From Polytrichum commune (taxonomy: Eukaryota > Streptophyta > Polytrichopsida > Polytrichales > Polytrichaceae), in NCBI GenBank assembly GCA_950295325.1, contig OX485803.1, positions 27,900,001 through 27,964,000 of the forward strand: DNA of 64,000 bases, read 5' to 3'. Position 1 is the stretch's first letter, and each line of letters starts with the position of its first letter. This document shows, in pieces, positions 1 to 64,000 of this stretch. Below the pieces are notes generated by a model. That model saw only the letters and a program-made list of their open reading frames with translations. It ran no database searches and was not told the DNA's origin. Position numbers and translations under genes: made by a program.

Positions 1-346
1 AGTCCTTAACGTACAAGGGATCAAATGGCTCGGAGAATTGGTGCATGAACATATGTGCACTCTGCATTGCAGAATTCTCAAGAATGACGTCGATATAGTC
101 ACCTAGAGCCTGTACTGACGCCACCTCCCACCCCGTCATAGTTGCCCATGTGTTTTGATCCACTGTCCCAACCTTCACCACAAAGAGGATCTTGAATTGC
201 GATGCCTTGACAACTTGTAAGGACCACGCAATGACGAGCCCGTCCTTGGGCACGTATGACTCATCTTCAGGGGTTTCGTGTTCCTGCCATACCATATCTG
301 GTGCGAGCGAGAACCATCTTTCACCAGGTCTTTTTTTGGGGGCCAT
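1..346 (-). CDS. 5' part of a gene homologous to the right-end ParB-like gene (partial)
   Basis: The minus strand is open from an ATG at 346 to the window edge, 115 codons without a stop. The product starts MAPKKR and contains the stretch WEVASVQALGDYIDVILE. This resembles the start (MASKKR) and WTVECAVAQGDYVVIDLE of the right-end gene at 58165, and a shared H-x(4)-PF pattern follows. The ATG lies directly after a splice-acceptor-like TTTTCCTTGCAG, as it does in the right-end gene, so this is probably the first coding exon after a leader intron. A palindrome (373-394) lies just upstream, also as in the right copy. The function of this N-terminal domain is unknown; the ParB-like part would lie beyond the window edge. 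I know no named family for it. Confidence 0.6.
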   Translation of the reverse strand, partial: MAPKKRPGERWFSLAPDMVWQEHETPEDESYVPKDGLVIAWSLQVVKASQFKILFVVKVGTVDQNTWATMTGWEVASVQALGDYIDVILENSAMQSAHMFMHQFSEPFDPLYVKD

Positions 347-372
347 CTGCAAGGAAAATCACACCACTGTTA

Positions 373-394
373 GTTTCGGTCGGGCGACCCAAAC
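373..394. repeat. Palindrome of the TTTGGGTCG family next to the partial gene
   Basis: The sequence GTTTCGGTCGGGCGACCCAA followed by AC is an imperfect inverted repeat of the family that fills 4873-5912. It lies about 30 bp upstream of the ATG at 346, in the presumed leader intron. The right-end homologue has a palindrome in the matching position (58085-58110). Confidence 0.6.
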
Positions 395-416
395 TATCAG
401 AATGGATGTCAAATAT

Positions 417-915
417 GCACGGGTAGATCACTTAGTGCATTTTAAAAACGACGTGCGGCATAATATAGAGAGGATTAAAATCATTTGAAATAAAAATTAT
501 AAAGGAATTCCAAATAATGAAGGGGCCATTAAATGTAGACAATCCCATTATAAGTAAGTTAGATGGACATAAAACGTGGGCCATTAATTTTTTGTAAAAT
601 TAATATAGGGGCTGAAGATAAGGATCCTAAAAGGTGTGTTTAGTATGGTATGTAAATGGGTTTAGGACTCACGGGGATGGATGATGATTGGGAATTCTGT
701 CTGTCCAAAGTTACTTAAAAGGAATATAGAGTACAAATTATTGCAGTGACTTGGACAATATAAGTAATGGAAGGGTGCAAACAAATGGGCCATTTTTGAA
801 ATTTAAGTAATTATAGGGAGGCTTTAATTCAGCCCTTGAAGGTAAATAGCCCCAAAACAAAAAACCCCCAGCCGCACGTGGTGCACAAAAATGTCTTAGA
901 GTGATCTACCCGTGC
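417..915. mobile_element. MITE with terminal GCACGGGTAGATCAC inverted repeats
   Basis: The left end GCACGGGTAGATCAC is matched by its reverse complement GTGATCTACCCGTGC at the right end. Both sides are flanked by a direct repeat aaatat (411-416 and 916-921). The element is 499 bp long, has no coding capacity and is AT-rich inside. Its right half is clearly similar to 11022-11200, so it is a family. The superfamily is unclear: a 6-bp direct repeat is not diagnostic. Confidence 0.7.
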
Positions 916-921
916 AAATAT

Positions 922-1615
922 GTTGAGGTCACACAACTCAAGCCGCGTGAACTTTGATAAATGTCAATAATTATCTGGGATTGGGAGTTAGCTTGATCGT
1001 GTAATACGATTTTTAAAATACTTGGTAAAAAACTTCTTCCCAAGTGTTTTCGTGTTTCCAAGGGCATTTACATTATTCATGTAGATATCTTGTACACCGC
1101 GCTTATTTTGTTTTTAGTATCTTCTATTATGGGATCAATATGAATTTCGTATCTCATAGTTTGGGTCACTCGATCCAAACCTGCAGTTGTGTTTGGGTCG
1201 CTCGACCCAAACCAGTTTCCGTACACTGAAACAACAAAAATTAGTTGTGAATAATATGTATTCTCGACTAATTCTTGTTGTTTCAATTTACGATCGCTAA
1301 TGATACATTGCTTATTATGAAATGCTTGTTATAAAATGCTTATTAAATGATGCTTATTATATAATACATGTGATAGAATGCTTAGAATAGAATGCTTGGG
1401 ATAAGTATAAGAAAAACAAACTTATGCACCAAAAACGTTACCTGTTCTTGCAAGCTTTAGAAGAAGCTTTTCTTGCAAGCTATTTGTGTAATTGGAATCT
1501 GAGAAGCAGTTGTGTTCTAATCTCACAAATACTGGAGACTCTGATGAATCTTAGACCGCTCTACAGACGAAATGAACTAAACTTTTAATGTCGCAACACT
1601 CTGTATGTAAAGGTA
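922..1615. other. Non-coding stretch with two palindromes and AATGCTTATTATA-like repeats
   Basis: I see no gene here. Two TTTGGGTC-type palindromes sit at about 1160-1183 and 1191-1213, the second with the perfect arms TTTGGGTCG and CGACCCAAA around CT. Short direct repeats of the type aatgcttattata occur at 1300-1400. This is probably the leader or intron region of the minus-strand gene at 346. Confidence 0.4.
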
Positions 1616-1965
1616 ATGAGATTTGAAGATCCTAAACCCTCAACACTCCGAATTTCACAAACTCACAACCCTCAAAACTCTGAATCTAATCCTTCAAGCT
1701 ATCACCAATCTGATAATAAACCCTCAACACTCAACACTATAAAGCTCTTAAACCCTCAACACTCTGAATCTAATTCCTTCAAGCGTCAACAATGTAAATG
1801 CTAAACTTCAACACTCTAAACTCAACACTCTAAACTTCACAACCTTCAACACTCTAAAGCTCACTCCTTCAAGCTATGAACATTCTAAAGCTCCTAAACA
1901 CTTCACACTCTGAATCCTTAAACCCTCCACACTCTGAAACGCACAAAGTATCAATACTCTTACGA
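1616..1965. repeat. Degenerate tandem repeat, 'aaccctcaacactctgaatc' type
   Basis: The phrases ccctcaacactc, caacactctaaac and cttcaagc recur many times with small changes over about 350 bp. It is A/C-rich and has no convincing coding content; the short open frame here is only the repeat translated. It lies in the spacer of the left element. Confidence 0.6.
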
Positions 1966-4872
1966 ATAAACCAAAAAGAAGAATCAGACAAGAACCTATA
2001 GCATCTATACTCGCACGATAGAAGACCATAATGTGGAATCTACATGCTCAACCAAAAGAATGGAGGGAGGAAGAGAATGGAGGGAACGCGTCGTTTCGTG
2101 GAGGCGGCGCTTCCAAGAGTGGCGCGGAGCTCACTTTAGGTGAAGAGGTAAAAAGACCCAGGTACGGCAACCTTTCGGGTTTTGTTCCCCTCGGGAAAAG
2201 GCCCTAAACCCCGGCTTTAGGGCACCCCTTGAAACCCTAAACCCACGCAAATAGGTTCACGGGGCAGCTGTAATCCCTAAACCCTTACCACCCGACCTTT
2301 GGCGGCATTTAATTTGTTCCGAAACAGGTACATATCCTAAGGTTTTTCACATAATTTTCAATTTTCCAAAGTATTTGAATTATAGGCTCCTAAGTTGTTT
2401 ACCGACTTTAGATATTAAGTAACACAATTTATTTCACATTCATCTTTGTCATCTGTGTTGATCATCTTTCCCAACTCCGGTTTTAATGTATTGAATTAGA
2501 TTGTCCTTGATTGGGATTGCGTACATTGAAATTAAGCCATTACGTGCTTTATAATTTGACATGTGTAGACATATGGAATCACAAATGCTCAAAGGTAATT
2601 ACACGGTTTAATACTATTAGTATGGTACCATTTGTATGGTTTGATAATATGAATACGTATTTTTATTTATGTGATGGTTAATGTTGGAGGACAAGGCTGT
2701 AGCCTATCATAGATCACTTAAAAAGTAGCTTTACACTAACGCAATTATACAAGTTTATGTATTGTCAATTATTCTAATATGGAATTACGCTAATTGTATT
2801 CATACCTTATCATAGTTTTTTGTCAAAAAGAAAAAATCGGTTGTTTGATTTATATCATGGAACATGAATATATTTATATGGAAGTTGTCATTTAAAGTAA
2901 ACAAGAGAAGCATAACGATTACAATTGTAACCCTTGCACCCCCTTGGAGTTCAACATCATATGAAGCCATTGAAGCAATCACTTTGTTGGTCAATGGTCG
3001 TTACACATATACTAGGGTTTAGGGTTTAGGGTTTAGGGTTTAGGGTTTTCAAATAAGAATAATAAATTGGGACTTGTTGCACCACAAGCCATAAATGATT
3101 GGCACATAGGTCAAATGACGAGGCCTCAGTGCTTGTAAAATTATTTACAAATGTATTTAGTTATGACAACATTTCAATTCAAGGACATGGAATATGGTTG
3201 TGTGGTCGTTTACAAGAAAATTCACTAAAGCAAACATGTGATCTAGTGGTCACAATCAAGTCATCCTTAGTATGAGGATTCTAATAACAAGATTATAGTA
3301 CATACAATCTTTATCATGTTAATATCTTATTTGAAATAATGAAACACTATATACTTATGAAAGGTACATGATATAATTTTGTGAATGTTATAATGACATA
3401 CATTTCCAACTTTACATGCTTTGCTCACAAACACTGCTAAAGATAAAATGGTTTAGGGTTTAGGATAAGTTCAAACATCCTTGGAAGAGTGGAGTAGAAA
3501 GTGATATGTGTGCTTGGAATTTCATAAATGACTTCCACAAAGGTTGGTCATTGTCGCACTTGCATGCTTGATAATGGAGCAATGTTGTGTGCACACATTA
3601 CAAATTAGTTTTTCTCATTTGCACAATGTCATGTTTGTTCTTTGTTGTTAATATCATATACTTCCTCTTGCAATGGTCTCAATAGCTACTTTAGCTGTTG
3701 TGTTTAGTGTCTTTTACCATATGGAGTTAACCCTTAAAGGACATATGCTTTCCCGATACCACACCCAAAACATCTTTTAAAATTCATTTTAAGCATGATT
3801 AACCAATTAATTTACATAGGCTCTATTCTAAAGAAGTATAGATCTTGCTAAGGTGCTCGATTTGGCATTCTAAACCCCCATTTGGTGCAATGGAGTAGAA
3901 GTTTTGAACAAGATTCTCCCAAAATAATACCAAGCCCGTGGGGCAACATTGTCCTTTAAGGGTTAAACATTGTTATCATTTTTTTGTGATAATATTTGTT
4001 AAAATATAGCATAAAATGTGAGTTCAAGTAGAATAATGTCTTGACACATAATTTACTATGTTCCTAAGATGGATGAAAGCAAAGTTGTTGGGGATGATAT
4101 TTCTAAATCGCTTACCACATATTTATTTCCTTTAATGCACTTGCTAGAATACATGTGGCTACGACCCTTCCTTCCAATGGTGCAAGTCATATTCACTTCA
4201 AAAAATAAAAAATGGATACAATATCTCAAAGAGTGACAATACATATTTATTCTACACACATAATATATGTCAATTCTAGTGATCGGGGAGATTTTTGGGC
4301 ATATCCGGTTGAGATCCTAGTTTTTGGAAGTCCAACTGGTTACATGTTGGCATCCTCCAGTTTTCCTTTATTAAATGGGGGTCAATTCTTTAAATTCCTC
4401 TTAAATTATCGGTAAATTGGATGCAGTCTTGAACTTCTACCCGTTATTTCTCAAACTCACCCGGTTCTCCCTGATCATTGGTCACCTCAAGTCACTTGAT
4501 GGTTGGGGCACCGAAGAGCCACGCTTAGTACCATTTTTTCTATTATAAACAAGAAGCGGGAAAGTCTGTCAGAAAGTTTGAACTAATGGCTAAAGGAGAA
4601 TCAAGCGGGAAAGGTATCCAATGAGGAAGCAGAGGGAGCGGAGGCGGACAGTATAAAAGGCCCGCCTTCCCGAAAACATGGTCATTTTTGCTCCTCTCTC
4701 GCTCCTGAAATTGTAGGAAGCTCTCTCACTTGGAGCTCTATTACTAGGTTAGAGCATGCTAGCATTCATCACCAAGCAATCGCAACATCCATCCATGACT
4801 TTAATTTCCCAAAGAGCCTATCTATAGACAATGCTATATTCACGCCGCATTCGACGGCGGAATTTTAGGGTA
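1966..4872. other. Spacer of the left element, no gene seen
   Basis: Nearly 3 kb without a supportable gene. It contains degenerate telomere-like phrases (ccctaaaccc) at 2200-2290 and a true interstitial telomere-type tract at 3013-3048, listed separately. A purine-rich stretch at 2040-2110 could be the reverse complement of a pyrimidine-rich promoter or leader of the minus-strand gene at 346, like the CT-rich region at 56095-56505 in the right element; this is weak. Confidence 0.3.
3013..3048 (+). repeat. Interstitial telomere-type repeat, (TTTAGGG)n
   Basis: About five uninterrupted copies of TTTAGGG, the plant-type telomere repeat. It lies between the two divergent genes of the left element. 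The right element has a longer tract (53800-53879) in the matching place, with the same orientation relative to its genes. Short interstitial tracts also arise by break repair, so chance is possible. Confidence 0.85.
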
Positions 4873-5915
4873 GTTTGGGTCAGTCGACCCAAACCCACCC
4901 CCACATGAGGCAGGTACTAGGGTGGACACAGAGCCCATCCTGCCCCTCAAGGTTTGGGTCAGTCGACCCAAACCTATACTCTCATGAGGCAGGTACTAGG
5001 GTGGACACGGAGTCCATCCTGCCCCTCAAGGTTTGGGTCGGTTGACCCAAATCCACCCTCACATGAGGCAGGTACTAGGGTGGACAAGGAACCCATCCTG
5101 CCCCTCAAGGTTTGGGTCGGTCGACCCAAACCTATACTCTCATGAGGCAGGTACTAGGGTGGACACGGAGTCCATCCTGCCCCTCAAGGTTTGGGTCGGT
5201 CGACCCAAACCCACCCTCACATGAGGTAGGTACTATGGTGCACACGGAGCCCATCCTGCCCCTCAAGGATTGGGTCGGTCGACCCAAACCTATCCCCTCG
5301 TGAGGCAGACACTTGGGTGGACAAGGAGCCCATCATGCCCCTCAAGGTTTGGGTCGGTCGACCTAAACCTATACCCTCATGAGGCAGGTACTATGGTGGA
5401 CACGGAGTCCATCCTGCCCCTCAAGGTTTGGGTCGGTCGACCCAAACCCACCCTCACATGAGGCAGGTACTAGGGTGCACACAGAGCCCATCCTGCCCCT
5501 CAAGGTTTGGGTTGGTCGACCCAAACCCACCCCCACATGAGGCAAGTACTAGGGTGGACTCTGAGCCCTTCCTGCCCTATAAGGTTTGGGTTGGTCGACC
5601 CAAACCTTATCCCACAGTGGGCATGTACTAGGTTTGACTCAGAGCCTATCTCCCCTTACATAATTTGGGACGGTCTACCCAATCCATCCCCACTGTGTGG
5701 GTGCTCTCTGTTATGAGCCTGAACCCATCTTGGGAAAACGTTTGGGTCGCTCGACCCAATTTATTCCCACTGTGTGGATAGACTCTGGATGACCATGATC
5801 CCATCCTGCCATAAGGTTTGGGTTGTTCAACCCAAACCATCCTCACTATGTGGATGGAGTCTGGATGACCATGATCCCATCGTGCCACAAGGTTTGGGTA
5901 GGTCGACCCAAACCC
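4873..5915. repeat. 79-bp tandem array with a palindromic core
   Basis: Copies begin at about 4873, 4952, 5031, 5110, 5189, 5268, 5347, 5426 and 5505, an exact 79-bp step. More diverged units follow to about 5912, including cores near 5586, 5741, 5817 and 5889. The core of each unit is TTTGGGTCGGTCGACCCAAA: two 9-bp arms around a 2-bp spacer. The rest (GAGGCAGGTACTAGGGTGGA and similar) is conserved too. The many overlapping small open frames here are the repeat translated, not genes. Within one 79-bp unit the core is the best conserved part. Confidence 0.9.
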
Positions 5916-7650
5916 AGCCCCACCGTGTGGATGGGCTCTAAATGATAGTGTGTCCATGTGGTACTTTTGGGCCACCCCCTTTCGAGGGAGCCTAAAAGTA
6001 TCACACAAGCCCTTCGGTGAAGGTGGCCTGCACTTGCAGGTGCCCAAGCCGAACCCGGATGATAGGTGTATAACGTGAGTAGTTAGATTTTTAAGGGAAA
6101 TTAAATATGCGTCGTAGTACCTCCAGAGGTTGGGCAATAGTTTTTTTTACAATTGTGGCTCTAAACTCCACTAACCGATTTCATATCTAGTTCTAACCTT
6201 AACATACAACCTATTCTACGCGCAGACGCACCAGCCTTGAAACCAATGCAATCATAATTTGTGAATTGGGATGGTTCTGATACACACCAACCGGGTGTGA
6301 CTCATACCACCCTAGTTCAATGAACGGACTAACGACAATTTGATAGATCATTCAATTATTCCTATTTTTTTACTTAGTTCTATTTAGTTTTCTAAGCGGG
6401 GGAACTTGACCTAAGTCCCACCCTTTACACAAATTCTTTCTTAATTACTTGATTTCGGTTGCACCTCCTACTTCACTACATTCACATATTAGGCATCACC
6501 CCTTACCTGGTTGGTGCACCCCTTATCTCAGAACTTTCTAAGGCCTCGTGCAAGTCCTTTGAAGGTCGAGTAACATTTCAAACCCTTCGGACTTCAACGG
6601 TCTGACGGGTAGTGTCACCCTACCGAGTTAAGTTTCCGATTCGGGTTTCTTGCCAACAAGGATTTACGATTTATTTTGTATGTTTTAATTGTTGAATGTG
6701 TTTACACTGGATAGACCACGAAATCACAACTTAATGGGACTAGAGTGACGGACAACCTGTAGGTTCAACCTGTTGCACAATCTTCATAAATTGGGGTCAT
6801 TACTCCCAATCTATGGGGCCAACAACATAATAGTGGATTCGCGGGTCATTAACCCCATCTTTCCACCAACAACATTCAGAGTGGTCGTGTCGGTGATTAA
6901 TCCGACTTACCATACACGAAACTTACTAATAAATGAAGTTACTACCACAAAACATACCAAGGGCCCCGAAAACAATGGAGTTGGGTATTCCCTTGGCGGT
7001 CAAGTGGTCAAGCCACTTGACCTTACGAGATAGGTGAGTGGATTTAGAGATGCGTACCTTAGCCACGCTCCCTCCAATCCTAAATGGAAGGCTAGCGTTA
7101 GTAAATTTACCTCAATTCTCCTCGGTTGATTTGGGCTCGATGTAGGCCGAGCCGCTACCTCCTTCCTTGCTCCACTTCCCGAGCGTCGACCTTGCCTCTT
7201 TTTTTGTAACTAGTTTGGTAGTAAGCGTACTTTAGTTAACAATTAAAATATAAAATATTTATTCTGCACTGTAATTTAATCCTAAGCATAATATTTATAC
7301 TTAGTGCACCTAATTATATTTCCAATGATAAAAAAATCACTTTAATCGGATAAGAATTGCAAAAGTTATGAGGGTTGGACATGTGAGGTCGATTCAACCG
7401 ACCTTTCCAACCCACCTATCTAACTTCTAACTTCAAAAATTCATAACACATTCCTTACTACTTGGATCTAGGTTTTCCTTATACTATTGGAAAGCTATGA
7501 ACAAGTTCTAACTAGGAAAATTATGACATCAGTAGGTTAAGCTAATAAAAATTCAGCAGACTCCTTGAAACACAACAGTCAATCAAGAAGACTTAAACTA
7601 TGTATCTCACCTTCAACAATTCATATCTAATTCAAATCTTATTCAAATCA
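5916..7650. other. No recognisable gene; possible decayed LTR-like sequence
   Basis: No coding region can be supported. The stretch from about 6400 to 7200 has the feel of retrotransposon LTR or leader sequence (runs such as caccccttac and ggtcattaacccc), but I could not find matching ends or a target duplication. Its right edge is where homology to the DUF7869-type gene starts abruptly at about 7655, so an insertion or deletion here probably removed the front of that gene. Confidence 0.25.
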
Positions 7651-7654
7651 AACG

Positions 7655-8110
7655 TTCTATATGACCCTGGACGACCATTACGTTGGGCCTGCTAGTCAAC
7701 GTCCCCCACCATCTTTCCGCATTGCAGTGGATTGTCATGAAGGTTATATGCTCATTTTGCGTCCTGGAGATGAGACATATGCGAAGCCAGTATGGATGGC
7801 AAGAGCTTTGTCTAAACCAAATTTTGTAACTTCCAGCCCTCATTTTCGACAAATACAAGTGGAGTACTACCGACCGACAGCACGGAATGAAGATGTGATT
7901 CGGTATTATACAGGCTGGGATACAAACCAAAACTTTCGGTGGAAGGTGGATTCTGAGCACGGTCCATCTTGGGTAGATACAGATTCCATATTCATAGCAT
8001 GGAAACCACGGAAAAATCATAGTGGATCAGTGTCCATCCCTCAAAAGTACATAATTTTTGCAAAAGACAACCTTGCTCGGATTGCACAAGAAGCAACCCA
8101 TGTTGAATGA
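7655..8110 (+). pseudogene. C-terminal remnant of a DUF7869-type gene
   Basis: About 149 residues, from DDHYVGPA to a stop at 8108-8110, match the C-terminal quarter of the two DUF7869-type genes at 41544-44673 and 48301-51397. Shared blocks include PSFRxxVDCHEGYM, a GWDT block and FAKDNLARIA. The DUF7869-type core and the N-terminal half are missing, so it cannot be a working copy. The frame is open throughout, so the truncation may be fairly recent. The gene points to the element end at 8641, as in the other two copies. Confidence 0.8.
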
Positions 8111-8602
8111 GAAGTTGGTAGGATTGTGTTAGCGTTATTATAGTTTAATATATAATTGTAGCAATATATATTACTTATATGTGTGTTATTTAAAATTGGG
8201 GCAAAGTTTGGGTAGAACTTACGAATGCTATATTGTTGGGGGGTGGATGAATATCCATTTACTATATTTCAAAACAAATGTGAATTTCATCTTATTATTA
8301 AGTTTGGGACTAAATTGTCAAGTGAAGAAATATGCATTTATTACATGCATTTTGTATGTTGCAATGTTTATATTTTATTGAGAATGCTAATAATAGAAAT
8401 CATTTTATATGTTTTTTTGGGTGAAACTTGTTTGGAGTGCTCTACCCAATGTGTTTTTGTTGATGATGTTGGTGTTGAGTGCTCTACCATATGTGCTTAT
8501 GTCCACACATCATAGATTTGGGATATTAAAACATATAATATATTTGAGATTGTTGACAATATAGTTTCGGCATCATCATGTTGGTTGATCCCTACATTAA
8601 TT

Positions 8603-8641
8603 TGAGACTGGAGAAAGTCTCAATTTAACGAATATAGTGTT
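8603..8641 (+). repeat. Element end: hairpin plus TTAACGAATATAGTGTT motif
   Basis: The motif TTAACGAATATAGTGTT (8625-8641) is preceded by TGAGACT...AGTCTCA, a short inverted repeat. The same pair, in the other orientation, lies at 41143-41180 and 47644-47681, at the same distance behind the DUF7869-type genes. Homology between the three loci stops just outside this motif, which marks it as the element terminus. Confidence 0.7.
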
Positions 8642-9746
8642 ATATACTTCTTGATCACCAAAACATTTGGTCGTGTTTGATTACCATCCACCACAATTTA
8701 ATGTGCTCATGAGTTAACTGGTTTAGGTGATGTTCCATCTGGAAATGAGCATTATTGTTTTTGATTTAAGGAGAATCTAGTGAACAAGTAAGGGGGTTTG
8801 ACAAACTTTCCACTTTGAAAAATTGTAGATTTTTTTTACAAGGAATAAAAATATGTAACAACTTGCATTGATTCCTTCTCTTCTATCTTGGAAAATAATC
8901 TCAAGATTTTAGGACCAGATCTTCAATGCGAAAGACCTCATTTGCACAGTTTATGGAATTTCTACCTTAATGCATGAAATCCATGCCAATTATTGAAACA
9001 AAGTTTGGCATAATTTGCATCCTAGCAAATTTGTGATGAATATTGTCATGGATGAGATATCACTTAGTAAATGACAATATTTGCAACACTGTATATTTAT
9101 AATCCCCAAATTTCATTACGAAGAATGATAAATAATGTTAGGTTAACATTTAGTGTTGGTGACACTACACCAGGGTTAACAATTAGTATTGAGCAAGACA
9201 ACTAGAATTGGTGACACTAAATACAATATTTAGTGTAGTGCTAACAATTAGGGGACCCAATAAACTAGAACATTGTCCTAGTTGCAACAACCACAAAAGA
9301 ATGCAAACACCATGTAAAATATACCCTAATACAAGACTTGCATGTGTATTCCACTACTTCTCAACTCCATGCATCACCTTCATTTGACATGCCAAGTCTT
9401 GGGCAATGAGCATGAATGAGTCAAAAACTATCACCATGTTTGTATGTCCTCTTGGCCGTTGAATATGTCGATAAGGGTCATCAAAGTGGCATCATCAAAG
9501 TGAGGGTTAAGCATTAATTTGAACACCAAGATGTGGAAATTAACAATTTTGTGCAATCTCAATTTTCATTTCGTAACTTAGGCTATGTTTGTGTGTCTAG
9601 GATAAATTGATTGCCTTTGCATGTTGCAATATAATTTCAAATCTTCCTTTTTGTATCATCAGTTTGTGAATTCGTATGTCTGAAGCTGTGCAACCACAAG
9701 AAAGATAGTGGCTATATGCTTTTTTAAATGTAAGTATCCTTCGGTC
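8642..9746. other. No gene seen
   Basis: AT-rich non-coding DNA. The phrases tagtgttggtgacacta (about 9151-9170) and ttggtgacactaaatac (about 9208-9224) form small direct and inverted repeats, possibly a decayed MITE. Nothing else is supported. Confidence 0.3.
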
Positions 9747-10295
9747 TCACATGTTTCTCCAAATGTTGAAGATGGTAGACCAATCCATTGCATCTACTTC
9801 AAGCTCACAAAGAGAGACCCGCATAAAAGCACACCTATTGTGCAAGTGGCTTTTGATTGCATTTTGGTTGGAAAATCTTCTCTCACAAATAGCTATACTT
9901 GATGGAATGAGTATAACTTCCTGCCAAAGTTGCATAATTTTAGGCCAATTTGTGTGCCATTCCAAATTGCTACCACATATGCACCAAACCTCAAATGTTG
10001 TTTTGTTCTCACACTCAAGTCGAAGTGTTTCCATAAATTCCAAGAGTTCTCCCTTACACATGTCACTTTCTTCTACAGTGCATTGAAACTTCAACAATAT
10101 CCTCTCAAGCCACAATTTGGTATTTGTGATTTGGTCACTATCATCATTTGGATAATTACGAGGGTTGAAAAGTTTGGTTGCATTGAATACTATAACGTTT
10201 GGGAAACGATCATTCAAAGCATGAACAACTCTTTGCACATAAGATGCACCCAGTAATATGCAATGTTGTAGTTCATTGGGCCCATCAGTTGCCAA
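9747..10295 (-). pseudogene. hAT transposase C-terminal fragment
   Basis: A 182-codon open stretch ends with the typical hAT dimerisation region: WPKIMQLWQEVI, then IPSSIAICERRFSNQN and further Leu/Arg-rich sequence. Known hAT families end this way (ER-x-FS motif). The catalytic part and the BED finger are absent. A Stowaway-type MITE sits just upstream (10309-10602) and may have separated it from the rest. It differs from the hAT gene at 25521-40660. A shorter, more decayed relative is at 54380-54592. Confidence 0.75.
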
Positions 10296-10308
10296 TGCAT
10301 GAATAATA

Positions 10309-10602
10309 CTCCCTCCGTCTCATAATAATATCGTGATTTGCTTAATTTGGCTGTTTTAAGGCCAGTTTGTCTCCACACTTTGTAACACGCTTTTAATGCT
10401 GACTAGTAATTAACAACTACCAAATTAAGTTGTTAATGTAGAGCCAACCTAGTTCAAGAAGCAGCAAGGAACTTACAAGGTCCTTTTTGTGCACGCCTTT
10501 GACTTGTCATTTATTGTGAAACAACCTTTTTTAGCAAATCAAGGTATTTTTTTGAGACAGATTTCTCAAGCAAATCACGATATTATTCTGAGACGGAGGG
10601 AG
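10309..10602. mobile_element. Stowaway-type MITE (Tc1/mariner)
   Basis: The ends are CTCCCTCCGTCTCATAATAA and its near-perfect reverse complement ending GAGACGGAGGGAG. This is the classic Stowaway terminus, and the TA target duplication is present on both sides (10307-10308 and 10603-10604). The element is 294 bp and non-coding. It lies just upstream of the hAT fragment at 9747-10295. Confidence 0.92.
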
Positions 10603-11021
10603 TACAATATCTTGTATTGAAGGGGATTTTTTCCCTATGCAAGACCTCAAAATTCAGCTCATCTGAGCTGAGATGGCTATTTTCCCCAATATTGATCAAA
10701 CAAAACACTCTAGATCTCCTCCCATTTATAAAATTTCAAATCAAGTGTCTTCGGAATTGAGCATACAAAAATATCTATCACAGATGTAGACGGTGCCACC
10801 AATGAGAGTGGATTATTTACCACTAGCCTAGAGTATGTTACGAACTTTAGGGAATTGTGAACGTTGATGGCATTCAAATCACATTCCCAACAACATTATT
10901 AGCTTCAATTCAGGCATTGTGAATTGTACATTGTACATTACAGTCAATTTGAAGGGGATTTTTGCACTATGAAAAGTCTACCTGAAATCATCCCAGTGTC
11001 AAGTTGAGACCTTGGGTAGGT
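10603..11021. other. No gene; short direct repeat
   Basis: The phrase gaaggggattttt...ctatg occurs at 10619 and again at about 10953. No coding region or element end can be supported. Confidence 0.3.
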
Positions 11022-11200
11022 CACTCTATAGGATTTTTGTGCAACACGTGCGGTGGAGGGGTATTTTTTTAAGGGTTATTTACTTCCAAGGCACGAATTA
11101 AAAGCTCCGTCTAATTACTTAATTCTCTTAAATGGCCTTTTTTGCACCCTACCATTACTTATATTGCCCATGTCATTGCAATTTTTTGTAGTCTACATGC
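11022..11200. mobile_element. Fragment of the 417-915 MITE family
   Basis: The segment starting gggtaggtcactctatagg and running through ttgtgcaacacgtgcgg to ccattacttatattg aligns with the reverse complement of the right half of the MITE at 417-915, at roughly three-quarters identity by eye. The opposite end is not recognised, so this is a partial copy. Confidence 0.6.
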
Positions 11201-11910
11201 ATTTTAATTTTTAAAAATTAATTATAAGTGTATTTAATGCAAAAGTGGTGGGAAAAGCATGGAAACATTAAAACATAAAGCATATATACCATTGCAAAAA
11301 CTAAGTACAAAAACTAAGTACAAAAACTTATCACACAAATGAAAGATTTGTGGTTACCAAAACAAATCTAAACTTGTGCAAAATATGTGTATCGCTAACC
11401 ACGTCACATAAGAACAAGTGTGATAACATGATGCATATTATTCCAAGACCATAACATGAATGATATTATACGATCGCAAGTGATGAAGAACACAAGGATA
11501 CTTAAGCATAGTGTACTTTAAAATTTGCTTTAAAACTTGCAATTTTACAGCCCATAGAACATAACCTTCATGCATTAAAAAAAACTTAGGGTGGAAACAC
11601 AACAAGAGTGAGCTTGTGTTCACAAATCTTGGGGGGGGGGCAGTGTGTTAAAAAGTTAAGGATATAGGTGCAAACAACCACTATTTTATAGGGGGGTATT
11701 ACTTTCAATTCTCTTATTTTCTCCACATGCTATCATTATGTAATTTTCTACTTTGGGTTAATAGAAAAATGGCTTGCATTACTTATAATTCCAAATTACT
11801 TATTATTCCATACCCTATAGTACTTTAAAGATGTCCAATGCCATTTTTGATACCCTATATTACTCTTAAGTCCATTTATAATTTTTTGCCCCCATGTTTT
11901 TAAAATACCC

Positions 11911-13472
11911 TGTGAGCCCAAAAGCATGTGCCCACATGTGTTTTAAGTTTAGACTTGATTAAGGTTTGAGTTGGGATAGCTTATTATTTTATTAAAACAT
12001 AAAAAGAGTGAAGCTTGGTTCCCGGGGGAAGAACTGCGTTTAAGGTTAGGTTGGTGTGGGAGTTATCGTTAAAACTTCCTAAGAAGTTGAGCTGGGAGCT
12101 TAATGGCTAGGGGAAGCAATTAGGATTAATGACGGAGCAATGGTTAGAGGGGTAAATGATTAATGTAGTTTTAAAGGGTTAGCAGGTTAAATGAGTGATG
12201 TGGTTTTTACTGATCTTGGGATTAGTGTGTGAAAATTGAACCTGCTGGCTTGAACCGGTGTGGACAAAGGTAGATCAGTTAATTGGCCATTATGGGCATG
12301 GCCACTGGTAGTTTAGGGGGGAGGCGACTGTGACCTAAGAAAATGCGGATTCAGGCGACTGAGTTCGGTGGCTGGGTCGGTTGTGGCTCTGCTTCGAGTT
12401 CCTCTCTCTGTTTTCTCGAGGATAGGCAAGGAGGCAGATTCCTTGCGGCTGGCGAGCTCGTGAGTAGAAGGAGGCAGAATGTGAGAAGATGGGCTGAGAG
12501 ATGAAGCGGTTGAGGAAAAAAGGGTAATGGCTGCAATGCCGCAGCTAGATCAAATTTGAGGGGGACTCCAGATTTGGGTGTGAGCTCCAGTGCAGGGAGG
12601 TCGAACCTCAGTGTGTAATGAATTCAAACGATTAATGCTGGGCGGGGGACTGGTCATTTGAATTCAGGGACTTGCTGCTGACTAAATTGGGTGGGGAATG
12701 AAGGCAATGCTGGAATCAATCGACTCTGGCTGCAATCAGGCAGCAGAACTCTTTGGACCTGCCGAATTCAAGCTCGGTTGCAGAATGCGCTCTTAGATGC
12801 AGCATTCATGAATCAATCCCAAGAGCAGCTGAAGTGCACATGGCGCAGATTGGGGGTGAGGTAAATGGCAACCTTTGATGGCGAATGGGTTGGGAACTCA
12901 GAGGTGAGGGGATCAGGGCCTCTTGGCCGCATGCTTGTAAGGAGGGTGCCGCAACCAATGAGCCCTTCACGCGGCCAGCAAGCACCGAACCTCGGACTGA
13001 AGGGAGTCAGTGCCCATGACGGGCACTGACGGGTGAACAGTGGCAGTGAACAGCGCACAATCCTAGGCGACCGGTTGGGTTCTGGTTCTCCGAGGGGGGG
13101 GTTCTCAAGGACTGATGGCTAGTGGGCATTAGGGAAGGTAGTTAGTTTTGTAAGGGAAGGGGTAGGGAATAAGTAATCGGGGAAAAGGGGGTTGGTTCTG
13201 GCCCCCACCCTACCTTGCCCAGTGTTTGGGGATTTGTGGAATTAAGTGTGGGAAGAAAAATGCAATGATCTCAAGTGTGGTACATTAGAGTAGGAATGAA
13301 GAGCATTTATCAATGCTTATACCTGAGACTTGAAATAAAATGTTACTTGTGATGTTGCAATGGGTTGAATAATTATCACTGAGTAACCACATTCACAACG
13401 CTAACTAGGTGATGTTAGCCACAAACTCTCACCCGGACTACGACGCATAAGGGTGGGGGTTTAGGGCTGACA
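11911..13472 (+). repeat. Solo LTR (gypsy, related to the 28416 element) inside the MITE
   Basis: Starts TGTGAGCCCAAAAG and ends GGGCTGACA, with a 5-bp target duplication taccc (11906-11910 and 13473-13477). Start and end resemble the LTR of the intact gypsy element at 28416-40142 (TGTGAGCCCAAAAGGG and GGGTGGGGGGTTTGGCCTCA followed by CA), while the middle is different. Its length of 1562 bp and the lack of internal sequence indicate a solo LTR left by recombination between two LTRs. Confidence 0.88.
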
Positions 13473-13516
13473 TACCCTATCATTTGTTCTCACGTATATT
13501 GCTACTCCAACCAATG

Positions 13517-14490
13517 TGTCGCAACCCTTGCTAGCCTCCTTAGCAATCTTGCCAATTTTCCTTTCTAGCAAAGGTTCCGAGCGCTAACCCTTCGCATACC
13601 ACCATGCTAATGGTTAGCTCCTCGTACCCCGGACCATATAATTCAAAGGAGGGGAACCAACCCTCCTACTTTGCTTTCGGGACTCACCCCTTAATCGGTA
13701 ACCCATTTCTTCGATGTGGACTTCCATCCATGGAAGTCCAATCCTATGTTGATCATCGCATTGCCGGAGCAACACTACAACAACCCGAACCATACTAGGC
13801 CACTATGGCCTCACAATGGGCCAAAGCCCATGGAGGCCGTGCCGTTCGGTCTCGGGTGGGTGAGGCCACACCACCTCACCCATATAAGCCTCTAGGACTC
13901 TACGCGGGGCCCCTTCCCCACCGTCAAGAGACCTCTTGTCTCTCTACCAAGAGTTGGGGCCAAGTAGACATTTTCCTTTAGCTGCTGGGCCTAGAAGCCC
14001 CCAGCAGCTTCAGACCATCATAACTTCCTTGTATGATGTCTGATGCGAACACAAAACCACTCCATCCTCATCTCCGCTTCACGTAGATGCCGATGGACTC
14101 CTCACTTGCCCCATTCAGGCAAGTATGGAGGAAGTTATGCCTGTTTGAACCTTGGCAGTCCCGGGAATCACTCCCAGGCACTGCTCTACCAGTGCGCTGT
14201 CCCGGGACAGCGCCCCACTCAAATGGCCATAACTCCTAGCTCACACCTCCGATTGAGGTGTTCTTGAGCATTCTAGAATCAACACGCCATGAGCTACGCA
14301 TAGCTTATGGCCTTACCCTCGTGCCTCCTAGGCTCCGTGGGTGGGAGGCGTTCCCAACGCCCGGGGCCCTCGCCCACACTAGGATCACTTGGGCCCTCTC
14401 ACCAACGGCGCCACAAGTCCCGGGTGTCACTCCGGGGTCCACCTTGTGCCCATGGTGTTTCGGGCACTCCTCATGGAGAGGTGCGCGACA
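13517..14490 (-). repeat. Solo LTR of the second gypsy family inside the MITE
   Basis: 974 bp, from TGTCGCAACCCTTGC to GGTGCGCGACA, with a 5-bp target duplication caatg (13512-13516 and 14491-14495). It is nearly the same sequence and exactly the same length as the LTR at 20083-21056. The polypurine tract next to that copy shows that the sense direction is the minus strand. The short open frames inside are not genes. Confidence 0.9.
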
Positions 14491-14518
14491 CAATGACTAC
14501 CCCCCCTGAGTCACAAAT

Positions 14519-15363
14519 ACAACACCCACCCTGTAAAAATCTAACTTGAACACCAAAAAAATCGCAACCATTGCAACTATGCAGAAGTCATGTGGTTCCC
14601 TACAAGTTTGTGCAGGTGGGTTTGGGGTATGCAAAACAAAACAAACCTTTACAACCCTATCCCATACCTTAGTGTCCAACGATTCATCAATTAAACAAAC
14701 GATTTATGACAAAAAAACCATACAAACGTCAAGATCTAAGAGTAGGGGTTACCCAAACCCCCACATTGTCAACTGAACCATCACCATAGTGGACAAAGTA
14801 TTCTTGTGGCCAACCTGTTTTGAGTTACAAATGAATTGCATAGAGGTCTGTTACATCAAGGTATGCAAAAGAGATTGTGCAAAGGCTTCATCTTTTGCCA
14901 AATCCTACATTTATCGTCATTGTCCTTAAATTCAAACGGCCATCCCAACGGTGGTTTTTGTTCAAACAAACTTTGAGCGAGGCATACGTTTCTCCGTCAA
15001 AAACCTTCAACTTGCTGTAATATTGCGGCACAATATAATCACCCTCCATAGTCCACATCCGTAAACAACAACACGGTCACCCAACAAAAACACTACAATC
15101 AATTACAAGCCGTGCAAAGAAATTCTAAACCCTAAACTGCCTTCAAAACAATTGTAAGACCTTCACCCAAGAAAATTGAAACCCTGCATGGAACTTCACG
15201 GCTGCCCCTGATCCTAATTTATTATTGATGACTAACTACATAACTAGCCGTAATGACTATAATTAATCTTAGTTATGACTTAGATGACTTGTCTTAGTCA
15301 CGTTTTCTATAGTAATGATTAATCTTAGTCATATTGTTTAAACTTATAACTAGTCTTAGTTAT
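14519..15363. other. No gene supported
   Basis: A-rich, mostly non-coding DNA. Phrases of the type taatcttagttat and cttagtcat recur at 15240-15360, and related phrases at 18080-18220, perhaps an old repeat family. A small minus-strand open frame at 14497-14679 has no recognisable features. Confidence 0.3.
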
Positions 15364-15609
15364 CACTACAAGAGAAACAAGGGTTTTTAGTACAGTATTT
15401 TAGCATGCATGTGCTAATTGGACCAACACTTCATGAAAAAAAGGAAATCGACATGTTTCTAGTATAAGTGTTGGAAAATAGTCATTGTGGACACATTGAC
15501 GCCCCGATATTGTTTATAGGACGACTCACATCGTCCTATAAACAATCAGACAATTTGCCCAATAGATTTTGTGAATTATGAATGTAATTTTTAGGGCGTA
15601 TGTGGAAAA

Positions 15610-16390
15610 TCATGTACACAGTAAATAGTAGACAATTTCCAGTATATAATAAATAAAAGTCCATTAATAGTAAAATAATATACTGTAAATAATAAACAAG
15701 AATAACACACCATTAATAGAACTAAAATAATAAATATCAGACCATAAATAGTAAATAATATACTATATACAGTAGATAAGAATAACATACTGAAAATAAT
15801 AAATAATAAACTATATAAAGTAGATAATAATAAAATACTCTAAATAATAAACAAAATACCATTAATAGTACTAATATACTATGAATATTGAAAATTACAT
15901 ATCAGACTATAAATAGTAAACAATATACTATATACAGTAGATAATAATAACATACTGAAAAGAATAAAGATAATAATAAATAATAAACATCAGACGATTA
16001 ATAATAATAATATACTATAAATAGAAAATATTAAATATCATACCATAAATAGAAAATAGTATACTATATACAATAGATAATAATAACATACTGAAAATAA
16101 CATATAATATATATAATATATAATAAATAATAAACTTTAATAAAATACTATAAATAAAATACTATAAACTATAAACAGTGAATATTAGGCAGTACATAGT
16201 AAATATGATAATATAAATAGTAAATACGAGGCAGTAAATAGCAAATATGAGACACTTAATATTAAATAATAGGTAGTATACAACAAATACTGGATAATAA
16301 ATTATAAGCAGTAAATAATAGACAGTAAATAATATATGCCGTATATAGTTGATATTATATTGTATATAGTGAATAAAAAATAAAAAGTAA
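15610..16390. repeat. AT-rich degenerate repeat inside the CACTA element
   Basis: Long stretch built from phrases such as taaataata, actataaatagt and aataaacatcagac in varying order. It resembles the AT-rich tandem arrays often found inside CACTA elements. It has no coding meaning. Confidence 0.7.
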
Positions 16391-16436
16391 CCTGGGGCCT
16401 CTATATATATTATTTTAAATACTTTTAGTATATCAT

Positions 16437-16545
16437 GCGCGGAGTAGTGGCTTAGTGGCTAAGGCCTCTATGAGGGAGCCAAGAGGTTCAAGGATCAAAT
16501 CCCTTGGCCCCCCCCCTTGGCTTAGCCTACTAGGTAAGTGTCTAG
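16437..16545 (+). repeat. tRNA-derived SINE-like head
   Basis: A box-A-like TGGCTTAGTGGCTAAGG (about 16448-16464) is followed about 30 bp later by a box-B-like GGATCAAATCC (about 16492-16502). These are the internal RNA polymerase III promoter elements of tRNA genes and tRNA-derived SINEs. A proper cloverleaf with acceptor stem could not be drawn, so I do not call a tRNA gene. It lies inside the CACTA element. Confidence 0.4.
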
Positions 16546-16988
16546 GCACTTAGAACTATAGGTGCTTATAGATGGCAAGGCTCGGGAGGTGAGGATTGGA
16601 CTTACTAATGGTGGATATCTCTTTTAAATGGCACTCATTTATTATAAAATAGGACCACTCATTATTCAACATATCAACCAATGATAGTCCTACACATGCA
16701 TGCACGCTTTAACGTTAAGTAATAATTTAGTATGGAGCCCGTAAAACTTTTAGTATATTTAGACATCATAAGCAATGGTCCTAAACATATTGGCTATGTG
16801 TAAATAGACAATCCATGGGGTGTAGGGCATGGTCCCCCAAGACATGTCGTAGACAACACGCTTTCTAGTAATATATGTTATTAGGTCACGTCTTTGTTTA
16901 CTTCAATAAATGTCTTATTACATGTCTAGATTGTACACAATCTCTAGTAGTGTATATATTCTAAGATTTTGGGTTTAAGGTTACTCAC

Positions 16989-17243
16989 CTTTGCTGCGGG
17001 GCGTTGACTCGGTGGCGGTGTACGCTCTTTGTCCGACTTTGTTCTCTCATTGTTGTTGTCGTCCCCACTGCCTCCGGTGTAGAGGTTGTCCCTTTTTGGT
17101 CTAGCATTGGATCTAGTTAGGTGTCCTTTGGAAGAAGGTCCACAACTTGGTTTGGAATGGCCACTATGAGGAATTGACCTTCTCATGTCCGGAATAGGGA
17201 CGTCCCTAGAGTCCTCAAACATGTCAGATAACAACCTTGACAT
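16989..17243 (-). CDS. Putative exon of an unknown minus-strand gene
   Basis: Open frame of 85 codons from ATG at 17243, rich in Ser, Arg, Lys, Asp and Pro (low-complexity, probably disordered). It ends exactly at a strong splice-donor consensus, CAAAG|GTGAGT (intron from 16988). No following exon was recognised on the other side of the CACTA element. The product is unknown and the exon could be spurious. Confidence 0.3.
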
Positions 17244-18447
17244 TCAATTTAAACCAACATTCCATATTTGTGACATTCTAACAATTCCTTGGAATACCTT
17301 TTCCATATGCTATTCCGGTAAATTGGCTACGAACCTCAGTATCACATGTACAAATGAAAACGGCGAGAGTGGAGGTATTTGAGCCATTTTTCTACAATAA
17401 ATGACTAATGTTGAGACAATAATTGATTCAAAGGTTAGAAACACCTAGAAGCAAGCCTCACACCTTAATGTAGCAACAAAACTTCAACCAAGGAAATGAA
17501 GAAGAGGGCCATACACGCTAGACCAAAAGGGAGAATGCCAAAGAATAACGGAAGATTGAAAAACAACACATTGGAGCAAAAGTGGAAGCGGCCACAAAAA
17601 TAAGTATTTGGCCATAGAATTACAATAAAATTTGCATGATAATAAGGTAGGTAACCCACGGGGATAGGGTAGTCAGTGACTTTAATGAGAAATGTCTTCA
17701 ATGTGCAAGAGAGATTATGAATAGCAATGTCATCAATTAAAGGAATAACTTATGATGACATTATAGGAGAATATAAAATTAATATTGAGCATTCAACTTG
17801 AAATTTCCTTTGCAAACTCAAATCATTTTAATTATGTCATTTGCGCCCAATCTTCACATGATTAAGTTAAATACAAACCCTCCAATAATAAGCAATTAAG
17901 GTAAAAAGTTGTGGACACACCGACGTCGTAGTGAATGGCAATGGCGGCTTAAATGGCGGTTATAGATGTACGGTTTAGGTGTGTAATAGGTGGCAAATGT
18001 ATTAGGGTTTAGGGTTTCTCTTACATGTCATCCACGTTAGATGTAGGTTTTAGGTTTTCTATTCTTGATGATTAGATGTAGCCATCGGTTTACAAAGAAA
18101 ATAACTATATTTAGTTATGGTTGTCCTATATGTATGACTAATCTTAATCACAAATCCTCTGTTAGGTTTAGGTTCTTCTCTATTACTTATTATATTAATG
18201 ACTATTGGTAGTCATCTATTTGCTTTATTGAGCACTATACCTAGGCATAGACTTGATCGACTTCACTCATTGTGAAATTCTAAATAATCCAATCATCAAC
18301 CATCGACTTGTATATGTCATTCACATATTGAAAATGCATACCGGCGAGGCATAACCTACACCGACAAATCCATGAAATCTATAGCGGCCCACCTCAAGCT
18401 CTTCAAAAAACAACTTCTTACCACTGTGGACTACATCGAAAGCGTAG
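17244..18447. other. No gene supported
   Basis: AT-rich DNA. A 78-codon hydrophobic minus-strand frame at 17465-17701 is most likely a chance product of base composition. Telomere-like agggtttagggttt occurs once at about 18003. Confidence 0.3.
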
Positions 18448-18471
18448 CAAAAGATTCAGAAGGTGCACCTC

Positions 18472-19809
18472 ATGATGCGAACATGGATACATCAAACTAA
18501 TAGGTACACACAACGACCCGGACGTACAACACAAACTACAATAGTATATTTTAATACTCCCAAAAAATACACAAACAACAATAAGGTATTTATAAGTACC
18601 ACCAACACAATAGAAACATATAACTCCAAAAAATATATAATAAAATTAAAAAATAATCCTAAAAGACTCAAAACCAAAATGAACACAAATCCAAAAGACA
18701 TATACCAAGCCATTAAACAACTCTTCCAAAAAACCAACAAAGGACATACAATCAATATACTCAAAATAGACTTAAATACAAAACCTAATAAAAAACAACA
18801 AAAATGCTACAAAAAACCACTAAATCCGATAAACAAAATAAATATAACAAAAATAAACACACTATTTACTAATGCTCCAAAAAATTTACAAACACTTAAC
18901 ACACAAATGAAAAGCAAAACAAAACTAATTACGAGATATCTCAAAACAAATAACACACACTCCCATAAACACACAAACTACTACATAAGACACCACAAAA
19001 AACATCAAACGGCCTCGGCCTACCGGCCTCCCCATAAAATAAAAATACTAAGATATTTATATTCCGAAATCTTTAACCACGCTTATAACACAGTTACAAA
19101 GCCTATACACAATCATACCAAACACATACACTACCTCCTTAAATATACACAAAAACTAATACATGCCCTACCTAACTTATTCACCACAAGTAAATATATA
19201 TTAATAAATTATTATAAATTATGCAAGAGAAATCCAAAAGTAAAAAATTACCATGGATATCACTTTATAAATAAGTTAGCTCTATTAAAATGTGGGGACA
19301 TTGAATCTAATCCGGGACCAATGCCAAACATGCTACACAAACACCCGACCATACACAAAAGAATAGTCAATACTTACTTCATCCTTAACACAATAAAACA
19401 TCATCCAGAGTACCAACATCTTGCAAACTCATTTGCCCCTATATTAAAAAATGACCATCCTTTACACCAACAATCAATTCTGACATTCCCATATCTCCAC
19501 CAATACATACAAACGCAAAACCACTCACCCCTACCACACCTATTATATGCCATTATTATAACCATAAACCCCTCAATAAATACGTGCAACAATATACTAG
19601 CTCAACCTAACACCTATCAATTACACATAGAATACACTAATACACTAATTCACAAGTTGGCTAACCTCAACAACCCCCCAGAAAGACATATCCCTACGCA
19701 AAACCCATGCACTAAATTTATTGAAACAAACCAAACCATAATAGTCCCTCAGGATTCAATCCATAAAGAATTATACACCTTCATACCAGGGTTGTCTATT
19801 GTGTCGTGA
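18472..19809 (+). CDS. A/C-rich, G-poor ORF with a 2A peptide motif
   Basis: One frame is open from 18448 to the stop at 19807-19809; the first ATG is at 18472. About 283 codons in, at 19294-19320, it encodes GDIESNPGP, which fits the 2A ribosome-skipping consensus D-(V/I)-E-x-N-P-G-P. It is preceded by a typical hydrophobic run (LALLKC) and followed directly by Met at 19321. 2A motifs allow two products from one frame. They are known from RNA viruses and from some non-LTR retrotransposons. The upstream part is very rich in Lys, Asn and Thr; the downstream part (about 162 residues) is rich in His, Asn and Ile. The sense strand is strongly depleted in G, with only a few per cent over long stretches, unlike the neighbours. 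No reverse transcriptase, endonuclease or capsid motif is visible. The element it belongs to is unknown. Confidence 0.65.
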   Translation: MMRTWIHQTNRYTQRPGRTTQTTIVYFNTPKKYTNNNKVFISTTNTIETYNSKKYIIKLKNNPKRLKTKMNTNPKDIYQAIKQLFQKTNKGHTINILKIDLNTKPNKKQQKCYKKPLNPINKINITKINTLFTNAPKNLQTLNTQMKSKTKLITRYLKTNNTHSHKHTNYYIRHHKKHQTASAYRPPHKIKILRYLYSEIFNHAYNTVTKPIHNHTKHIHYLLKYTQKLIHALPNLFTTSKYILINYYKLCKRNPKVKNYHGYHFINKLALLKCGDIESNPGPMPNMLHKHPTIHKRIVNTYFILNTIKHHPEYQHLANSFAPILKNDHPLHQQSILTFPYLHQYIQTQNHSPLPHLLYAIIITINPSINTCNNILAQPNTYQLHIEYTNTLIHKLANLNNPPERHIPTQNPCTKFIETNQTIIVPQDSIHKELYTFIPGLSIVS

Positions 19810-19872
19810 CGGAGGCTAATCTCGGCATAATGTTGTGCCGTCACGACACGTATCCGTCACGACATTATGCCG
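19801..19872. repeat. Compound stem-loop at the end of the 2A ORF
   Basis: GTGTCGTGACGG (19801-19812) pairs perfectly with CCGTCACGACAC (19838-19849). A second CCGTCACGACA lies at 19854-19864. CGGCATAATG (19823-19832) also pairs with CATTATGCCG (19863-19872), giving alternative nested hairpins. The stop codon TGA of the ORF lies in the first arm. It could be a terminal hairpin of the element or a 3' RNA structure. Confidence 0.7.
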
Positions 19873-20082
19873 GATGCTGTCTTTATCCTGACGGACTTGA
19901 ATTTTACCGAATTTTGTGTGTAATTACATTACCCCATTTCGGACACGTAGGATGTAAGATATCCATGTGTGATGACATGTCAGCAAAGTAGAGGTAAAGT
20001 GGGGAAAAAATTACTAGCGCCCGTCCGCCACCGTTCCCGACCCTTGTCCGCCAAAAAAAAAAAAAAAACCTGTTCCCGACCC

Positions 20083-21056
20083 TGTCGCAACCCTTGCTAG
20101 TCCCCCTTGACAATCTTGCCAATTTTCAATTCTAGCAAAGGTTACGAGCGCTAACCATTCGCATTCCGCCATGCTAATGGTTAGCTCCTCCTACCCCGGA
20201 CCATATAGTTCATAGGAGGGGAACCAACCCTCCTACTTTACTTTCGGGACTCACCCCTTAATCGGTAACCAATTCCCAAATGTGGACTTCCATCCATGGA
20301 AGTCCAATCCTATGTTGATCATCGCATTGCCGGAGCAACACTACAACAACCCGAACCATACTAGGCAACTATGGCCTCACATTGGGCCAATGCCCATGGA
20401 GGCCGTGCCGTTCGGCCTCGGGTGGGTGAGGCCACACCATCTCACCCATATAAGCCTCTAGGCCTTTACGCGGGGCCCCTACCCCACCGTCAACCAACTT
20501 CTTGTCTCTCTACCAAGAGTTGGGGCCAAGTGGACATTTTCCTTTAGCTGCTCGGCCTAGAACCCCCAAGCAGCTTCAGACCATCATAACTTCCTTGTAT
20601 GATGACTGATCATAACAACCAACCACTCCATCTTCATCTATGCTTCACGTAGATGCCGATGGACGCCTCACTTGCCCCATTCGGGCAAGTCTTGAGGAAG
20701 TTATGCCTGTTTGAACCTTGGCAGTCCCGGGAATCACTCCCAGGCACTGCTCTACCAGTGCGCTGTCCCGGGACAGCGCCCCACTCAAATGGCCATAACT
20801 CCTAGCTCACACCTCCGATTTAGGTGTTCTTGAGCATTCTAGAATCACCAAGCCATGAGCTACGCATAGCTCATGGCCTTACCCTTGTGCCTCCTAGTCT
20901 CCGTGGGTGGGAGGCGTTCCCAACGCCCGGGGCCCTCACCCACACTAGGATCACTTGGGCCCTCTCACCAACGGCGCCACAAGTCCCGGGTGTCACTCTG
21001 GGGTCCCCCTTGTGCCCATGATGTTTCGGGCACTCCTCATGGAGAGGTGCGCGATA
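20083..21056 (-). repeat. 3' LTR of the decayed gypsy element
   Basis: Nearly the same as the solo LTR at 13517-14490 and equal in length. The end next to the internal region reads GCGCGATA instead of GCGCGACA, so the terminal TG of the sense strand has mutated to TA. Confidence 0.85.
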
Positions 21057-22067
21057 CTCACCCCCACCAAACGGAGTCGATGCCCTCATCGACTATACTC
21101 GTAGTCGGCACACCAATTCTCAAGTTGCCATCCTCTATGGTGCAGCATTGTGTTTACCTTAGGGCGCGACCCCCACAATGCATCTTCAAATTTGGCATAG
21201 TCCCAAAGGTGTCGTTACTAGGTGGTCTGTTAGCGACCTTGGAACTCCTCCAAGGACCTAACCTACACTAGACCCACCTACTTTGAGACTCACTTAGGTT
21301 GCCCCTCCTTTGGGGCATCCCCCGTTAGGCTTCACTAGCCTAACATGACACATCTAGGCGAGACCTCAACGCTTCCACTAAGTTGTCTCGGTTGCAACTC
21401 CGAGATGGCTTTCCATTGTTAAGCCACGCCTCTATCGCACGGGGGTGATGCCAAGTCCCGCCCGACTCGGTTCCCACTTTGCTCTTTCGAGACATGGGTT
21501 CATGACTCCCATGTGCCAACTCTTGTTAGCTCGCGGGTAGCACTTTTATGAGCACGCGCCATCACCTTGTCCCCGCCCGGACAAGCCCATAACGAAGAAA
21601 TTTCTTGGTTTTATCCAAAGCCCCTCCTAGCCATGGCCCCCAATTACTCGGCTTACCCAACCTAGTTTGGCATGTCTATTCCCCCTCTTCCACTAACCAA
21701 GCACAAGTACAAGACTAGGACCTCACCTCATACTTTTTTCTTTGCACCACTAAAGTTTGGATTTTATTGCCTCAAGCCAAAGAACAAGTACATGTTGTGG
21801 AGTAATTAGCCTCGAAGCTAAGTGTGCTACTAGCGTCTCTCCCCCACTAAAGGAGATTGATGTCCTCATCAATGCCTAGGCTTCTTTTTATTGGAACCTC
21901 TAGCCTTAGTTTCCTCAAAGTACTTCACGAATTCCTTGTCGTTCACCATGTCTCTTGCTGCCACCCAAGCGGTTTCTTTGTCATGGTGTGCTCACCATTT
22001 CACCAAGTAGTCCTTTGTACATTTTGTTCCCTTTTTACTTGGGCTTCCTACATTTGAGGATGCCCTT

Positions 22068-23851
22068 TTACCTCATGTTCCAAATGACATCCACAAGGTC
22101 GGGAGGTGGCCTAATCACTTGCTTGTGATTGGGCCACAAGGTGTCGTCCTTAAATGGCTTTAGGAATGAGACATGAAATGTCGGATGCACTTTGATCTCC
22201 GGCGGTAATTCCAAATTATATATGTCCTTGAACACTTGTTCCACAATGGAAAACGGAGCTCCAATTTTGGACATGAACTTTGGAGTGAGGCCTTCCGGCT
22301 AAGTGAGGTTGTTCACATTCAACAACACCTTATTGGCCCACCTCATTCTCCACTTCGCGTCGTCCGGCATTGACTTGCACTCCGTAGCACCTTCGGGCTT
22401 TCTCCACCAACAACTTGGTCATCTCCAAGACTTGTTCACGCTTCTTGGCCAAGTCCTCACCATCTTGGTTGAACTCTAGTGTTGAATGTGCCCCCTCGAG
22501 AGCTAGGTTAGTAGGTTGGAGCGCATCCACTCCATAAGCCACCATGAAAGACAACCCCTTGGTCGCCAAGTGCGTGGATACATTACAACTAAACTCCGCT
22601 CGACCCACATAGTCCGCCCAATCTCCTTGGTCCGCCCCCACCAAGTTCCTCAAGTATTGCTTCAAGACTCCATTCACACGCTCCGCTTTCCCATCCATTT
22701 GGGAATGCAAGGCCGTGCTAAACCTTAGTTTCATTCCAACCTCCTTAGAGAAATGCATTGAAAATGCACTTGTGAACTTTGGATCTTGATCCCACACAAT
22801 CACTCTTGGCAACCCGTGGTGCCTCAACCATCCTTTGAGAAAAGGCTATGCGGTCTCCAAGGCGGTGGCGGTTCCCACAATCGGCACCATGTGTGCCAAC
22901 TTGGCAAACCGCTCAACCATCAACAAGATGGCATCATACCCATGTGACTCCGGCAAACTTGTGATTAAGTCCATGCACATACTATGCTATGGCGCCGACG
23001 GGATAGGCAACGGTTGCAAGAAGCGGCCTTGCTTTTGTTAAGAGGCTCGGTTCACTTGGCACTTTATTCACGCCTTCACAAAGTGGGCTACATCCTCCTT
23101 TATGCACCGCCAATGGTACCTCCAAGACACCATTCTATGGCGGTTTTTCCTTTCTCCTCTATGGCCGGCAATAGGACTATCACATTCTTCCTTCCAAATG
23201 GATAGCCTCAACATGCCTTGTGGTACATACACCCAACTTTGCTTGCACTTGAACAATCCGTCCACCAACTTAACCTCTTTGAGCACCTTGCTCTTGCGAA
23301 GCTCACCTAAAAACTTTTGTGCTTTGGGATAGTTAATTTACCCCTCCCGTATCTTGCCTCACAAGTTTCCTTCGCCGGCACACATTAGCCACAAGGTTTG
23401 GATGGTTCTCATTGCTTGGAACTCTTCCGGTCTACTTCGCGCATCCGGCACCACATTTCCACGGTCCGGTTTGTGGATCAAATCCACCTTCATAAGCGCC
23501 AAACTATCATGCCACCGCAATGACTTGGCGCTCACTTGCGCTTGTATGTCAAAATTCTTTTAGGACACATTGTCCATGTAGACCTTTGCTTTGTGCGACC
23601 CCAAATAGTGTCGCCACATCTTTAAGCAATGCGCTACGGCAAAGAAGTTCTTTGTCATGAGTTGGTTGTCTTCTTTGACAACCATCGAGCTTCATGCTCC
23701 CATATGCAATGGCCATCCATCTTACACATAATCCACCATTGGCAAAGTTACTCACCCCCGTATGCACCTCAAAAGGTTTGTCAAGCTCCGCGAACTTGAG
23801 CACGGGCGGCGAAGAGAACTTGGTCTTAAGCTCCCCAAAGACTCGTGACAA
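22068..23851 (-). pseudogene. Ty3/gypsy pol fragments (RNase H to integrase tail)
   Basis: Separate minus-strand blocks, read from high to low coordinates. 23851-23549: RNase H connection with PPVLKFAELDKPFEVHT. 23286-23068: upstream integrase part. About 22830-22330: integrase core with WDQDPKFTS and HSQMDGKAERVNGVL, that is, the second catalytic Asp and the Glu of the DDE triad. 22274-22068: tail with KVHPTFHVSFLK. The blocks lie in different frames and contain stops. The protein would have inserted the element's cDNA; this copy cannot. Confidence 0.82.
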
Positions 23852-23940
23852 ACATCATCCCACTCTTGGGATAGCCATTTCTTTCACAAGTCGCACAAGG
23901 TCGGACAACCATCGAGCTTCATGCTCTCATATGCAATGGC

Positions 23941-24600
23941 TGTCGCGCACCTCTCCATGAGGAGTGCCCGCAACACCATGGGCACAAGGGGGACCCCGGA
24001 GTGACACCCGGGACTTGTGGCGCCATTGGTGAGAGGGCCCAAGTACTCTTAGTGTGGGTGAGGGCCCCGGGCGTTGAGAACGCCTCTCACCCACGGGGAC
24101 TAAGAGTCATGAGGGTAAGGCCATGAGTTATGAGTAGCTTATGGCGGTGGAATTCTAGAATGCTAAGGAACACCTCAATCGGAGGTGCTAGCTAGGAGAT
24201 ATGGCCATTTGAGTGGGGCGCTGTCCCGGGACAGCACCCTGGGACAGCAGTGACCTGGGAGTGGTGCCCGGGACTGCCAAGGTTTGAAGAGCCATAACTT
24301 CCTCAATACTTGCCCGAATGAGGCAAGTGAGGGGTCCATCGGCATCTACGCAAAGAGTAGGTGACGATAGAGCGGTCGCTCAATATCATCAGACATCATA
24401 TGTAGAAGTTATGGTGGTCTGAAGCTGCTGGGGGATTCTAGCCCCAGCGGCTAAGGGAAAATGTCCACTTGGCCCCAACCCTTGTAGAGAGACAAAAGGA
24501 TACTTGATGGTGGGGTAGGGGCCCCGCCCAAAGTCCTAGAGGCTTATATGGGTGAGGCGGCTTAGCCGACCGACCCCCCCGGAGCATACTTGGCAATGTG
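23941..24600 (+). repeat. Inverted, truncated LTR of the second gypsy family
   Basis: It starts TGTCGCGCACCTCTCCATGA, the sense start of the LTR, but on the plus strand, so it is inverted relative to the element at 20083-23940. Similarity to the 974-bp LTR continues with small insertions to about 24560 and fades before the hAT target site at 24610. It is probably a separate truncated insertion or the product of an inversion. Confidence 0.7.
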
Positions 24601-25974
24601 CTCCGGGTAGTTGTAGTCAGCGAATTTTATTTGGGCGATTCTTCGCATTTAATGCTATAATCTAAATGATGCCACGAAATTCCCTATTAGAATAATCAAA
24701 TCTAGGTGTCCCCAAATCGCCCAAATCTACCATGAGTAGAAGCAGTAAAGCTCCTCCATGCTGCCCCCACCTCCCGCCCATTCCGTCACGTCGCCGTTAG
24801 GTCACCTCGCCAACCCTACACATCGGCGGCCCATCCCTCCACTCCGCCACCTTATGTCGCCGGAATCTGCACGTCGCTCCTGGCCATTCGCGGCCGCCTG
24901 ATCATATGGATGAAGCCCTTTCGCAGACTGGCAGATTCATCCGGTGGTTCCATTCGCGGCGAACTTGTGCATTGTCCACTCTCTCCAGACTCCAGACTCC
25001 AGATCTGATAGACAATGCTGTGCATGGTTGTTATGTTGAGGCCGTCAAAGTTGGAGGCTTGGAGCCACATTGAAGTCTGGGCATTTTTTAGGTAGGGTTT
25101 GTGCACAATTCTCACTGCATTCACTAATGAGGATGAGGATGGGTGTGGCTATAGGGAGTGGGCGTTACAGAGCTGGGAGTGGCGACATCTTATTTATGGA
25201 ATCTGCAATCAACAGGTATGTGCATTGTTGTTTTGCGAAGTGGTATGTGCAATTGTTGTGTGTGCATTGTGTGTGCATTGGTGCATTGTATGTGCATTGG
25301 CGTCGCCTTTGGCCGATCCGGTTTTGTGTGATCGCCTATTGTGTGTGCATTGGCATCGTCGCCTTTGCCCGATCTGGTTTTGTGTGATCTCCTGGTGTTC
25401 GCCTCGCCGCGCCACTCCACATCGCCTGGCTACCTGGGAGTTGGTTTTGTGTGGTCGCCTGTGGATCTGTGATCCCCTGCTCCGGCAGTTGCAGTGAGTG
25501 TAGGTGGCAGTTGCTCTACCATGGCAATGGCTCCTGCATCTGGTTCTGGAAAACGTCCCTCATTCAAGCAGAGGGTGTTGATGATCACCCCTGGGGGAGA
25601 ATTATCAACTGCCGCAATGCAAGAGGTTGTCCACATCTCTTCAACCGCGTCTGCAACCATTGTTTCTCCCACCCCACTGCATGTACCTGCTTCATTTGAG
25701 GCTAATGCATTGGACATCAGTGGCTCCCCAATCACTGTCGATGCGCCTTCAAGTGGTGGTAGCAACAGCTTAGATGGCTTCCATGAGCAATCAGACACCC
25801 AATTGCTACCAACCTCACATGAACCTCCAACAAAGAAGCGAAAAATTCCGAAAAGAAGGTACCTCCTAAACCCTAAACCATGGCTGTATTTTTGGCTAAG
25901 ATTATTCAAAAATGTCGTCTCAATTTCCAATTTCTAAGCATGTGTCATTTCAATTTCTTTCTTGAGGGCCTCAG

Positions 25975-26343
25975 CATAGGAAGTGTCCCTAAACCCATAA
26001 TGTTTGGGGAGACACGTGCGTGGCGGGTTTGGGTCGGGTATAAACCCCCCCCCCCCCCCCCCCCCTAGAGCAGGTGGAGCGGGCCCTTCCGGTAAGGGCC
26101 ACGTTTAGGCCTTCCGGTGGACGCCAAGAATAAAACCTTCCACAACAACAAAAAAAGCAGGTGGAGTGTTTTATTCTTGGCGTCCACCGGAAGGCCTAAA
26201 CGTGGCCTCTACCGGAAGGGCCCCCTCCACCTGCTGGGGACGGGGGGGGACGGGGGGGGGGGGGGGGGGGGGGTTTATACCCGACCCAAACCCGCCACGC
26301 ACGTGTCTCCCCAAACATTATGGGTTTAGGGACACTTCCTATG
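25975..26343. mobile_element. Foldback (near-palindromic) element in hAT intron 1
   Basis: A 369-bp near-perfect inverted repeat. The left arm starts CATAGGAAGTGTCCC and the right arm ends GGGACACTTCCTATG. The arms are about 165 bp each and include a C-tract (about 26047-26066) facing a G-tract (about 26247-26273). A short loop lies around 26146-26160. No clear target duplication was found. As RNA the intron would form a long hairpin. The arms contain GTTTGGGTCGG, a half-site like that of the left-element palindromes, which may be chance. Confidence 0.85.
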
Positions 26344-29116
26344 GGGATTTTTTTGGCATTATGAGGATATGTTCTTGATGATGTCTTGTTTCTCACTGGT
26401 TTAGGGTGGTTTTGGTGCAGATTTCAAGAAAATTGGGCAGCAAAATACCCATGGTCTCAACAGGACCCTGAAGGGGATGGTACATTTGACAAAGTTCGAT
26501 GTATCATCTGCTCTAAAGTAAATGGCAGAGACAAAATACTGGATGCAAAAGATGACAACCTGAAAAAACACCAAGAATGGAAGAGAGCACTCAGCGACTT
26601 ACCTTCTTTGAAGGTGAAGAAAGGTGAATGGTATTGGGACCATAATTCCATCCACAAGCGTGCTGAGAGGACATTTGCAGCACTACCTGTTAATGATATT
26701 GGAACCCTAGTTACAGCTGGGGCTCCTCCAAAACGCAAGGAAGTGCAAATGGCAGTCATCTTCCACTTGTTACAATTTGGAAGACCTATGACTGAATATC
26801 CACCCATGAAGGAGCTGTTACAATTCCTGGGCGTTCCTAAGGTCAGAATCCTTCATTTCCTTTCAGTTTCTGTTACACATGTTATTAATTTTGTTTTGAA
26901 ACATCGTGTTGGTTAGTAATGGCACTTGAGTGTATGTGCAGGTTCCATTGAAGCATTGGACCGAGGGGTCGGGTTGGGAAATGGCTGAGAGTTTGTTTAA
27001 CGTTGTGCAAACAAGGACAAAAGAAGTAGTAAGTACAGCCCTTTACTTCTCTATCACTTGCGATGAAGTCACAACGTTGGACAACCAATCTTGGATAAGC
27101 ATGCATGTTTACATAATTCAAGATTGGGAAAGAGTGCCAATGTTGTTGTGCTTGCAGCGTGTGACTGAGGGTGGTGGTGCTGATAATATAACCAAGATGA
27201 TTCTTGGTGCACTCACTAATGAAGGTGGGTTAACCCCACATCAGATTAGAGACCGATTCATGGCATTTGGGGCAGATGGTGCATCGGTTTTGCAAGGGAA
27301 GAGGAATGGTGTCACTAACAAGCTGCAGGTTTCTCATGCGCCACACATGCAAGGCATGCATTGTGTGGCACATCGAAGCAACCTTGCAGTGCAATGTCTA
27401 TCAGATCTGGAGATGGTGGCTAGGATTGAAACCCTACTAGCTGCTTTGCACAAGTATTTTAGTAAGTCCCCAAAACGTCATTTGGAGCTCCAAAAACTTG
27501 CTGAATTGCTTGAGTCTAAGGGCAGAAAAATTCTTCAAAATGTAAAAACGAGGTGGATTTCAATGTTGAGTCCATTGAAACGTGTTTTGTCGGAGTACCG
27601 CACCCTTTTGGTGAAGATGTACTCTGATCATCTTGTAAAACCAACAATCCCGGCAGCCAAGGTAAATTATGAACTCATGGCTGATATCAAGTCTTTACTG
27701 ACCTTGGCTGCAGTGCTACCTCTTCTAGAGGCTGTGAAATCCTTGGTTGTCTTTGCACAATCCCCTAGTGTATATGTGTGTGATTTCACAAGGGCATTGA
27801 GCCTTTGTATCTCAGATGTGAATGACTTGTATTGCACAAATAATGCATTCATTTCTGATGCATTTTCATGCTTCAAAAAGATATGTGACCTTTCGCATGA
27901 GAGCATACGCCTAAGGTGGCATCCAGATGTGAATGATTGTGTTGAGCACTTGGTTTTTGAGGCCCATTTGTCAACTTCAGCCGGTTCCCACCTCAATGCG
28001 ACTTGCGTTGATCATGTCACACACTTGAGGAGTTTTGTGACAAGAGAATTATTTTATAGAACGATATCGGAGGTGAAGGTCGAGGTTGCAGGTATGTGTT
28101 TGTTTTTAGTTTTGTTTGTGTTTTTGCATCTTTTGATTATATCAAGGTTTTGCATCCATGAGCATGGATCTAATGTGTTGGTTTTTTATTGCAGATGCTG
28201 CAGCCATGATGGTGATGGAATTGGGAAGTAGGTTTCCCCCTAGTGAGGTAATGGATGCACTGTCCATTGTATATCCTCAATTTTGGCTTGAGCCAGGGCA
28301 TGAGGACAAACTCACAGGGTACATGAACACTTTGAAGCAAACATATGCTCACACCAAGGATTTCTCTAGCGCTACAAATGTTTGTAATACATGTCCAGCA
28401 GTGTTGAGTGCTATGTGTGAGCCCAAAAGGGTGCCCACATTTAGTCTTAGACCTTTGAAACGTTAGTTGATGCACTTTGAAGTAGCATGTTACTTCACAA
28501 AAATATAAAAAGAGTGAAATGTTAGTCTTAGAAGTACCATGTTGTAAGAGGCTAGGATGTGAGTTGTTATTGTGTTTTTACCTTCGGAAGGATTTGAGTG
28601 AATGAGGATAGGTAAGGAGAACTTGGATTGAGTAGTTAGTGAGTAGGCTAGTACAAATGGATGGAGACAACCAAAGTGACTCAAGAGGCAAGTGCATTCG
28701 AATTGGGATGAATGGAGGATCACATGGAGCGCACAAGTGGACCACCTCATCATGGCCACTTAATGGGGAAGGCCCAAGGAAGAATGCAAGGTGGAGGATA
28801 AGCAAATTCTCAAAGCACCAATCAAATCACGAGTTAAGCATCGTGGTTTGAATTAAGTGGTGAGCGACGATTTGGGAAAGTAAGGGGAGAAAGTTATGGC
28901 GGCGGAAAGCGAAGGAGGCTAAGTTTGGGTTGAAGCATCCCAAGTTTGGTAAAGTGTGGTAGGTAGAAAGCCAAGGCTAGTTAAATGTTCGAATTAGGAT
29001 CCTTGTTGATCATTTGAGGGAGGAAGACTTAGAAGATAGGATTGGCGCCTACTAAGTAGGAGGAAATCTCAAGGGCTTATCGTGAGCCTTGAGGGTGCTC
29101 ACCCCCTCAAGCCTAC

Positions 29117-29123
29117 TATATAA
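29117..29123 (+). promoter_or_regulatory. LTR TATA box
   Basis: TATATAA in the context CTACTATATAATCCCTCA, followed by a pyrimidine-rich stretch with TTCTTCCCTCACTCATCC, a plausible transcription start. The same site lies in the 3' LTR at 38586-38592. Confidence 0.55.
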
Positions 29124-29631
29124 TCCCTCATTCTTCCCTCACTCATCCTCTCTTTCCTTTGTGCTCCAAGGCACCCCACGAGTTATAAGTGTGGGTGTGG
29201 GAAGCCATATTGGAGCACATGTGTGTGCTTAGTTTTTAGTTTGAGAGCCAAGGCTTGTTAGCCTTGAAGAGGGCTTGACCTCTTGGTAGAATTAGTGTTG
29301 ACGTGAAGGATTTTAAAGTTAATTCATGATTCCAATTTGTGGTACTTAAAGTTCATGTTTTGAATACACGTGGTTGCAAGTTCCATGTTTAAGAGTTGAG
29401 CACTTGATGTTGTGATGAGTGCAAAAATATACTTGTGTGGATTAGTTAGTCTTAGTGAAGTTAGGAAATTCTCTCTCCCCCTCTCCTCTCTAGGATTTTA
29501 GGATTTTAGGATTAGAGAAGAATTGTGTGATTAGAAAGGGGTTGTTAGTAGAATTAGGGAGATTAGGTAGGAAGATTAGTTGAGGGCTTGAATAATTAGT
29601 GAGGTAGTTGGGGATTACAACTACAAAGTTG

Positions 29632-29935
29632 TGGGTTCATGAAGGAGCTGGGTTTATGAAGGAGCTGGGTTTGTTTAGTTAGAAAGTAAAGAGCTGGGTT
29701 TATGAAGGAGCTGGGTTTGTTTAGTTAGAAGCTAAGGAGCTGGGTTCATGAAGGAGCTGGGTTTATGAAGGAGCTGGGTTTGTTTAGTTAGAAAGTAAAG
29801 AGCTGGGTTTATGAAGGAGCTGGGTTTGTTTAGTTAGAAGCTAAGGAGCTGGGTTCATGAAGGAGCTGGGTTTATGAAGGAGCTGGGTTTGTTTAGTTAG
29901 AAGCTAAGAAGCTGGGTTTATGAAGGAGCTGGGTT
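29632..29935 (+). repeat. Tandem repeat block inside the LTR
   Basis: Units built on GAAGGAGCTGGGTTTATGAA alternate with GTTTAGTTAGAAGCTAAG-type segments, many copies in 300 bp. An identical block is in the 3' LTR at 39101-39404. Its position downstream of the TATA box makes it part of the leader RNA. Confidence 0.85.
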
Positions 29936-30676
29936 TATGTAATTAGAAAGTAAAGAGATGGGTTCATGAAGGAGCTTAGTAGATAGCCTACCTAATTAGC
30001 TCATAGACAAGTAGTTAGTTACATTATGCTAGTTAGTGTTATGTGTGGCTTTCACAAGTAAATGTATTTGAGATTGACTATAGAGAATAGTGTTTTTTTT
30101 TAACACTTGCATCCTCTCTTTAAAAATAAACCACGTGCACAACTTAATGGAGAATGTGGAGCACTCTCGCGATGACAAGACAAAGGAAGCAAAGACCAAA
30201 GGTGCGAGGGAGAGATTGACATAAGTCACATAAGTATTTCTTAATACTTAAAGGCTTATGTACGGTATGGAGACACCAAGTGAGACCTCTTATAGTAGCG
30301 ATACGGAATACACAAGTGATAGTTCAAGTGGTAGTATAGAGTCAACGGCACGGACTCCATTTAGGAGAGGGATATCCTCAAGGGCTTGTGTAGCTAAAGC
30401 AGCCGGATGGACGTTAGAAGCAAACAAAGACAAAATAGCACCCGAGCATAAGGAGGTTAAAATAACATAGTTAACTTGTGCATTCTCCACATACGTATTG
30501 AAATTGTACATTGAGTTGTTAAAAGTGAAATTCCAGTTAAATCCAAGACCACTTGAAGGGTGAACCTTGCATTATGGACTCATCCAAGTCCAAATCCAAT
30601 ACCGCGGAGGAATGTGAGCCCAAACCCACTACTCGGACTACGGACGCTTAAGGGTGGGGGGTTTGGCCTCACATAA

Positions 30677-30694
30677 TTGGTGCGTCCGCCGGGA
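30677..30694 (+). promoter_or_regulatory. Candidate primer-binding site
   Basis: TTGGTGCGTCCGCCGGGA starts 3 bp after the 5' LTR, the usual place for a tRNA primer-binding site. It looks like, but does not exactly match, the TGGCGCCG-type sites of plant gypsy elements. I cannot name the tRNA. Confidence 0.45.
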
Positions 30695-31584
30695 GCGAAG
30701 CGGAAGGTAGTTACAAGACTTGGAGGCGACTAGGAGACTTGGAGGCAACTAGGAAAAATTGGAGACACAAACTTGAGAGAAGGGAATGAGCACCCGAAAC
30801 TCGGTAAATATTCTCTCTGTGGGTTACATTTGAATTCATTGTATTTCAACTATTCCTTGGAATGAATTGCATTGTCAATTACGCAAATTCATTTTTGAGG
30901 AAGGAGCGCGGCGAAGGTACGTCCTCAACCTTTTTGGGGATTTGCTAAGAACTTAAAAGGAACCTATAACCGAGTAGCTCATTAAAACATTAGAGGGTAA
31001 ATTCACCTTAGGACATTGAACTTTGACACTCACCTCGGGGTGAGTCTCAAAGTTTTGGGAGTTGTCATTTCATGCTCTAGATTAAATTAATATTTCACAA
31101 AGTTTATGGTGTTGTTACATTGAGTCACGATTGAGGGGAGTGCTAACTCACAGGGGGATGCGATTGCTCAAGGTATGTTTATTTCTTCAAAGTGAACTCA
31201 TTAACTAATTAAGGAATGCCTTTTGTACTCGTGATTGTTGTTATCCGTTGTAGAGGGTAATTCCCGAATTGTGGATGGTGTGAGAAGTTGAAGGGTGAAG
31301 CCTCGACTTTTAACATAATCTACTCGGAAGGTCACCCCCTCACAATCGGTATTGTGGTGAGTGTTAATTTGCGGGAAGGTGCGGAGGTGATGCTCCGACT
31401 TAACCAAAAAATTAACATGAACATGCCTATCCCCTATTGGGATTCTTTCACCTAAGTGGGCTTGCAGGTTCTTTTCCTCACCTCCTAAAAAAAATTTATA
31501 ACCACACCAAGACAAGTGAAAATATTAAGAGGGGAATCGCTAGGATTATGTGTGGTCAAGTGAGGGTCGATCGATTCTTATGGA

Positions 31585-34500
31585 ATGCAAGGTAGGACTC
31601 GCTCACAAAAACCAAGTTTGATAGTAGGACTAGAGAAATCTACTCGAAAGAGGCGGTCCTCTAAAATCAGTGATAGATTAGAACAAGATAATGTTAGAAT
31701 AGAGAGTTGTTTGAACGTCGAACCTAGGACTAGGTCAATTCTAGACACCTTAGAACTTGGAGCTCAACTTGAAGAGGAGATCACTCCCTCCAAATTGAGT
31801 GGTGAAACTTCTTCGGAAAATTACACACTTAGAGAAGAATTCCCGGTAGAAGTTGATAGGGGATTGTTGAATAGTTCACCGGTCACCATGGCCGAGGAAC
31901 GGGGGATGGATCCACCACCCATACCCCCAATTCCGCCCATACCTCCTATACCTCCAATAGACCCATTGGTTAGGCCAAGAGGCCTACCAATTGTGGTTCC
32001 ACAAAATTTAGCGGCGATGGATATGCCATCTCATCTCCCTAAATTTTATGGGACCAAGGATGAGGACCCCTCTCGGCACATGGAACGGTATATCGAACGG
32101 TTGGCTAGCTTCCTCATAACCGACCCGGGTTATTGGTTAGTGTGGTTTCCTACCACTCTAGAGGGGGAAGCCTATGAATGGTATCGGGATCATGCCGAGG
32201 GACATTTTAGGGGATGGGAACAATTACAAAGGGAGTTTCTTAACGAATTTAGGCCGGAAGTGGGTCAAAGTACCGCATTAAGGGCATTGTCGTCATTGAA
32301 GCAAGGAAGGGAGGAAGAAATTTCGGCTTACATTAGGAGGTTTGATTTAGTGTGCACTAGATTTGTGGGTACCATGCTCAACGACGACACGCTAAAGCAA
32401 TTTTTCATTCAAGGGTTTTTTAAGTCCGGAACTATTAGGGGTGTTCTAGAAAGGAATCCCTTGACCTTGGCGGATGCCAAGCGTGCGGCTAGAGATATTG
32501 AAAACTTGGATAAAGATCACGAAAGGCTATGGAGAAGGGAGGATGAATTGATCCCACAATTCATCCCCATACACCCTAGGGTGGTAGCGGTAGAACCCGC
32601 TAAGTATGAGAACCAAATTCCATATGCCATTGTGGACACCGGTCCCCGACCTTTAGCGGTTAGGGAACCGGCACCTCTTTTGGCACTACCGGCCCCTAGA
32701 ACGGATCCACACTTGGAGGAGGTTGAGAGAAGACTAGGTGCTAGCCAACTAGGATTCCAAGAGGCTATGATAAAACAAATGCAAAGCCTCACGGATCAAA
32801 TGTCATTAATGATCCGGAGTCAACAACCGGGGCCTCCACCCCCGGTTGAGTCGGGTAGGCATTCTTCCGGATTATGGTGTGTCCAATGTGGCCAACCGGG
32901 CCACACGCGTCAATTTTGTAGAAGTGGACAAAACCGTGACCAAAGAGGAAACGGTAACCCACCTCAACAAAATCAACGAGGTCAAGCGCCACCTCACTAT
33001 GGAAATGGAAGCAATAGAGGACCACAACCTAGAGGGCAAGGTGGCCAAAATTTAGAGAAGAAGGAATTTCATCCCTTTTGTGGAAGGTGGCACGCTCAAG
33101 GACAATGTTGGTCCGAAGGTCAAGAGTTTAATTGTAGCAATTGTGGAGGAAGTCATCCCTCGGATACGTGTCGCCAACCGGACAAAATAATTAATGTCCC
33201 TTACCCGGTGGCTAATCCACAACAACAAGCAAGGGATAATATGCGAGGTGCTAGGCCACAAGGAGTACTGGCCAATGAACTTAGGCCACCTAACTTATAC
33301 TATGACCATAGTAATGCTAGGCAAACTTTTCATCCACCGGCGGGCTTGCAAACTACAACCGGTTACATTCCAATACAAAATAGACAAGGAGTTCCACCTA
33401 ATGGTAGTAACGAGAGACAAGCGCCTCCAACGGATCCGGGACCATCTAACTCCCAAGATGTTAGGTTCATGGATGGAGTGTTGGAGGCCACATGTGATGA
33501 CATGCTTCCTCTCCCAACGAGAATTGGAGAGGAGCAAAGTCAATGGCCTCCTCACACCAATGCTATTACATATGAGTTAGTGAAGGGTAAGGGTGTGGTT
33601 GAAGAAGCACCTGCACTAGCGGTAACTACTAGGGCTAGGAGAGGGGATGCCCCGTTGGAGGTAGGAATAGGAGAGCAAGGAAATTACTCTTCGGATGAAG
33701 AGATTAATCTCTCCGAGTTGGATAGGGTAGCTAGAAGAGCTACTAAGGATGTGGAGAGGGAAAATATAATTTTACAAGATAGGGAGAGGACTAATGCGGT
33801 ACATGACTTGGATAATAGCGATGTGGGTGAATGGGAAGGACCGGGGGTTCCCGTAGACGAATTCGACGTAGTGGGTAATTCTAAGGTGGAAAGATCTACC
33901 GGGTACGACTTGTGGGCGGACCTTAGTACACTCAAGGCGGATATTACTTTCGGCCAACTATTGGAAATTTCACCCACGGCAAGGAAAACATTAAAGGAGG
34001 GAATGCCGGTACACAAGAGGATGAGGAAGGTGAAAGCTAAAATAGCCGCTAGGATCCAATCACAAGGTGGAAGAGACGTGAAAGCTATAGAAATAGAAGT
34101 TGTTATAGTAGATAAGGTGGTTCCTAATGTGCTAGTCGACGGAGGGAGTAGTCTAAATATACTACCGGAGGATACTATGAAAAAATTGGGACTTGGACTC
34201 ACGGGGCCTTCACCTTTGGTCATAAATATGGCAAATCAAAGTTCGACTACGCCTTTGGGGATGATCAAGGATTGTAGAATGACTACGGGAGGTGAGGAGT
34301 ACTTGGTCACCTTCCATGTCATTAAAATGCACTCCAACAAGGACACCTTCCCCATTTTGCTAGGTAGGCCTTGGTTGCGGATGGCGAATGCTATGGTCAA
34401 TTGGGGTGGACCTAAACCATCCATCACTTATGGTCCGGAGGGTAATAGGGTCATAGTGTCCATTGGTTCATTAGAAGGATGGATGAAGAAGGAGATGTAT

Positions 34501-37500
34501 TTGCCATTGGAGAAGGAAATTGATGACTTAAACGAGAATGAGATTGGCAAGGCATTGGTGGGAGTCGTCCATCCCGAAGGTCAAAGGGTTGTTATAGATT
34601 CGGGCTCGGGAAGTCTAGGTCCTAATTTTTACAATTATGGGGATAATGGGGATTATGCCCAATGGCTAAGGGAGTACCCCGAGTCCGAGGTTGATGTAAT
34701 GGTTACATTTCACCAAGTAGGCTTAGGGAGTGAATTTCCTAGTGTTAGTTTAGGAGAGGGCTCATTGTTGGAGCCATGTGAGGTGCTCACCGAGGAAGAG
34801 TGGGTTAGCGGTGGGTTAACACCTTGGGTAGATGACGTGGAAGAGGGTGAGGTTAGTTTAATTCATGTAGATGGGACTCAAGAGGAGGATGTGATTATTG
34901 AGTCATCGAAATTGGAGGAGCCTTTACATTTCAAGACCACGTCTACGGGGATAGTTGTAGGTCAAGATGTGAAAGATTACCCCAATGTGCCTTCCGATTG
35001 GTATCGGAACAAAGAGGAACAAGCACATGTATCGGAAGCGGATTGGCGGTACGTGGATGTGAAATTAAAGAATGGAAAAACCCGACAAATGAAGATGGGC
35101 TCCAAATTGGGGGAGAAAGAGGTTAGGGAGTATAGCAATTTGGTGGATGAGTTTAGTGATACTTTTGCATGGTCCTACGATGAGCTTAAGGGAATTCCTA
35201 GGGAAATGGTAGAGCACCGGATTCCTTTAATTCCGGGGGCGAGGCCAATTAGACAAAAGGAGAGGAGGATGAATCCTCAATTGCAATTGTTGGTGAAAGC
35301 GGAATTGGAAAGGTTATTGAAGGCCGGGTTTATCAAGCCGGTGGAAATCACGGATTGGGTTTCTCCTATGGTCTTAGTAAAGAAAAAAAATGGGAAATTA
35401 AGGGTTTGTGTCGACTATAGGAAATTGAATTCGTGCACACAAAAGGATCACTTCCCCTTACCTTTTATCACCTTGTTGCTTGAGGAGGTTGGAGGTCATT
35501 CGCGATATACCTTTATGGATGGGTATGCGGGTTATAATCAAATTTCCATAGCCCTCCAAGATATCCATAAAACGGCTTTTACTACACCTTGGGGTACTTT
35601 TGTGTGGGTAGTGATGCCATTTGGGTTATGTAATGCCCCGGCTACTTTCCAACGATTAGTAATGTATATCTTCACCGACTTGTTGTTCAAATCCATGACC
35701 GTCTTTGTGGACGATTTTAGCACACAAAGTAATGTGGATGATCACCTACATTGTGTTAGGGAGGCATTGGTTAGGTGTAGGAAGATGAGGTTAGCATTGA
35801 ACCCGGATAAGACATTTTTGGGAGTGAATAAGGGAGTGTTGTTGGGTTATGTTGTTAGTGAGAAAGGTAGAGAACCCGATCCGGATAAGATTGCGGCCAT
35901 AAGCGACTTGGCAACTCCAACCAATTCCAAGGGGATCTCTAAGTTGTTAGGACATGTGGGATGGTACCGGGAACTTATTCCTAATTTTTCAAAGATAGCG
36001 GTGCCCATTACCCATTTGCTCAAAAAGGATGTCAAATTCGAGTGGACGGATGCTTGTCAAAAAGCCTTTGAGGAATTGCGGGATAGGTTGAGCACCTATC
36101 CGGTGTTGATACCACCCAATTGGGGTAAACCTTTTCACGTCTATTGTGATGCTAGTAATGTGGCAATAGGGAGTGCGCTTTGTCAAGCAACGGGAGAAAA
36201 AGAGAACGATCAACCTATAGCTTATGCGAGTAAGCAATTGACCCCCGCCGAAAGAAACTACTCTACAACGGAGAGGGAGTGCCTAGCCATGGTGTTTTCC
36301 GTTAAAAAGTTTAGGCATTACCTCATGTGCAACCCGGTTGTATTTTTTGTTGACCACATGGCTATCAAGTATCTAATTAACAAGGCGGAGTTAAGTGGTA
36401 GGTTAGCTAGGTGGGTTTTGTTATTAGAAGAATTCGACTACACGGTGGAATATAAACCGGGTCGTATGCATTTACAAGCGGACCACTTGTCTAGGTTGTC
36501 GGAGGAGATAGGAAAAAATCCGGTAAATGATATGTTAGTAGATGATAGCCTCTTTGTGGTCACTTCTACACCGGAGTGGTATGCGGGCATAGTGGAATTT
36601 CTAACAACCCACAAGTTGCCCAAAGATTGGACAAAAGAAGAGAGAAGGAAGGTGAGGGTAAATAGTAGGCAATTTGTTGTAGTGGGCCATAGGTTGTTTA
36701 GAAGGGGGTCCGATGGTATTTTACGACGATGCGTGTCAAAAACGGAGGTTGAAGCGATTTTAATCGCTTGCCACGATAGCGCTTGCGGCGGTCACTTCTC
36801 GGGTCAACTCACCGGGCAAAAAATACTTAGAGCGGGCTACTTTTGGCCTACACTATTTAAGGACGCCCATGACTATGTAAGGAAATGCGACGCTTGCCAA
36901 CGGTATGCCCGAGACGACCTTAGAATGGAGATGCCTTTACATGTATCATTACCCTTAATTCCTTTCGAAAAATGGGGCATCGACTATGTGGGTGAGATCC
37001 ATCCCCAATCTTCAAAAGGAATGAAATATATTGTTGTGGCAACCGAGTACCTCACCAAGTGGGCGGAAGCCAAAGCGGTGAAGACCGACACGGCGGAACA
37101 CGCGGCAACATTTATGTACGAAAACATAATTTCGCGGTTCGGGGTGCCGAAGATCCTAGTAAGCGATAGGGGTACTCACTTTTTGAATGACTTGATTCGA
37201 GAGATGACAGAGAAATTTAAAATTGATCACCGGAAGACTACTCCCTACCACCCACAAACCAATGGACAAACGGAAAGGGTTAACGGAATTTTGGTGAGTA
37301 TACTACGCAAGACGGTTATAGACTCGAAGCGGGATTGGGATACGAAACTAACGGCGGCACTTTGGGCATACCGTACAACCTATAAGGTAACTACGCGTGC
37401 TACACCATTTTCCTTAGTCTATGGTCTTGAAGCGACACTACCAATCGAATACGAAGTCGAGTCACTTAGGGTGGCCGTGAGTACGAGACTTACCGAAAGT

Positions 37501-37824
37501 CAATCCTTACGAAATCGACTAACCGATTTGGAAGCACTTGACGAAGGGAGGAGAATGGCGGCTCAACACATTGAGGCAATCCAAAGAAGAAGAAAAATTA
37601 CTTTCGACAAACGACATAAGAGAAGGGCCCTAACACCGGGAATGATGGTCATGATTCAAGACGCACGAAAGCTTGAATTTCCGGCGAAATTCAATGCGGT
37701 ATGGTTAGGACCTTACCTTGTCTATGAGGTCTTTCCTAATAATTCAATTCAATTGGAAACGTTGAATGGTGAGCTCTTTCCTACCCGTACATCGGGAAGT
37801 AGATGTAAGGAGTACCGAGCTTGA
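31585..37824 (+). CDS. gag-pol: Gag-Pol polyprotein of the gypsy retrotransposon
   Basis: Single 2079-codon frame. An ATG at 31580 is in another frame; the ATG at 31585 fits. Order by approximate residue: gag (capsid-like region about 150-310); zinc knuckle CVQCGQPGHTRQFC at about 432-445, followed by a second Cys/His-rich cluster; protease with VLVDGGSSLN at about 848; reverse transcriptase with YAGYNQI at about 1313 and FVDDFS (the FVDD catalytic box) at about 1373; RNase H with YCDAS at about 1519; integrase with its HHCC zinc site at about 1729-1770, then DYVG, SDRGTHF and QTERVNG, which supply the DDE triad. The end lacks a chromodomain. There is no frameshift between gag and pol. All catalytic motifs I looked for are present, so it may be active. 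Confidence 0.95.
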   Translation: MQGRTRSQKPSLIVGLEKSTRKRRSSKISDRLEQDNVRIESCLNVEPRTRSILDTLELGAQLEEEITPSKLSGETSSENYTLREEFPVEVDRGLLNSSPVTMAEERGMDPPPIPPIPPIPPIPPIDPLVRPRGLPIVVPQNLAAMDMPSHLPKFYGTKDEDPSRHMERYIERLASFLITDPGYWLVWFPTTLEGEAYEWYRDHAEGHFRGWEQLQREFLNEFRPEVGQSTALRALSSLKQGREEEISAYIRRFDLVCTRFVGTMLNDDTLKQFFIQGFFKSGTIRGVLERNPLTLADAKRAARDIENLDKDHERLWRREDELIPQFIPIHPRVVAVEPAKYENQIPYAIVDTGPRPLAVREPAPLLALPAPRTDPHLEEVERRLGASQLGFQEAMIKQMQSLTDQMSLMIRSQQPGPPPPVESGRHSSGLWCVQCGQPGHTRQFCRSGQNRDQRGNGNPPQQNQRGQAPPHYGNGSNRGPQPRGQGGQNLEKKEFHPFCGRWHAQGQCWSEGQEFNCSNCGGSHPSDTCRQPDKIINVPYPVANPQQQARDNMRGARPQGVLANELRPPNLYYDHSNARQTFHPPAGLQTTTGYIPIQNRQGVPPNGSNERQAPPTDPGPSNSQDVRFMDGVLEATCDDMLPLPTRIGEEQSQWPPHTNAITYELVKGKGVVEEAPALAVTTRARRGDAPLEVGIGEQGNYSSDEEINLSELDRVARRATKDVERENIILQDRERTNAVHDLDNSDVGEWEGPGVPVDEFDVVGNSKVERSTGYDLWADLSTLKADITFGQLLEISPTARKTLKEGMPVHKRMRKVKAKIAARIQSQGGRDVKAIEIEVVIVDKVVPNVLVDGGSSLNILPEDTMKKLGLGLTGPSPLVINMANQSSTTPLGMIKDCRMTTGGEEYLVTFHVIKMHSNKDTFPILLGRPWLRMANAMVNWGGPKPSITYGPEGNRVIVSIGSLEGWMKKEMYLPLEKEIDDLNENEIGKALVGVVHPEGQRVVIDSGSGSLGPNFYNYGDNGDYAQWLREYPESEVDVMVTFHQVGLGSEFPSVSLGEGSLLEPCEVLTEEEWVSGGLTPWVDDVEEGEVSLIHVDGTQEEDVIIESSKLEEPLHFKTTSTGIVVGQDVKDYPNVPSDWYRNKEEQAHVSEADWRYVDVKLKNGKTRQMKMGSKLGEKEVREYSNLVDEFSDTFAWSYDELKGIPREMVEHRIPLIPGARPIRQKERRMNPQLQLLVKAELERLLKAGFIKPVEITDWVSPMVLVKKKNGKLRVCVDYRKLNSCTQKDHFPLPFITLLLEEVGGHSRYTFMDGYAGYNQISIALQDIHKTAFTTPWGTFVWVVMPFGLCNAPATFQRLVMYIFTDLLFKSMTVFVDDFSTQSNVDDHLHCVREALVRCRKMRLALNPDKTFLGVNKGVLLGYVVSEKGREPDPDKIAAISDLATPTNSKGISKLLGHVGWYRELIPNFSKIAVPITHLLKKDVKFEWTDACQKAFEELRDRLSTYPVLIPPNWGKPFHVYCDASNVAIGSALCQATGEKENDQPIAYASKQLTPAERNYSTTERECLAMVFSVKKFRHYLMCNPVVFFVDHMAIKYLINKAELSGRLARWVLLLEEFDYTVEYKPGRMHLQADHLSRLSEEIGKNPVNDMLVDDSLFVVTSTPEWYAGIVEFLTTHKLPKDWTKEERRKVRVNSRQFVVVGHRLFRRGSDGILRRCVSKTEVEAILIACHDSACGGHFSGQLTGQKILRAGYFWPTLFKDAHDYVRKCDACQRYARDDLRMEMPLHVSLPLIPFEKWGIDYVGEIHPQSSKGMKYIVVATEYLTKWAEAKAVKTDTAEHAATFMYENIISRFGVPKILVSDRGTHFLNDLIREMTEKFKIDHRKTTPYHPQTNGQTERVNGILVSILRKTVIDSKRDWDTKLTAALWAYRTTYKVTTRATPFSLVYGLEATLPIEYEVESLRVAVSTRLTESQSLRNRLTDLEALDEGRRMAAQHIEAIQRRRKITFDKRHKRRALTPGMMVMIQDARKLEFPAKFNAVWLGPYLVYEVFPNNSIQLETLNGELFPTRTSGSRCKEYRA

Positions 37825-37884
37825 CTAGGCAACTTACCCTTGGAGCAGAGATGTTTGGATTCATCCCCCGATGGTCGCCAATTA

Positions 37885-40142
37885 TGTGAGCCCAAAAGGG
37901 TGCCCACATTTAGTCTTAGACCTTTGAAACGTTAGTTGATGCACTTTGAAGTAGCATGTTACTTCACAAAAATATAAAAAGAGTGAAATGTTAGTCTTAG
38001 AAGTACCATGTTGTAAGAGGCTAGGATGTGAGTTGTTATTGTGTTTTTACCTTCGGAAGGATTTGAGTGAATGAGGATAGGTAAGGAGAACTTGGATTGA
38101 GTAGTTAGTGAGTAGGCTAGTACAAATGGATGGAGACAACCAAAGTGACTCAAGAGGCAAGTGCATTCGAATTGGGATGAATGGAGGATCACATGGAGCG
38201 CACAAGTGGACCACCTCATCATGGCCACTTAATGGGGAAGGCCCAAGGAAGAATGCAAGGTGGAGGATAAGCAAATTCTCAAAGCACCAATCAAATCACG
38301 AGTTAAGCATCGTGGTTTGAATTAAGTGGTGAGCGACGATTTGGGAAAGTAAGGGGAGAAAGTTATGGCGGCGGAAAGCGAAGGAGGCTAAGTTTGGGTT
38401 GAAGCATCCCAAGTTTGGTAAAGTGTGGTAGGTAGAAAGCCAAGGCTAGTTAAATGTTCGAATTAGGATCCTTGTTGATCATTTGAGGGAGGAAGACTTA
38501 GAAGATAGGATTGGCGCCTACTAAGTAGGAGGAAATCTCAAGGGCTTATCGTGAGCCTTGAGGGTGCTCACCCCCTCAAGCCTACTATATAATCCCTCAT
38601 TCTTCCCTCACTCATCCTCTCTTTCCTTTGTGCTCCAAGGCACCCCACGAGTTATAAGTGTGGGTGTGGGAAGCCATATTGGAGCACATGTGTGTGCTTA
38701 GTTTTTAGTTTGAGAGCCAAGGCTTGTTAGCCTTGAAGAGGGCTTGACCTCTTGGTAGAATTAGTGTTGACGTGAAGGATTTTAAAGTTAATTCATGATT
38801 CCAATTTGTGGTACTTAAAGTTCATGTTTTGAATACACGTGGTTGCAAGTTCCATGTTTAAGAGTTGAGCACTTGATGTTGTGATGAGTGCAAAAATATA
38901 CTTGTGTGGATTAGTTAGTCTTAGTGAAGTTAGGAAATTCTCTCTCCCCCTCTCCTCTCTAGGATTTTAGGATTTTAGGATTAGAGAAGAATTGTGTGAT
39001 TAGAAAGGGGTTGTTAGTAGAATTAGGGAGATTAGGTAGGAAGATTAGTTGAGGGCTTGAATAATTAGTGAGGTAGTTGGGGATTACAACTACAAAGTTG
39101 TGGGTTCATGAAGGAGCTGGGTTTATGAAGGAGCTGGGTTTGTTTAGTTAGAAAGTAAAGAGCTGGGTTTATGAAGGAGCTGGGTTTGTTTAGTTAGAAG
39201 CTAAGGAGCTGGGTTCATGAAGGAGCTGGGTTTATGAAGGAGCTGGGTTTGTTTAGTTAGAAAGTAAAGAGCTGGGTTTATGAAGGAGCTGGGTTTGTTT
39301 AGTTAGAAGCTAAGGAGCTGGGTTCATGAAGGAGCTGGGTTTATGAAGGAGCTGGGTTTGTTTAGTTAGAAGCTAAGAAGCTGGGTTTATGAAGGAGCTG
39401 GGTTTATGTAATTAGAAAGTAAAGAGATGGGTTCATGAAGGAGCTTAGTAGATAGCCTACCTAATTAGCTCATAGACAAGTAGTTAGTTACATTATGCTA
39501 GTTAGTGTTATGTGTGGCTTTCACAAGTAAATGTATTTGAGATTGACTATAGAGAATAGTGTTTTTTTTTAACACTTGCATCCTCTCTTTAAAAATAAAC
39601 CACGTGCACAACTTAATGGAGAATGTGGAGCACTCTCGCGATGACAAGACAAAGGAAGCAAAGACCAAAGGTGCGAGGGAGAGATTGACATAAGTCACAT
39701 AAGTATTTCTTAATACTTAAAGGCTTATGTACGGTATGGAGACACCAAGTGAGACCTCTTATAGTAGCGATACGGAATACACAAGTGATAGTTCAAGTGG
39801 TAGTATAGAGTCAACGGCACGGACTCCATTTAGGAGAGGGATATCCTCAAGGGCTTGTGTAGCTAAAGCAGCCGGATGGACGTTAGAAGCAAACAAAGAC
39901 AAAATAGCACCCGAGCATAAGGAGGTTAAAATAACATAGTTAACTTGTGCATTCTCCACATACGTATTGAAATTGTACATTGAGTTGTTAAAAGTGAAAT
40001 TCCAGTTAAATCCAAGACCACTTGAAGGGTGAACCTTGCATTATGGACTCATCCAAGTCCAAATCCAATACCGCGGAGGAATGTGAGCCCAAACCCACTA
40101 CTCGGACTACGGATGCTTAAGGGTGGGGGGTTTGGCCTCACA
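37885..40142 (+). repeat. 3' LTR of the gypsy retrotransposon
   Basis: 2258 bp, offset exactly 9469 bp from the 5' LTR, with one noticed difference (t at 40114 against c at 30645). It contains the same tandem block and TATA box. It is followed by the ctatg target duplication. Confidence 0.95.
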
Positions 40143-41142
40143 CTATGGCACTTGATCGGCAGTTGCATTGGTTTGTTGTGGCTATGGCGAATAATTCTCC
40201 TCATGCAATGAGGGCCATGGACACCCACATTTATCCCTTAACCAAACTATGGCGTGCCTTGGCACAATCTGCCCCTTTGAAGGGTATGTTTCCCGAGTTC
40301 TTTAAGCTCGCAGAAATTGCGATGATCCAGGTACGGGGTTATATTTTGAAAATATGTTACTTCATTAAACTTTCTCATGCTTTTTGTATTCATGTTCTTG
40401 AATGCAAGTTGGTTTCTTACTGACTTTGTCTCTTTGCATCCATTTTGTAGGTTCTTGGGAGCGTAGAAGACGAAAGAACATTTTCCAATGTTTCTTTCTT
40501 GAAGAACAAACTCCGCAACCGCTTAACTGAACATTTACCTCTTGCTACAACAATGTTTGCACAAAAACATTACACATTGACATCATTCCCGTACAAGGAT
40601 GTCGTTTCAGATTGGAGAGCTTGCAAGCCGAAGCGCGGCCGATATGCACTTGGTGTTTGATTTGCATAGAATGAGACATTTAGGGGGTTTTTCCCACTTC
40701 TTCATAACTATTTAGAATACAAGGATCTTATATAACTTCTACTTTTAAGAGCCTACATCTCATACGGCTTATTGGCGATGCATGCCATTGTAAATAAAGA
40801 AGTGGTTTCCTCCTAAATTTTTTGTGACGTATTTTGTGGGATGTAATTTCGCATATTTACTGCTGCATTTCCTTGTTCCAATAGTGGCCTTGCAATATTT
40901 TTTATTTTTCATTTAGCTAAACTTCCAAAAGGCATCACAACAAGTATCGCATTTGCATTTCTCTACTGTCCATTTTAGATAGCGGCAATTTCATTCTACC
41001 ACACATTTCATCGCGAATGTTTACAATTTCCTTACATGTTCACATAGCCGAAACTGCAATGTAAACAACCATTATAATAGCTATTTCACCCCCCAGTAAA
41101 AAATGAAAAAAAATTCGCTGGTTGTAGTGTTGTTTTGGCAAC

Positions 41143-41180
41143 AACACTATATTCGTTAATCAGAGACTTTCGAAAGTCTC
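41143..41180 (-). repeat. Element end motif and subterminal palindrome, copy A
   Basis: AACACTATATTCGTTAA is followed by the perfect 18-bp palindrome GAGACTTTCGAAAGTCTC. The hAT target duplication ends 14 bp outside it. Confidence 0.75.
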
Positions 41181-41543
41181 AAAATAAAATATGCCCATAG
41201 TTTGGGATGCCAATATTGTGGGCATACGGAATATTGGGAACATCAAGAACATAACGATTTAAAAAGTTGCACGTAAAGAATATTCTCATTTCTAAAAATA
41301 GAGAATGTCAATTAAAATGCAAACGTGAGCTCCATGTGGAAAATAACAATCGAATCTAAAAAAACAAATGGTTTATGTCATTATAGAGTTTGGGGTGCGC
41401 ATCCCATAAGTAAGGCTCTTATGAATTTGGATGGCACATCCCAAACGTACCACAATGGAGTGTGACAAGTCCATGAAGTCTATTAAAAACCAAGTCTACT
41501 AAGCATCCATGTTTTTCGCCATGAACTCCCACCTATGTTATGT

Positions 41544-44500
41544 TTACCCATCTCCGTCTTCCGCTTCATATCCATTATCGGCGTCATTTTCCGCAGCTGC
41601 AATACGTGCCAAGTTGTCTTTGGCAAAATCTATATGTTTTGGGGGGATGATCATTGTTTCTGTTTTGGAACCTTTGCGCGGCTTCCAAGCACAAAGTATA
41701 GTATCCGTGTTTATCCAAACCGGTGTGTACGCTGAGTCCACTGTCCACTTAAAATTCTTTTTGGTGTCCCAACCTAAATAAGTGCGTAGCACGTTCTGGT
41801 CTTTAGTACTTGGACGACAATATTCCACCTCAATCTGACAAAAGTTGGGACTAGTTCGAACAAAATTGGGTGAAGACAATGCTTTCATCAACCAAATTGG
41901 CTTGGGATGTTCCTCATCCCCTGCTCGTACAAGGACCAAATAACCTTCATGGCAATCAACACCTACACGAAACGACGGTGCCGGTCGATTGCGGGCAGGG
42001 CCAACGTAATGCTCGTCCATTGCGAACTCTTCACGAACGTCTCCATTGCTAAAAACCATGGTGTCGGACTCGACAACCGTCAAACGACTTTGTGGCCAAA
42101 ATCCTTGTGTTAAAGTTGTACGGGTGTCACCACCAAGTGTCATTAGGGCCGAGTGAATGCGATCCCAATACGCAATCAAAGGTTCATGAGTATCTCTAAC
42201 ACGTCTAGTGATGTCTTCCTCACACAACTCTTTCCAATATTCAATGAATCCGGATATGCCTTTGATGATTTCTGGCCCATTCCTTATAGGGTCGGGTTTG
42301 CAAGGCTTTGGATCCCCATCCGGGAGCAAACATTTCCCATCATTGTCTTGACGCCATACGAGTATACCATCATCCGGTCCCCAATTAGGAGATGTGCACA
42401 AAAGCTTGAATTGCATGGCTGGGAGACCATCATCCCTTATATAGAATCGGAATTGTTGTGCTTTGGTATGCCCCACCAAACGGTCCCCTCCCTTCAACAT
42501 GTATGACTTGATGAAGGCCTTGAAATCTGGTACTTCCTCAATCATGTGCGGAATTACTGGCATATGGTCCAAATCCATATACGATTTCATAAGAAGAGGT
42601 ATGGTTGGAAAATCTTCTTCATGCAATTTCATACTCCACCGTCCGAATGATGCATCAATGTCGTCGTGTGTATGTCCCACCTCAAAAACGACACAAACAC
42701 CTCATTGAAGATTCCTTTCGCCACGAGCAATGACCAAAAACAAAATACGTATCGACATTTGTTGTCTTTCGCGCAATTATCAAGTTGAACGTGAAGAGTT
42801 GGAGGCAATGGTTTTGCACAAATAGGTTCTCCCGGTGGTTCTGGCAATGACGACATACAAACCTCCTTCCCCGCAAGCACTGCTTCGTAAAAGGGTGTCG
42901 TTCCACAACCATCAAAAAGTGCACGTGATGAATGTAACGGCGGCTTCTCCAGATCGCGCAAGAGTTTTGCAAATGAACCCACTGTGTGGTTAGCATCGCC
43001 AGGGTAAAAATCCAACCCATAATGGACATACTTTACGTCTCCATGGCCGTGGGCAATCATCCTTGCGAAAAAAAACAAACGATGCTTGAACAACAACAAT
43101 AACAACGACAACTCCAAACGGAGGTATGAAATTGGACATTTGGCAAACACACCCAGTAAAATTTGAGAGAATTTGAATACATATTTGTGATTCAATACAA
43201 ACCTGTGACAGATACGGGCAACTTGAAGAGACCATCCGTGGCCTTAATTTTGCGTGCATAACAAGGGCATGCGGTCTTGGCGTGGTCCATTTTATCATGG
43301 ATGATTGTTAGAACCTCTGTAGGCCTCATTATGGATAGAGCACGGTTCTTGTAGTAATCTTGACGGTGAGCCTCTTGGTTGTTGACATGTTCAATATATT
43401 TTGCTTGGTGTCTAGTGTGGGATTCGGTGCCTATGGGGTGGGCGTCTCGAAGACCTTTGTATTTTTCACACGTCGTACACCTAGCGAACTTGTCCCTAGG
43501 TCTCTTCAAAATGTATTCGGCAAGTTGTTGGTTTTTAATCACACTCAACTTGGACAAAGAAATGGGCCCACATCCCGCTATGCGACCCACTTCATTGATG
43601 TCCGTTAATATGTTCTTCCATTTTGTACCCGTGGGCAATACCATTTGTACAACTTTCTCCCCTGACGACAATGTCCTCGTCTTGTGGGGCATTGCATCGG
43701 CCAATGGAACTATGATGGTGGAGAGTGTCGCGGAGGCTTGGAGTGTAGCCTCCCTAGGTTTCTTTGTGCCCGAATTGCCATGAAATCGAGAGCGGCGACC
43801 CAACAATGAATATTTTTGAAACCTATAAAAGTCAGACTTTGACACGGCGTGGATGGTATACCACGCAGTACAACACACTTCCACATTCTCAAGTGTGACC
43901 ACCTTACGCCCATGGGTGTCAATGTGGACATTTTTGTGGACCTCGAGTTTCTTTGCCGATCTCATACGGAAATCCGCAAGCCACATCTCTTGACGTAGGG
44001 ACTTAATTTTCTCCCGCGGGAAAAATTGGCAACATTTCCTCTCGCAACAGTCCTTGGCGGACACAAGACGGATAGATTCGTCTCCCAATATGCGATCCCG
44101 TCGACGTTCCTTATCTCTACGAGGCACACGGTTAGAATCATATCTGCGTAGGCCTTTGCGAGGACGTATTTTGGCCAACAAAGCTAATTGCGTTTGATTA
44201 TGGTGGCGCTCATGGTCCAACAAGCTTACTCCGTCATGGAGAACCCGACAAAGAGGCCATCGATGCAAGGAAAATCTCCATGTCACCGGGACGTCAAGCG
44301 GAAGCAAAGAATTCAAGATGCACACACCCACATCATCGGGACCAAGGGGATTGGCATCCACACAATCACGGGGATAAGAGTTTCTACATATGCCATCTGC
44401 CACCGGGACACCAACATCGTTGAAAAGAACAACATCAAGGCCCACCCATTGCTCCCTACCGAAACCGGCACATAACGGAATGTCATCATTGTCATCCCCG

Positions 44501-44673
44501 GAACGTATAGATTGTTCGTGCGCTTCAAATGATTCGTGGGAGGATGCATCCACAAACCCACCCATGGCATTTGCCATGCCATGACTATCTGCCGATGGCG
44601 AAGATAGTTCACAGTCATCATCGGAAGAGGAAGCTTTTGTGGACAACTCCAATGAACTATATCCAACGTGCAT
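41544..44673 (-). pseudogene. DUF7869-type gene, copy A (frameshifted)
   Basis: Two-exon gene closely similar to copy B at 48301-51397. Exon 1 runs from ATG 44673 to about 43199-43203, exon 2 from 43061 to the stop at 41544. One base is missing at about 42678-42684 relative to copy B, which breaks the frame inside the conserved FLxVGHTHDDIDASF motif. The usual donor (after 43203) joined to the acceptor at 43061 would also give a stop; only a GT four bases further (exon end 43199) keeps the frame. The N-terminal Cys-rich part and the core block HVQLDNCAKDNKCRYVFCFW are otherwise present. Proposed role before inactivation: transposase-like protein; this is inference. Confidence 0.82.
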
Positions 44674-45130
44674 CGCCATCCAACCTAAACAAACCACCAA
44701 TAAAATGACCAACACAACAACCACCGCAATGCATACAAAAGCGGATATGAGATATGCCTACATATATGGCTCAAAAATCACAAACAACTCTCGCCACACC
44801 GTTGCGGGACCTCACATATGAAGACGAACGTGCGTTCGACAACAACCCCATGACATGCAAATCCTACACGGGACTCAGACGTCCCTGCACAACGGAACCC
44901 CATTCCGATATATATTACCCGTGAAGGGCTTTGGGTCGAGTCGCCAATAAAACATTGGAAGGGTTGTCCACCACCAAGGGACAACACAAGCACATATATT
45001 CACGAACGCGCGGACGAAAACATCAACCCAATATACAATAAAATCTAAATGGGACATATTATAAGAGCACCTAAAATATACTTGCCACTTTATCCACATG
45101 CAGTAAGCATCATATTTGATGGGCGAGTGT

Positions 45131-45150
45131 TTACGAACGATCGTTCGTAA
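45131..45150. repeat. Perfect palindrome upstream of copy A
   Basis: TTACGAACGATCGTTCGTAA is a perfect 20-bp palindrome. It has the same outer TTACG/CGTAA as the right-element palindromes but a different core (AACGATCGTT). A degenerate relative, CGAACGTGCGTTCG, lies at about 44826-44839. Confidence 0.85.
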
Positions 45151-45712
45151 GTTCCAGCCGAAACTTAGGGGCGGATGCAAACGACCGATCATATGTATGT
45201 TACAGCCGCGACAGTGTTTGGAAAAAATGATTGGACACGTCCGAATAGAGATATCGGACGAAGCTATTTTGCGAGCGGTGAGCGGTGAGCGGTAACTTCC
45301 GCGATATTTTGATTAAAATGTTATTTTAAGCAGTAAGTTTAGGTATATTTGAACTAAATGTATTTTAAGTAATTTTTTTTCTAAACTTAATGAACAGTGG
45401 GACCTATGACCGTGGACAATTAAGGACTATGATATAGGAAAAAATGTTATTGTATCAGTGAAAAATATGGTTTAGGGGCTTAAATTGAACATTTGGAACT
45501 AATATCAGTAATAAATATGGGTTTGTCTCAAGTCAAACACGTACAGTTTCAGTACAAGGAGAATTAGTGGTACTCCAAAAAGGCCACGCAACTTTGGAAA
45601 AGAGAAATACATGTGGTGCGTCAAATGTATTGTAGTGGCCCTTTTTAGTATCACTACATCATGATTATAAAAAATCTTGCATACATATGTTTCTTTAAAG
45701 AAACAGAAAACT
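45151..45712. other. No gene seen
   Basis: AT-rich DNA between the copy-A element and the MULE-like pseudogene. It contains a doubled ggtgagc phrase (about 45278-45291) and no coding region. Confidence 0.3.
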
Positions 45713-47643
45713 CTAAGAGTCAAGGTACTTCAATAAACCAGCCTCCAAAACTCGCTTCACTTCGTTGAAGCTAAAACTAGCTGCATGAATGAACGTGTCT
45801 GAATCTGAGTCCAAACCACACACTACAGTAAACAAATAGTACAAATGCTTACAGTTGGCCCATTGACCCCTTTTTCCAATTGCTTTAGTCGCCATGTCCT
45901 TGAAGTTAGGACAAGTGCATGCTGGCAGCTGCGAAATCGTCAAGTAGTATTGCTGAACCTTTGGGGGCGTGCCGGAATTCAAGGAGACGATGCATCCTAA
46001 GGCAGGGGCTGGAAGCATGCACAGTTTGTGCACTTAGGCTTTCAGTGATAGGGCTGAGGCACAATTATTGGCGTGTTTTGTTGACGGGGCCTTCTTGTTG
46101 CGCCTAATCAACTTCCCTGAACGCCGGGTGGGAAATTCATCCGGATATGCAGGAGTCGTGTAGCTTGCTAAGTCCAAAGGTAACGGGTGGTCTTGAAAAA
46201 TTCTGGAAGGTGTCATCTCCTTCCGCTAGGGCAGTCTAAATCCTGCGTTTTCTAAAGAGAGGATCTCTTTGCAGGTTAAGTTGGTCCCCAACTTAACCAA
46301 CCATACCTCCGGAACGTTCGGGACTGAGACCACCCACCTCCTTTTTGTACCCTTAACGCATCTCTCAATGTCGTCATTGCAGAAAAAGAAGTCTTGAGGG
46401 TCCAATCTCTTCTTCCGATAGTTATCCATGAGGCCTGAGTAGGTAGGTGCAGCGGTGCTCTTCCCGTCTTGTACAATCCGAGCGATGCACTTTTTCTTGG
46501 TGATTGCTTGTAGAGCGAAGCAAGCCTTCGCAGATGTCTTAGGCAACCGTGCGATGTGCCACTGGGCAGGGTTGCATAATGTCTCCTCAATCGCGGTGAC
46601 GTGGTGCCGATCCACCCGCTGCGGAGCGTCGTGTGTTGGAAATTGTGGTTGGTCTTCATCTGCAGTTGTGGGAGAATCTGGAGTTGTCACAGGAGGTGGA
46701 GAATCGTTCAGTCGGGCAGATCTGGTTTGGACGCGTGGTCGGGATATACTGATCTTGTCTGGCCTGTGAGATTCACGTTCGTCACCGAAAGCAGTATCCG
46801 GTTTACGCTTCAGAGAAGCAAATACCTCTTCCCCTTCGAGGTGGGGAGTCCTCGTGCACCACTCGTCACCGCCAGGCATCTTCAAGATGGCCTCATGCAG
46901 CGGTTTCGAGATTCCTGTTTTTACGGCAGACCTCTGAGCACGCCTCAACTTCAATTCCTCCTTCGACGGTCCAGTTCCAAGGTTCTCTCCCTTTAGGAAT
47001 TGGGAATATGCTGAGCACTGCATGAAAGCACGCAGGAAGTCATCGATTGTTGCCACATAAAGGTCGCTGCCCCGATCGCCAGATTGCTGCTTCCACTTGT
47101 TGTGGATAGATTCAGCAAGGTTACAGGATGGCATTTCCGCTAGTTCAGCTTCACTTAGATCCTGCAATGCCCATACAGTCCGAATTAGAATAATGACGGA
47201 ATCAATGTAGTTGAACCATAAAGTGGGAACTATACAGGAAATATAGAGGGAAGTATATACTTACCAACTCCATAAATCCACCCCATTGGCGGTAACGGAA
47301 ATGCCAGAAGGCCAGCCAGAGCTCAAGTCGAGGTAGACCTTGTTCAGTTGCTGCCCCGGATGACATCCACCATGCCCGAATTGCCAAATACTTTGTCTCG
47401 GCCTCCGCCATCGATTTCGCATTCTTATATTGCTGGCATAGTATTCGATGCTGATGTTGCAGGTCTTGACGGATATCGGCCTTGGTATGTTTCTCCAAGG
47501 ACTGCGTCCAATGGAAAAGACAAGTCCTCTCTCTATCCACCATCTTCTCAGACGCATCTCCACTTCCGTATATGATGCGAACATCATTCCAGTTCGCTTG
47601 GGCACTGTCGGCCATGAAACCTTTAAAATTGACTTTGTCCACT
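45713..47643 (-). pseudogene. MULE-like transposase C-terminal part with SWIM zinc finger
   Basis: Read on the minus strand. An exon from 47643 to 47265 has ADSAQANWNDVRIIYG, RTCLFHWTQSLEKH and WLAFWHFRYRQWGGF. A donor GTTG|GTAAGT and the acceptor TTGCAG before 47161 join it to a long exon with MPSCNLAESIHNKWKQQ. The C-terminal CTCPNF...CKHLYY is a SWIM zinc finger (CxC...CxH), typical of MULE transposases. Two in-frame stops (TAG at 46226-46228, TAA at 46034-46036) break the last exon. The N-terminal part is missing because the right element ends at 47644, inside the coding sequence. Confidence 0.75.
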
Positions 47644-47681
47644 AACACTATATTCGTTAATTGGAGACTTTGGAAAGTCTC
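47644..47681 (-). repeat. Element end motif and subterminal hairpin, copy B
   Basis: AACACTATATTCGTTAA (47644-47660) is followed by GAGACTTTGGAAAGTCTC (47664-47681), a palindrome with one central mismatch. Outside it the MULE-like coding frame (LVDKVNFKG) starts at once, which fixes the border. Confidence 0.75.
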
Positions 47682-48300
47682 AAAATAAATTGGACCCGTA
47701 GTTTCGGATGCGAATATTGTGAACGTAGGGAACATGGGGAACAATGGCAACATAATGTTCGAAAGATCCATATGTGATGAATATATATGTTTCTAAATAT
47801 AGTAATTATTTGGGGGATAATCAAAACTACGCCAACACAATATTCCAATGTCACAAATTCATAATTATTTTGTATTTTTTATTTTGTATTGAACAAAATT
47901 AACGAATCTATAAATAGCCATCTGATTTTATATCTAGGGACTCTTGGATGCGTATCCCAAACATAACATCTTAGCCAATTATGGGTGAATTGAACGGCAC
48001 ATCCCAAACGCAACAATATTAAAATAATTTGACAGTGTGTATAAGAAATTGCAAATTAGCATTTACAATATAATTATATAGTTTGGACTCCACATCCGTA
48101 AACACAAACATATAAAAAACATTTGATAGCGCATGTGAAGTTGGATTCCACATCCGTAAATCAATACAATCATGATATATAATTGTAATCTATAAAATTG
48201 CTATAAAATGTGTCTAATATAGTATTCGACCCCAATGTCATATATTTCATGAAAAACCAAGACACATTTCAAATAATTGTGGTCCAACCCTACGTCAATA

Positions 48301-51300
48301 TCATTCTCCATCTTCATCTTCAGCTTCATTTCCATTCTCGACATCGTTTTCTGCAGCAGCAATACGTGCCAAGTTGTCTTTGGCAAAATCTATATGTTTT
48401 TGGGGGATGGTCATTGTCTCTGATTTGGAACCTTTGCGTGGTTTCCAAGCACAAAGTATGGTATCTGTGTTTATCCATATTGGTTCGTATGCTGAGTCCA
48501 TTGTCCATTTGAAACCTTTTTTGGTGTCCCACCCTAAATATGTGCGGAGCACATTTTGATCTTTGGTGCTAGGACGGCAATATTCCACCTCAATTTGATG
48601 AAAATTTGGGCTAGTTGGAACAAAATTTGGTGATGACAATGCTTTTACCAACCAAATCGGTTTAGGGTGCTCCTCATCTCCAGGACGTACGAGGATCATA
48701 TACCCTTCGTAGCAATCAACAGCCACACGAAATGATGGAGCCGGACGATTACGAGCTGGGCCAACATAATGGTCGTCCGCTGCGAACTCTTCACGGATGT
48801 CCCCATTGTCGAAGAACATGGCCTCAGATTCCACGATTGTCACTCGGCTTTGTGGCCAAAAACCTTGTGTCAAACATGAATGTGTTTCGACATCGGGTGC
48901 TAGCAATGCTGAGCGAATGCGATCCCAGTACGTAATCAATGGTTCGTGGGTATCCCGAACACGCCTTGTGATGTCTTCCTCACACAATTCTTTCCAATAT
49001 TGGATGAATCCGGATATACCTTTGATGATTTCTGGTCCATTCCTCATGGGGTTGGGTTTGCAAGGCTTCGGCTCCCCATCAGGTAGCATACATTTGCCCT
49101 CTTCGTTTTGGCGCCATACGAGTATCCCTTCCTCTGGACCCCAATCCGGGGAAGTGCACAAAACTTTGAATTGCATGGCCGGCAAACCATCATCACGCAT
49201 ATAGAATCGGAATTGTTGAGCCTTGGTATGGCCCACTAAACGGTCACCTCCCTTAAGAATGAATGGTTCGATAAACGCTTTGAAATCGGGCACTTCTTCA
49301 ATCAAATGCGGGATGACTGGCACATTATCCAAATCCATGTATGATTTCATGAGAAGAGGAATCGTCGGAAAATCCTCCTCGTGCAACTTCATACTCCAAC
49401 GTCCAAATGAAGCGTCAATGTCATCATGCGTGCGGCCAACCATCAAAAAAGACACAAACACTTCTTTGAAAATGCCCTTGGCTACGAGCAATGACCAAAA
49501 ACAAAACACGTATCGACATTTGTTGTCTTTGGCACAATTGTCCAGTTGCACATGTAGAGTTGGAGGCAAAGGTTTAGCAAGAACGGTTTGTTCAGGCGGT
49601 TCTTGCAATGACGATAGACATACTTCTTTCCCCTCTAGCACAGCCTCATAAATCGGTGTTGTTCCACATCCAACAAAAAGAGCGCGAGAGGATGATGTTG
49701 GCGGACTCTCAAGATCTCGTAGAAGTTTTGCAAAAGACCCTACGGTATGATTGGCGTCGCCTGGATAGAAATCCAAGCCATAATGTGCATACTTGACGTC
49801 CACATGGCCATGTGCGATCATACCTGAATTAAGACATACAAATGATAAGTACATTCCAATATCATTTATGATAAGGAAATTCAATTTTTCCGCAAGCAGG
49901 CCAAGAAAATGAACAAACACTTACGGATGTACATCCGTAACTCTTAACGATGAGTATGTGGGTTCGCAAAAAAAATGTGAAAACCAACGAACCTGTGACA
50001 GATATTGGGAGCTTGAAATATCCATCTGTAGCCTTTATTTTCTGTGCATAACAAGGGCACGCAGGATTCGCATGGTCCATTTTGTCATGAATGATTGTCA
50101 AAACCTCATTCGGCCTCATTATCGATAATGCGCGATTCTTGTAGTAGTCTTGACGGTGTGCCTCTTGGTTGTTGACATGCTCAATGTATTTCCGTTGATG
50201 TCTATTGTGCGACTCAGTCCCTATGGGATGTGCATCTCGAAGGCCCTTGTATTTCTCACAAGCAGAACACCTGGCAAACTTATCCCCAGGCCTCTTCGTA
50301 ATGTACTCTGCAAATTGTTGATTCTTGATCACACTCAATTTTGACAACGAAATCGGCCCACATCCAGCCTTTTCGCCAACCTCATTAACATCCATAAGTA
50401 TGTTCTTCCATTTTGTCCCTGTAGGCAAAACCATCTGGACAACCTTTTCCCCCGACGGCAGAGTCCGTGTCTTGTGTGGCATCGCATCCACTAATGGCAT
50501 AATGATGGTTGATAGTGTTGCAGCCGCTTGGAGTGTTGCCTCCCTGGGCTTCTTTGTGCCAGAGTTGCCATGGAACCGAGAACGCCGTCCTTGCAGCGAG
50601 TAGTTCCGGAACCTATAAAACTCTGCCTTTGAAACTGCATGTATAATGTACCATGCTGTGCAGCATACCTCTATATTTTCCAAGGTCACAACCTTACGAC
50701 CTTCGGCATCAAAGTGCATGTTGCGATGGACTTCAAGTTTCTTTGCAGATCGCATACGAAAGTCCGCAAGCCACATCTCTTGTCTCAAAGATTTGATTTT
50801 GTCACGGGGAAATAGTTGGCAACACATTTTTGCACAACAATCCTTTGTTGCTACGGACCTAATAGATGTGTCTCCCAATGTTAGATCTCGACGACGTTGC
50901 CTGGGTTCACGGGGCACGTGAACGGAATCATACTTACGCCGACCTTGTCTAGGACGCATTGCGGCGAACAAAGCCTTTTGTATTTCCTCAAAACGACGGG
51001 CATGATTCCACAAGCTGACACCATCGTGAAGAACACTTCGCAACGGCCATCGACGAAGAAAGAATCTCCAACCAGGAGGTACTTCCAATGGATGTAAGGA
51101 GTTCAAAATGCACACCCCAACATCTTCCTCCCCAAGGGGATTTGCATCAATACAGTCCGTAGGATTTGAGTTCCTACAAACACCATTGGCCACGGGGACG
51201 CCGTATCCATTGATTATGACAACATCAAGATCAATCCATTGTTCCTGCGAATAACCCTCACATGGTGGTATGAAATCATCCTCTGCATTGGCGACACCAA

Positions 51301-51397
51301 TTGTAGTTTCCTGTTCCATGACACCTTCAAATTTGCTAGCATAGCTTGACGCCTCCGAAGAGAACTCGAATGCACTATCTCCGACGTTGGAATCCAT
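48301..51397 (-). CDS. DUF7869-type protein, copy B (intact, putative transposase)
   Basis: Exon 1 is 51397-49993, exon 2 is 49823-48301. The donor CAG|GTTCGT and acceptor TTCAG|GTATGA join in frame; the product is about 975 aa. Features in order: acidic/Ser-rich N-terminus; Cys cluster KDCCAKMCCQLFPRDKIKS at about residue 165-185; CSACEKYKG with a His/Arg-rich helix; HDKMDHANPACPC; exon 2 with HVQLDNCAKDNKCRYVFCFW, FLMVGRTHDDIDASFGRW and a C-terminal domain shared with the fragment at 7655. The LDN...DNK and THDDID motifs are the hallmark I know from DUF7869 proteins. Asp residues in KMDH, QLDN and HDDID could form a DDE/D-type triad; this is inference. The intron contains the perfect palindrome at 49921. 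An ATG at 51457 is also possible, but the start at 51397 aligns with copy A. Confidence 0.85.
49921..49940. repeat. Perfect palindrome in the intron of DUF7869-type copy B
   Basis: TTACGGATGTACATCCGTAA is a perfect 20-bp palindrome that shares TTACGGA/TCCGTAA with the right-element family but has GTAC in place of the CGCG core. The only intron of this gene thus carries one, like the introns of the ParB-like gene. Confidence 0.9.
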
Positions 51398-51457
51398 GGC
51401 CACTACAAGTGATCCACATGAAGAGTATGTCAAAATATCCCATTCAATAAATGTCAT

Positions 51458-51990
51458 GGATAGTCCTAACGCTTATTGTCAATGAAACACAATATGAACA
51501 ATAGTGGATTTCATGACCTGGAAACAAAGACACATTGGTATACGAACGCGCATACGTATATCTCCATGTAACAACATTATCAGTGCAAGCACGCGCATAC
51601 AGATGTCTTTGTTTGTTCATACTCGGCGGAAAGGTCCAGACAACAAAAACATGACAGTTTTATGGGCGCGCACCCGTAAATCTCTTCGTGGTCAAAGAGG
51701 TCAATATCATGCGCAAATGTTTTCGCAAACTATACAACATAAGTATACAGACGTGCGTCCGCAAACATCCGAATGTCAAAAGTCAGTGTTGTCCAAGACA
51801 CACAGAGGTTTAGGAAACCAAGATGTCCAGGTGCCAGGTTCCTACTGTGTATTATGAATGTCAAAATATTATACTATGACACATAGGGTGATGTAAGCTT
51901 AGGGTTTAGGGATCTTATACCTCCATTGACCGTACAGTCTCAATGTAATATTCTACATGGCACATAGTGAAAAGTATGGAACCAAAGGTT
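51458..51990. other. Upstream region of DUF7869-type copy B with degenerate palindromes
   Basis: No gene seen. Decayed relatives of the palindrome occur at about 51541 (tacgaacgcgcatacg), 51660 (tatgggcgcgcacccgtaaa) and 51749 (cagacgtgcgtccgcaaac). The promoter of the minus-strand gene should lie here; no clear TATA box was picked. Confidence 0.4.
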
Positions 51991-51993
51991 TGC

Positions 51994-52584
51994 AGGTTTA
52001 CGGACGCGCGTCCGTAAACCTCTCTGTACCTCATTACTAGCACAAATAGGTTTAGGTTACTGGACGTGAGTCAGAAAATTTTCATGACAATACAGTCTCG
52101 TTGGTATACTATACATGGCAAGTGGTCATGATGTCAGCTCAGGTGCAATACCGAACAATGGAACAAAAAGGTGCAAAAGTTTACGGACGCGCGTCCGTAA
52201 ACCTCAATGTACATGAAATAGGTCAAGTATAATTCTCACTGCAATAGATATCCAATCAAGCAAGAGGTTAAAGGTTTACGGACGCGCGTCCGTAAACCTC
52301 AATGTACATGAAATAGCTGAAGTATAATTCTCACAACAATAGATATCCAATCAAGCAAGAGGTTTAAGGTTTACGGAAGCGCGTCCGTAAACCTCAATGT
52401 AAATGAAATAACTCAAGTATAATTCTCACAGAAATACATATCCAATCAAGCAAGAGGTTTAAGGTTTACGGACGCGCGTCCGTAAACCTCAATGTACATG
52501 AAATAGCTCAAGTGCAATTCTCACAGAAATAGATATCCAACCAAGCAAGAGGTTTAAGGTTTACGGACGCACGTCCGTAAACCT
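51994..52584. repeat. Palindrome array, 95-bp tandem units (right-element family)
   Basis: Copies of a 28-bp palindrome with core TTACGGACGCGCGTCCGTAA and outer AGGT/ACCT lie at 51994-52021, 52272-52299, 52367-52394, 52462-52489 and 52557-52584, and a 24-bp version at 52179-52202. The last four full copies step exactly 95 bp, and the DNA between them (caatgtacatgaaatagctc and similar) is repeated too. Two copies have one changed base in the core. The array lies between the two divergent genes. Confidence 0.92.
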
Positions 52585-54379
52585 CCGTGATTTGCGGCGC
52601 CATAATAGGACCATTTCACCAGGAACGATACTTGCCATAAACAAAAATCAATCACTATAAGGATCCAGACAGTGCAATCCACATAAAAATTGGCTCCACT
52701 AATGGGTTTATGGCTTGGAATTTAGTGTTTAGGGTATAAAAGGTCCATTGCAATAGGATCTGTACCTGCACGAAATAAACATCCAGAACACTACAAGGGT
52801 CCAAGCAGCGCAACCCACATCTGAGATGCAAAAAGAGTCCCTTGGTGGAGGGGTGTCCCCTTAAGTACTGATCGTTTCCCTTGGATCCGTTTTCCAACAT
52901 AGGATACTAGCCACCATCTACGTCCTATAAATAAAAACCTAACATTACTACATTCCGTGTGCCAGCCTTACAATGGAATGTGTATTCATAGTGGACAACA
53001 TGCATAGACGATGAGTCCACATAATGACAAAGCAAAAGGCATCTACATATTTATGGTGGACAACAAAGAAAATAGGCTAATAATATATGAGCATTGAACA
53101 TTGTTGAGGGGTGGTTTATAATATTGAAGTACCTAATATTAAGAGGTCATTGTAGAACTAGGAGACAGAAAATTATAGTGTCGTGTGAAACATCAACCAC
53201 AACAACAACAATAGTACATGGAGTATAAAAATACGTGTCATTCAAAATTAAACTAGCATCTATTTTATTGTTTTGCATACGATGTAATGATATTCACTCC
53301 AATATCATGTTATCTCCTCTCATCTAGCATTTAAACTAGTAATTACATTTGCCACCACCCTACCATCCAACCCGTTTAATTTACCCACTTTTACACACCT
53401 ATACATAATTGTATTAATACGTACACAAACTTTGAGCGCCTAGATGCCATGAAAATAGCACATCTATTGTCATAGGCACTATGGGTTGCTTTGAAATCAA
53501 TATTCTCAATTTCCTCTCTTAACCTTAGGGCCCCCTTCAATACATCAACATTTATTTCAAAAAAAATAATACTAGCATTCTTAAATGTACTATACGTGAG
53601 ACAAAAAACAATTTTTAGTACCCCATGTACATTATCTACAGTATTGACTCAAACAATAGCAGTTGTTGTTCTAAGTAACATTATGAGCCCAACAAAGCAT
53701 AATGGAGAGAAGGGGAGGGTAGGGTATCCAAATATTATAAAGGCAAGCAATTTTAAGTTGGTGACAGAAGGGGGATACTCTCATTAGTTCATACGTGGTA
53801 CCCTAAATCCTAAACCCTAAACCCTAAACCCTAAACCCTAAACCCTAAACACTATACCCTATACCCTATACCCTATAACCGCCCACCCCTGAACAAACAC
53901 GACGACATACGGTACGCATGGTTAACTGAATAACTCCCAATACATGTGTAGCCTTAAGTGGAAGTAATTCAAAACTATATGACTACCTTTAAATTTTGTA
54001 AAATAAAACCATAAACATTTCAAATGTGAAGCAAATTTAGGGGTAACCTTACCTTTCATTTTTTTAAATCTTTCTTTGGCTTTAAACCATTTGCTTTAAA
54101 CATATACTTTTGATGAAAGGTTTTGAAGATCGTATATTGGTATTCTATAATCGAGTCCTAAACACAACTCACCACCGAAAGAAAACTCCAAATATAAACA
54201 AGTTTGCAACTACTTATAAGCGATAATACAAGCTGAGGCCTATGTGTGGAAGGATTGGATGGATCCGAAAGGTTGTTTAATGTACAAGAGGGATGTACAT
54301 TCAACACATACCCATGCATTTTGTTTTAATACAAGCTTAGACCTATGTGTGGAGGGATTGAATTAATCCGTAATGTTGT
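52585..54379. other. Spacer of the right element, no gene seen
   Basis: AT-rich non-coding DNA with the telomere-type tract at 53800-53879, listed separately. A weak 98-codon frame at 53491-53787 shows no features and is not called. Confidence 0.3.
53800..53879 (-). repeat. Interstitial telomere-type repeat, (CCCTAAA)n then (CCCTATA)n
   Basis: About seven copies of CCCTAAA are followed by a variant block, ccctataccctata. Relative to the two divergent genes it has the same orientation as the tract at 3013-3048 in the left element. Confidence 0.88.
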
Positions 54380-54592
54380 TTAAGGTATTACAAGCATATG
54401 AATTCTCCCCATATCTCGATGTTTTGGTTTTGTTAATTGCGTTTCACAACTTATTGCGATAATTGAGGGATTCACAAGTATTTCTTGGCAAAGTTTCATG
54501 AGAATTTGTGGCCAATTGGTATATTGCCCCAATTGCATTTGAATCCCACCTTTGAGAAGAAAAAGAATTCTTATACTGAAGTTAATCAACAA
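54380..54592 (-). pseudogene. Decayed hAT transposase C-terminal fragment
   Basis: WPQILMKLCQEILVNPSIIA aligns with WPKIMQLWQEVILIPSSIAI of the fragment at 9747-10295, and the following ER-x-FS region is degraded. It is about 70 codons long. It is similar in kind to the left-hand fragment but shorter and more diverged. Confidence 0.55.
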
Positions 54593-55085
54593 GACATCCT
54601 TTTATTGAATATTATTACTATTCTCGAAATATAGAGTCCCCTCCATAGCTCGGGGGGTGCACTGTACTAAACATGTACGAGTTATACGTGAGTGCACAGG
54701 AGGGGTATTGATTTGGACCTTGCCGTATTGCATATACATATGGTATACATGTTATAATTTATAGTTACGTACATATATGGAAGGCCTTTAAAAAGTATAC
54801 AATAATTGTACTTGTATGGTATTGTTACTATACTATATATCATAAGTGTTCATATTGGATAAGTTTTCATAAGGTTTGGTTTGTTGGGAGAGTTTATAGG
54901 ATGCGGAGGAAGTTTGGCAATCGTTGGGTGGAGTATAGGGATCCATTTGACTTGATGGACCGTCCATCAAACGTGGAGATTGGTTTATGTTGGTATCAAA
55001 AGGGGCTAACAACAAGTGGACATATGATCTTATTGATCATTCCATGGTAGACTTAGAGACAATAATTGCATTTGTATACTTATGT
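54593..55085. other. No gene seen
   Basis: AT-rich non-coding DNA between a hAT remnant and a MITE. The short open frame at 54833-55015 has no features. Confidence 0.3.
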
Positions 55086-55093
55086 TAATGACT

Positions 55094-55406
55094 CTCGGGG
55101 GGGGGGGGCAGTCATTGGTTGGAGTAGCAATATACGTGCAAACAAATGATAGGGTATTTTAAAAACATGGGGGCAAAAAATTATAAATGGACTTAAGAGT
55201 AATATAGGGTATCAAAAATGGCACTGGACATCTTTAAAGTAGTATAGGGTATGGAATAATAGGTAATTTGGAATTATAAGTAATGCAAGCCATTTTTCTA
55301 TTAACCCAAAGTAGAAATTTATATAATGATAGCATGTGAAAAAATAAGAGAATTGAAAGTAATACCCCCCTATATCCTTATTTTTTTAACACACTGCCCC
55401 CCCGAG
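55094..55406. mobile_element. G-tract MITE, intact copy
   Basis: 313 bp. Ends CTCGGGGGGG...CAGT and ACTGCCCCCCCGAG, with an 8-bp target duplication taatgact (55086-55093 and 55407-55414). It is the reverse-orientation twin of the interrupted copy at 11628-14510 and served to reconstruct that one. It is non-coding. The 8-bp duplication points to a hAT-type MITE. Confidence 0.92.
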
Positions 55407-55414
55407 TAATGACT

Positions 55415-56094
55415 AATATATATGAATGGATGTTTTTTTGTGTATACATATTGTCGCTTGTATATTTATTGTTGCAATTGTATGTGTATTACTTCATTTC
55501 ACAAAAAATCACTTGTATATATTAGGGGGTTTTTAGAGTATGCAGTGAACGCACGTGATTCTAGGTTTTAATGAAAGGTGCTCCCCCACTCTCCATAGAG
55601 GCCACACTAGAAATTGTAGTTAGTTTCTCTCATTGTTTGGAGTTCCAAAATGATATTATTATTATTATTGATGTCATTTAATTGTTGACAATGACATAAT
55701 AATTTACTCAACCTCACACCCTAATATAATTTCCTAAAATAATGAATACTTTCTAGAGCTCGTATGAATATTTCACTCATTATCAAAAGTGAAGAGAAGA
55801 GGCAACGAGATGGCTCATTTTATATTTAGAGTGACATTTAGTGTGACTTTTAACTTGCCTTAGCATAAACATAAGATGTTATTATGACATAATATGATAA
55901 TAAAATCACCAAACTAAGTATAAATTAAACCCCTATTTCAATAACAAATATAGACCAGTAGGGTGATGCCACGTAAGGGTATAGGCCGGCGATTGGGTGC
56001 GACGTTTGGGGTAGGGACACGTGGAGGCACGCCATTGTTTTAGGGTTCCAAGTACTCCAGCTCCCTTTCGCAAGAGCCTCTTCGTGCCTTTCCT
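55415..56094. promoter_or_regulatory. Region upstream of the ParB-like gene
   Basis: No coding region. It contains a G-box-like gacacgtggag (about 56018-56028) shortly before the pyrimidine-rich tract. This could be the promoter of the plus-strand gene; no firm TATA box or start site can be given. Confidence 0.3.
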
Positions 56095-56505
56095 TTCCTT
56101 CTCTATCCTCTCTTGCTTCTTTTCCTTCTACTTTGCTCTTGCTTCTCTTGCTTTAGGGTTATAGGGTTTCAAAGTGCACCAGCTCCCTTTTGCCCTCCTC
56201 TTCGCGCTTTTGCTTCCTTCTCTTGCGGCTCTTGTTTCTATTGTTTCTCTTGCTCATCTTCTCTTTCCTCTCTTGTTTCCTTCTCTTGCTTTTGCTTTCC
56301 TTCTCTTGCTTTTGCTTCCTTCTCTTGCTTATCTTCTCTTTCCTCTCTTGTTTCTCTTGCTTATCTTCACTTTCTTCTCTCTCTTCTCTTGCTTCTCTTG
56401 CTTATCTTCTCTTTCCTCTCTTGTTTCTCTTGCTTCTCTTGCTTCTCTTCACTTTCTTCTCTCTCTTCTCTTGCTTCTCTTGCTGATATTGCTTCTCTTT
56501 CCTTA
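56095..56505 (+). repeat. Pyrimidine-rich CTTCTCTTG repeats in the presumed leader
   Basis: Long run built from cttctcttgctt, tctttcctctcttg and similar phrases. Open in all three frames with Leu/Ser/Phe-rich products, but this is a low-complexity artefact. It probably lies in the promoter or 5' leader of the ParB-like gene. Confidence 0.8.
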
Positions 56506-56942
56506 CAATTCAAAACCCATTCTTGCTGGTCAATTGCTGACGCGCGTCAGAGCTAGAGTAAGTTCTCCTTGTTTGCTGCTCATTAGCTTATTAGCTCATT
56601 AGCTCATTAGTAAGTTATGCTTGCTACTTGCTTGCTTGTTGCTCATTAGATCATTAGGATGCTCATTGTTGCTTGCTACTGCTCATTAGGTTATTTTCAG
56701 TTGTTGATTTCAGTTGTTGCAAGGGTAATTAGTGTTTCAGATGTTGCTCATTAGGGTTTCAGTTGTAGCTTCACCATGTAGTTCATTATATTTTTTGCAT
56801 ACAAATCAATAGTTTCCTTTCACTTGTGTTGCATGAATCTGATTTATGAGCAACTTTTTTTGAGTAGTTCTCAATGTTGAATCATGCATGTGCACATTGA
56901 ATTACTAGAGGTTTCTGACCTCAATTTTATTGTTCATTGCAG

Positions 56943-57285
56943 TTGGTATTAGCTGCAGCAGGAGCAGCTAGTTGTGGTTTAGGAGCAAACACTCTAGAAA
57001 GGTAAGTTTTTTAGAACATTGCAATTGCATTTTGTATGATTGCAATTTTGGGTTGTTGTGGTTTAGGGCTTAAGGTTAGCATGAGAGAATGTGAGATTCC
57101 AGTTTCAAGGAATTCTGAATTTGTTTAGTACTTTGTCTATGGCTACATTCTAAGAATCATTTAGTTATGGACATGTCAGTGTTCTGAAAGTGCCTTATGT
57201 TGTCAATCTGCAGTGCAGTGTTTGCTATTGCAGTGAAGTAAGATTGCATTCTTATTTGGAGGGCAAAACCATATTGGACGACAAG
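56943..57285 (+). other. Predicted non-coding leader exons of the ParB-like gene
   Basis: An exon 56943-57001 is bracketed by TTCATTGCAG and AAAG|GTAAGT. Another, about 57214-57285, is bracketed by CAATCTGCAG and ACAAG|GTAAAG. Neither keeps a frame with the ATG at 58165, which itself follows an acceptor, so they would be 5'-UTR exons. This rests on splice consensus only. Confidence 0.35.
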
Positions 57286-57339
57286 GTAAAGTCCCGAAAA
57301 ACACGGAGCATTAATGAAAACATTGGAATACGCAAACAT

Positions 57340-57830
57340 TACAATAGCCTTTATAATCCTCAAAGTTTACGGACGCGCGTCCGTAAACTTTGTGGATCTT
57401 TGTGTAGGTGAGAAACAAGACTCTCAAACAACATATTACGCAAACGAAGCCAAATATTGTAATATTAGGCATATTAAAATAGCCTTTATAATCCTCAAAG
57501 TTTACGGACGCGCGTCCGTAAACTTTGTGGATCTTTGGGTAGGTGAGAGACAAGCCTCTCAAACAACATATTACGCAAACGAAGCCAAATATTGTAATAT
57601 TAGGCATATTAAAATAGCCTTTATAAAACTCAAAGTTTACGGACGCGCGTCCGTAAACTTTGTGGATCTTTGGGTAGGTGAGAGACAAGCCTCTCAAACA
57701 ATATATTACGCAAACGAAGCCAAATATTGTAATATTAGGCATATTAAAATAGCCTTTATAATACTCAAAGTTTACGGACGCGCGTCCGTAAACTTTGTGG
57801 ATCTTTGTGTAGGTGAGAAACAAGACTCTC
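57340..57830. repeat. 135-bp tandem array with 32-bp perfect palindromes
   Basis: Four perfect 32-bp palindromes, core TTACGGACGCGCGTCCGTAA with outer CAAAGT/ACTTTG, lie at 57361, 57496, 57631 and 57766, an exact 135-bp step. The linking sequence is repeated as well. A near-perfect relative is at 57961-57987. The 5' array at 51994-52584 has the same core but different, also complementary, flanks. A 225-codon frame runs through on the plus strand and a 184-codon one on the minus strand; both are repeat artefacts. Confidence 0.92.
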
Positions 57831-58084
57831 AAAAAATATATGTAGGTGAGAAACAAGACTCTCAAAAAAATATATGTAGGTGTGAAACAAGACTCTCAAA
57901 AAAAAAATATATTAACCGTAACTTGAATACATTGATATTTACCACCATACTATCTTTGCGAAGTTTACGGACGCGCGTCCGTAACTTATAGAGATATTTG
58001 AGTATATAATATACGCGTTATGCGTATTTGGAAGAAATGTATCTTTTCATTTGGATCCAAAAATGTAATTGAGAAAATTTACAA

Positions 58085-58110
58085 AACTTTACGAATGCGC
58101 GTTCGTAAAG
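58085..58110. repeat. Near-perfect palindrome just upstream of the ParB-like start codon
   Basis: TTACGAATGCGCGTTCGTAA with outer ACT/AGT, one central mismatch. It lies 55 bp before the ATG at 58165 in the leader intron, like the palindrome at 373-394 in the left element. Confidence 0.85.
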
Positions 58111-58164
58111 TATGATCTATATCTTTTGCCAAGAATTCTAACTTATCTATCTTATCATTTGCAG

Positions 58165-61100
58165 ATGGCATCTAAAAAGAGACATGCAATTGAGATGTTC
58201 GCAGAAGCTCTCATTCCTCCGCTACCAGAAGCCATCAAAGACATAAGTCCCAACGACCATTACAAGCCACAAGATGAAATTGTGGATAATTGGACAGTAT
58301 TGGTAGAAAAGGACGAGAAAGAAATATTTGTGCTTAGATTTGCATATCAAATGAAGACGGACATAGATGAAGCTAAGAAGTGGATAAAGCTTAAATCGTG
58401 GACAGTAGAGTGTGCAGTGGCACAAGGGGATTATGTAGTAATAGACCTTGAGAAGAAAGAAGATCGGGTCACTTTCATTTTGCACGAATCCTACCACCCC
58501 TTCAACAAAAATGAGTGTGAGAATGCTAGTACAGATGCGGCTTGCTTCAATCTCCAGACGGAGTTCCAAGACTATGCATGCAATGCACCTTGGACGGGTA
58601 AGCGGCTTGGACGACTCTTGAACAATGTAACAAGAGTAAATGGAGCCTTGCTAGAGGCCAGAAAGGGGAAAGAGAAGAAAAAACAAGTCATTCCTGAACG
58701 GCCCAAGTGTGTGCCTAAACCAGTGCCGGAATCCTCAAGGCCCTCGCAGAGTGGTGCATCAAGAGGGAGCAGACAGGCGAGTAAACGCTCTCACTCGCAG
58801 ATGGACTCTGGACTAACAGAGGGTCCGGATGTCAGCTCTACACTGACTGTCGCTCCACTCCTCAAAAAGGGTCAACGCCCTGACGCCGAACTCTCAACAA
58901 AAATATTCCAAGAGTTCGATGAGAAGACGAAGGGATGCTGGCCCCTTGGCAGGTATTTTACTTTCGAAGTAGACGTCTACAAATGCCACAAGGGCACCGA
59001 AAGTATGAATACCAGAGCAAAATAAGAAAGCGGGGTATGGTGGCAAATGAACAACATCATGAACAACCCCAAGTTTGACAGGCAGACCATTTGTGTGACA
59101 CCAAAGGATCCTATCATTGAAGTCAACGAAAAAAATTGGCCGATTCTCAAGAATGGAAAGTTCTACATTGTCGACGGCCAACATAGTGTAATGGCTGCAA
59201 AAGCTCTCCTTGAAGACGACGAGTGGAAAAGCCCATTAAAGGAGACAATCCGATATTGGAAGGCATTCGTCGTGCATTCCAAGGACTCGAACCAACTCAT
59301 AGCAATATTTACCTTCATGAACCAGGGGAATAAAGTGAGGCAGTTCGAGGCTTCATGGGCAGCCAACATCGTGGCTGGGAGGACCTTGTGGGTGGAGCAC
59401 GAATGTCCCCCAAAAGAAAGAGATAATACTGTCGTGAAGAACCCAAAATGGCAGGTATGTTACTCAAATAGATTTACGGACGTGCGTCCGTAAATGTGGC
59501 CCTTCTCCTCCCACTGATTCAAATATTTGAATTTAATCTGTACTGAATTCAATGTTCTGATTTCTTGCAATTCGTGCCTCTTGCAGACATTCAGCAATGC
59601 CATATTGACAAAGTTCTCGAGTATAGACATGAAGACAAGCGGCATGAAAACAGTGCATGAATTAAAAGGCGAACTCAAGCTCATCACTGCAACAGAAGAG
59701 ACGTGGTCAATATGGTTGCGACTTTTCGATGCCCATAACAACGGCGACCTTGTCAATCCAGATACGGAGAACACCTACAAGAGCGACTCAAAAGTTAAGG
59801 TACCACCAATCCTGCGAGAGTTCTTTCGTCCCCTCCAAGGATTGATGGACTCGGAGCTGTACAGGGCAGCAGAACACATTCTTCTAGAAACTCCTAGAAG
59901 AACTCTGCCCTATCCCAAAATCTTTCTGAAGCGGCCGAAGCACATGAAGCCATCCACGTACCACATTAAGGAATGGTGCGATTACAGAAAGAAGAAGACC
60001 ATGGCTGTAAGGGAGATTAGCAAATTGCTACCCACCCACAACCTCATTAATAGTGATGGTGAGATCGTGTGGGAGAATTGGAGGAAGCTGAAGGGTGAAT
60101 ACCACATCAATGGCGTCTCAATGCGAGCTTTGATAAGAGGGGCATCATCCTTCCTTGCCCAACGATCTAGAAGGAACGAAAAGAAGGGATCCATCGACGA
60201 GAGGGAGGCAGGGTTGTACGTTCATTTTCTCGATAGGAAAAAGAACGCGAAATTTGGAGGGTTTGCAAGATTCTGCACGGTCACAAAGGCCATGAAGTTC
60301 GGCACATGGGACACCCATGCTTCAAGAGCCTCTGTGAGAGATGACCCCAGGGGTTGCCCTTTCGCCATTTTTGATTTTCGTGCAATTCCTGGAGCTTGGA
60401 AACAAGACGTTGTGGGAACACCCTTCTACGACCCCTTCTTAAAAGCCTTCAAGAGCTATCGCTCGCCTGCCCTCTTCGAGCCTCATGTGTGGTTATGGAT
60501 TGTAGAGCAAGAGAGGTCTACACCCATTGTCCATCTGTACACATCAACGATGGACCTCGAATACGATATGTACCACAGCACCTACATCCCAGCGAAGACA
60601 GAAGGGATCACTGTCATTCAAGAGGCAAGGGGGGTGAAGCAAGTGGGAGCTGTGCAGCTATATTTCTTAATACGCAAGTCTTCCCCAACTGGACGATTGC
60701 CCATTAAACCACACGAGGTGTTCAGGAAAGTCTATTCGTTGCCGCCACCACATCCCAAGGAGCTTGTTGAGGAGACAATGCATGCAATCTATCCGGCGTT
60801 CGAGCTCCGGATGGACTTTTATATAGGGGTCTTGAAGGCTTTAACTGTCATGAGTGAGACAGTTTACAACGTCTTCGGAGGCACGAAGTTTATGTATGCA
60901 GCATTGGTGAGTATTTGTTTGTCTTTCAACCCACCTATCTTTTGCATAGTTATTTTACGGACGCGCGTCCGTAAAAAACCCAATATCAGGTGCATGTGAA
61001 TTTTACGACCGTGCGTCCGTAAAATTGTCCAACTTTTGAGTGGTGGTTTTACGAACGCGCGTCCGTATAATGTGTTGACATCTAACCTCATTTATATGCA

Positions 61101-63670
61101 ATCACCACAATTGTTCTTATCTAATTTTCTTGTTATGGTCCAGATGCTTGGCTTGCAGGTGAATTCTTTTGTGCAGGATTCCGACTACGATGACGCACAT
61201 ACTCACAGGGTAATGGCCTCCAAAATGGATATCCAGGACATCATGGACGTCTTTACACCCCATCCTGTTGTGCCTCTCTCTTCTAGAGAAGAGGCAATGC
61301 CCGGAATGGAGACAGACCCTGAAGAGGACCAGGATCCCAGTTCCCCAAGAGTGCATCCCACGACACAAGAGCCTTTACACGGCCTTGTTCGCGACCCAAT
61401 TAATCCAAGTGCTTTCCTGCTGGGAACAGACGACACGGATGCGCAGGAGGCACGCGTGAACTTCACTCCGATAAGGGTCCCTCATACCCCTGTTCTCTCA
61501 CCTTTTGGGACTCCCACCTCTCGAGTTGGATTTCCCTCAACTGCGGGTCCATCTCGTGCTCCAGGTGTTATGGCCGAGAAGGATGTGGACCTTGCGGCAG
61601 AAGCCGGATGCACCGCTTCATCTGGAGGGGGATCTCAACATTCAGATCTACCCCCTATGGAGGGGAGGGATGTGTTGGAGTTGATATTGAGGCCTGATAT
61701 CTCTCTATATCGTGAGAGTCGACGAAAGAGGAACAAGACGCCATACAACGAATACCCTGAAGGCGCGGTCTTGGAGCTCTCCGATGAAGATGAGGATGAG
61801 ATTAGGATTCACAATGCCATCTCTGCCTTGCCTACGGAGCCTGGCAAGGTGAAGAAAGAGCCGATGTCAGTGTCCGAATTGGACGAGAAGATGGAGAGGC
61901 GAATGAAGGAAGAGCTTGACCAACGGCTTCGAGAAGCTAACGAGGAGCACGCCAAAAAGATGGCCGCCATCCAAGCTGAGATGGAGCAAGCTAGGTTGGA
62001 GTCTGCTCGAAGGCACGCTGATCTCATGGCCCAAAATCAGCAGTTCTTGGCCCAGAGCCAACAATTCATGAGCTTGATGCAGAGCTTGCAGGCAAGGCCC
62101 CAAGTTGTATATGCGCCTCCCGAGGCGGGCATGTCCATGCCCCCCACTCTCATGCGGCCTCCATCTAGTAGCCATGCAGTTTATATACCCGAGCATGCTT
62201 ATCCAGCTCCCACGTTGATTGTCCCACCCTCTCCCCTTGTTGTCGCCACTCCAGAGGAGCCCTCCTCTCATCCTACAGGAGTGGAGGAGATATCGGCACG
62301 TGACATGGCGGGTGCCGCCGAGACAGATGTCAATGAAGGCAACGCCCCCATCGGCGATGAAGATGTACATATGCAGGGCAGCCAAGACTCCACAGATGAG
62401 GATCAGCCTTACGTGGATACTCAAGGGTCGCAAGCGGCTGGAGACACCTTGTTGGTGGTCGAAGATCTGGACAATTTTGCGGGCGCGCGTCCGGATCCTG
62501 TGCCCATGACGGGGCCAGGTGAGGGAGGCACTGCTGGCGCGGACCTCGCCCCTGAAGAGGTAATCAACCTTTGAGCATGCCTCCCACGTTACGGACGCGC
62601 GTCCGTATCTTCCTTGTCTGCCTCCTTCGTGGCGTGTGTATATTATCGAGTTCAATCCTCGACTTCGCCCGACGGGTGGATACAATTTTGTTAGCATAGA
62701 TTCCATTAACTTCAACAGATATTTTTTTGCGACAATGTATATTATTCACCAAATGTGTATCACCAATTACATTAATACCAATTTTTCAACTGGATGGTTC
62801 GGATTATTTTATGGCCTTATAATTCTTTGTTGAGTTTATCCATGCTTGTCAATTGGTTTTCTTGAGTAGTACCATTTACCTAGATAGAATGTTCCATCAC
62901 AGGGTCCGTCGGAGATATGTCGCAACCCCGCGGGAAAACCAAGCGCGCCCATGATGAAACCGTTCATAATATTTGACCTCAATGGGGTGCTTTGTCATTC
63001 CAAACATATCTCGCATAGTGCGTCCAAGGGGCCCTTCCGTAGTCCAGAAGACATGGATTACGGCGGACATTTCGATACTCTCATAAATAAGAAGGTTGTA
63101 CGTGCCCGCCCCGGCTTGAGGAGCTTCCTTCGTGAGGTCCTTGGCTTCGCCCATGTCATCATCTGGAGCTCTATGCTCATGGACAACACGAAGGCCATCG
63201 TCGGTTTCCTTTTCCGAGAACTCGCAATGCCATGCTTGCTTCTCGGTCAAGAACACTGCGATGACCTGTATGACCGTAGTGGCAATATTGTACCCAAGGT
63301 CGGAGGAGGTCGTGGGCCTCAATTCTTAAAGGTCCTGAGGAAGAACCTCTGGGTGGGCGTCCCTATGTTGGAGGGGGTTCCCCACGGTTGTTGGCCCACC
63401 CCGGATAACACACTCCTCATTGACGACAGCCCGGCAAAGAGTATTCTCAATCCCCCGGGCAATTGCATATTCCCGGATTCTTGGGAAAGCGATAGAAATG
63501 ACAACTTTCTAGAGAGTGAACTAGGACCCTACATTAGGAGGCTTGCCTATCACCCCGGAAGTGTCCCGGATTTTGTGCTCTCCAACCCAATTGGCAATAG
63601 GCCTCTAGGCCCACAAGATGAGGAATTTAGGAGATTGTACGGCTACGCTAGACTCAATAAATTAATATGA
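58165..63670 (+). CDS. Large multi-exon gene: unknown domain, ParB-like motif, coiled coil, FCP1/HAD-like exon
   Basis: Exons 58165-59454, 59587-60906, 61144-62559 (or to a stop at 62574) and 62903-63670 are all joined in phase 0 by GT-AG introns; the ATG follows TTTGCAG directly. Domains by approximate residue: 1-150, a domain shared with the left-end partial gene; about 337, FYIVDGQHSVMAAKAL, which resembles the DGxH motif of ParB/DGQHR-type domains; 430-870, unknown, with VWLWIVEQERSTPIVHLYTS; 1110-1175, Lys/Glu-rich coiled coil; from 1342, an FCP1-like HAD phosphatase with FDLNGVL, VIIWSS and LLIDDSP. The second Asp of the usual DxD is Asn, so activity is doubtful. An in-frame TAA at 59023-59025 splits exon 1. 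Skipping the GAG|GTAATC donor gives a shorter product ending at 62574. The function is unknown. Confidence 0.6.
59472..59495. repeat. Palindrome in intron 1 of the ParB-like gene
   Basis: 24 bp, core TTACGGACGTGCGTCCGTAA with outer AT/AT. One central base departs from the CGCG core. It is inside the 132-bp intron 59455-59586. Confidence 0.9.
60953..61070. repeat. Three palindromes in intron 2 of the ParB-like gene
   Basis: A perfect 24-bp copy at 60953-60976 (outer TT/AA), an imperfect one at 60999-61026 (TTTTACGACCGTGCGTCCGT then AAAA) and one at 61047-61070 (TTTTACGAACGCGCGTCCGT then ATAA). All lie in the 237-bp intron 60907-61143. Confidence 0.9.
62590..62607. repeat. Palindrome in intron 3 of the ParB-like gene
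   Basis: TACGGACGCGCGTCCGTA, perfect, in the predicted intron 62560-62902. Its presence here supports reading this stretch as an intron rather than 3'-UTR. Confidence 0.85.
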
Positions 63671-63762
63671 AAACTTTGATGATTTTGGGTTTGTACTTGG
63701 ACTCTCCATGTAAATATCTAACATTTCTCCCCTTATCTTTGTAATGTATTTTTGTGTCTTAG

Positions 63763-64000
63763 TTGCCTCACCAAGCACCCAAAAGTGTCGTCAATGGCAT
63801 GTCTGCATCTCAGGCAGACACCGGCTCCCCTTCCCTTGGTATGAGCGACGTTGCAATGCCTTCACTATTCCAATATTCGGCCGTCGATGCTGCCTCTGCT
63901 GTTGATTACTCCAAAGACTCCGGGTTTGAAGACGGAGTCGTGGATAGCCCTCCTGCAAAGGTTGCAAAACTCAATTACGCTCCAAGTCCATCTCCATCTT
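63763..64000 (+). CDS. Putative further exon, open to the window edge
   Basis: After the acceptor TTTTGTGTCTTAG (ending 63762) a frame is open for 79 codons to the window end, starting LPHQAPKSVV. It is rich in Ser, Ala, Asp and Pro with no recognised domain. It starts in phase 0, so it could be joined to exon 3 (ending 62559 in phase 0) as an alternative to the FCP1-like exon, or it may start another gene's coding part. I see no donor near the end of the FCP1-like exon that would join it directly. Confidence 0.45.
   Translation, partial: MPHQAPKSVVNGMSASQADTGSPSLGMSDVAMPSLFQYSAVDAASAVDYSKDSGFEDGVVDSPPAKVAKLNYAPSPSPS

Follow-up and report, generated by a model that had tools for sequence, protein, structure and literature searches.

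A 64,000-nucleotide window of the moss Polytrichum commune (contig OX485803.1) carries, at its two ends, look-alike blocks in which a DUF7869-type gene diverges from a second gene, called ParB-like in the original prediction and DGQHS here, after a motif of its product. Are these blocks members of a family of large transposons, as was predicted, and what might the palindromes that accompany their genes be for?

The right element is a complete transposon

The right element (R; 47644..64000, continuing to 64956, 956 bp past the window) is a complete DNA transposon of 17,313 bp with inverted ends and a CACT target site duplication (TSD), and a copy 97.6% identical over 17.4 kb is found elsewhere in the genome. 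The terminal inverted repeat on the DUF7869 side (AACACTATATTCGTTAATTGGAGACTTT, plus strand, 47644..47671) matches the far end at 27 of 28 bases. A second terminus with target duplications, expected if the original prediction was right, lies 17.3 kb from the first and repeats it in inverted orientation. Inverted ends matching at 27 of 28 bases are shared by all four R-type copies, and all 18 left-type pairs, themselves picked by the end motif from the first 100 end-motif sites listed on contig C1 (0.6-48 Mb), have both ends. The TSD is 4 bp in 22 of the 22 end pairs examined, compared with 4 of 272 in a mispaired control. Adjoining the end is a small inverted repeat, GAGAC..GTCTC (47664..47681), a candidate transposase site found at the same two positions (21 and 34) in all five full copies, with two GTCTC near the far end.

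R is inserted into a foreign open frame. The 3' part of an unnamed gene, transposase-like by eye, abuts it on the minus strand (46226..47643), and a single open frame closes when the flanks are joined minus one CACT; a Pfam search with this split gene matched no family. The internal order of R is as predicted, with the end motif at 47644-47660, the DUF7869 gene, palindromes, a telomere-type (ACCCTAA)n tract between the divergent genes (53800..53880) and the ParB-like ATG at 58165, directly after a splice acceptor. The tract recurs in seven of eight long copies scanned and is absent from copy E.

Other members of the family and linkage of the two genes

The left element (1..8641) is a decayed relic of a high-copy family, and its layout also agrees with the prediction: the ParB-like start on the minus strand (346-1, ATG at 346 directly after an acceptor), palindromes (367-400, 1191-1212 and an array at 4873-5939), a TAGGGTT telomere-type tract (3013-3048), a DUF7869 remnant on the plus strand (7631-8110) and the end motif on the minus strand (8625-8641). 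A search of the 20 kb beyond the window did not reveal a second end. Both look-alike elements are therefore real, but they are not the only ones, as a third element lies in the middle (41143..45150), with an end motif at 41143, a frameshifted DUF7869 gene on the minus strand (41544-44757) and the palindrome TTACGAACGATCGTTCGTAA (45131-45150); its far end was not found. The window holds three family members, one of them complete, and three end motifs at up to three mismatches, all exact, versus 0.23 expected. A complete copy of the left family (F) has its genes in the same order as R. R and F share 62-65% identity in DUF7869 and 33-38% in the DGQHS protein, and their palindromes differ.

Genome-wide, the 17-bp end motif occurs 1,183 times (594+589) on contigs C1-C7 and a control motif 0 times. 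Among the 100 sites listed on C1, adjacent convergent end pairs within 25 kb number 18, of which 15 are 14.4-18.1 kb apart (median 16,952 bp) and the eighteenth 22.75 kb, and there may be perhaps hundreds of ~17-kb elements in this one 408-Mb genome. The inverted ends, the 4-bp TSDs and the end motifs bear out the predicted family of large transposons, and open frames in several copies, together with near-identical pairs, suggest recent activity.

The predicted linkage of the two genes also holds across the genome. A divergent ParB-like exon lies within 30 kb of 65 of 85 scored DUF7869 exons, versus 0.3 after random shifts; 54 of these 65 pairs are 7.5-9.7 kb apart, and another ten, at 10-28 kb, may include neighbours. 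The scored lists comprise the best 98 of 1059 DGQHS candidates and the best 85 of 1862 DUF7869 candidates, and this selection may account for the 20 of 85 DUF7869 places that have no partner in them; 33 of the 98 ParB-like places are likewise partnerless. Copies with clear ends were predicted to hold both genes. All five full-length copies read (R, A, C, D and F) do so, but two short copies (s1 and s2, 3.6 and 4.8 kb) with clear ends and TSDs lack the ParB-like gene and exact palindromes. Because s1 and s2 are internal deletions of the same 17-kb element, with deletions that may have come before or after insertion, we do not count them against the family. In copy B, one end and the ParB-like side are present and DUF7869 is absent.

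Several genes and a large size would also suit a cluster of host genes or an integrated virus. The TSDs, the ends and the dispersion over contigs C1-C7 of both the end motifs (1,183) and the scored DGQHS places (the best 98 of 1059) rule this out, leaving it a negligible probability; in addition, none of the element ORFs scanned with Pfam has a viral domain, and no relative of the DGQHS protein was confirmed in viral contigs.

The DUF7869 gene encodes a putative transposase

As predicted, the DUF7869-type gene of R is intact, with two minus-strand exons (51397-49993 and 49823-48301; splice sites set by eye) that encode 975 amino acids without a stop. Exon 1 (49993..51397) carries HDKMDH, containing the first aspartate of a putative DDD triad, and exon 2 (48301..49823; Pfam DUF7869, E=4e-38) carries LDN and THDDID, containing the second and third. 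Aspartates D421, D424 (35/35), D546 (27/27) and D588 (27/27) are invariant. DUF7869 is very probably a DDD cut-and-paste transposase that acts on the ~28-bp ends and generates the 4-bp TSD, perhaps of Sola type, and a Pfam family of unknown function thereby gains a likely use.

The DGQHS gene, its neighbours and selection

On the opposite side, all on the plus strand, lie DGQHS exon 1 (58165..59454, with one in-frame TAA at 59022-59024), exon 2 (59587..60906), an exon 3 or downstream ORF (61177..62559), an FCP1/SCP-like ORF (62888..63670; Pfam NIF, E=7e-14) and the start of a further small conserved ORF (63763..64000, continuing to 64194). The NIF ORFs of both element families score above the Pfam cut-off of 21.8 bits (52.2 and 58 bits). 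The canonical FCP1/SCP phosphatase motif is DxDxT/V, and since DLNGV replaces it in both families, catalysis is doubtful. The accessory ParB-like/FCP1-like protein of the original prediction is thus present in both its parts, but the two do not share one ORF: the FCP1/NIF-like domain is encoded further downstream, by an ORF that may be another exon of the DGQHS gene.

The ParB-like label is unsupported as worded, resting on the DGQHS motif and on sub-threshold Pfam matches. The best ParB/Srx-type profile match, to DUF6551, falls below cut-off (E=0.012; 14 of 50 members at E<=1), and both it and a sub-threshold match to DUF1015 fall at the DGQHS motif. None of the 50 DGQHS-protein members scanned matched the ParBc or DGQHR families at the Pfam cut-off, PDB sequence and profile searches with the DGQHS protein returned nothing relevant and no ParB, and its AlphaFold model was uninformative (pLDDT 34.8). 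Together with the palindromic sites and the telomere-type tract, the motif and the two sub-threshold matches could point to a literal ParB/parS system, in which protein and palindromes would segregate the element, load replication factors or tether an extrachromosomal or replicating form. This is improbable given that no ParA-like or replication domain was found in the element ORFs scanned with Pfam, that no ParB match was significant, and that the sites are spread over introns and promoters rather than gathered in one cluster.

The main element genes are under purifying selection. The dN/dS ratio is 0.04-0.09 for DGQHS exon 1 (at dS 0.4-0.8), 0.09-0.14 for exon 2 (at dS 0.2-0.7) and 0.15-0.37 for exon 3, and in comparison with copy D it is 0.14-0.23 for DUF7869 and 0.11-0.16 for NIF. 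For the close copies R and A, dN/dS is high and noisy (DUF7869 exon 1, 0.76; DGQHS exon 1, 0.58). Stops are present in DUF7869 exon 1 of D, in exon 2 of C, and in exon 3 of both. For R-C and R-D, the DGQHS exons have a dS ~2.5-15 times as high as the DUF7869 and NIF blocks do.

Each family carries its own palindrome

Each family has its own two-fold palindrome (general pattern TTACGNACGNNCGTNCGTAA), with 713 and 9,731 exact sites and 0 for controls; for the larger count the scan fixed the arms by pattern, so that it reveals free centres and not constant arms. Exact palindromes total ~10,000 in the genome and 11-30 in each full copy read. At the centre, R-type copies mostly have CG (39 of 48). 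Most palindromes lie in promoters, introns and spacers. In R, a diverged palindrome occupies the DUF7869 intron (TTACGGATGTACATCCGTAA, 49921..49940), and others, mostly in an array of 95-bp units, lie upstream of the DUF7869 gene (51994..52585). The stretch 57338..58111 holds an array whose 135-bp unit has an unrelated backbone, together with two palindromes immediately before the DGQHS gene; further palindromes lie in DGQHS intron 1 (59472..59495), in intron 2 (one perfect and two imperfect, 60953..61088) and downstream of exon 3 (62590..62607). A palindrome shortly before the ParB-like ATG, as originally reported, is thus seen on both the left (367-400) and the right (palindromes up to 58111). 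Although 48% of R is coding, none of its 13 exact-core palindromes falls in coding DNA; in F 2 of 30 do, both inside exon 3.

Palindromes are 96.3% and their flanks 62.9% identical between R and D, and 94.7% and 79.1% between R and C, in MAFFT alignments that may anchor on the palindromes; R and A show no excess conservation (98.2% versus 99.0%). Given that many palindromes sit in tandem arrays of varying unit length, they might be hairpin or slippage repeats that propagate themselves without a protein partner. We find this unlikely, since one palindrome occurs on two unrelated array backbones in R and also singly in introns, and since palindromes are conserved so much better than flanks, with the caveat on anchoring just given. 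Likeness among palindromes could also come from gene conversion.

The transposase-bound repeats of CACTA and hAT elements are subterminal. This precedent, and the presence of palindromes on either side of the DUF7869 promoter in both R and F, would fit internal DUF7869 transposase sites that serve synapsis, transposition enhancement or autoregulation. However, the exact core comes no closer than 3.8 kb to the DUF-side end or 2.3 kb to the other end in R and F, which rules out terminal transposase sites; looser matches (<=2 mismatches) get closer, in R to within 2.3 kb of the DUF side and in F to within 0.5 kb of the far end. It is the different small repeat GAGAC/GTCTC that adjoins the ends in all five copies, the short copies have intact ends without exact palindromes, and the palindrome changed between R and F while DUF7869 remained far more alike than the DGQHS protein. 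Internal transposase sites are therefore a rather unlikely reading, if a less unlikely one than hairpin repeats or ParB/parS.

Among database relatives, palindrome type tracks DGQHS clade, as judged by peptide motifs chosen after inspection of the alignment. The F-type motif is found in 13 of 24 F-clade proteins, the R-type in 8 of 19 R-clade proteins and the M-type in 9 of 12 of a third clade. A further type, RPRGRK, occurs in the exon-2-only P0092 and P0093 (no clade given) and in R-clade P0103; two off-clade matches, one M-type-like in the N-terminal region of P0129 and one to TSAQT in P0102, were taken as chance. The co-variation could be plain co-inheritance.

A possible role in anti-silencing

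The data show that the elements have moved and how they are built, that their two genes are linked and under selection, and that the palindromes are conserved. We propose that the DUF7869 transposase would cut at the ~28-bp inverted ends with a 4-bp target duplication, and that the divergent block would encode the DGQHS-motif protein, further exons or ORFs and the FCP1/NIF-like protein. The palindromes would be sites for a dimeric protein that the element itself encodes, most likely the DGQHS product; bound along the element, this protein would keep the element's chromatin and promoters active by sequence-specific anti-silencing. That the palindromes are binding sites of an element protein is somewhat probable, and anti-silencing as their purpose is a tentative reading with a little less than an even chance. 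The whole explanation, a ~17-kb cut-and-paste family with a dimeric palindrome-binding protein used in anti-silencing, may equally well hold or fail.

Tentatively, and with slightly less confidence than in that whole, the family may represent an independently evolved, self-encoded anti-silencing or coating system in a non-MULE transposon. Each lineage would have a dimeric palindrome code of its own, with half-sites around CG-NN-CG, read by a new DGQHS-motif family and changing in concert as the protein diverges, and blocks would recombine between lineages. If true, whether host silencing repeatedly drives transposons to invent codes becomes testable, and the lineages would offer natural pairs of DNA-binding protein and palindrome for comparison.

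Comparison with known systems

The original prediction considered this not to be a described system. Literature searches gave no match for this combination of features; the transposase itself, however, may be a member of the known Sola superfamily. Sola transposons have a DDD-type transposase and a 4-bp TSD, occur in moss (Sola1 in Physcomitrella) and in some cases exceed 15 kb (PMC10741241, PMC9033089). TSD, moss host and size are shared here, as would be the putative DDD-type transposase; palindrome arrays and a DGQHS or FCP1-like protein are not described for Sola in the portions of the literature searched. A DGQHS motif in suitable context and palindromic sites are shared with the ParB/parS and ParB/Srx (DGQHR) systems, but neither sequence nor structure gave a significant match, the scanned ORFs hold no ParA-like domain, and the sites are dispersed. 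FCP1/SCP-like (NIF) CTD phosphatases share a Pfam NIF match above cut-off in both families, but the DLNGV substitution leaves phosphatase activity doubtful.

VANDALs are MULEs. VANDAL/VANC systems are reported to use family-specific short motifs in tandem repeats that change with the element-encoded protein and lie within introns, intergenic and upstream regions (PMC5735166, PMC10398659). Clustered family-specific motifs in non-coding parts are found here too, but the ends, TSD and transposase are different, the motifs are two-fold palindromes of 20-24 bp, and anti-silencing is a predicted role. Because none of the element ORFs scanned with Pfam has a MULE domain, the palindrome system would work like VANC without being a VANDAL member. 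If the palindromes are indeed read by an element protein, they would provide a second, apparently unrelated case of self-recognition beside the VANDALs of Arabidopsis.

Ends, target site duplications and copies

The 17-bp end motif AACACTATATTCGTTAA occurs at three sites in the window (8625-8641 on the minus strand, 41143 and 47644 on the plus strand; 0.23 expected), all directly past the 3' end of a DUF7869 gene, the putative transposase gene. In the 407.8 Mb of genome searched (64 contigs) it has 594 + 589 sites, compared with 0 and 0 for the control. The predicted second terminus of the right element (R) lies 17,313 bp from 47644, 956 bp past the window, and carries an inverted copy of the motif. 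R and three similar copies elsewhere with both ends present (A, C and D) have lengths of 17.3, 17.35, 17.4 and 19.1 kb, in agreement with the proposed transposons of over 16 kb, share an inverted repeat of ~28 bp (27/28 matching), and are flanked by the 4-bp target site duplications (TSDs) CACT, ATGG, TTTA and TTGT. The first 100 motif sites listed contain 18 adjacent convergent pairs no more than 25 kb apart, all with ends of the left-element type; 15 of the 18 are spaced 14.4-18.1 kb (median 16,952), compared with 3 divergent and 6 same-strand neighbors. Matching 4-bp flanks were seen in the first 17 of 17 convergent pairs and then in the 18th, compared with 4 of 272 mispaired combinations of the 17-pair set. 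The sequences themselves demonstrate movement by way of short inverted ends, with the target staggered by 4 bp.

Joining the flanks of the right element with one CACT yields a single long frame through the junction, and retaining both copies breaks it, indicating that the element interrupts an open frame. The unnamed split gene (46226-47643 and positions 957-1856 of L005, DNA beyond the window) is largely open, resembles a transposase by eye and matched no Pfam family. Copy A is 97.6% identical to R across 17.4 kb, and ~38 DUF7869 exon-2 places, R included, among the best 85 of 1862 encode a product that matches the R protein at 99-100% identity; therefore, amplification of the family looks recent.

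The right element is complete, but has an in-frame TAA in exon 1 of the gene first called "ParB-like", here named DGQHS after its motif. The middle element has a frameshifted DUF7869 gene and its own palindrome type; its far end was sought and not found. The left element is, by sequence comparison, a relic of a high-copy family: relative to F, a complete copy, its first 976 bp are 92.6% identical and its DGQHS part 78.6%, and a search for its second end found none. The window also contains a Ty3/gypsy-type LTR element (28416-39445) with identical 300-bp direct repeats at 28416 and 37885, 9,469 bp apart. Its open gag-pol frame (31564-37824) encodes 2086 aa, in which Pfam identifies gag, RT, RNase H and integrase. 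Open reading frames at 26365-28231 look hAT-like by eye, matched no Pfam family, and adjoin a G-rich tract that has long inverted repeats on its two sides (25975-26343). A repeated block (13535-14490, 20102-21054 and 23941-24567) includes one direct (92-93%) and one inverted (80-90%) copy.

Gene order and linkage

R, A, C, D and F share one order: end, DUF7869 gene reading towards it, palindromes, telomere-type tract, palindromes, divergent DGQHS gene of two or three exons, FCP1/NIF-like (NIF) ORF, one or two small ORFs, and end. The interstitial telomere-type tract (53800-53880 and 3013-3048 in the window; similar in A, B, C, D and F) occupies the spacer of the two divergent genes in each family, in 7 of 8 long copies scanned.

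Among the best-scored places (98 of 1059 for DGQHS exon 1, on contigs C1 to C7; 85 of 1862 for DUF7869 exon 2), 65 of 85 DUF7869 places have a divergent DGQHS exon 1 within 30 kb, compared with 0.3 for a random-shift control; 54 of these 65 pairs are spaced 7.5-9.7 kb, and 3 of the 85 show other arrangements. Conversely, a DUF7869 partner accompanies 65 of the 98 places for DGQHS. Exons without an in-frame stop number 47 of 98 for DGQHS and 67 of 85 for DUF7869. The predicted linkage of the two genes holds at 65 of these 85 DUF7869 places and in five full copies; two short left-family copies lack DGQHS, and copy B (L011-L014) has the far end and DGQHS side without DUF7869. Homology of copy B to R begins inside the palindrome array of 95-bp units, and in the gene part B is near-identical to copy A.

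In the short copies (L061 and L062; 3,606 and 4,780 bp) both ends and the TSDs are still present, and the exact palindromes have been lost along with the DGQHS gene. Both are internal deletions with similar left breakpoints, ~2.93-2.96 kb into the element. This suggests that the palindromes and DGQHS gene are dispensable in cis for transposition, although the short copies may have moved only before the deletion.

Selection and probable block exchange

Where divergence is high enough to be informative, dN/dS is 0.04-0.14 for the DGQHS exons in pairs with C or D, and 0.14-0.23 for DUF7869 and 0.11-0.16 for NIF in pairs with D. Values for exon 3 are 0.15-0.37, the small ORFs give no clear signal (0.08-0.81), and values for R-A, a closely related pair, are noisy and reach 0.76. 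Stops are present in DUF7869 exon 1 of D (two), exon 2 of C (one), and exon 3 of C and D (one each). For the DGQHS exons, dS is 0.37/0.19 (R-C) and 0.82/0.73 (R-D), higher than for DUF7869 (0.08/0.04 and 0.23/0.17) and NIF (0.03 and 0.19), and blocks have therefore probably been swapped between lineages.

Palindromes

The right-family palindrome is TTTACGGACG-NN-CGTCCGTAAA, whose 24-bp form with a CG center has 713 exact genome sites (control 0); the left-family form, TTTGGGTCG-NN-CGACCCAAA, has 9,731 (control 0), and the middle element carries TTACGAACG-AT-CGTTCGTAA. Among the left-family sites listed the middle two bases vary, as expected for arms read by a putative dimer. Exact cores number 13, 12, 11, 12 and 30 in R, A, C, D and F; 0 of 13 (R) and 2 of 30 (F) fall inside coding exons, coding sequence being 48% of each element. 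The outermost are at least ~2.4 kb away from either end of R and F; when two mismatches are tolerated, a few more lie closer, at 2.3 kb from the DUF side in R and at 0.5 kb from the far end in F.

Two arrays in R, with units of 95 and 135 bp, carry the same palindromes on unrelated backbones. Between R and D, palindromes are 96.3% and flanks 62.9% identical (11 of 13 alignable); for R-C the values are 94.7% and 79.1% (12 of 13), and for R-A, a pair too close to tell, 98.2% and 99.0%. Among database relatives, predicted proteins that read into non-coding DNA beside an exon, palindrome type tracks protein clade: the F type accompanies 13 of 24 F-clade proteins, the R type 8 of 19 R-clade proteins, and the M type 9 of 12 in a third clade, the remainder having no palindrome, one of ambiguous form or another variant (RPRGRK). 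Because the change was shared by sites whose surroundings are unrelated, the simplest account is selection exerted by a common, putative palindrome-binding protein; gene conversion could also keep the palindromes alike.

Encoded proteins

At E<=1 the DGQHS profile detects at least 53 proteins among the 7,990 candidates scored, those that shared the most words with it. Against Pfam, no family exceeded the cut-off for the DGQHS protein; DUF6551 came closest (E=0.012). Of 50 members, 14 hit DUF6551 at E<=1, and the match falls on the DGQHS motif where positions are shown. DUF6551 is linked to the ParB/Srx fold, and at this sub-threshold level "ParB-like" is a lead only. The NIF ORF, which would encode an FCP1-like protein, exceeds the Pfam cut-off in both families. 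The canonical active-site motif of NIF/FCP1-like phosphatases is DxDxT/V, where this ORF has DLNGV.

Named DUF7869 relatives occur in Ceratodon purpureus and Physcomitrium patens, which makes a moss host probable. Across 37 aligned DUF7869 rows, HDKMD, LDN/MDN and THDDID show little or no variation. Counted over the rows with a letter at the position, Asp is constant at D421 and D424 (35/35), D546 (27/27) and D588 (27/27), and these residues would fit a putative catalytic triad of the DDD type; AlphaFold gives a model of middling quality (pLDDT 66.5). A small GAGAC/GTCTC inverted repeat near the DUF-side end, at positions 21 and 34 in all 5 copies compared, and a pair of GTCTC close to the far end are candidate transposase sites. 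We infer that DUF7869 carries out the movement.

Comparison with known systems

According to the published descriptions cited, Sola transposons encode DDD enzymes and make 4-bp TSDs; Sola1 of Physcomitrella is one of them, and lengths above 15 kb occur (PMC10741241; PMC9033089). The DUF7869 elements are alike in TSD length, size above 15 kb and occurrence in moss, a likeness of published features rather than of sequences, and on these features DUF7869 may be a Sola transposase. In the model we propose, DUF7869 would move the element via its short inverted ends with a 4-bp stagger at the target, and a palindrome-binding regulator would keep the element active. The regulator is proposed from the placement and family specificity of the palindromes, which resemble those of VANC targets as far as these are described in the cited accounts: VANC targets lie in introns, upstream regions and intergenic tandem repeats (PMC5735166) and vary by family (PMC10398659), and the palindromes occupy similar places and are likewise family-specific.
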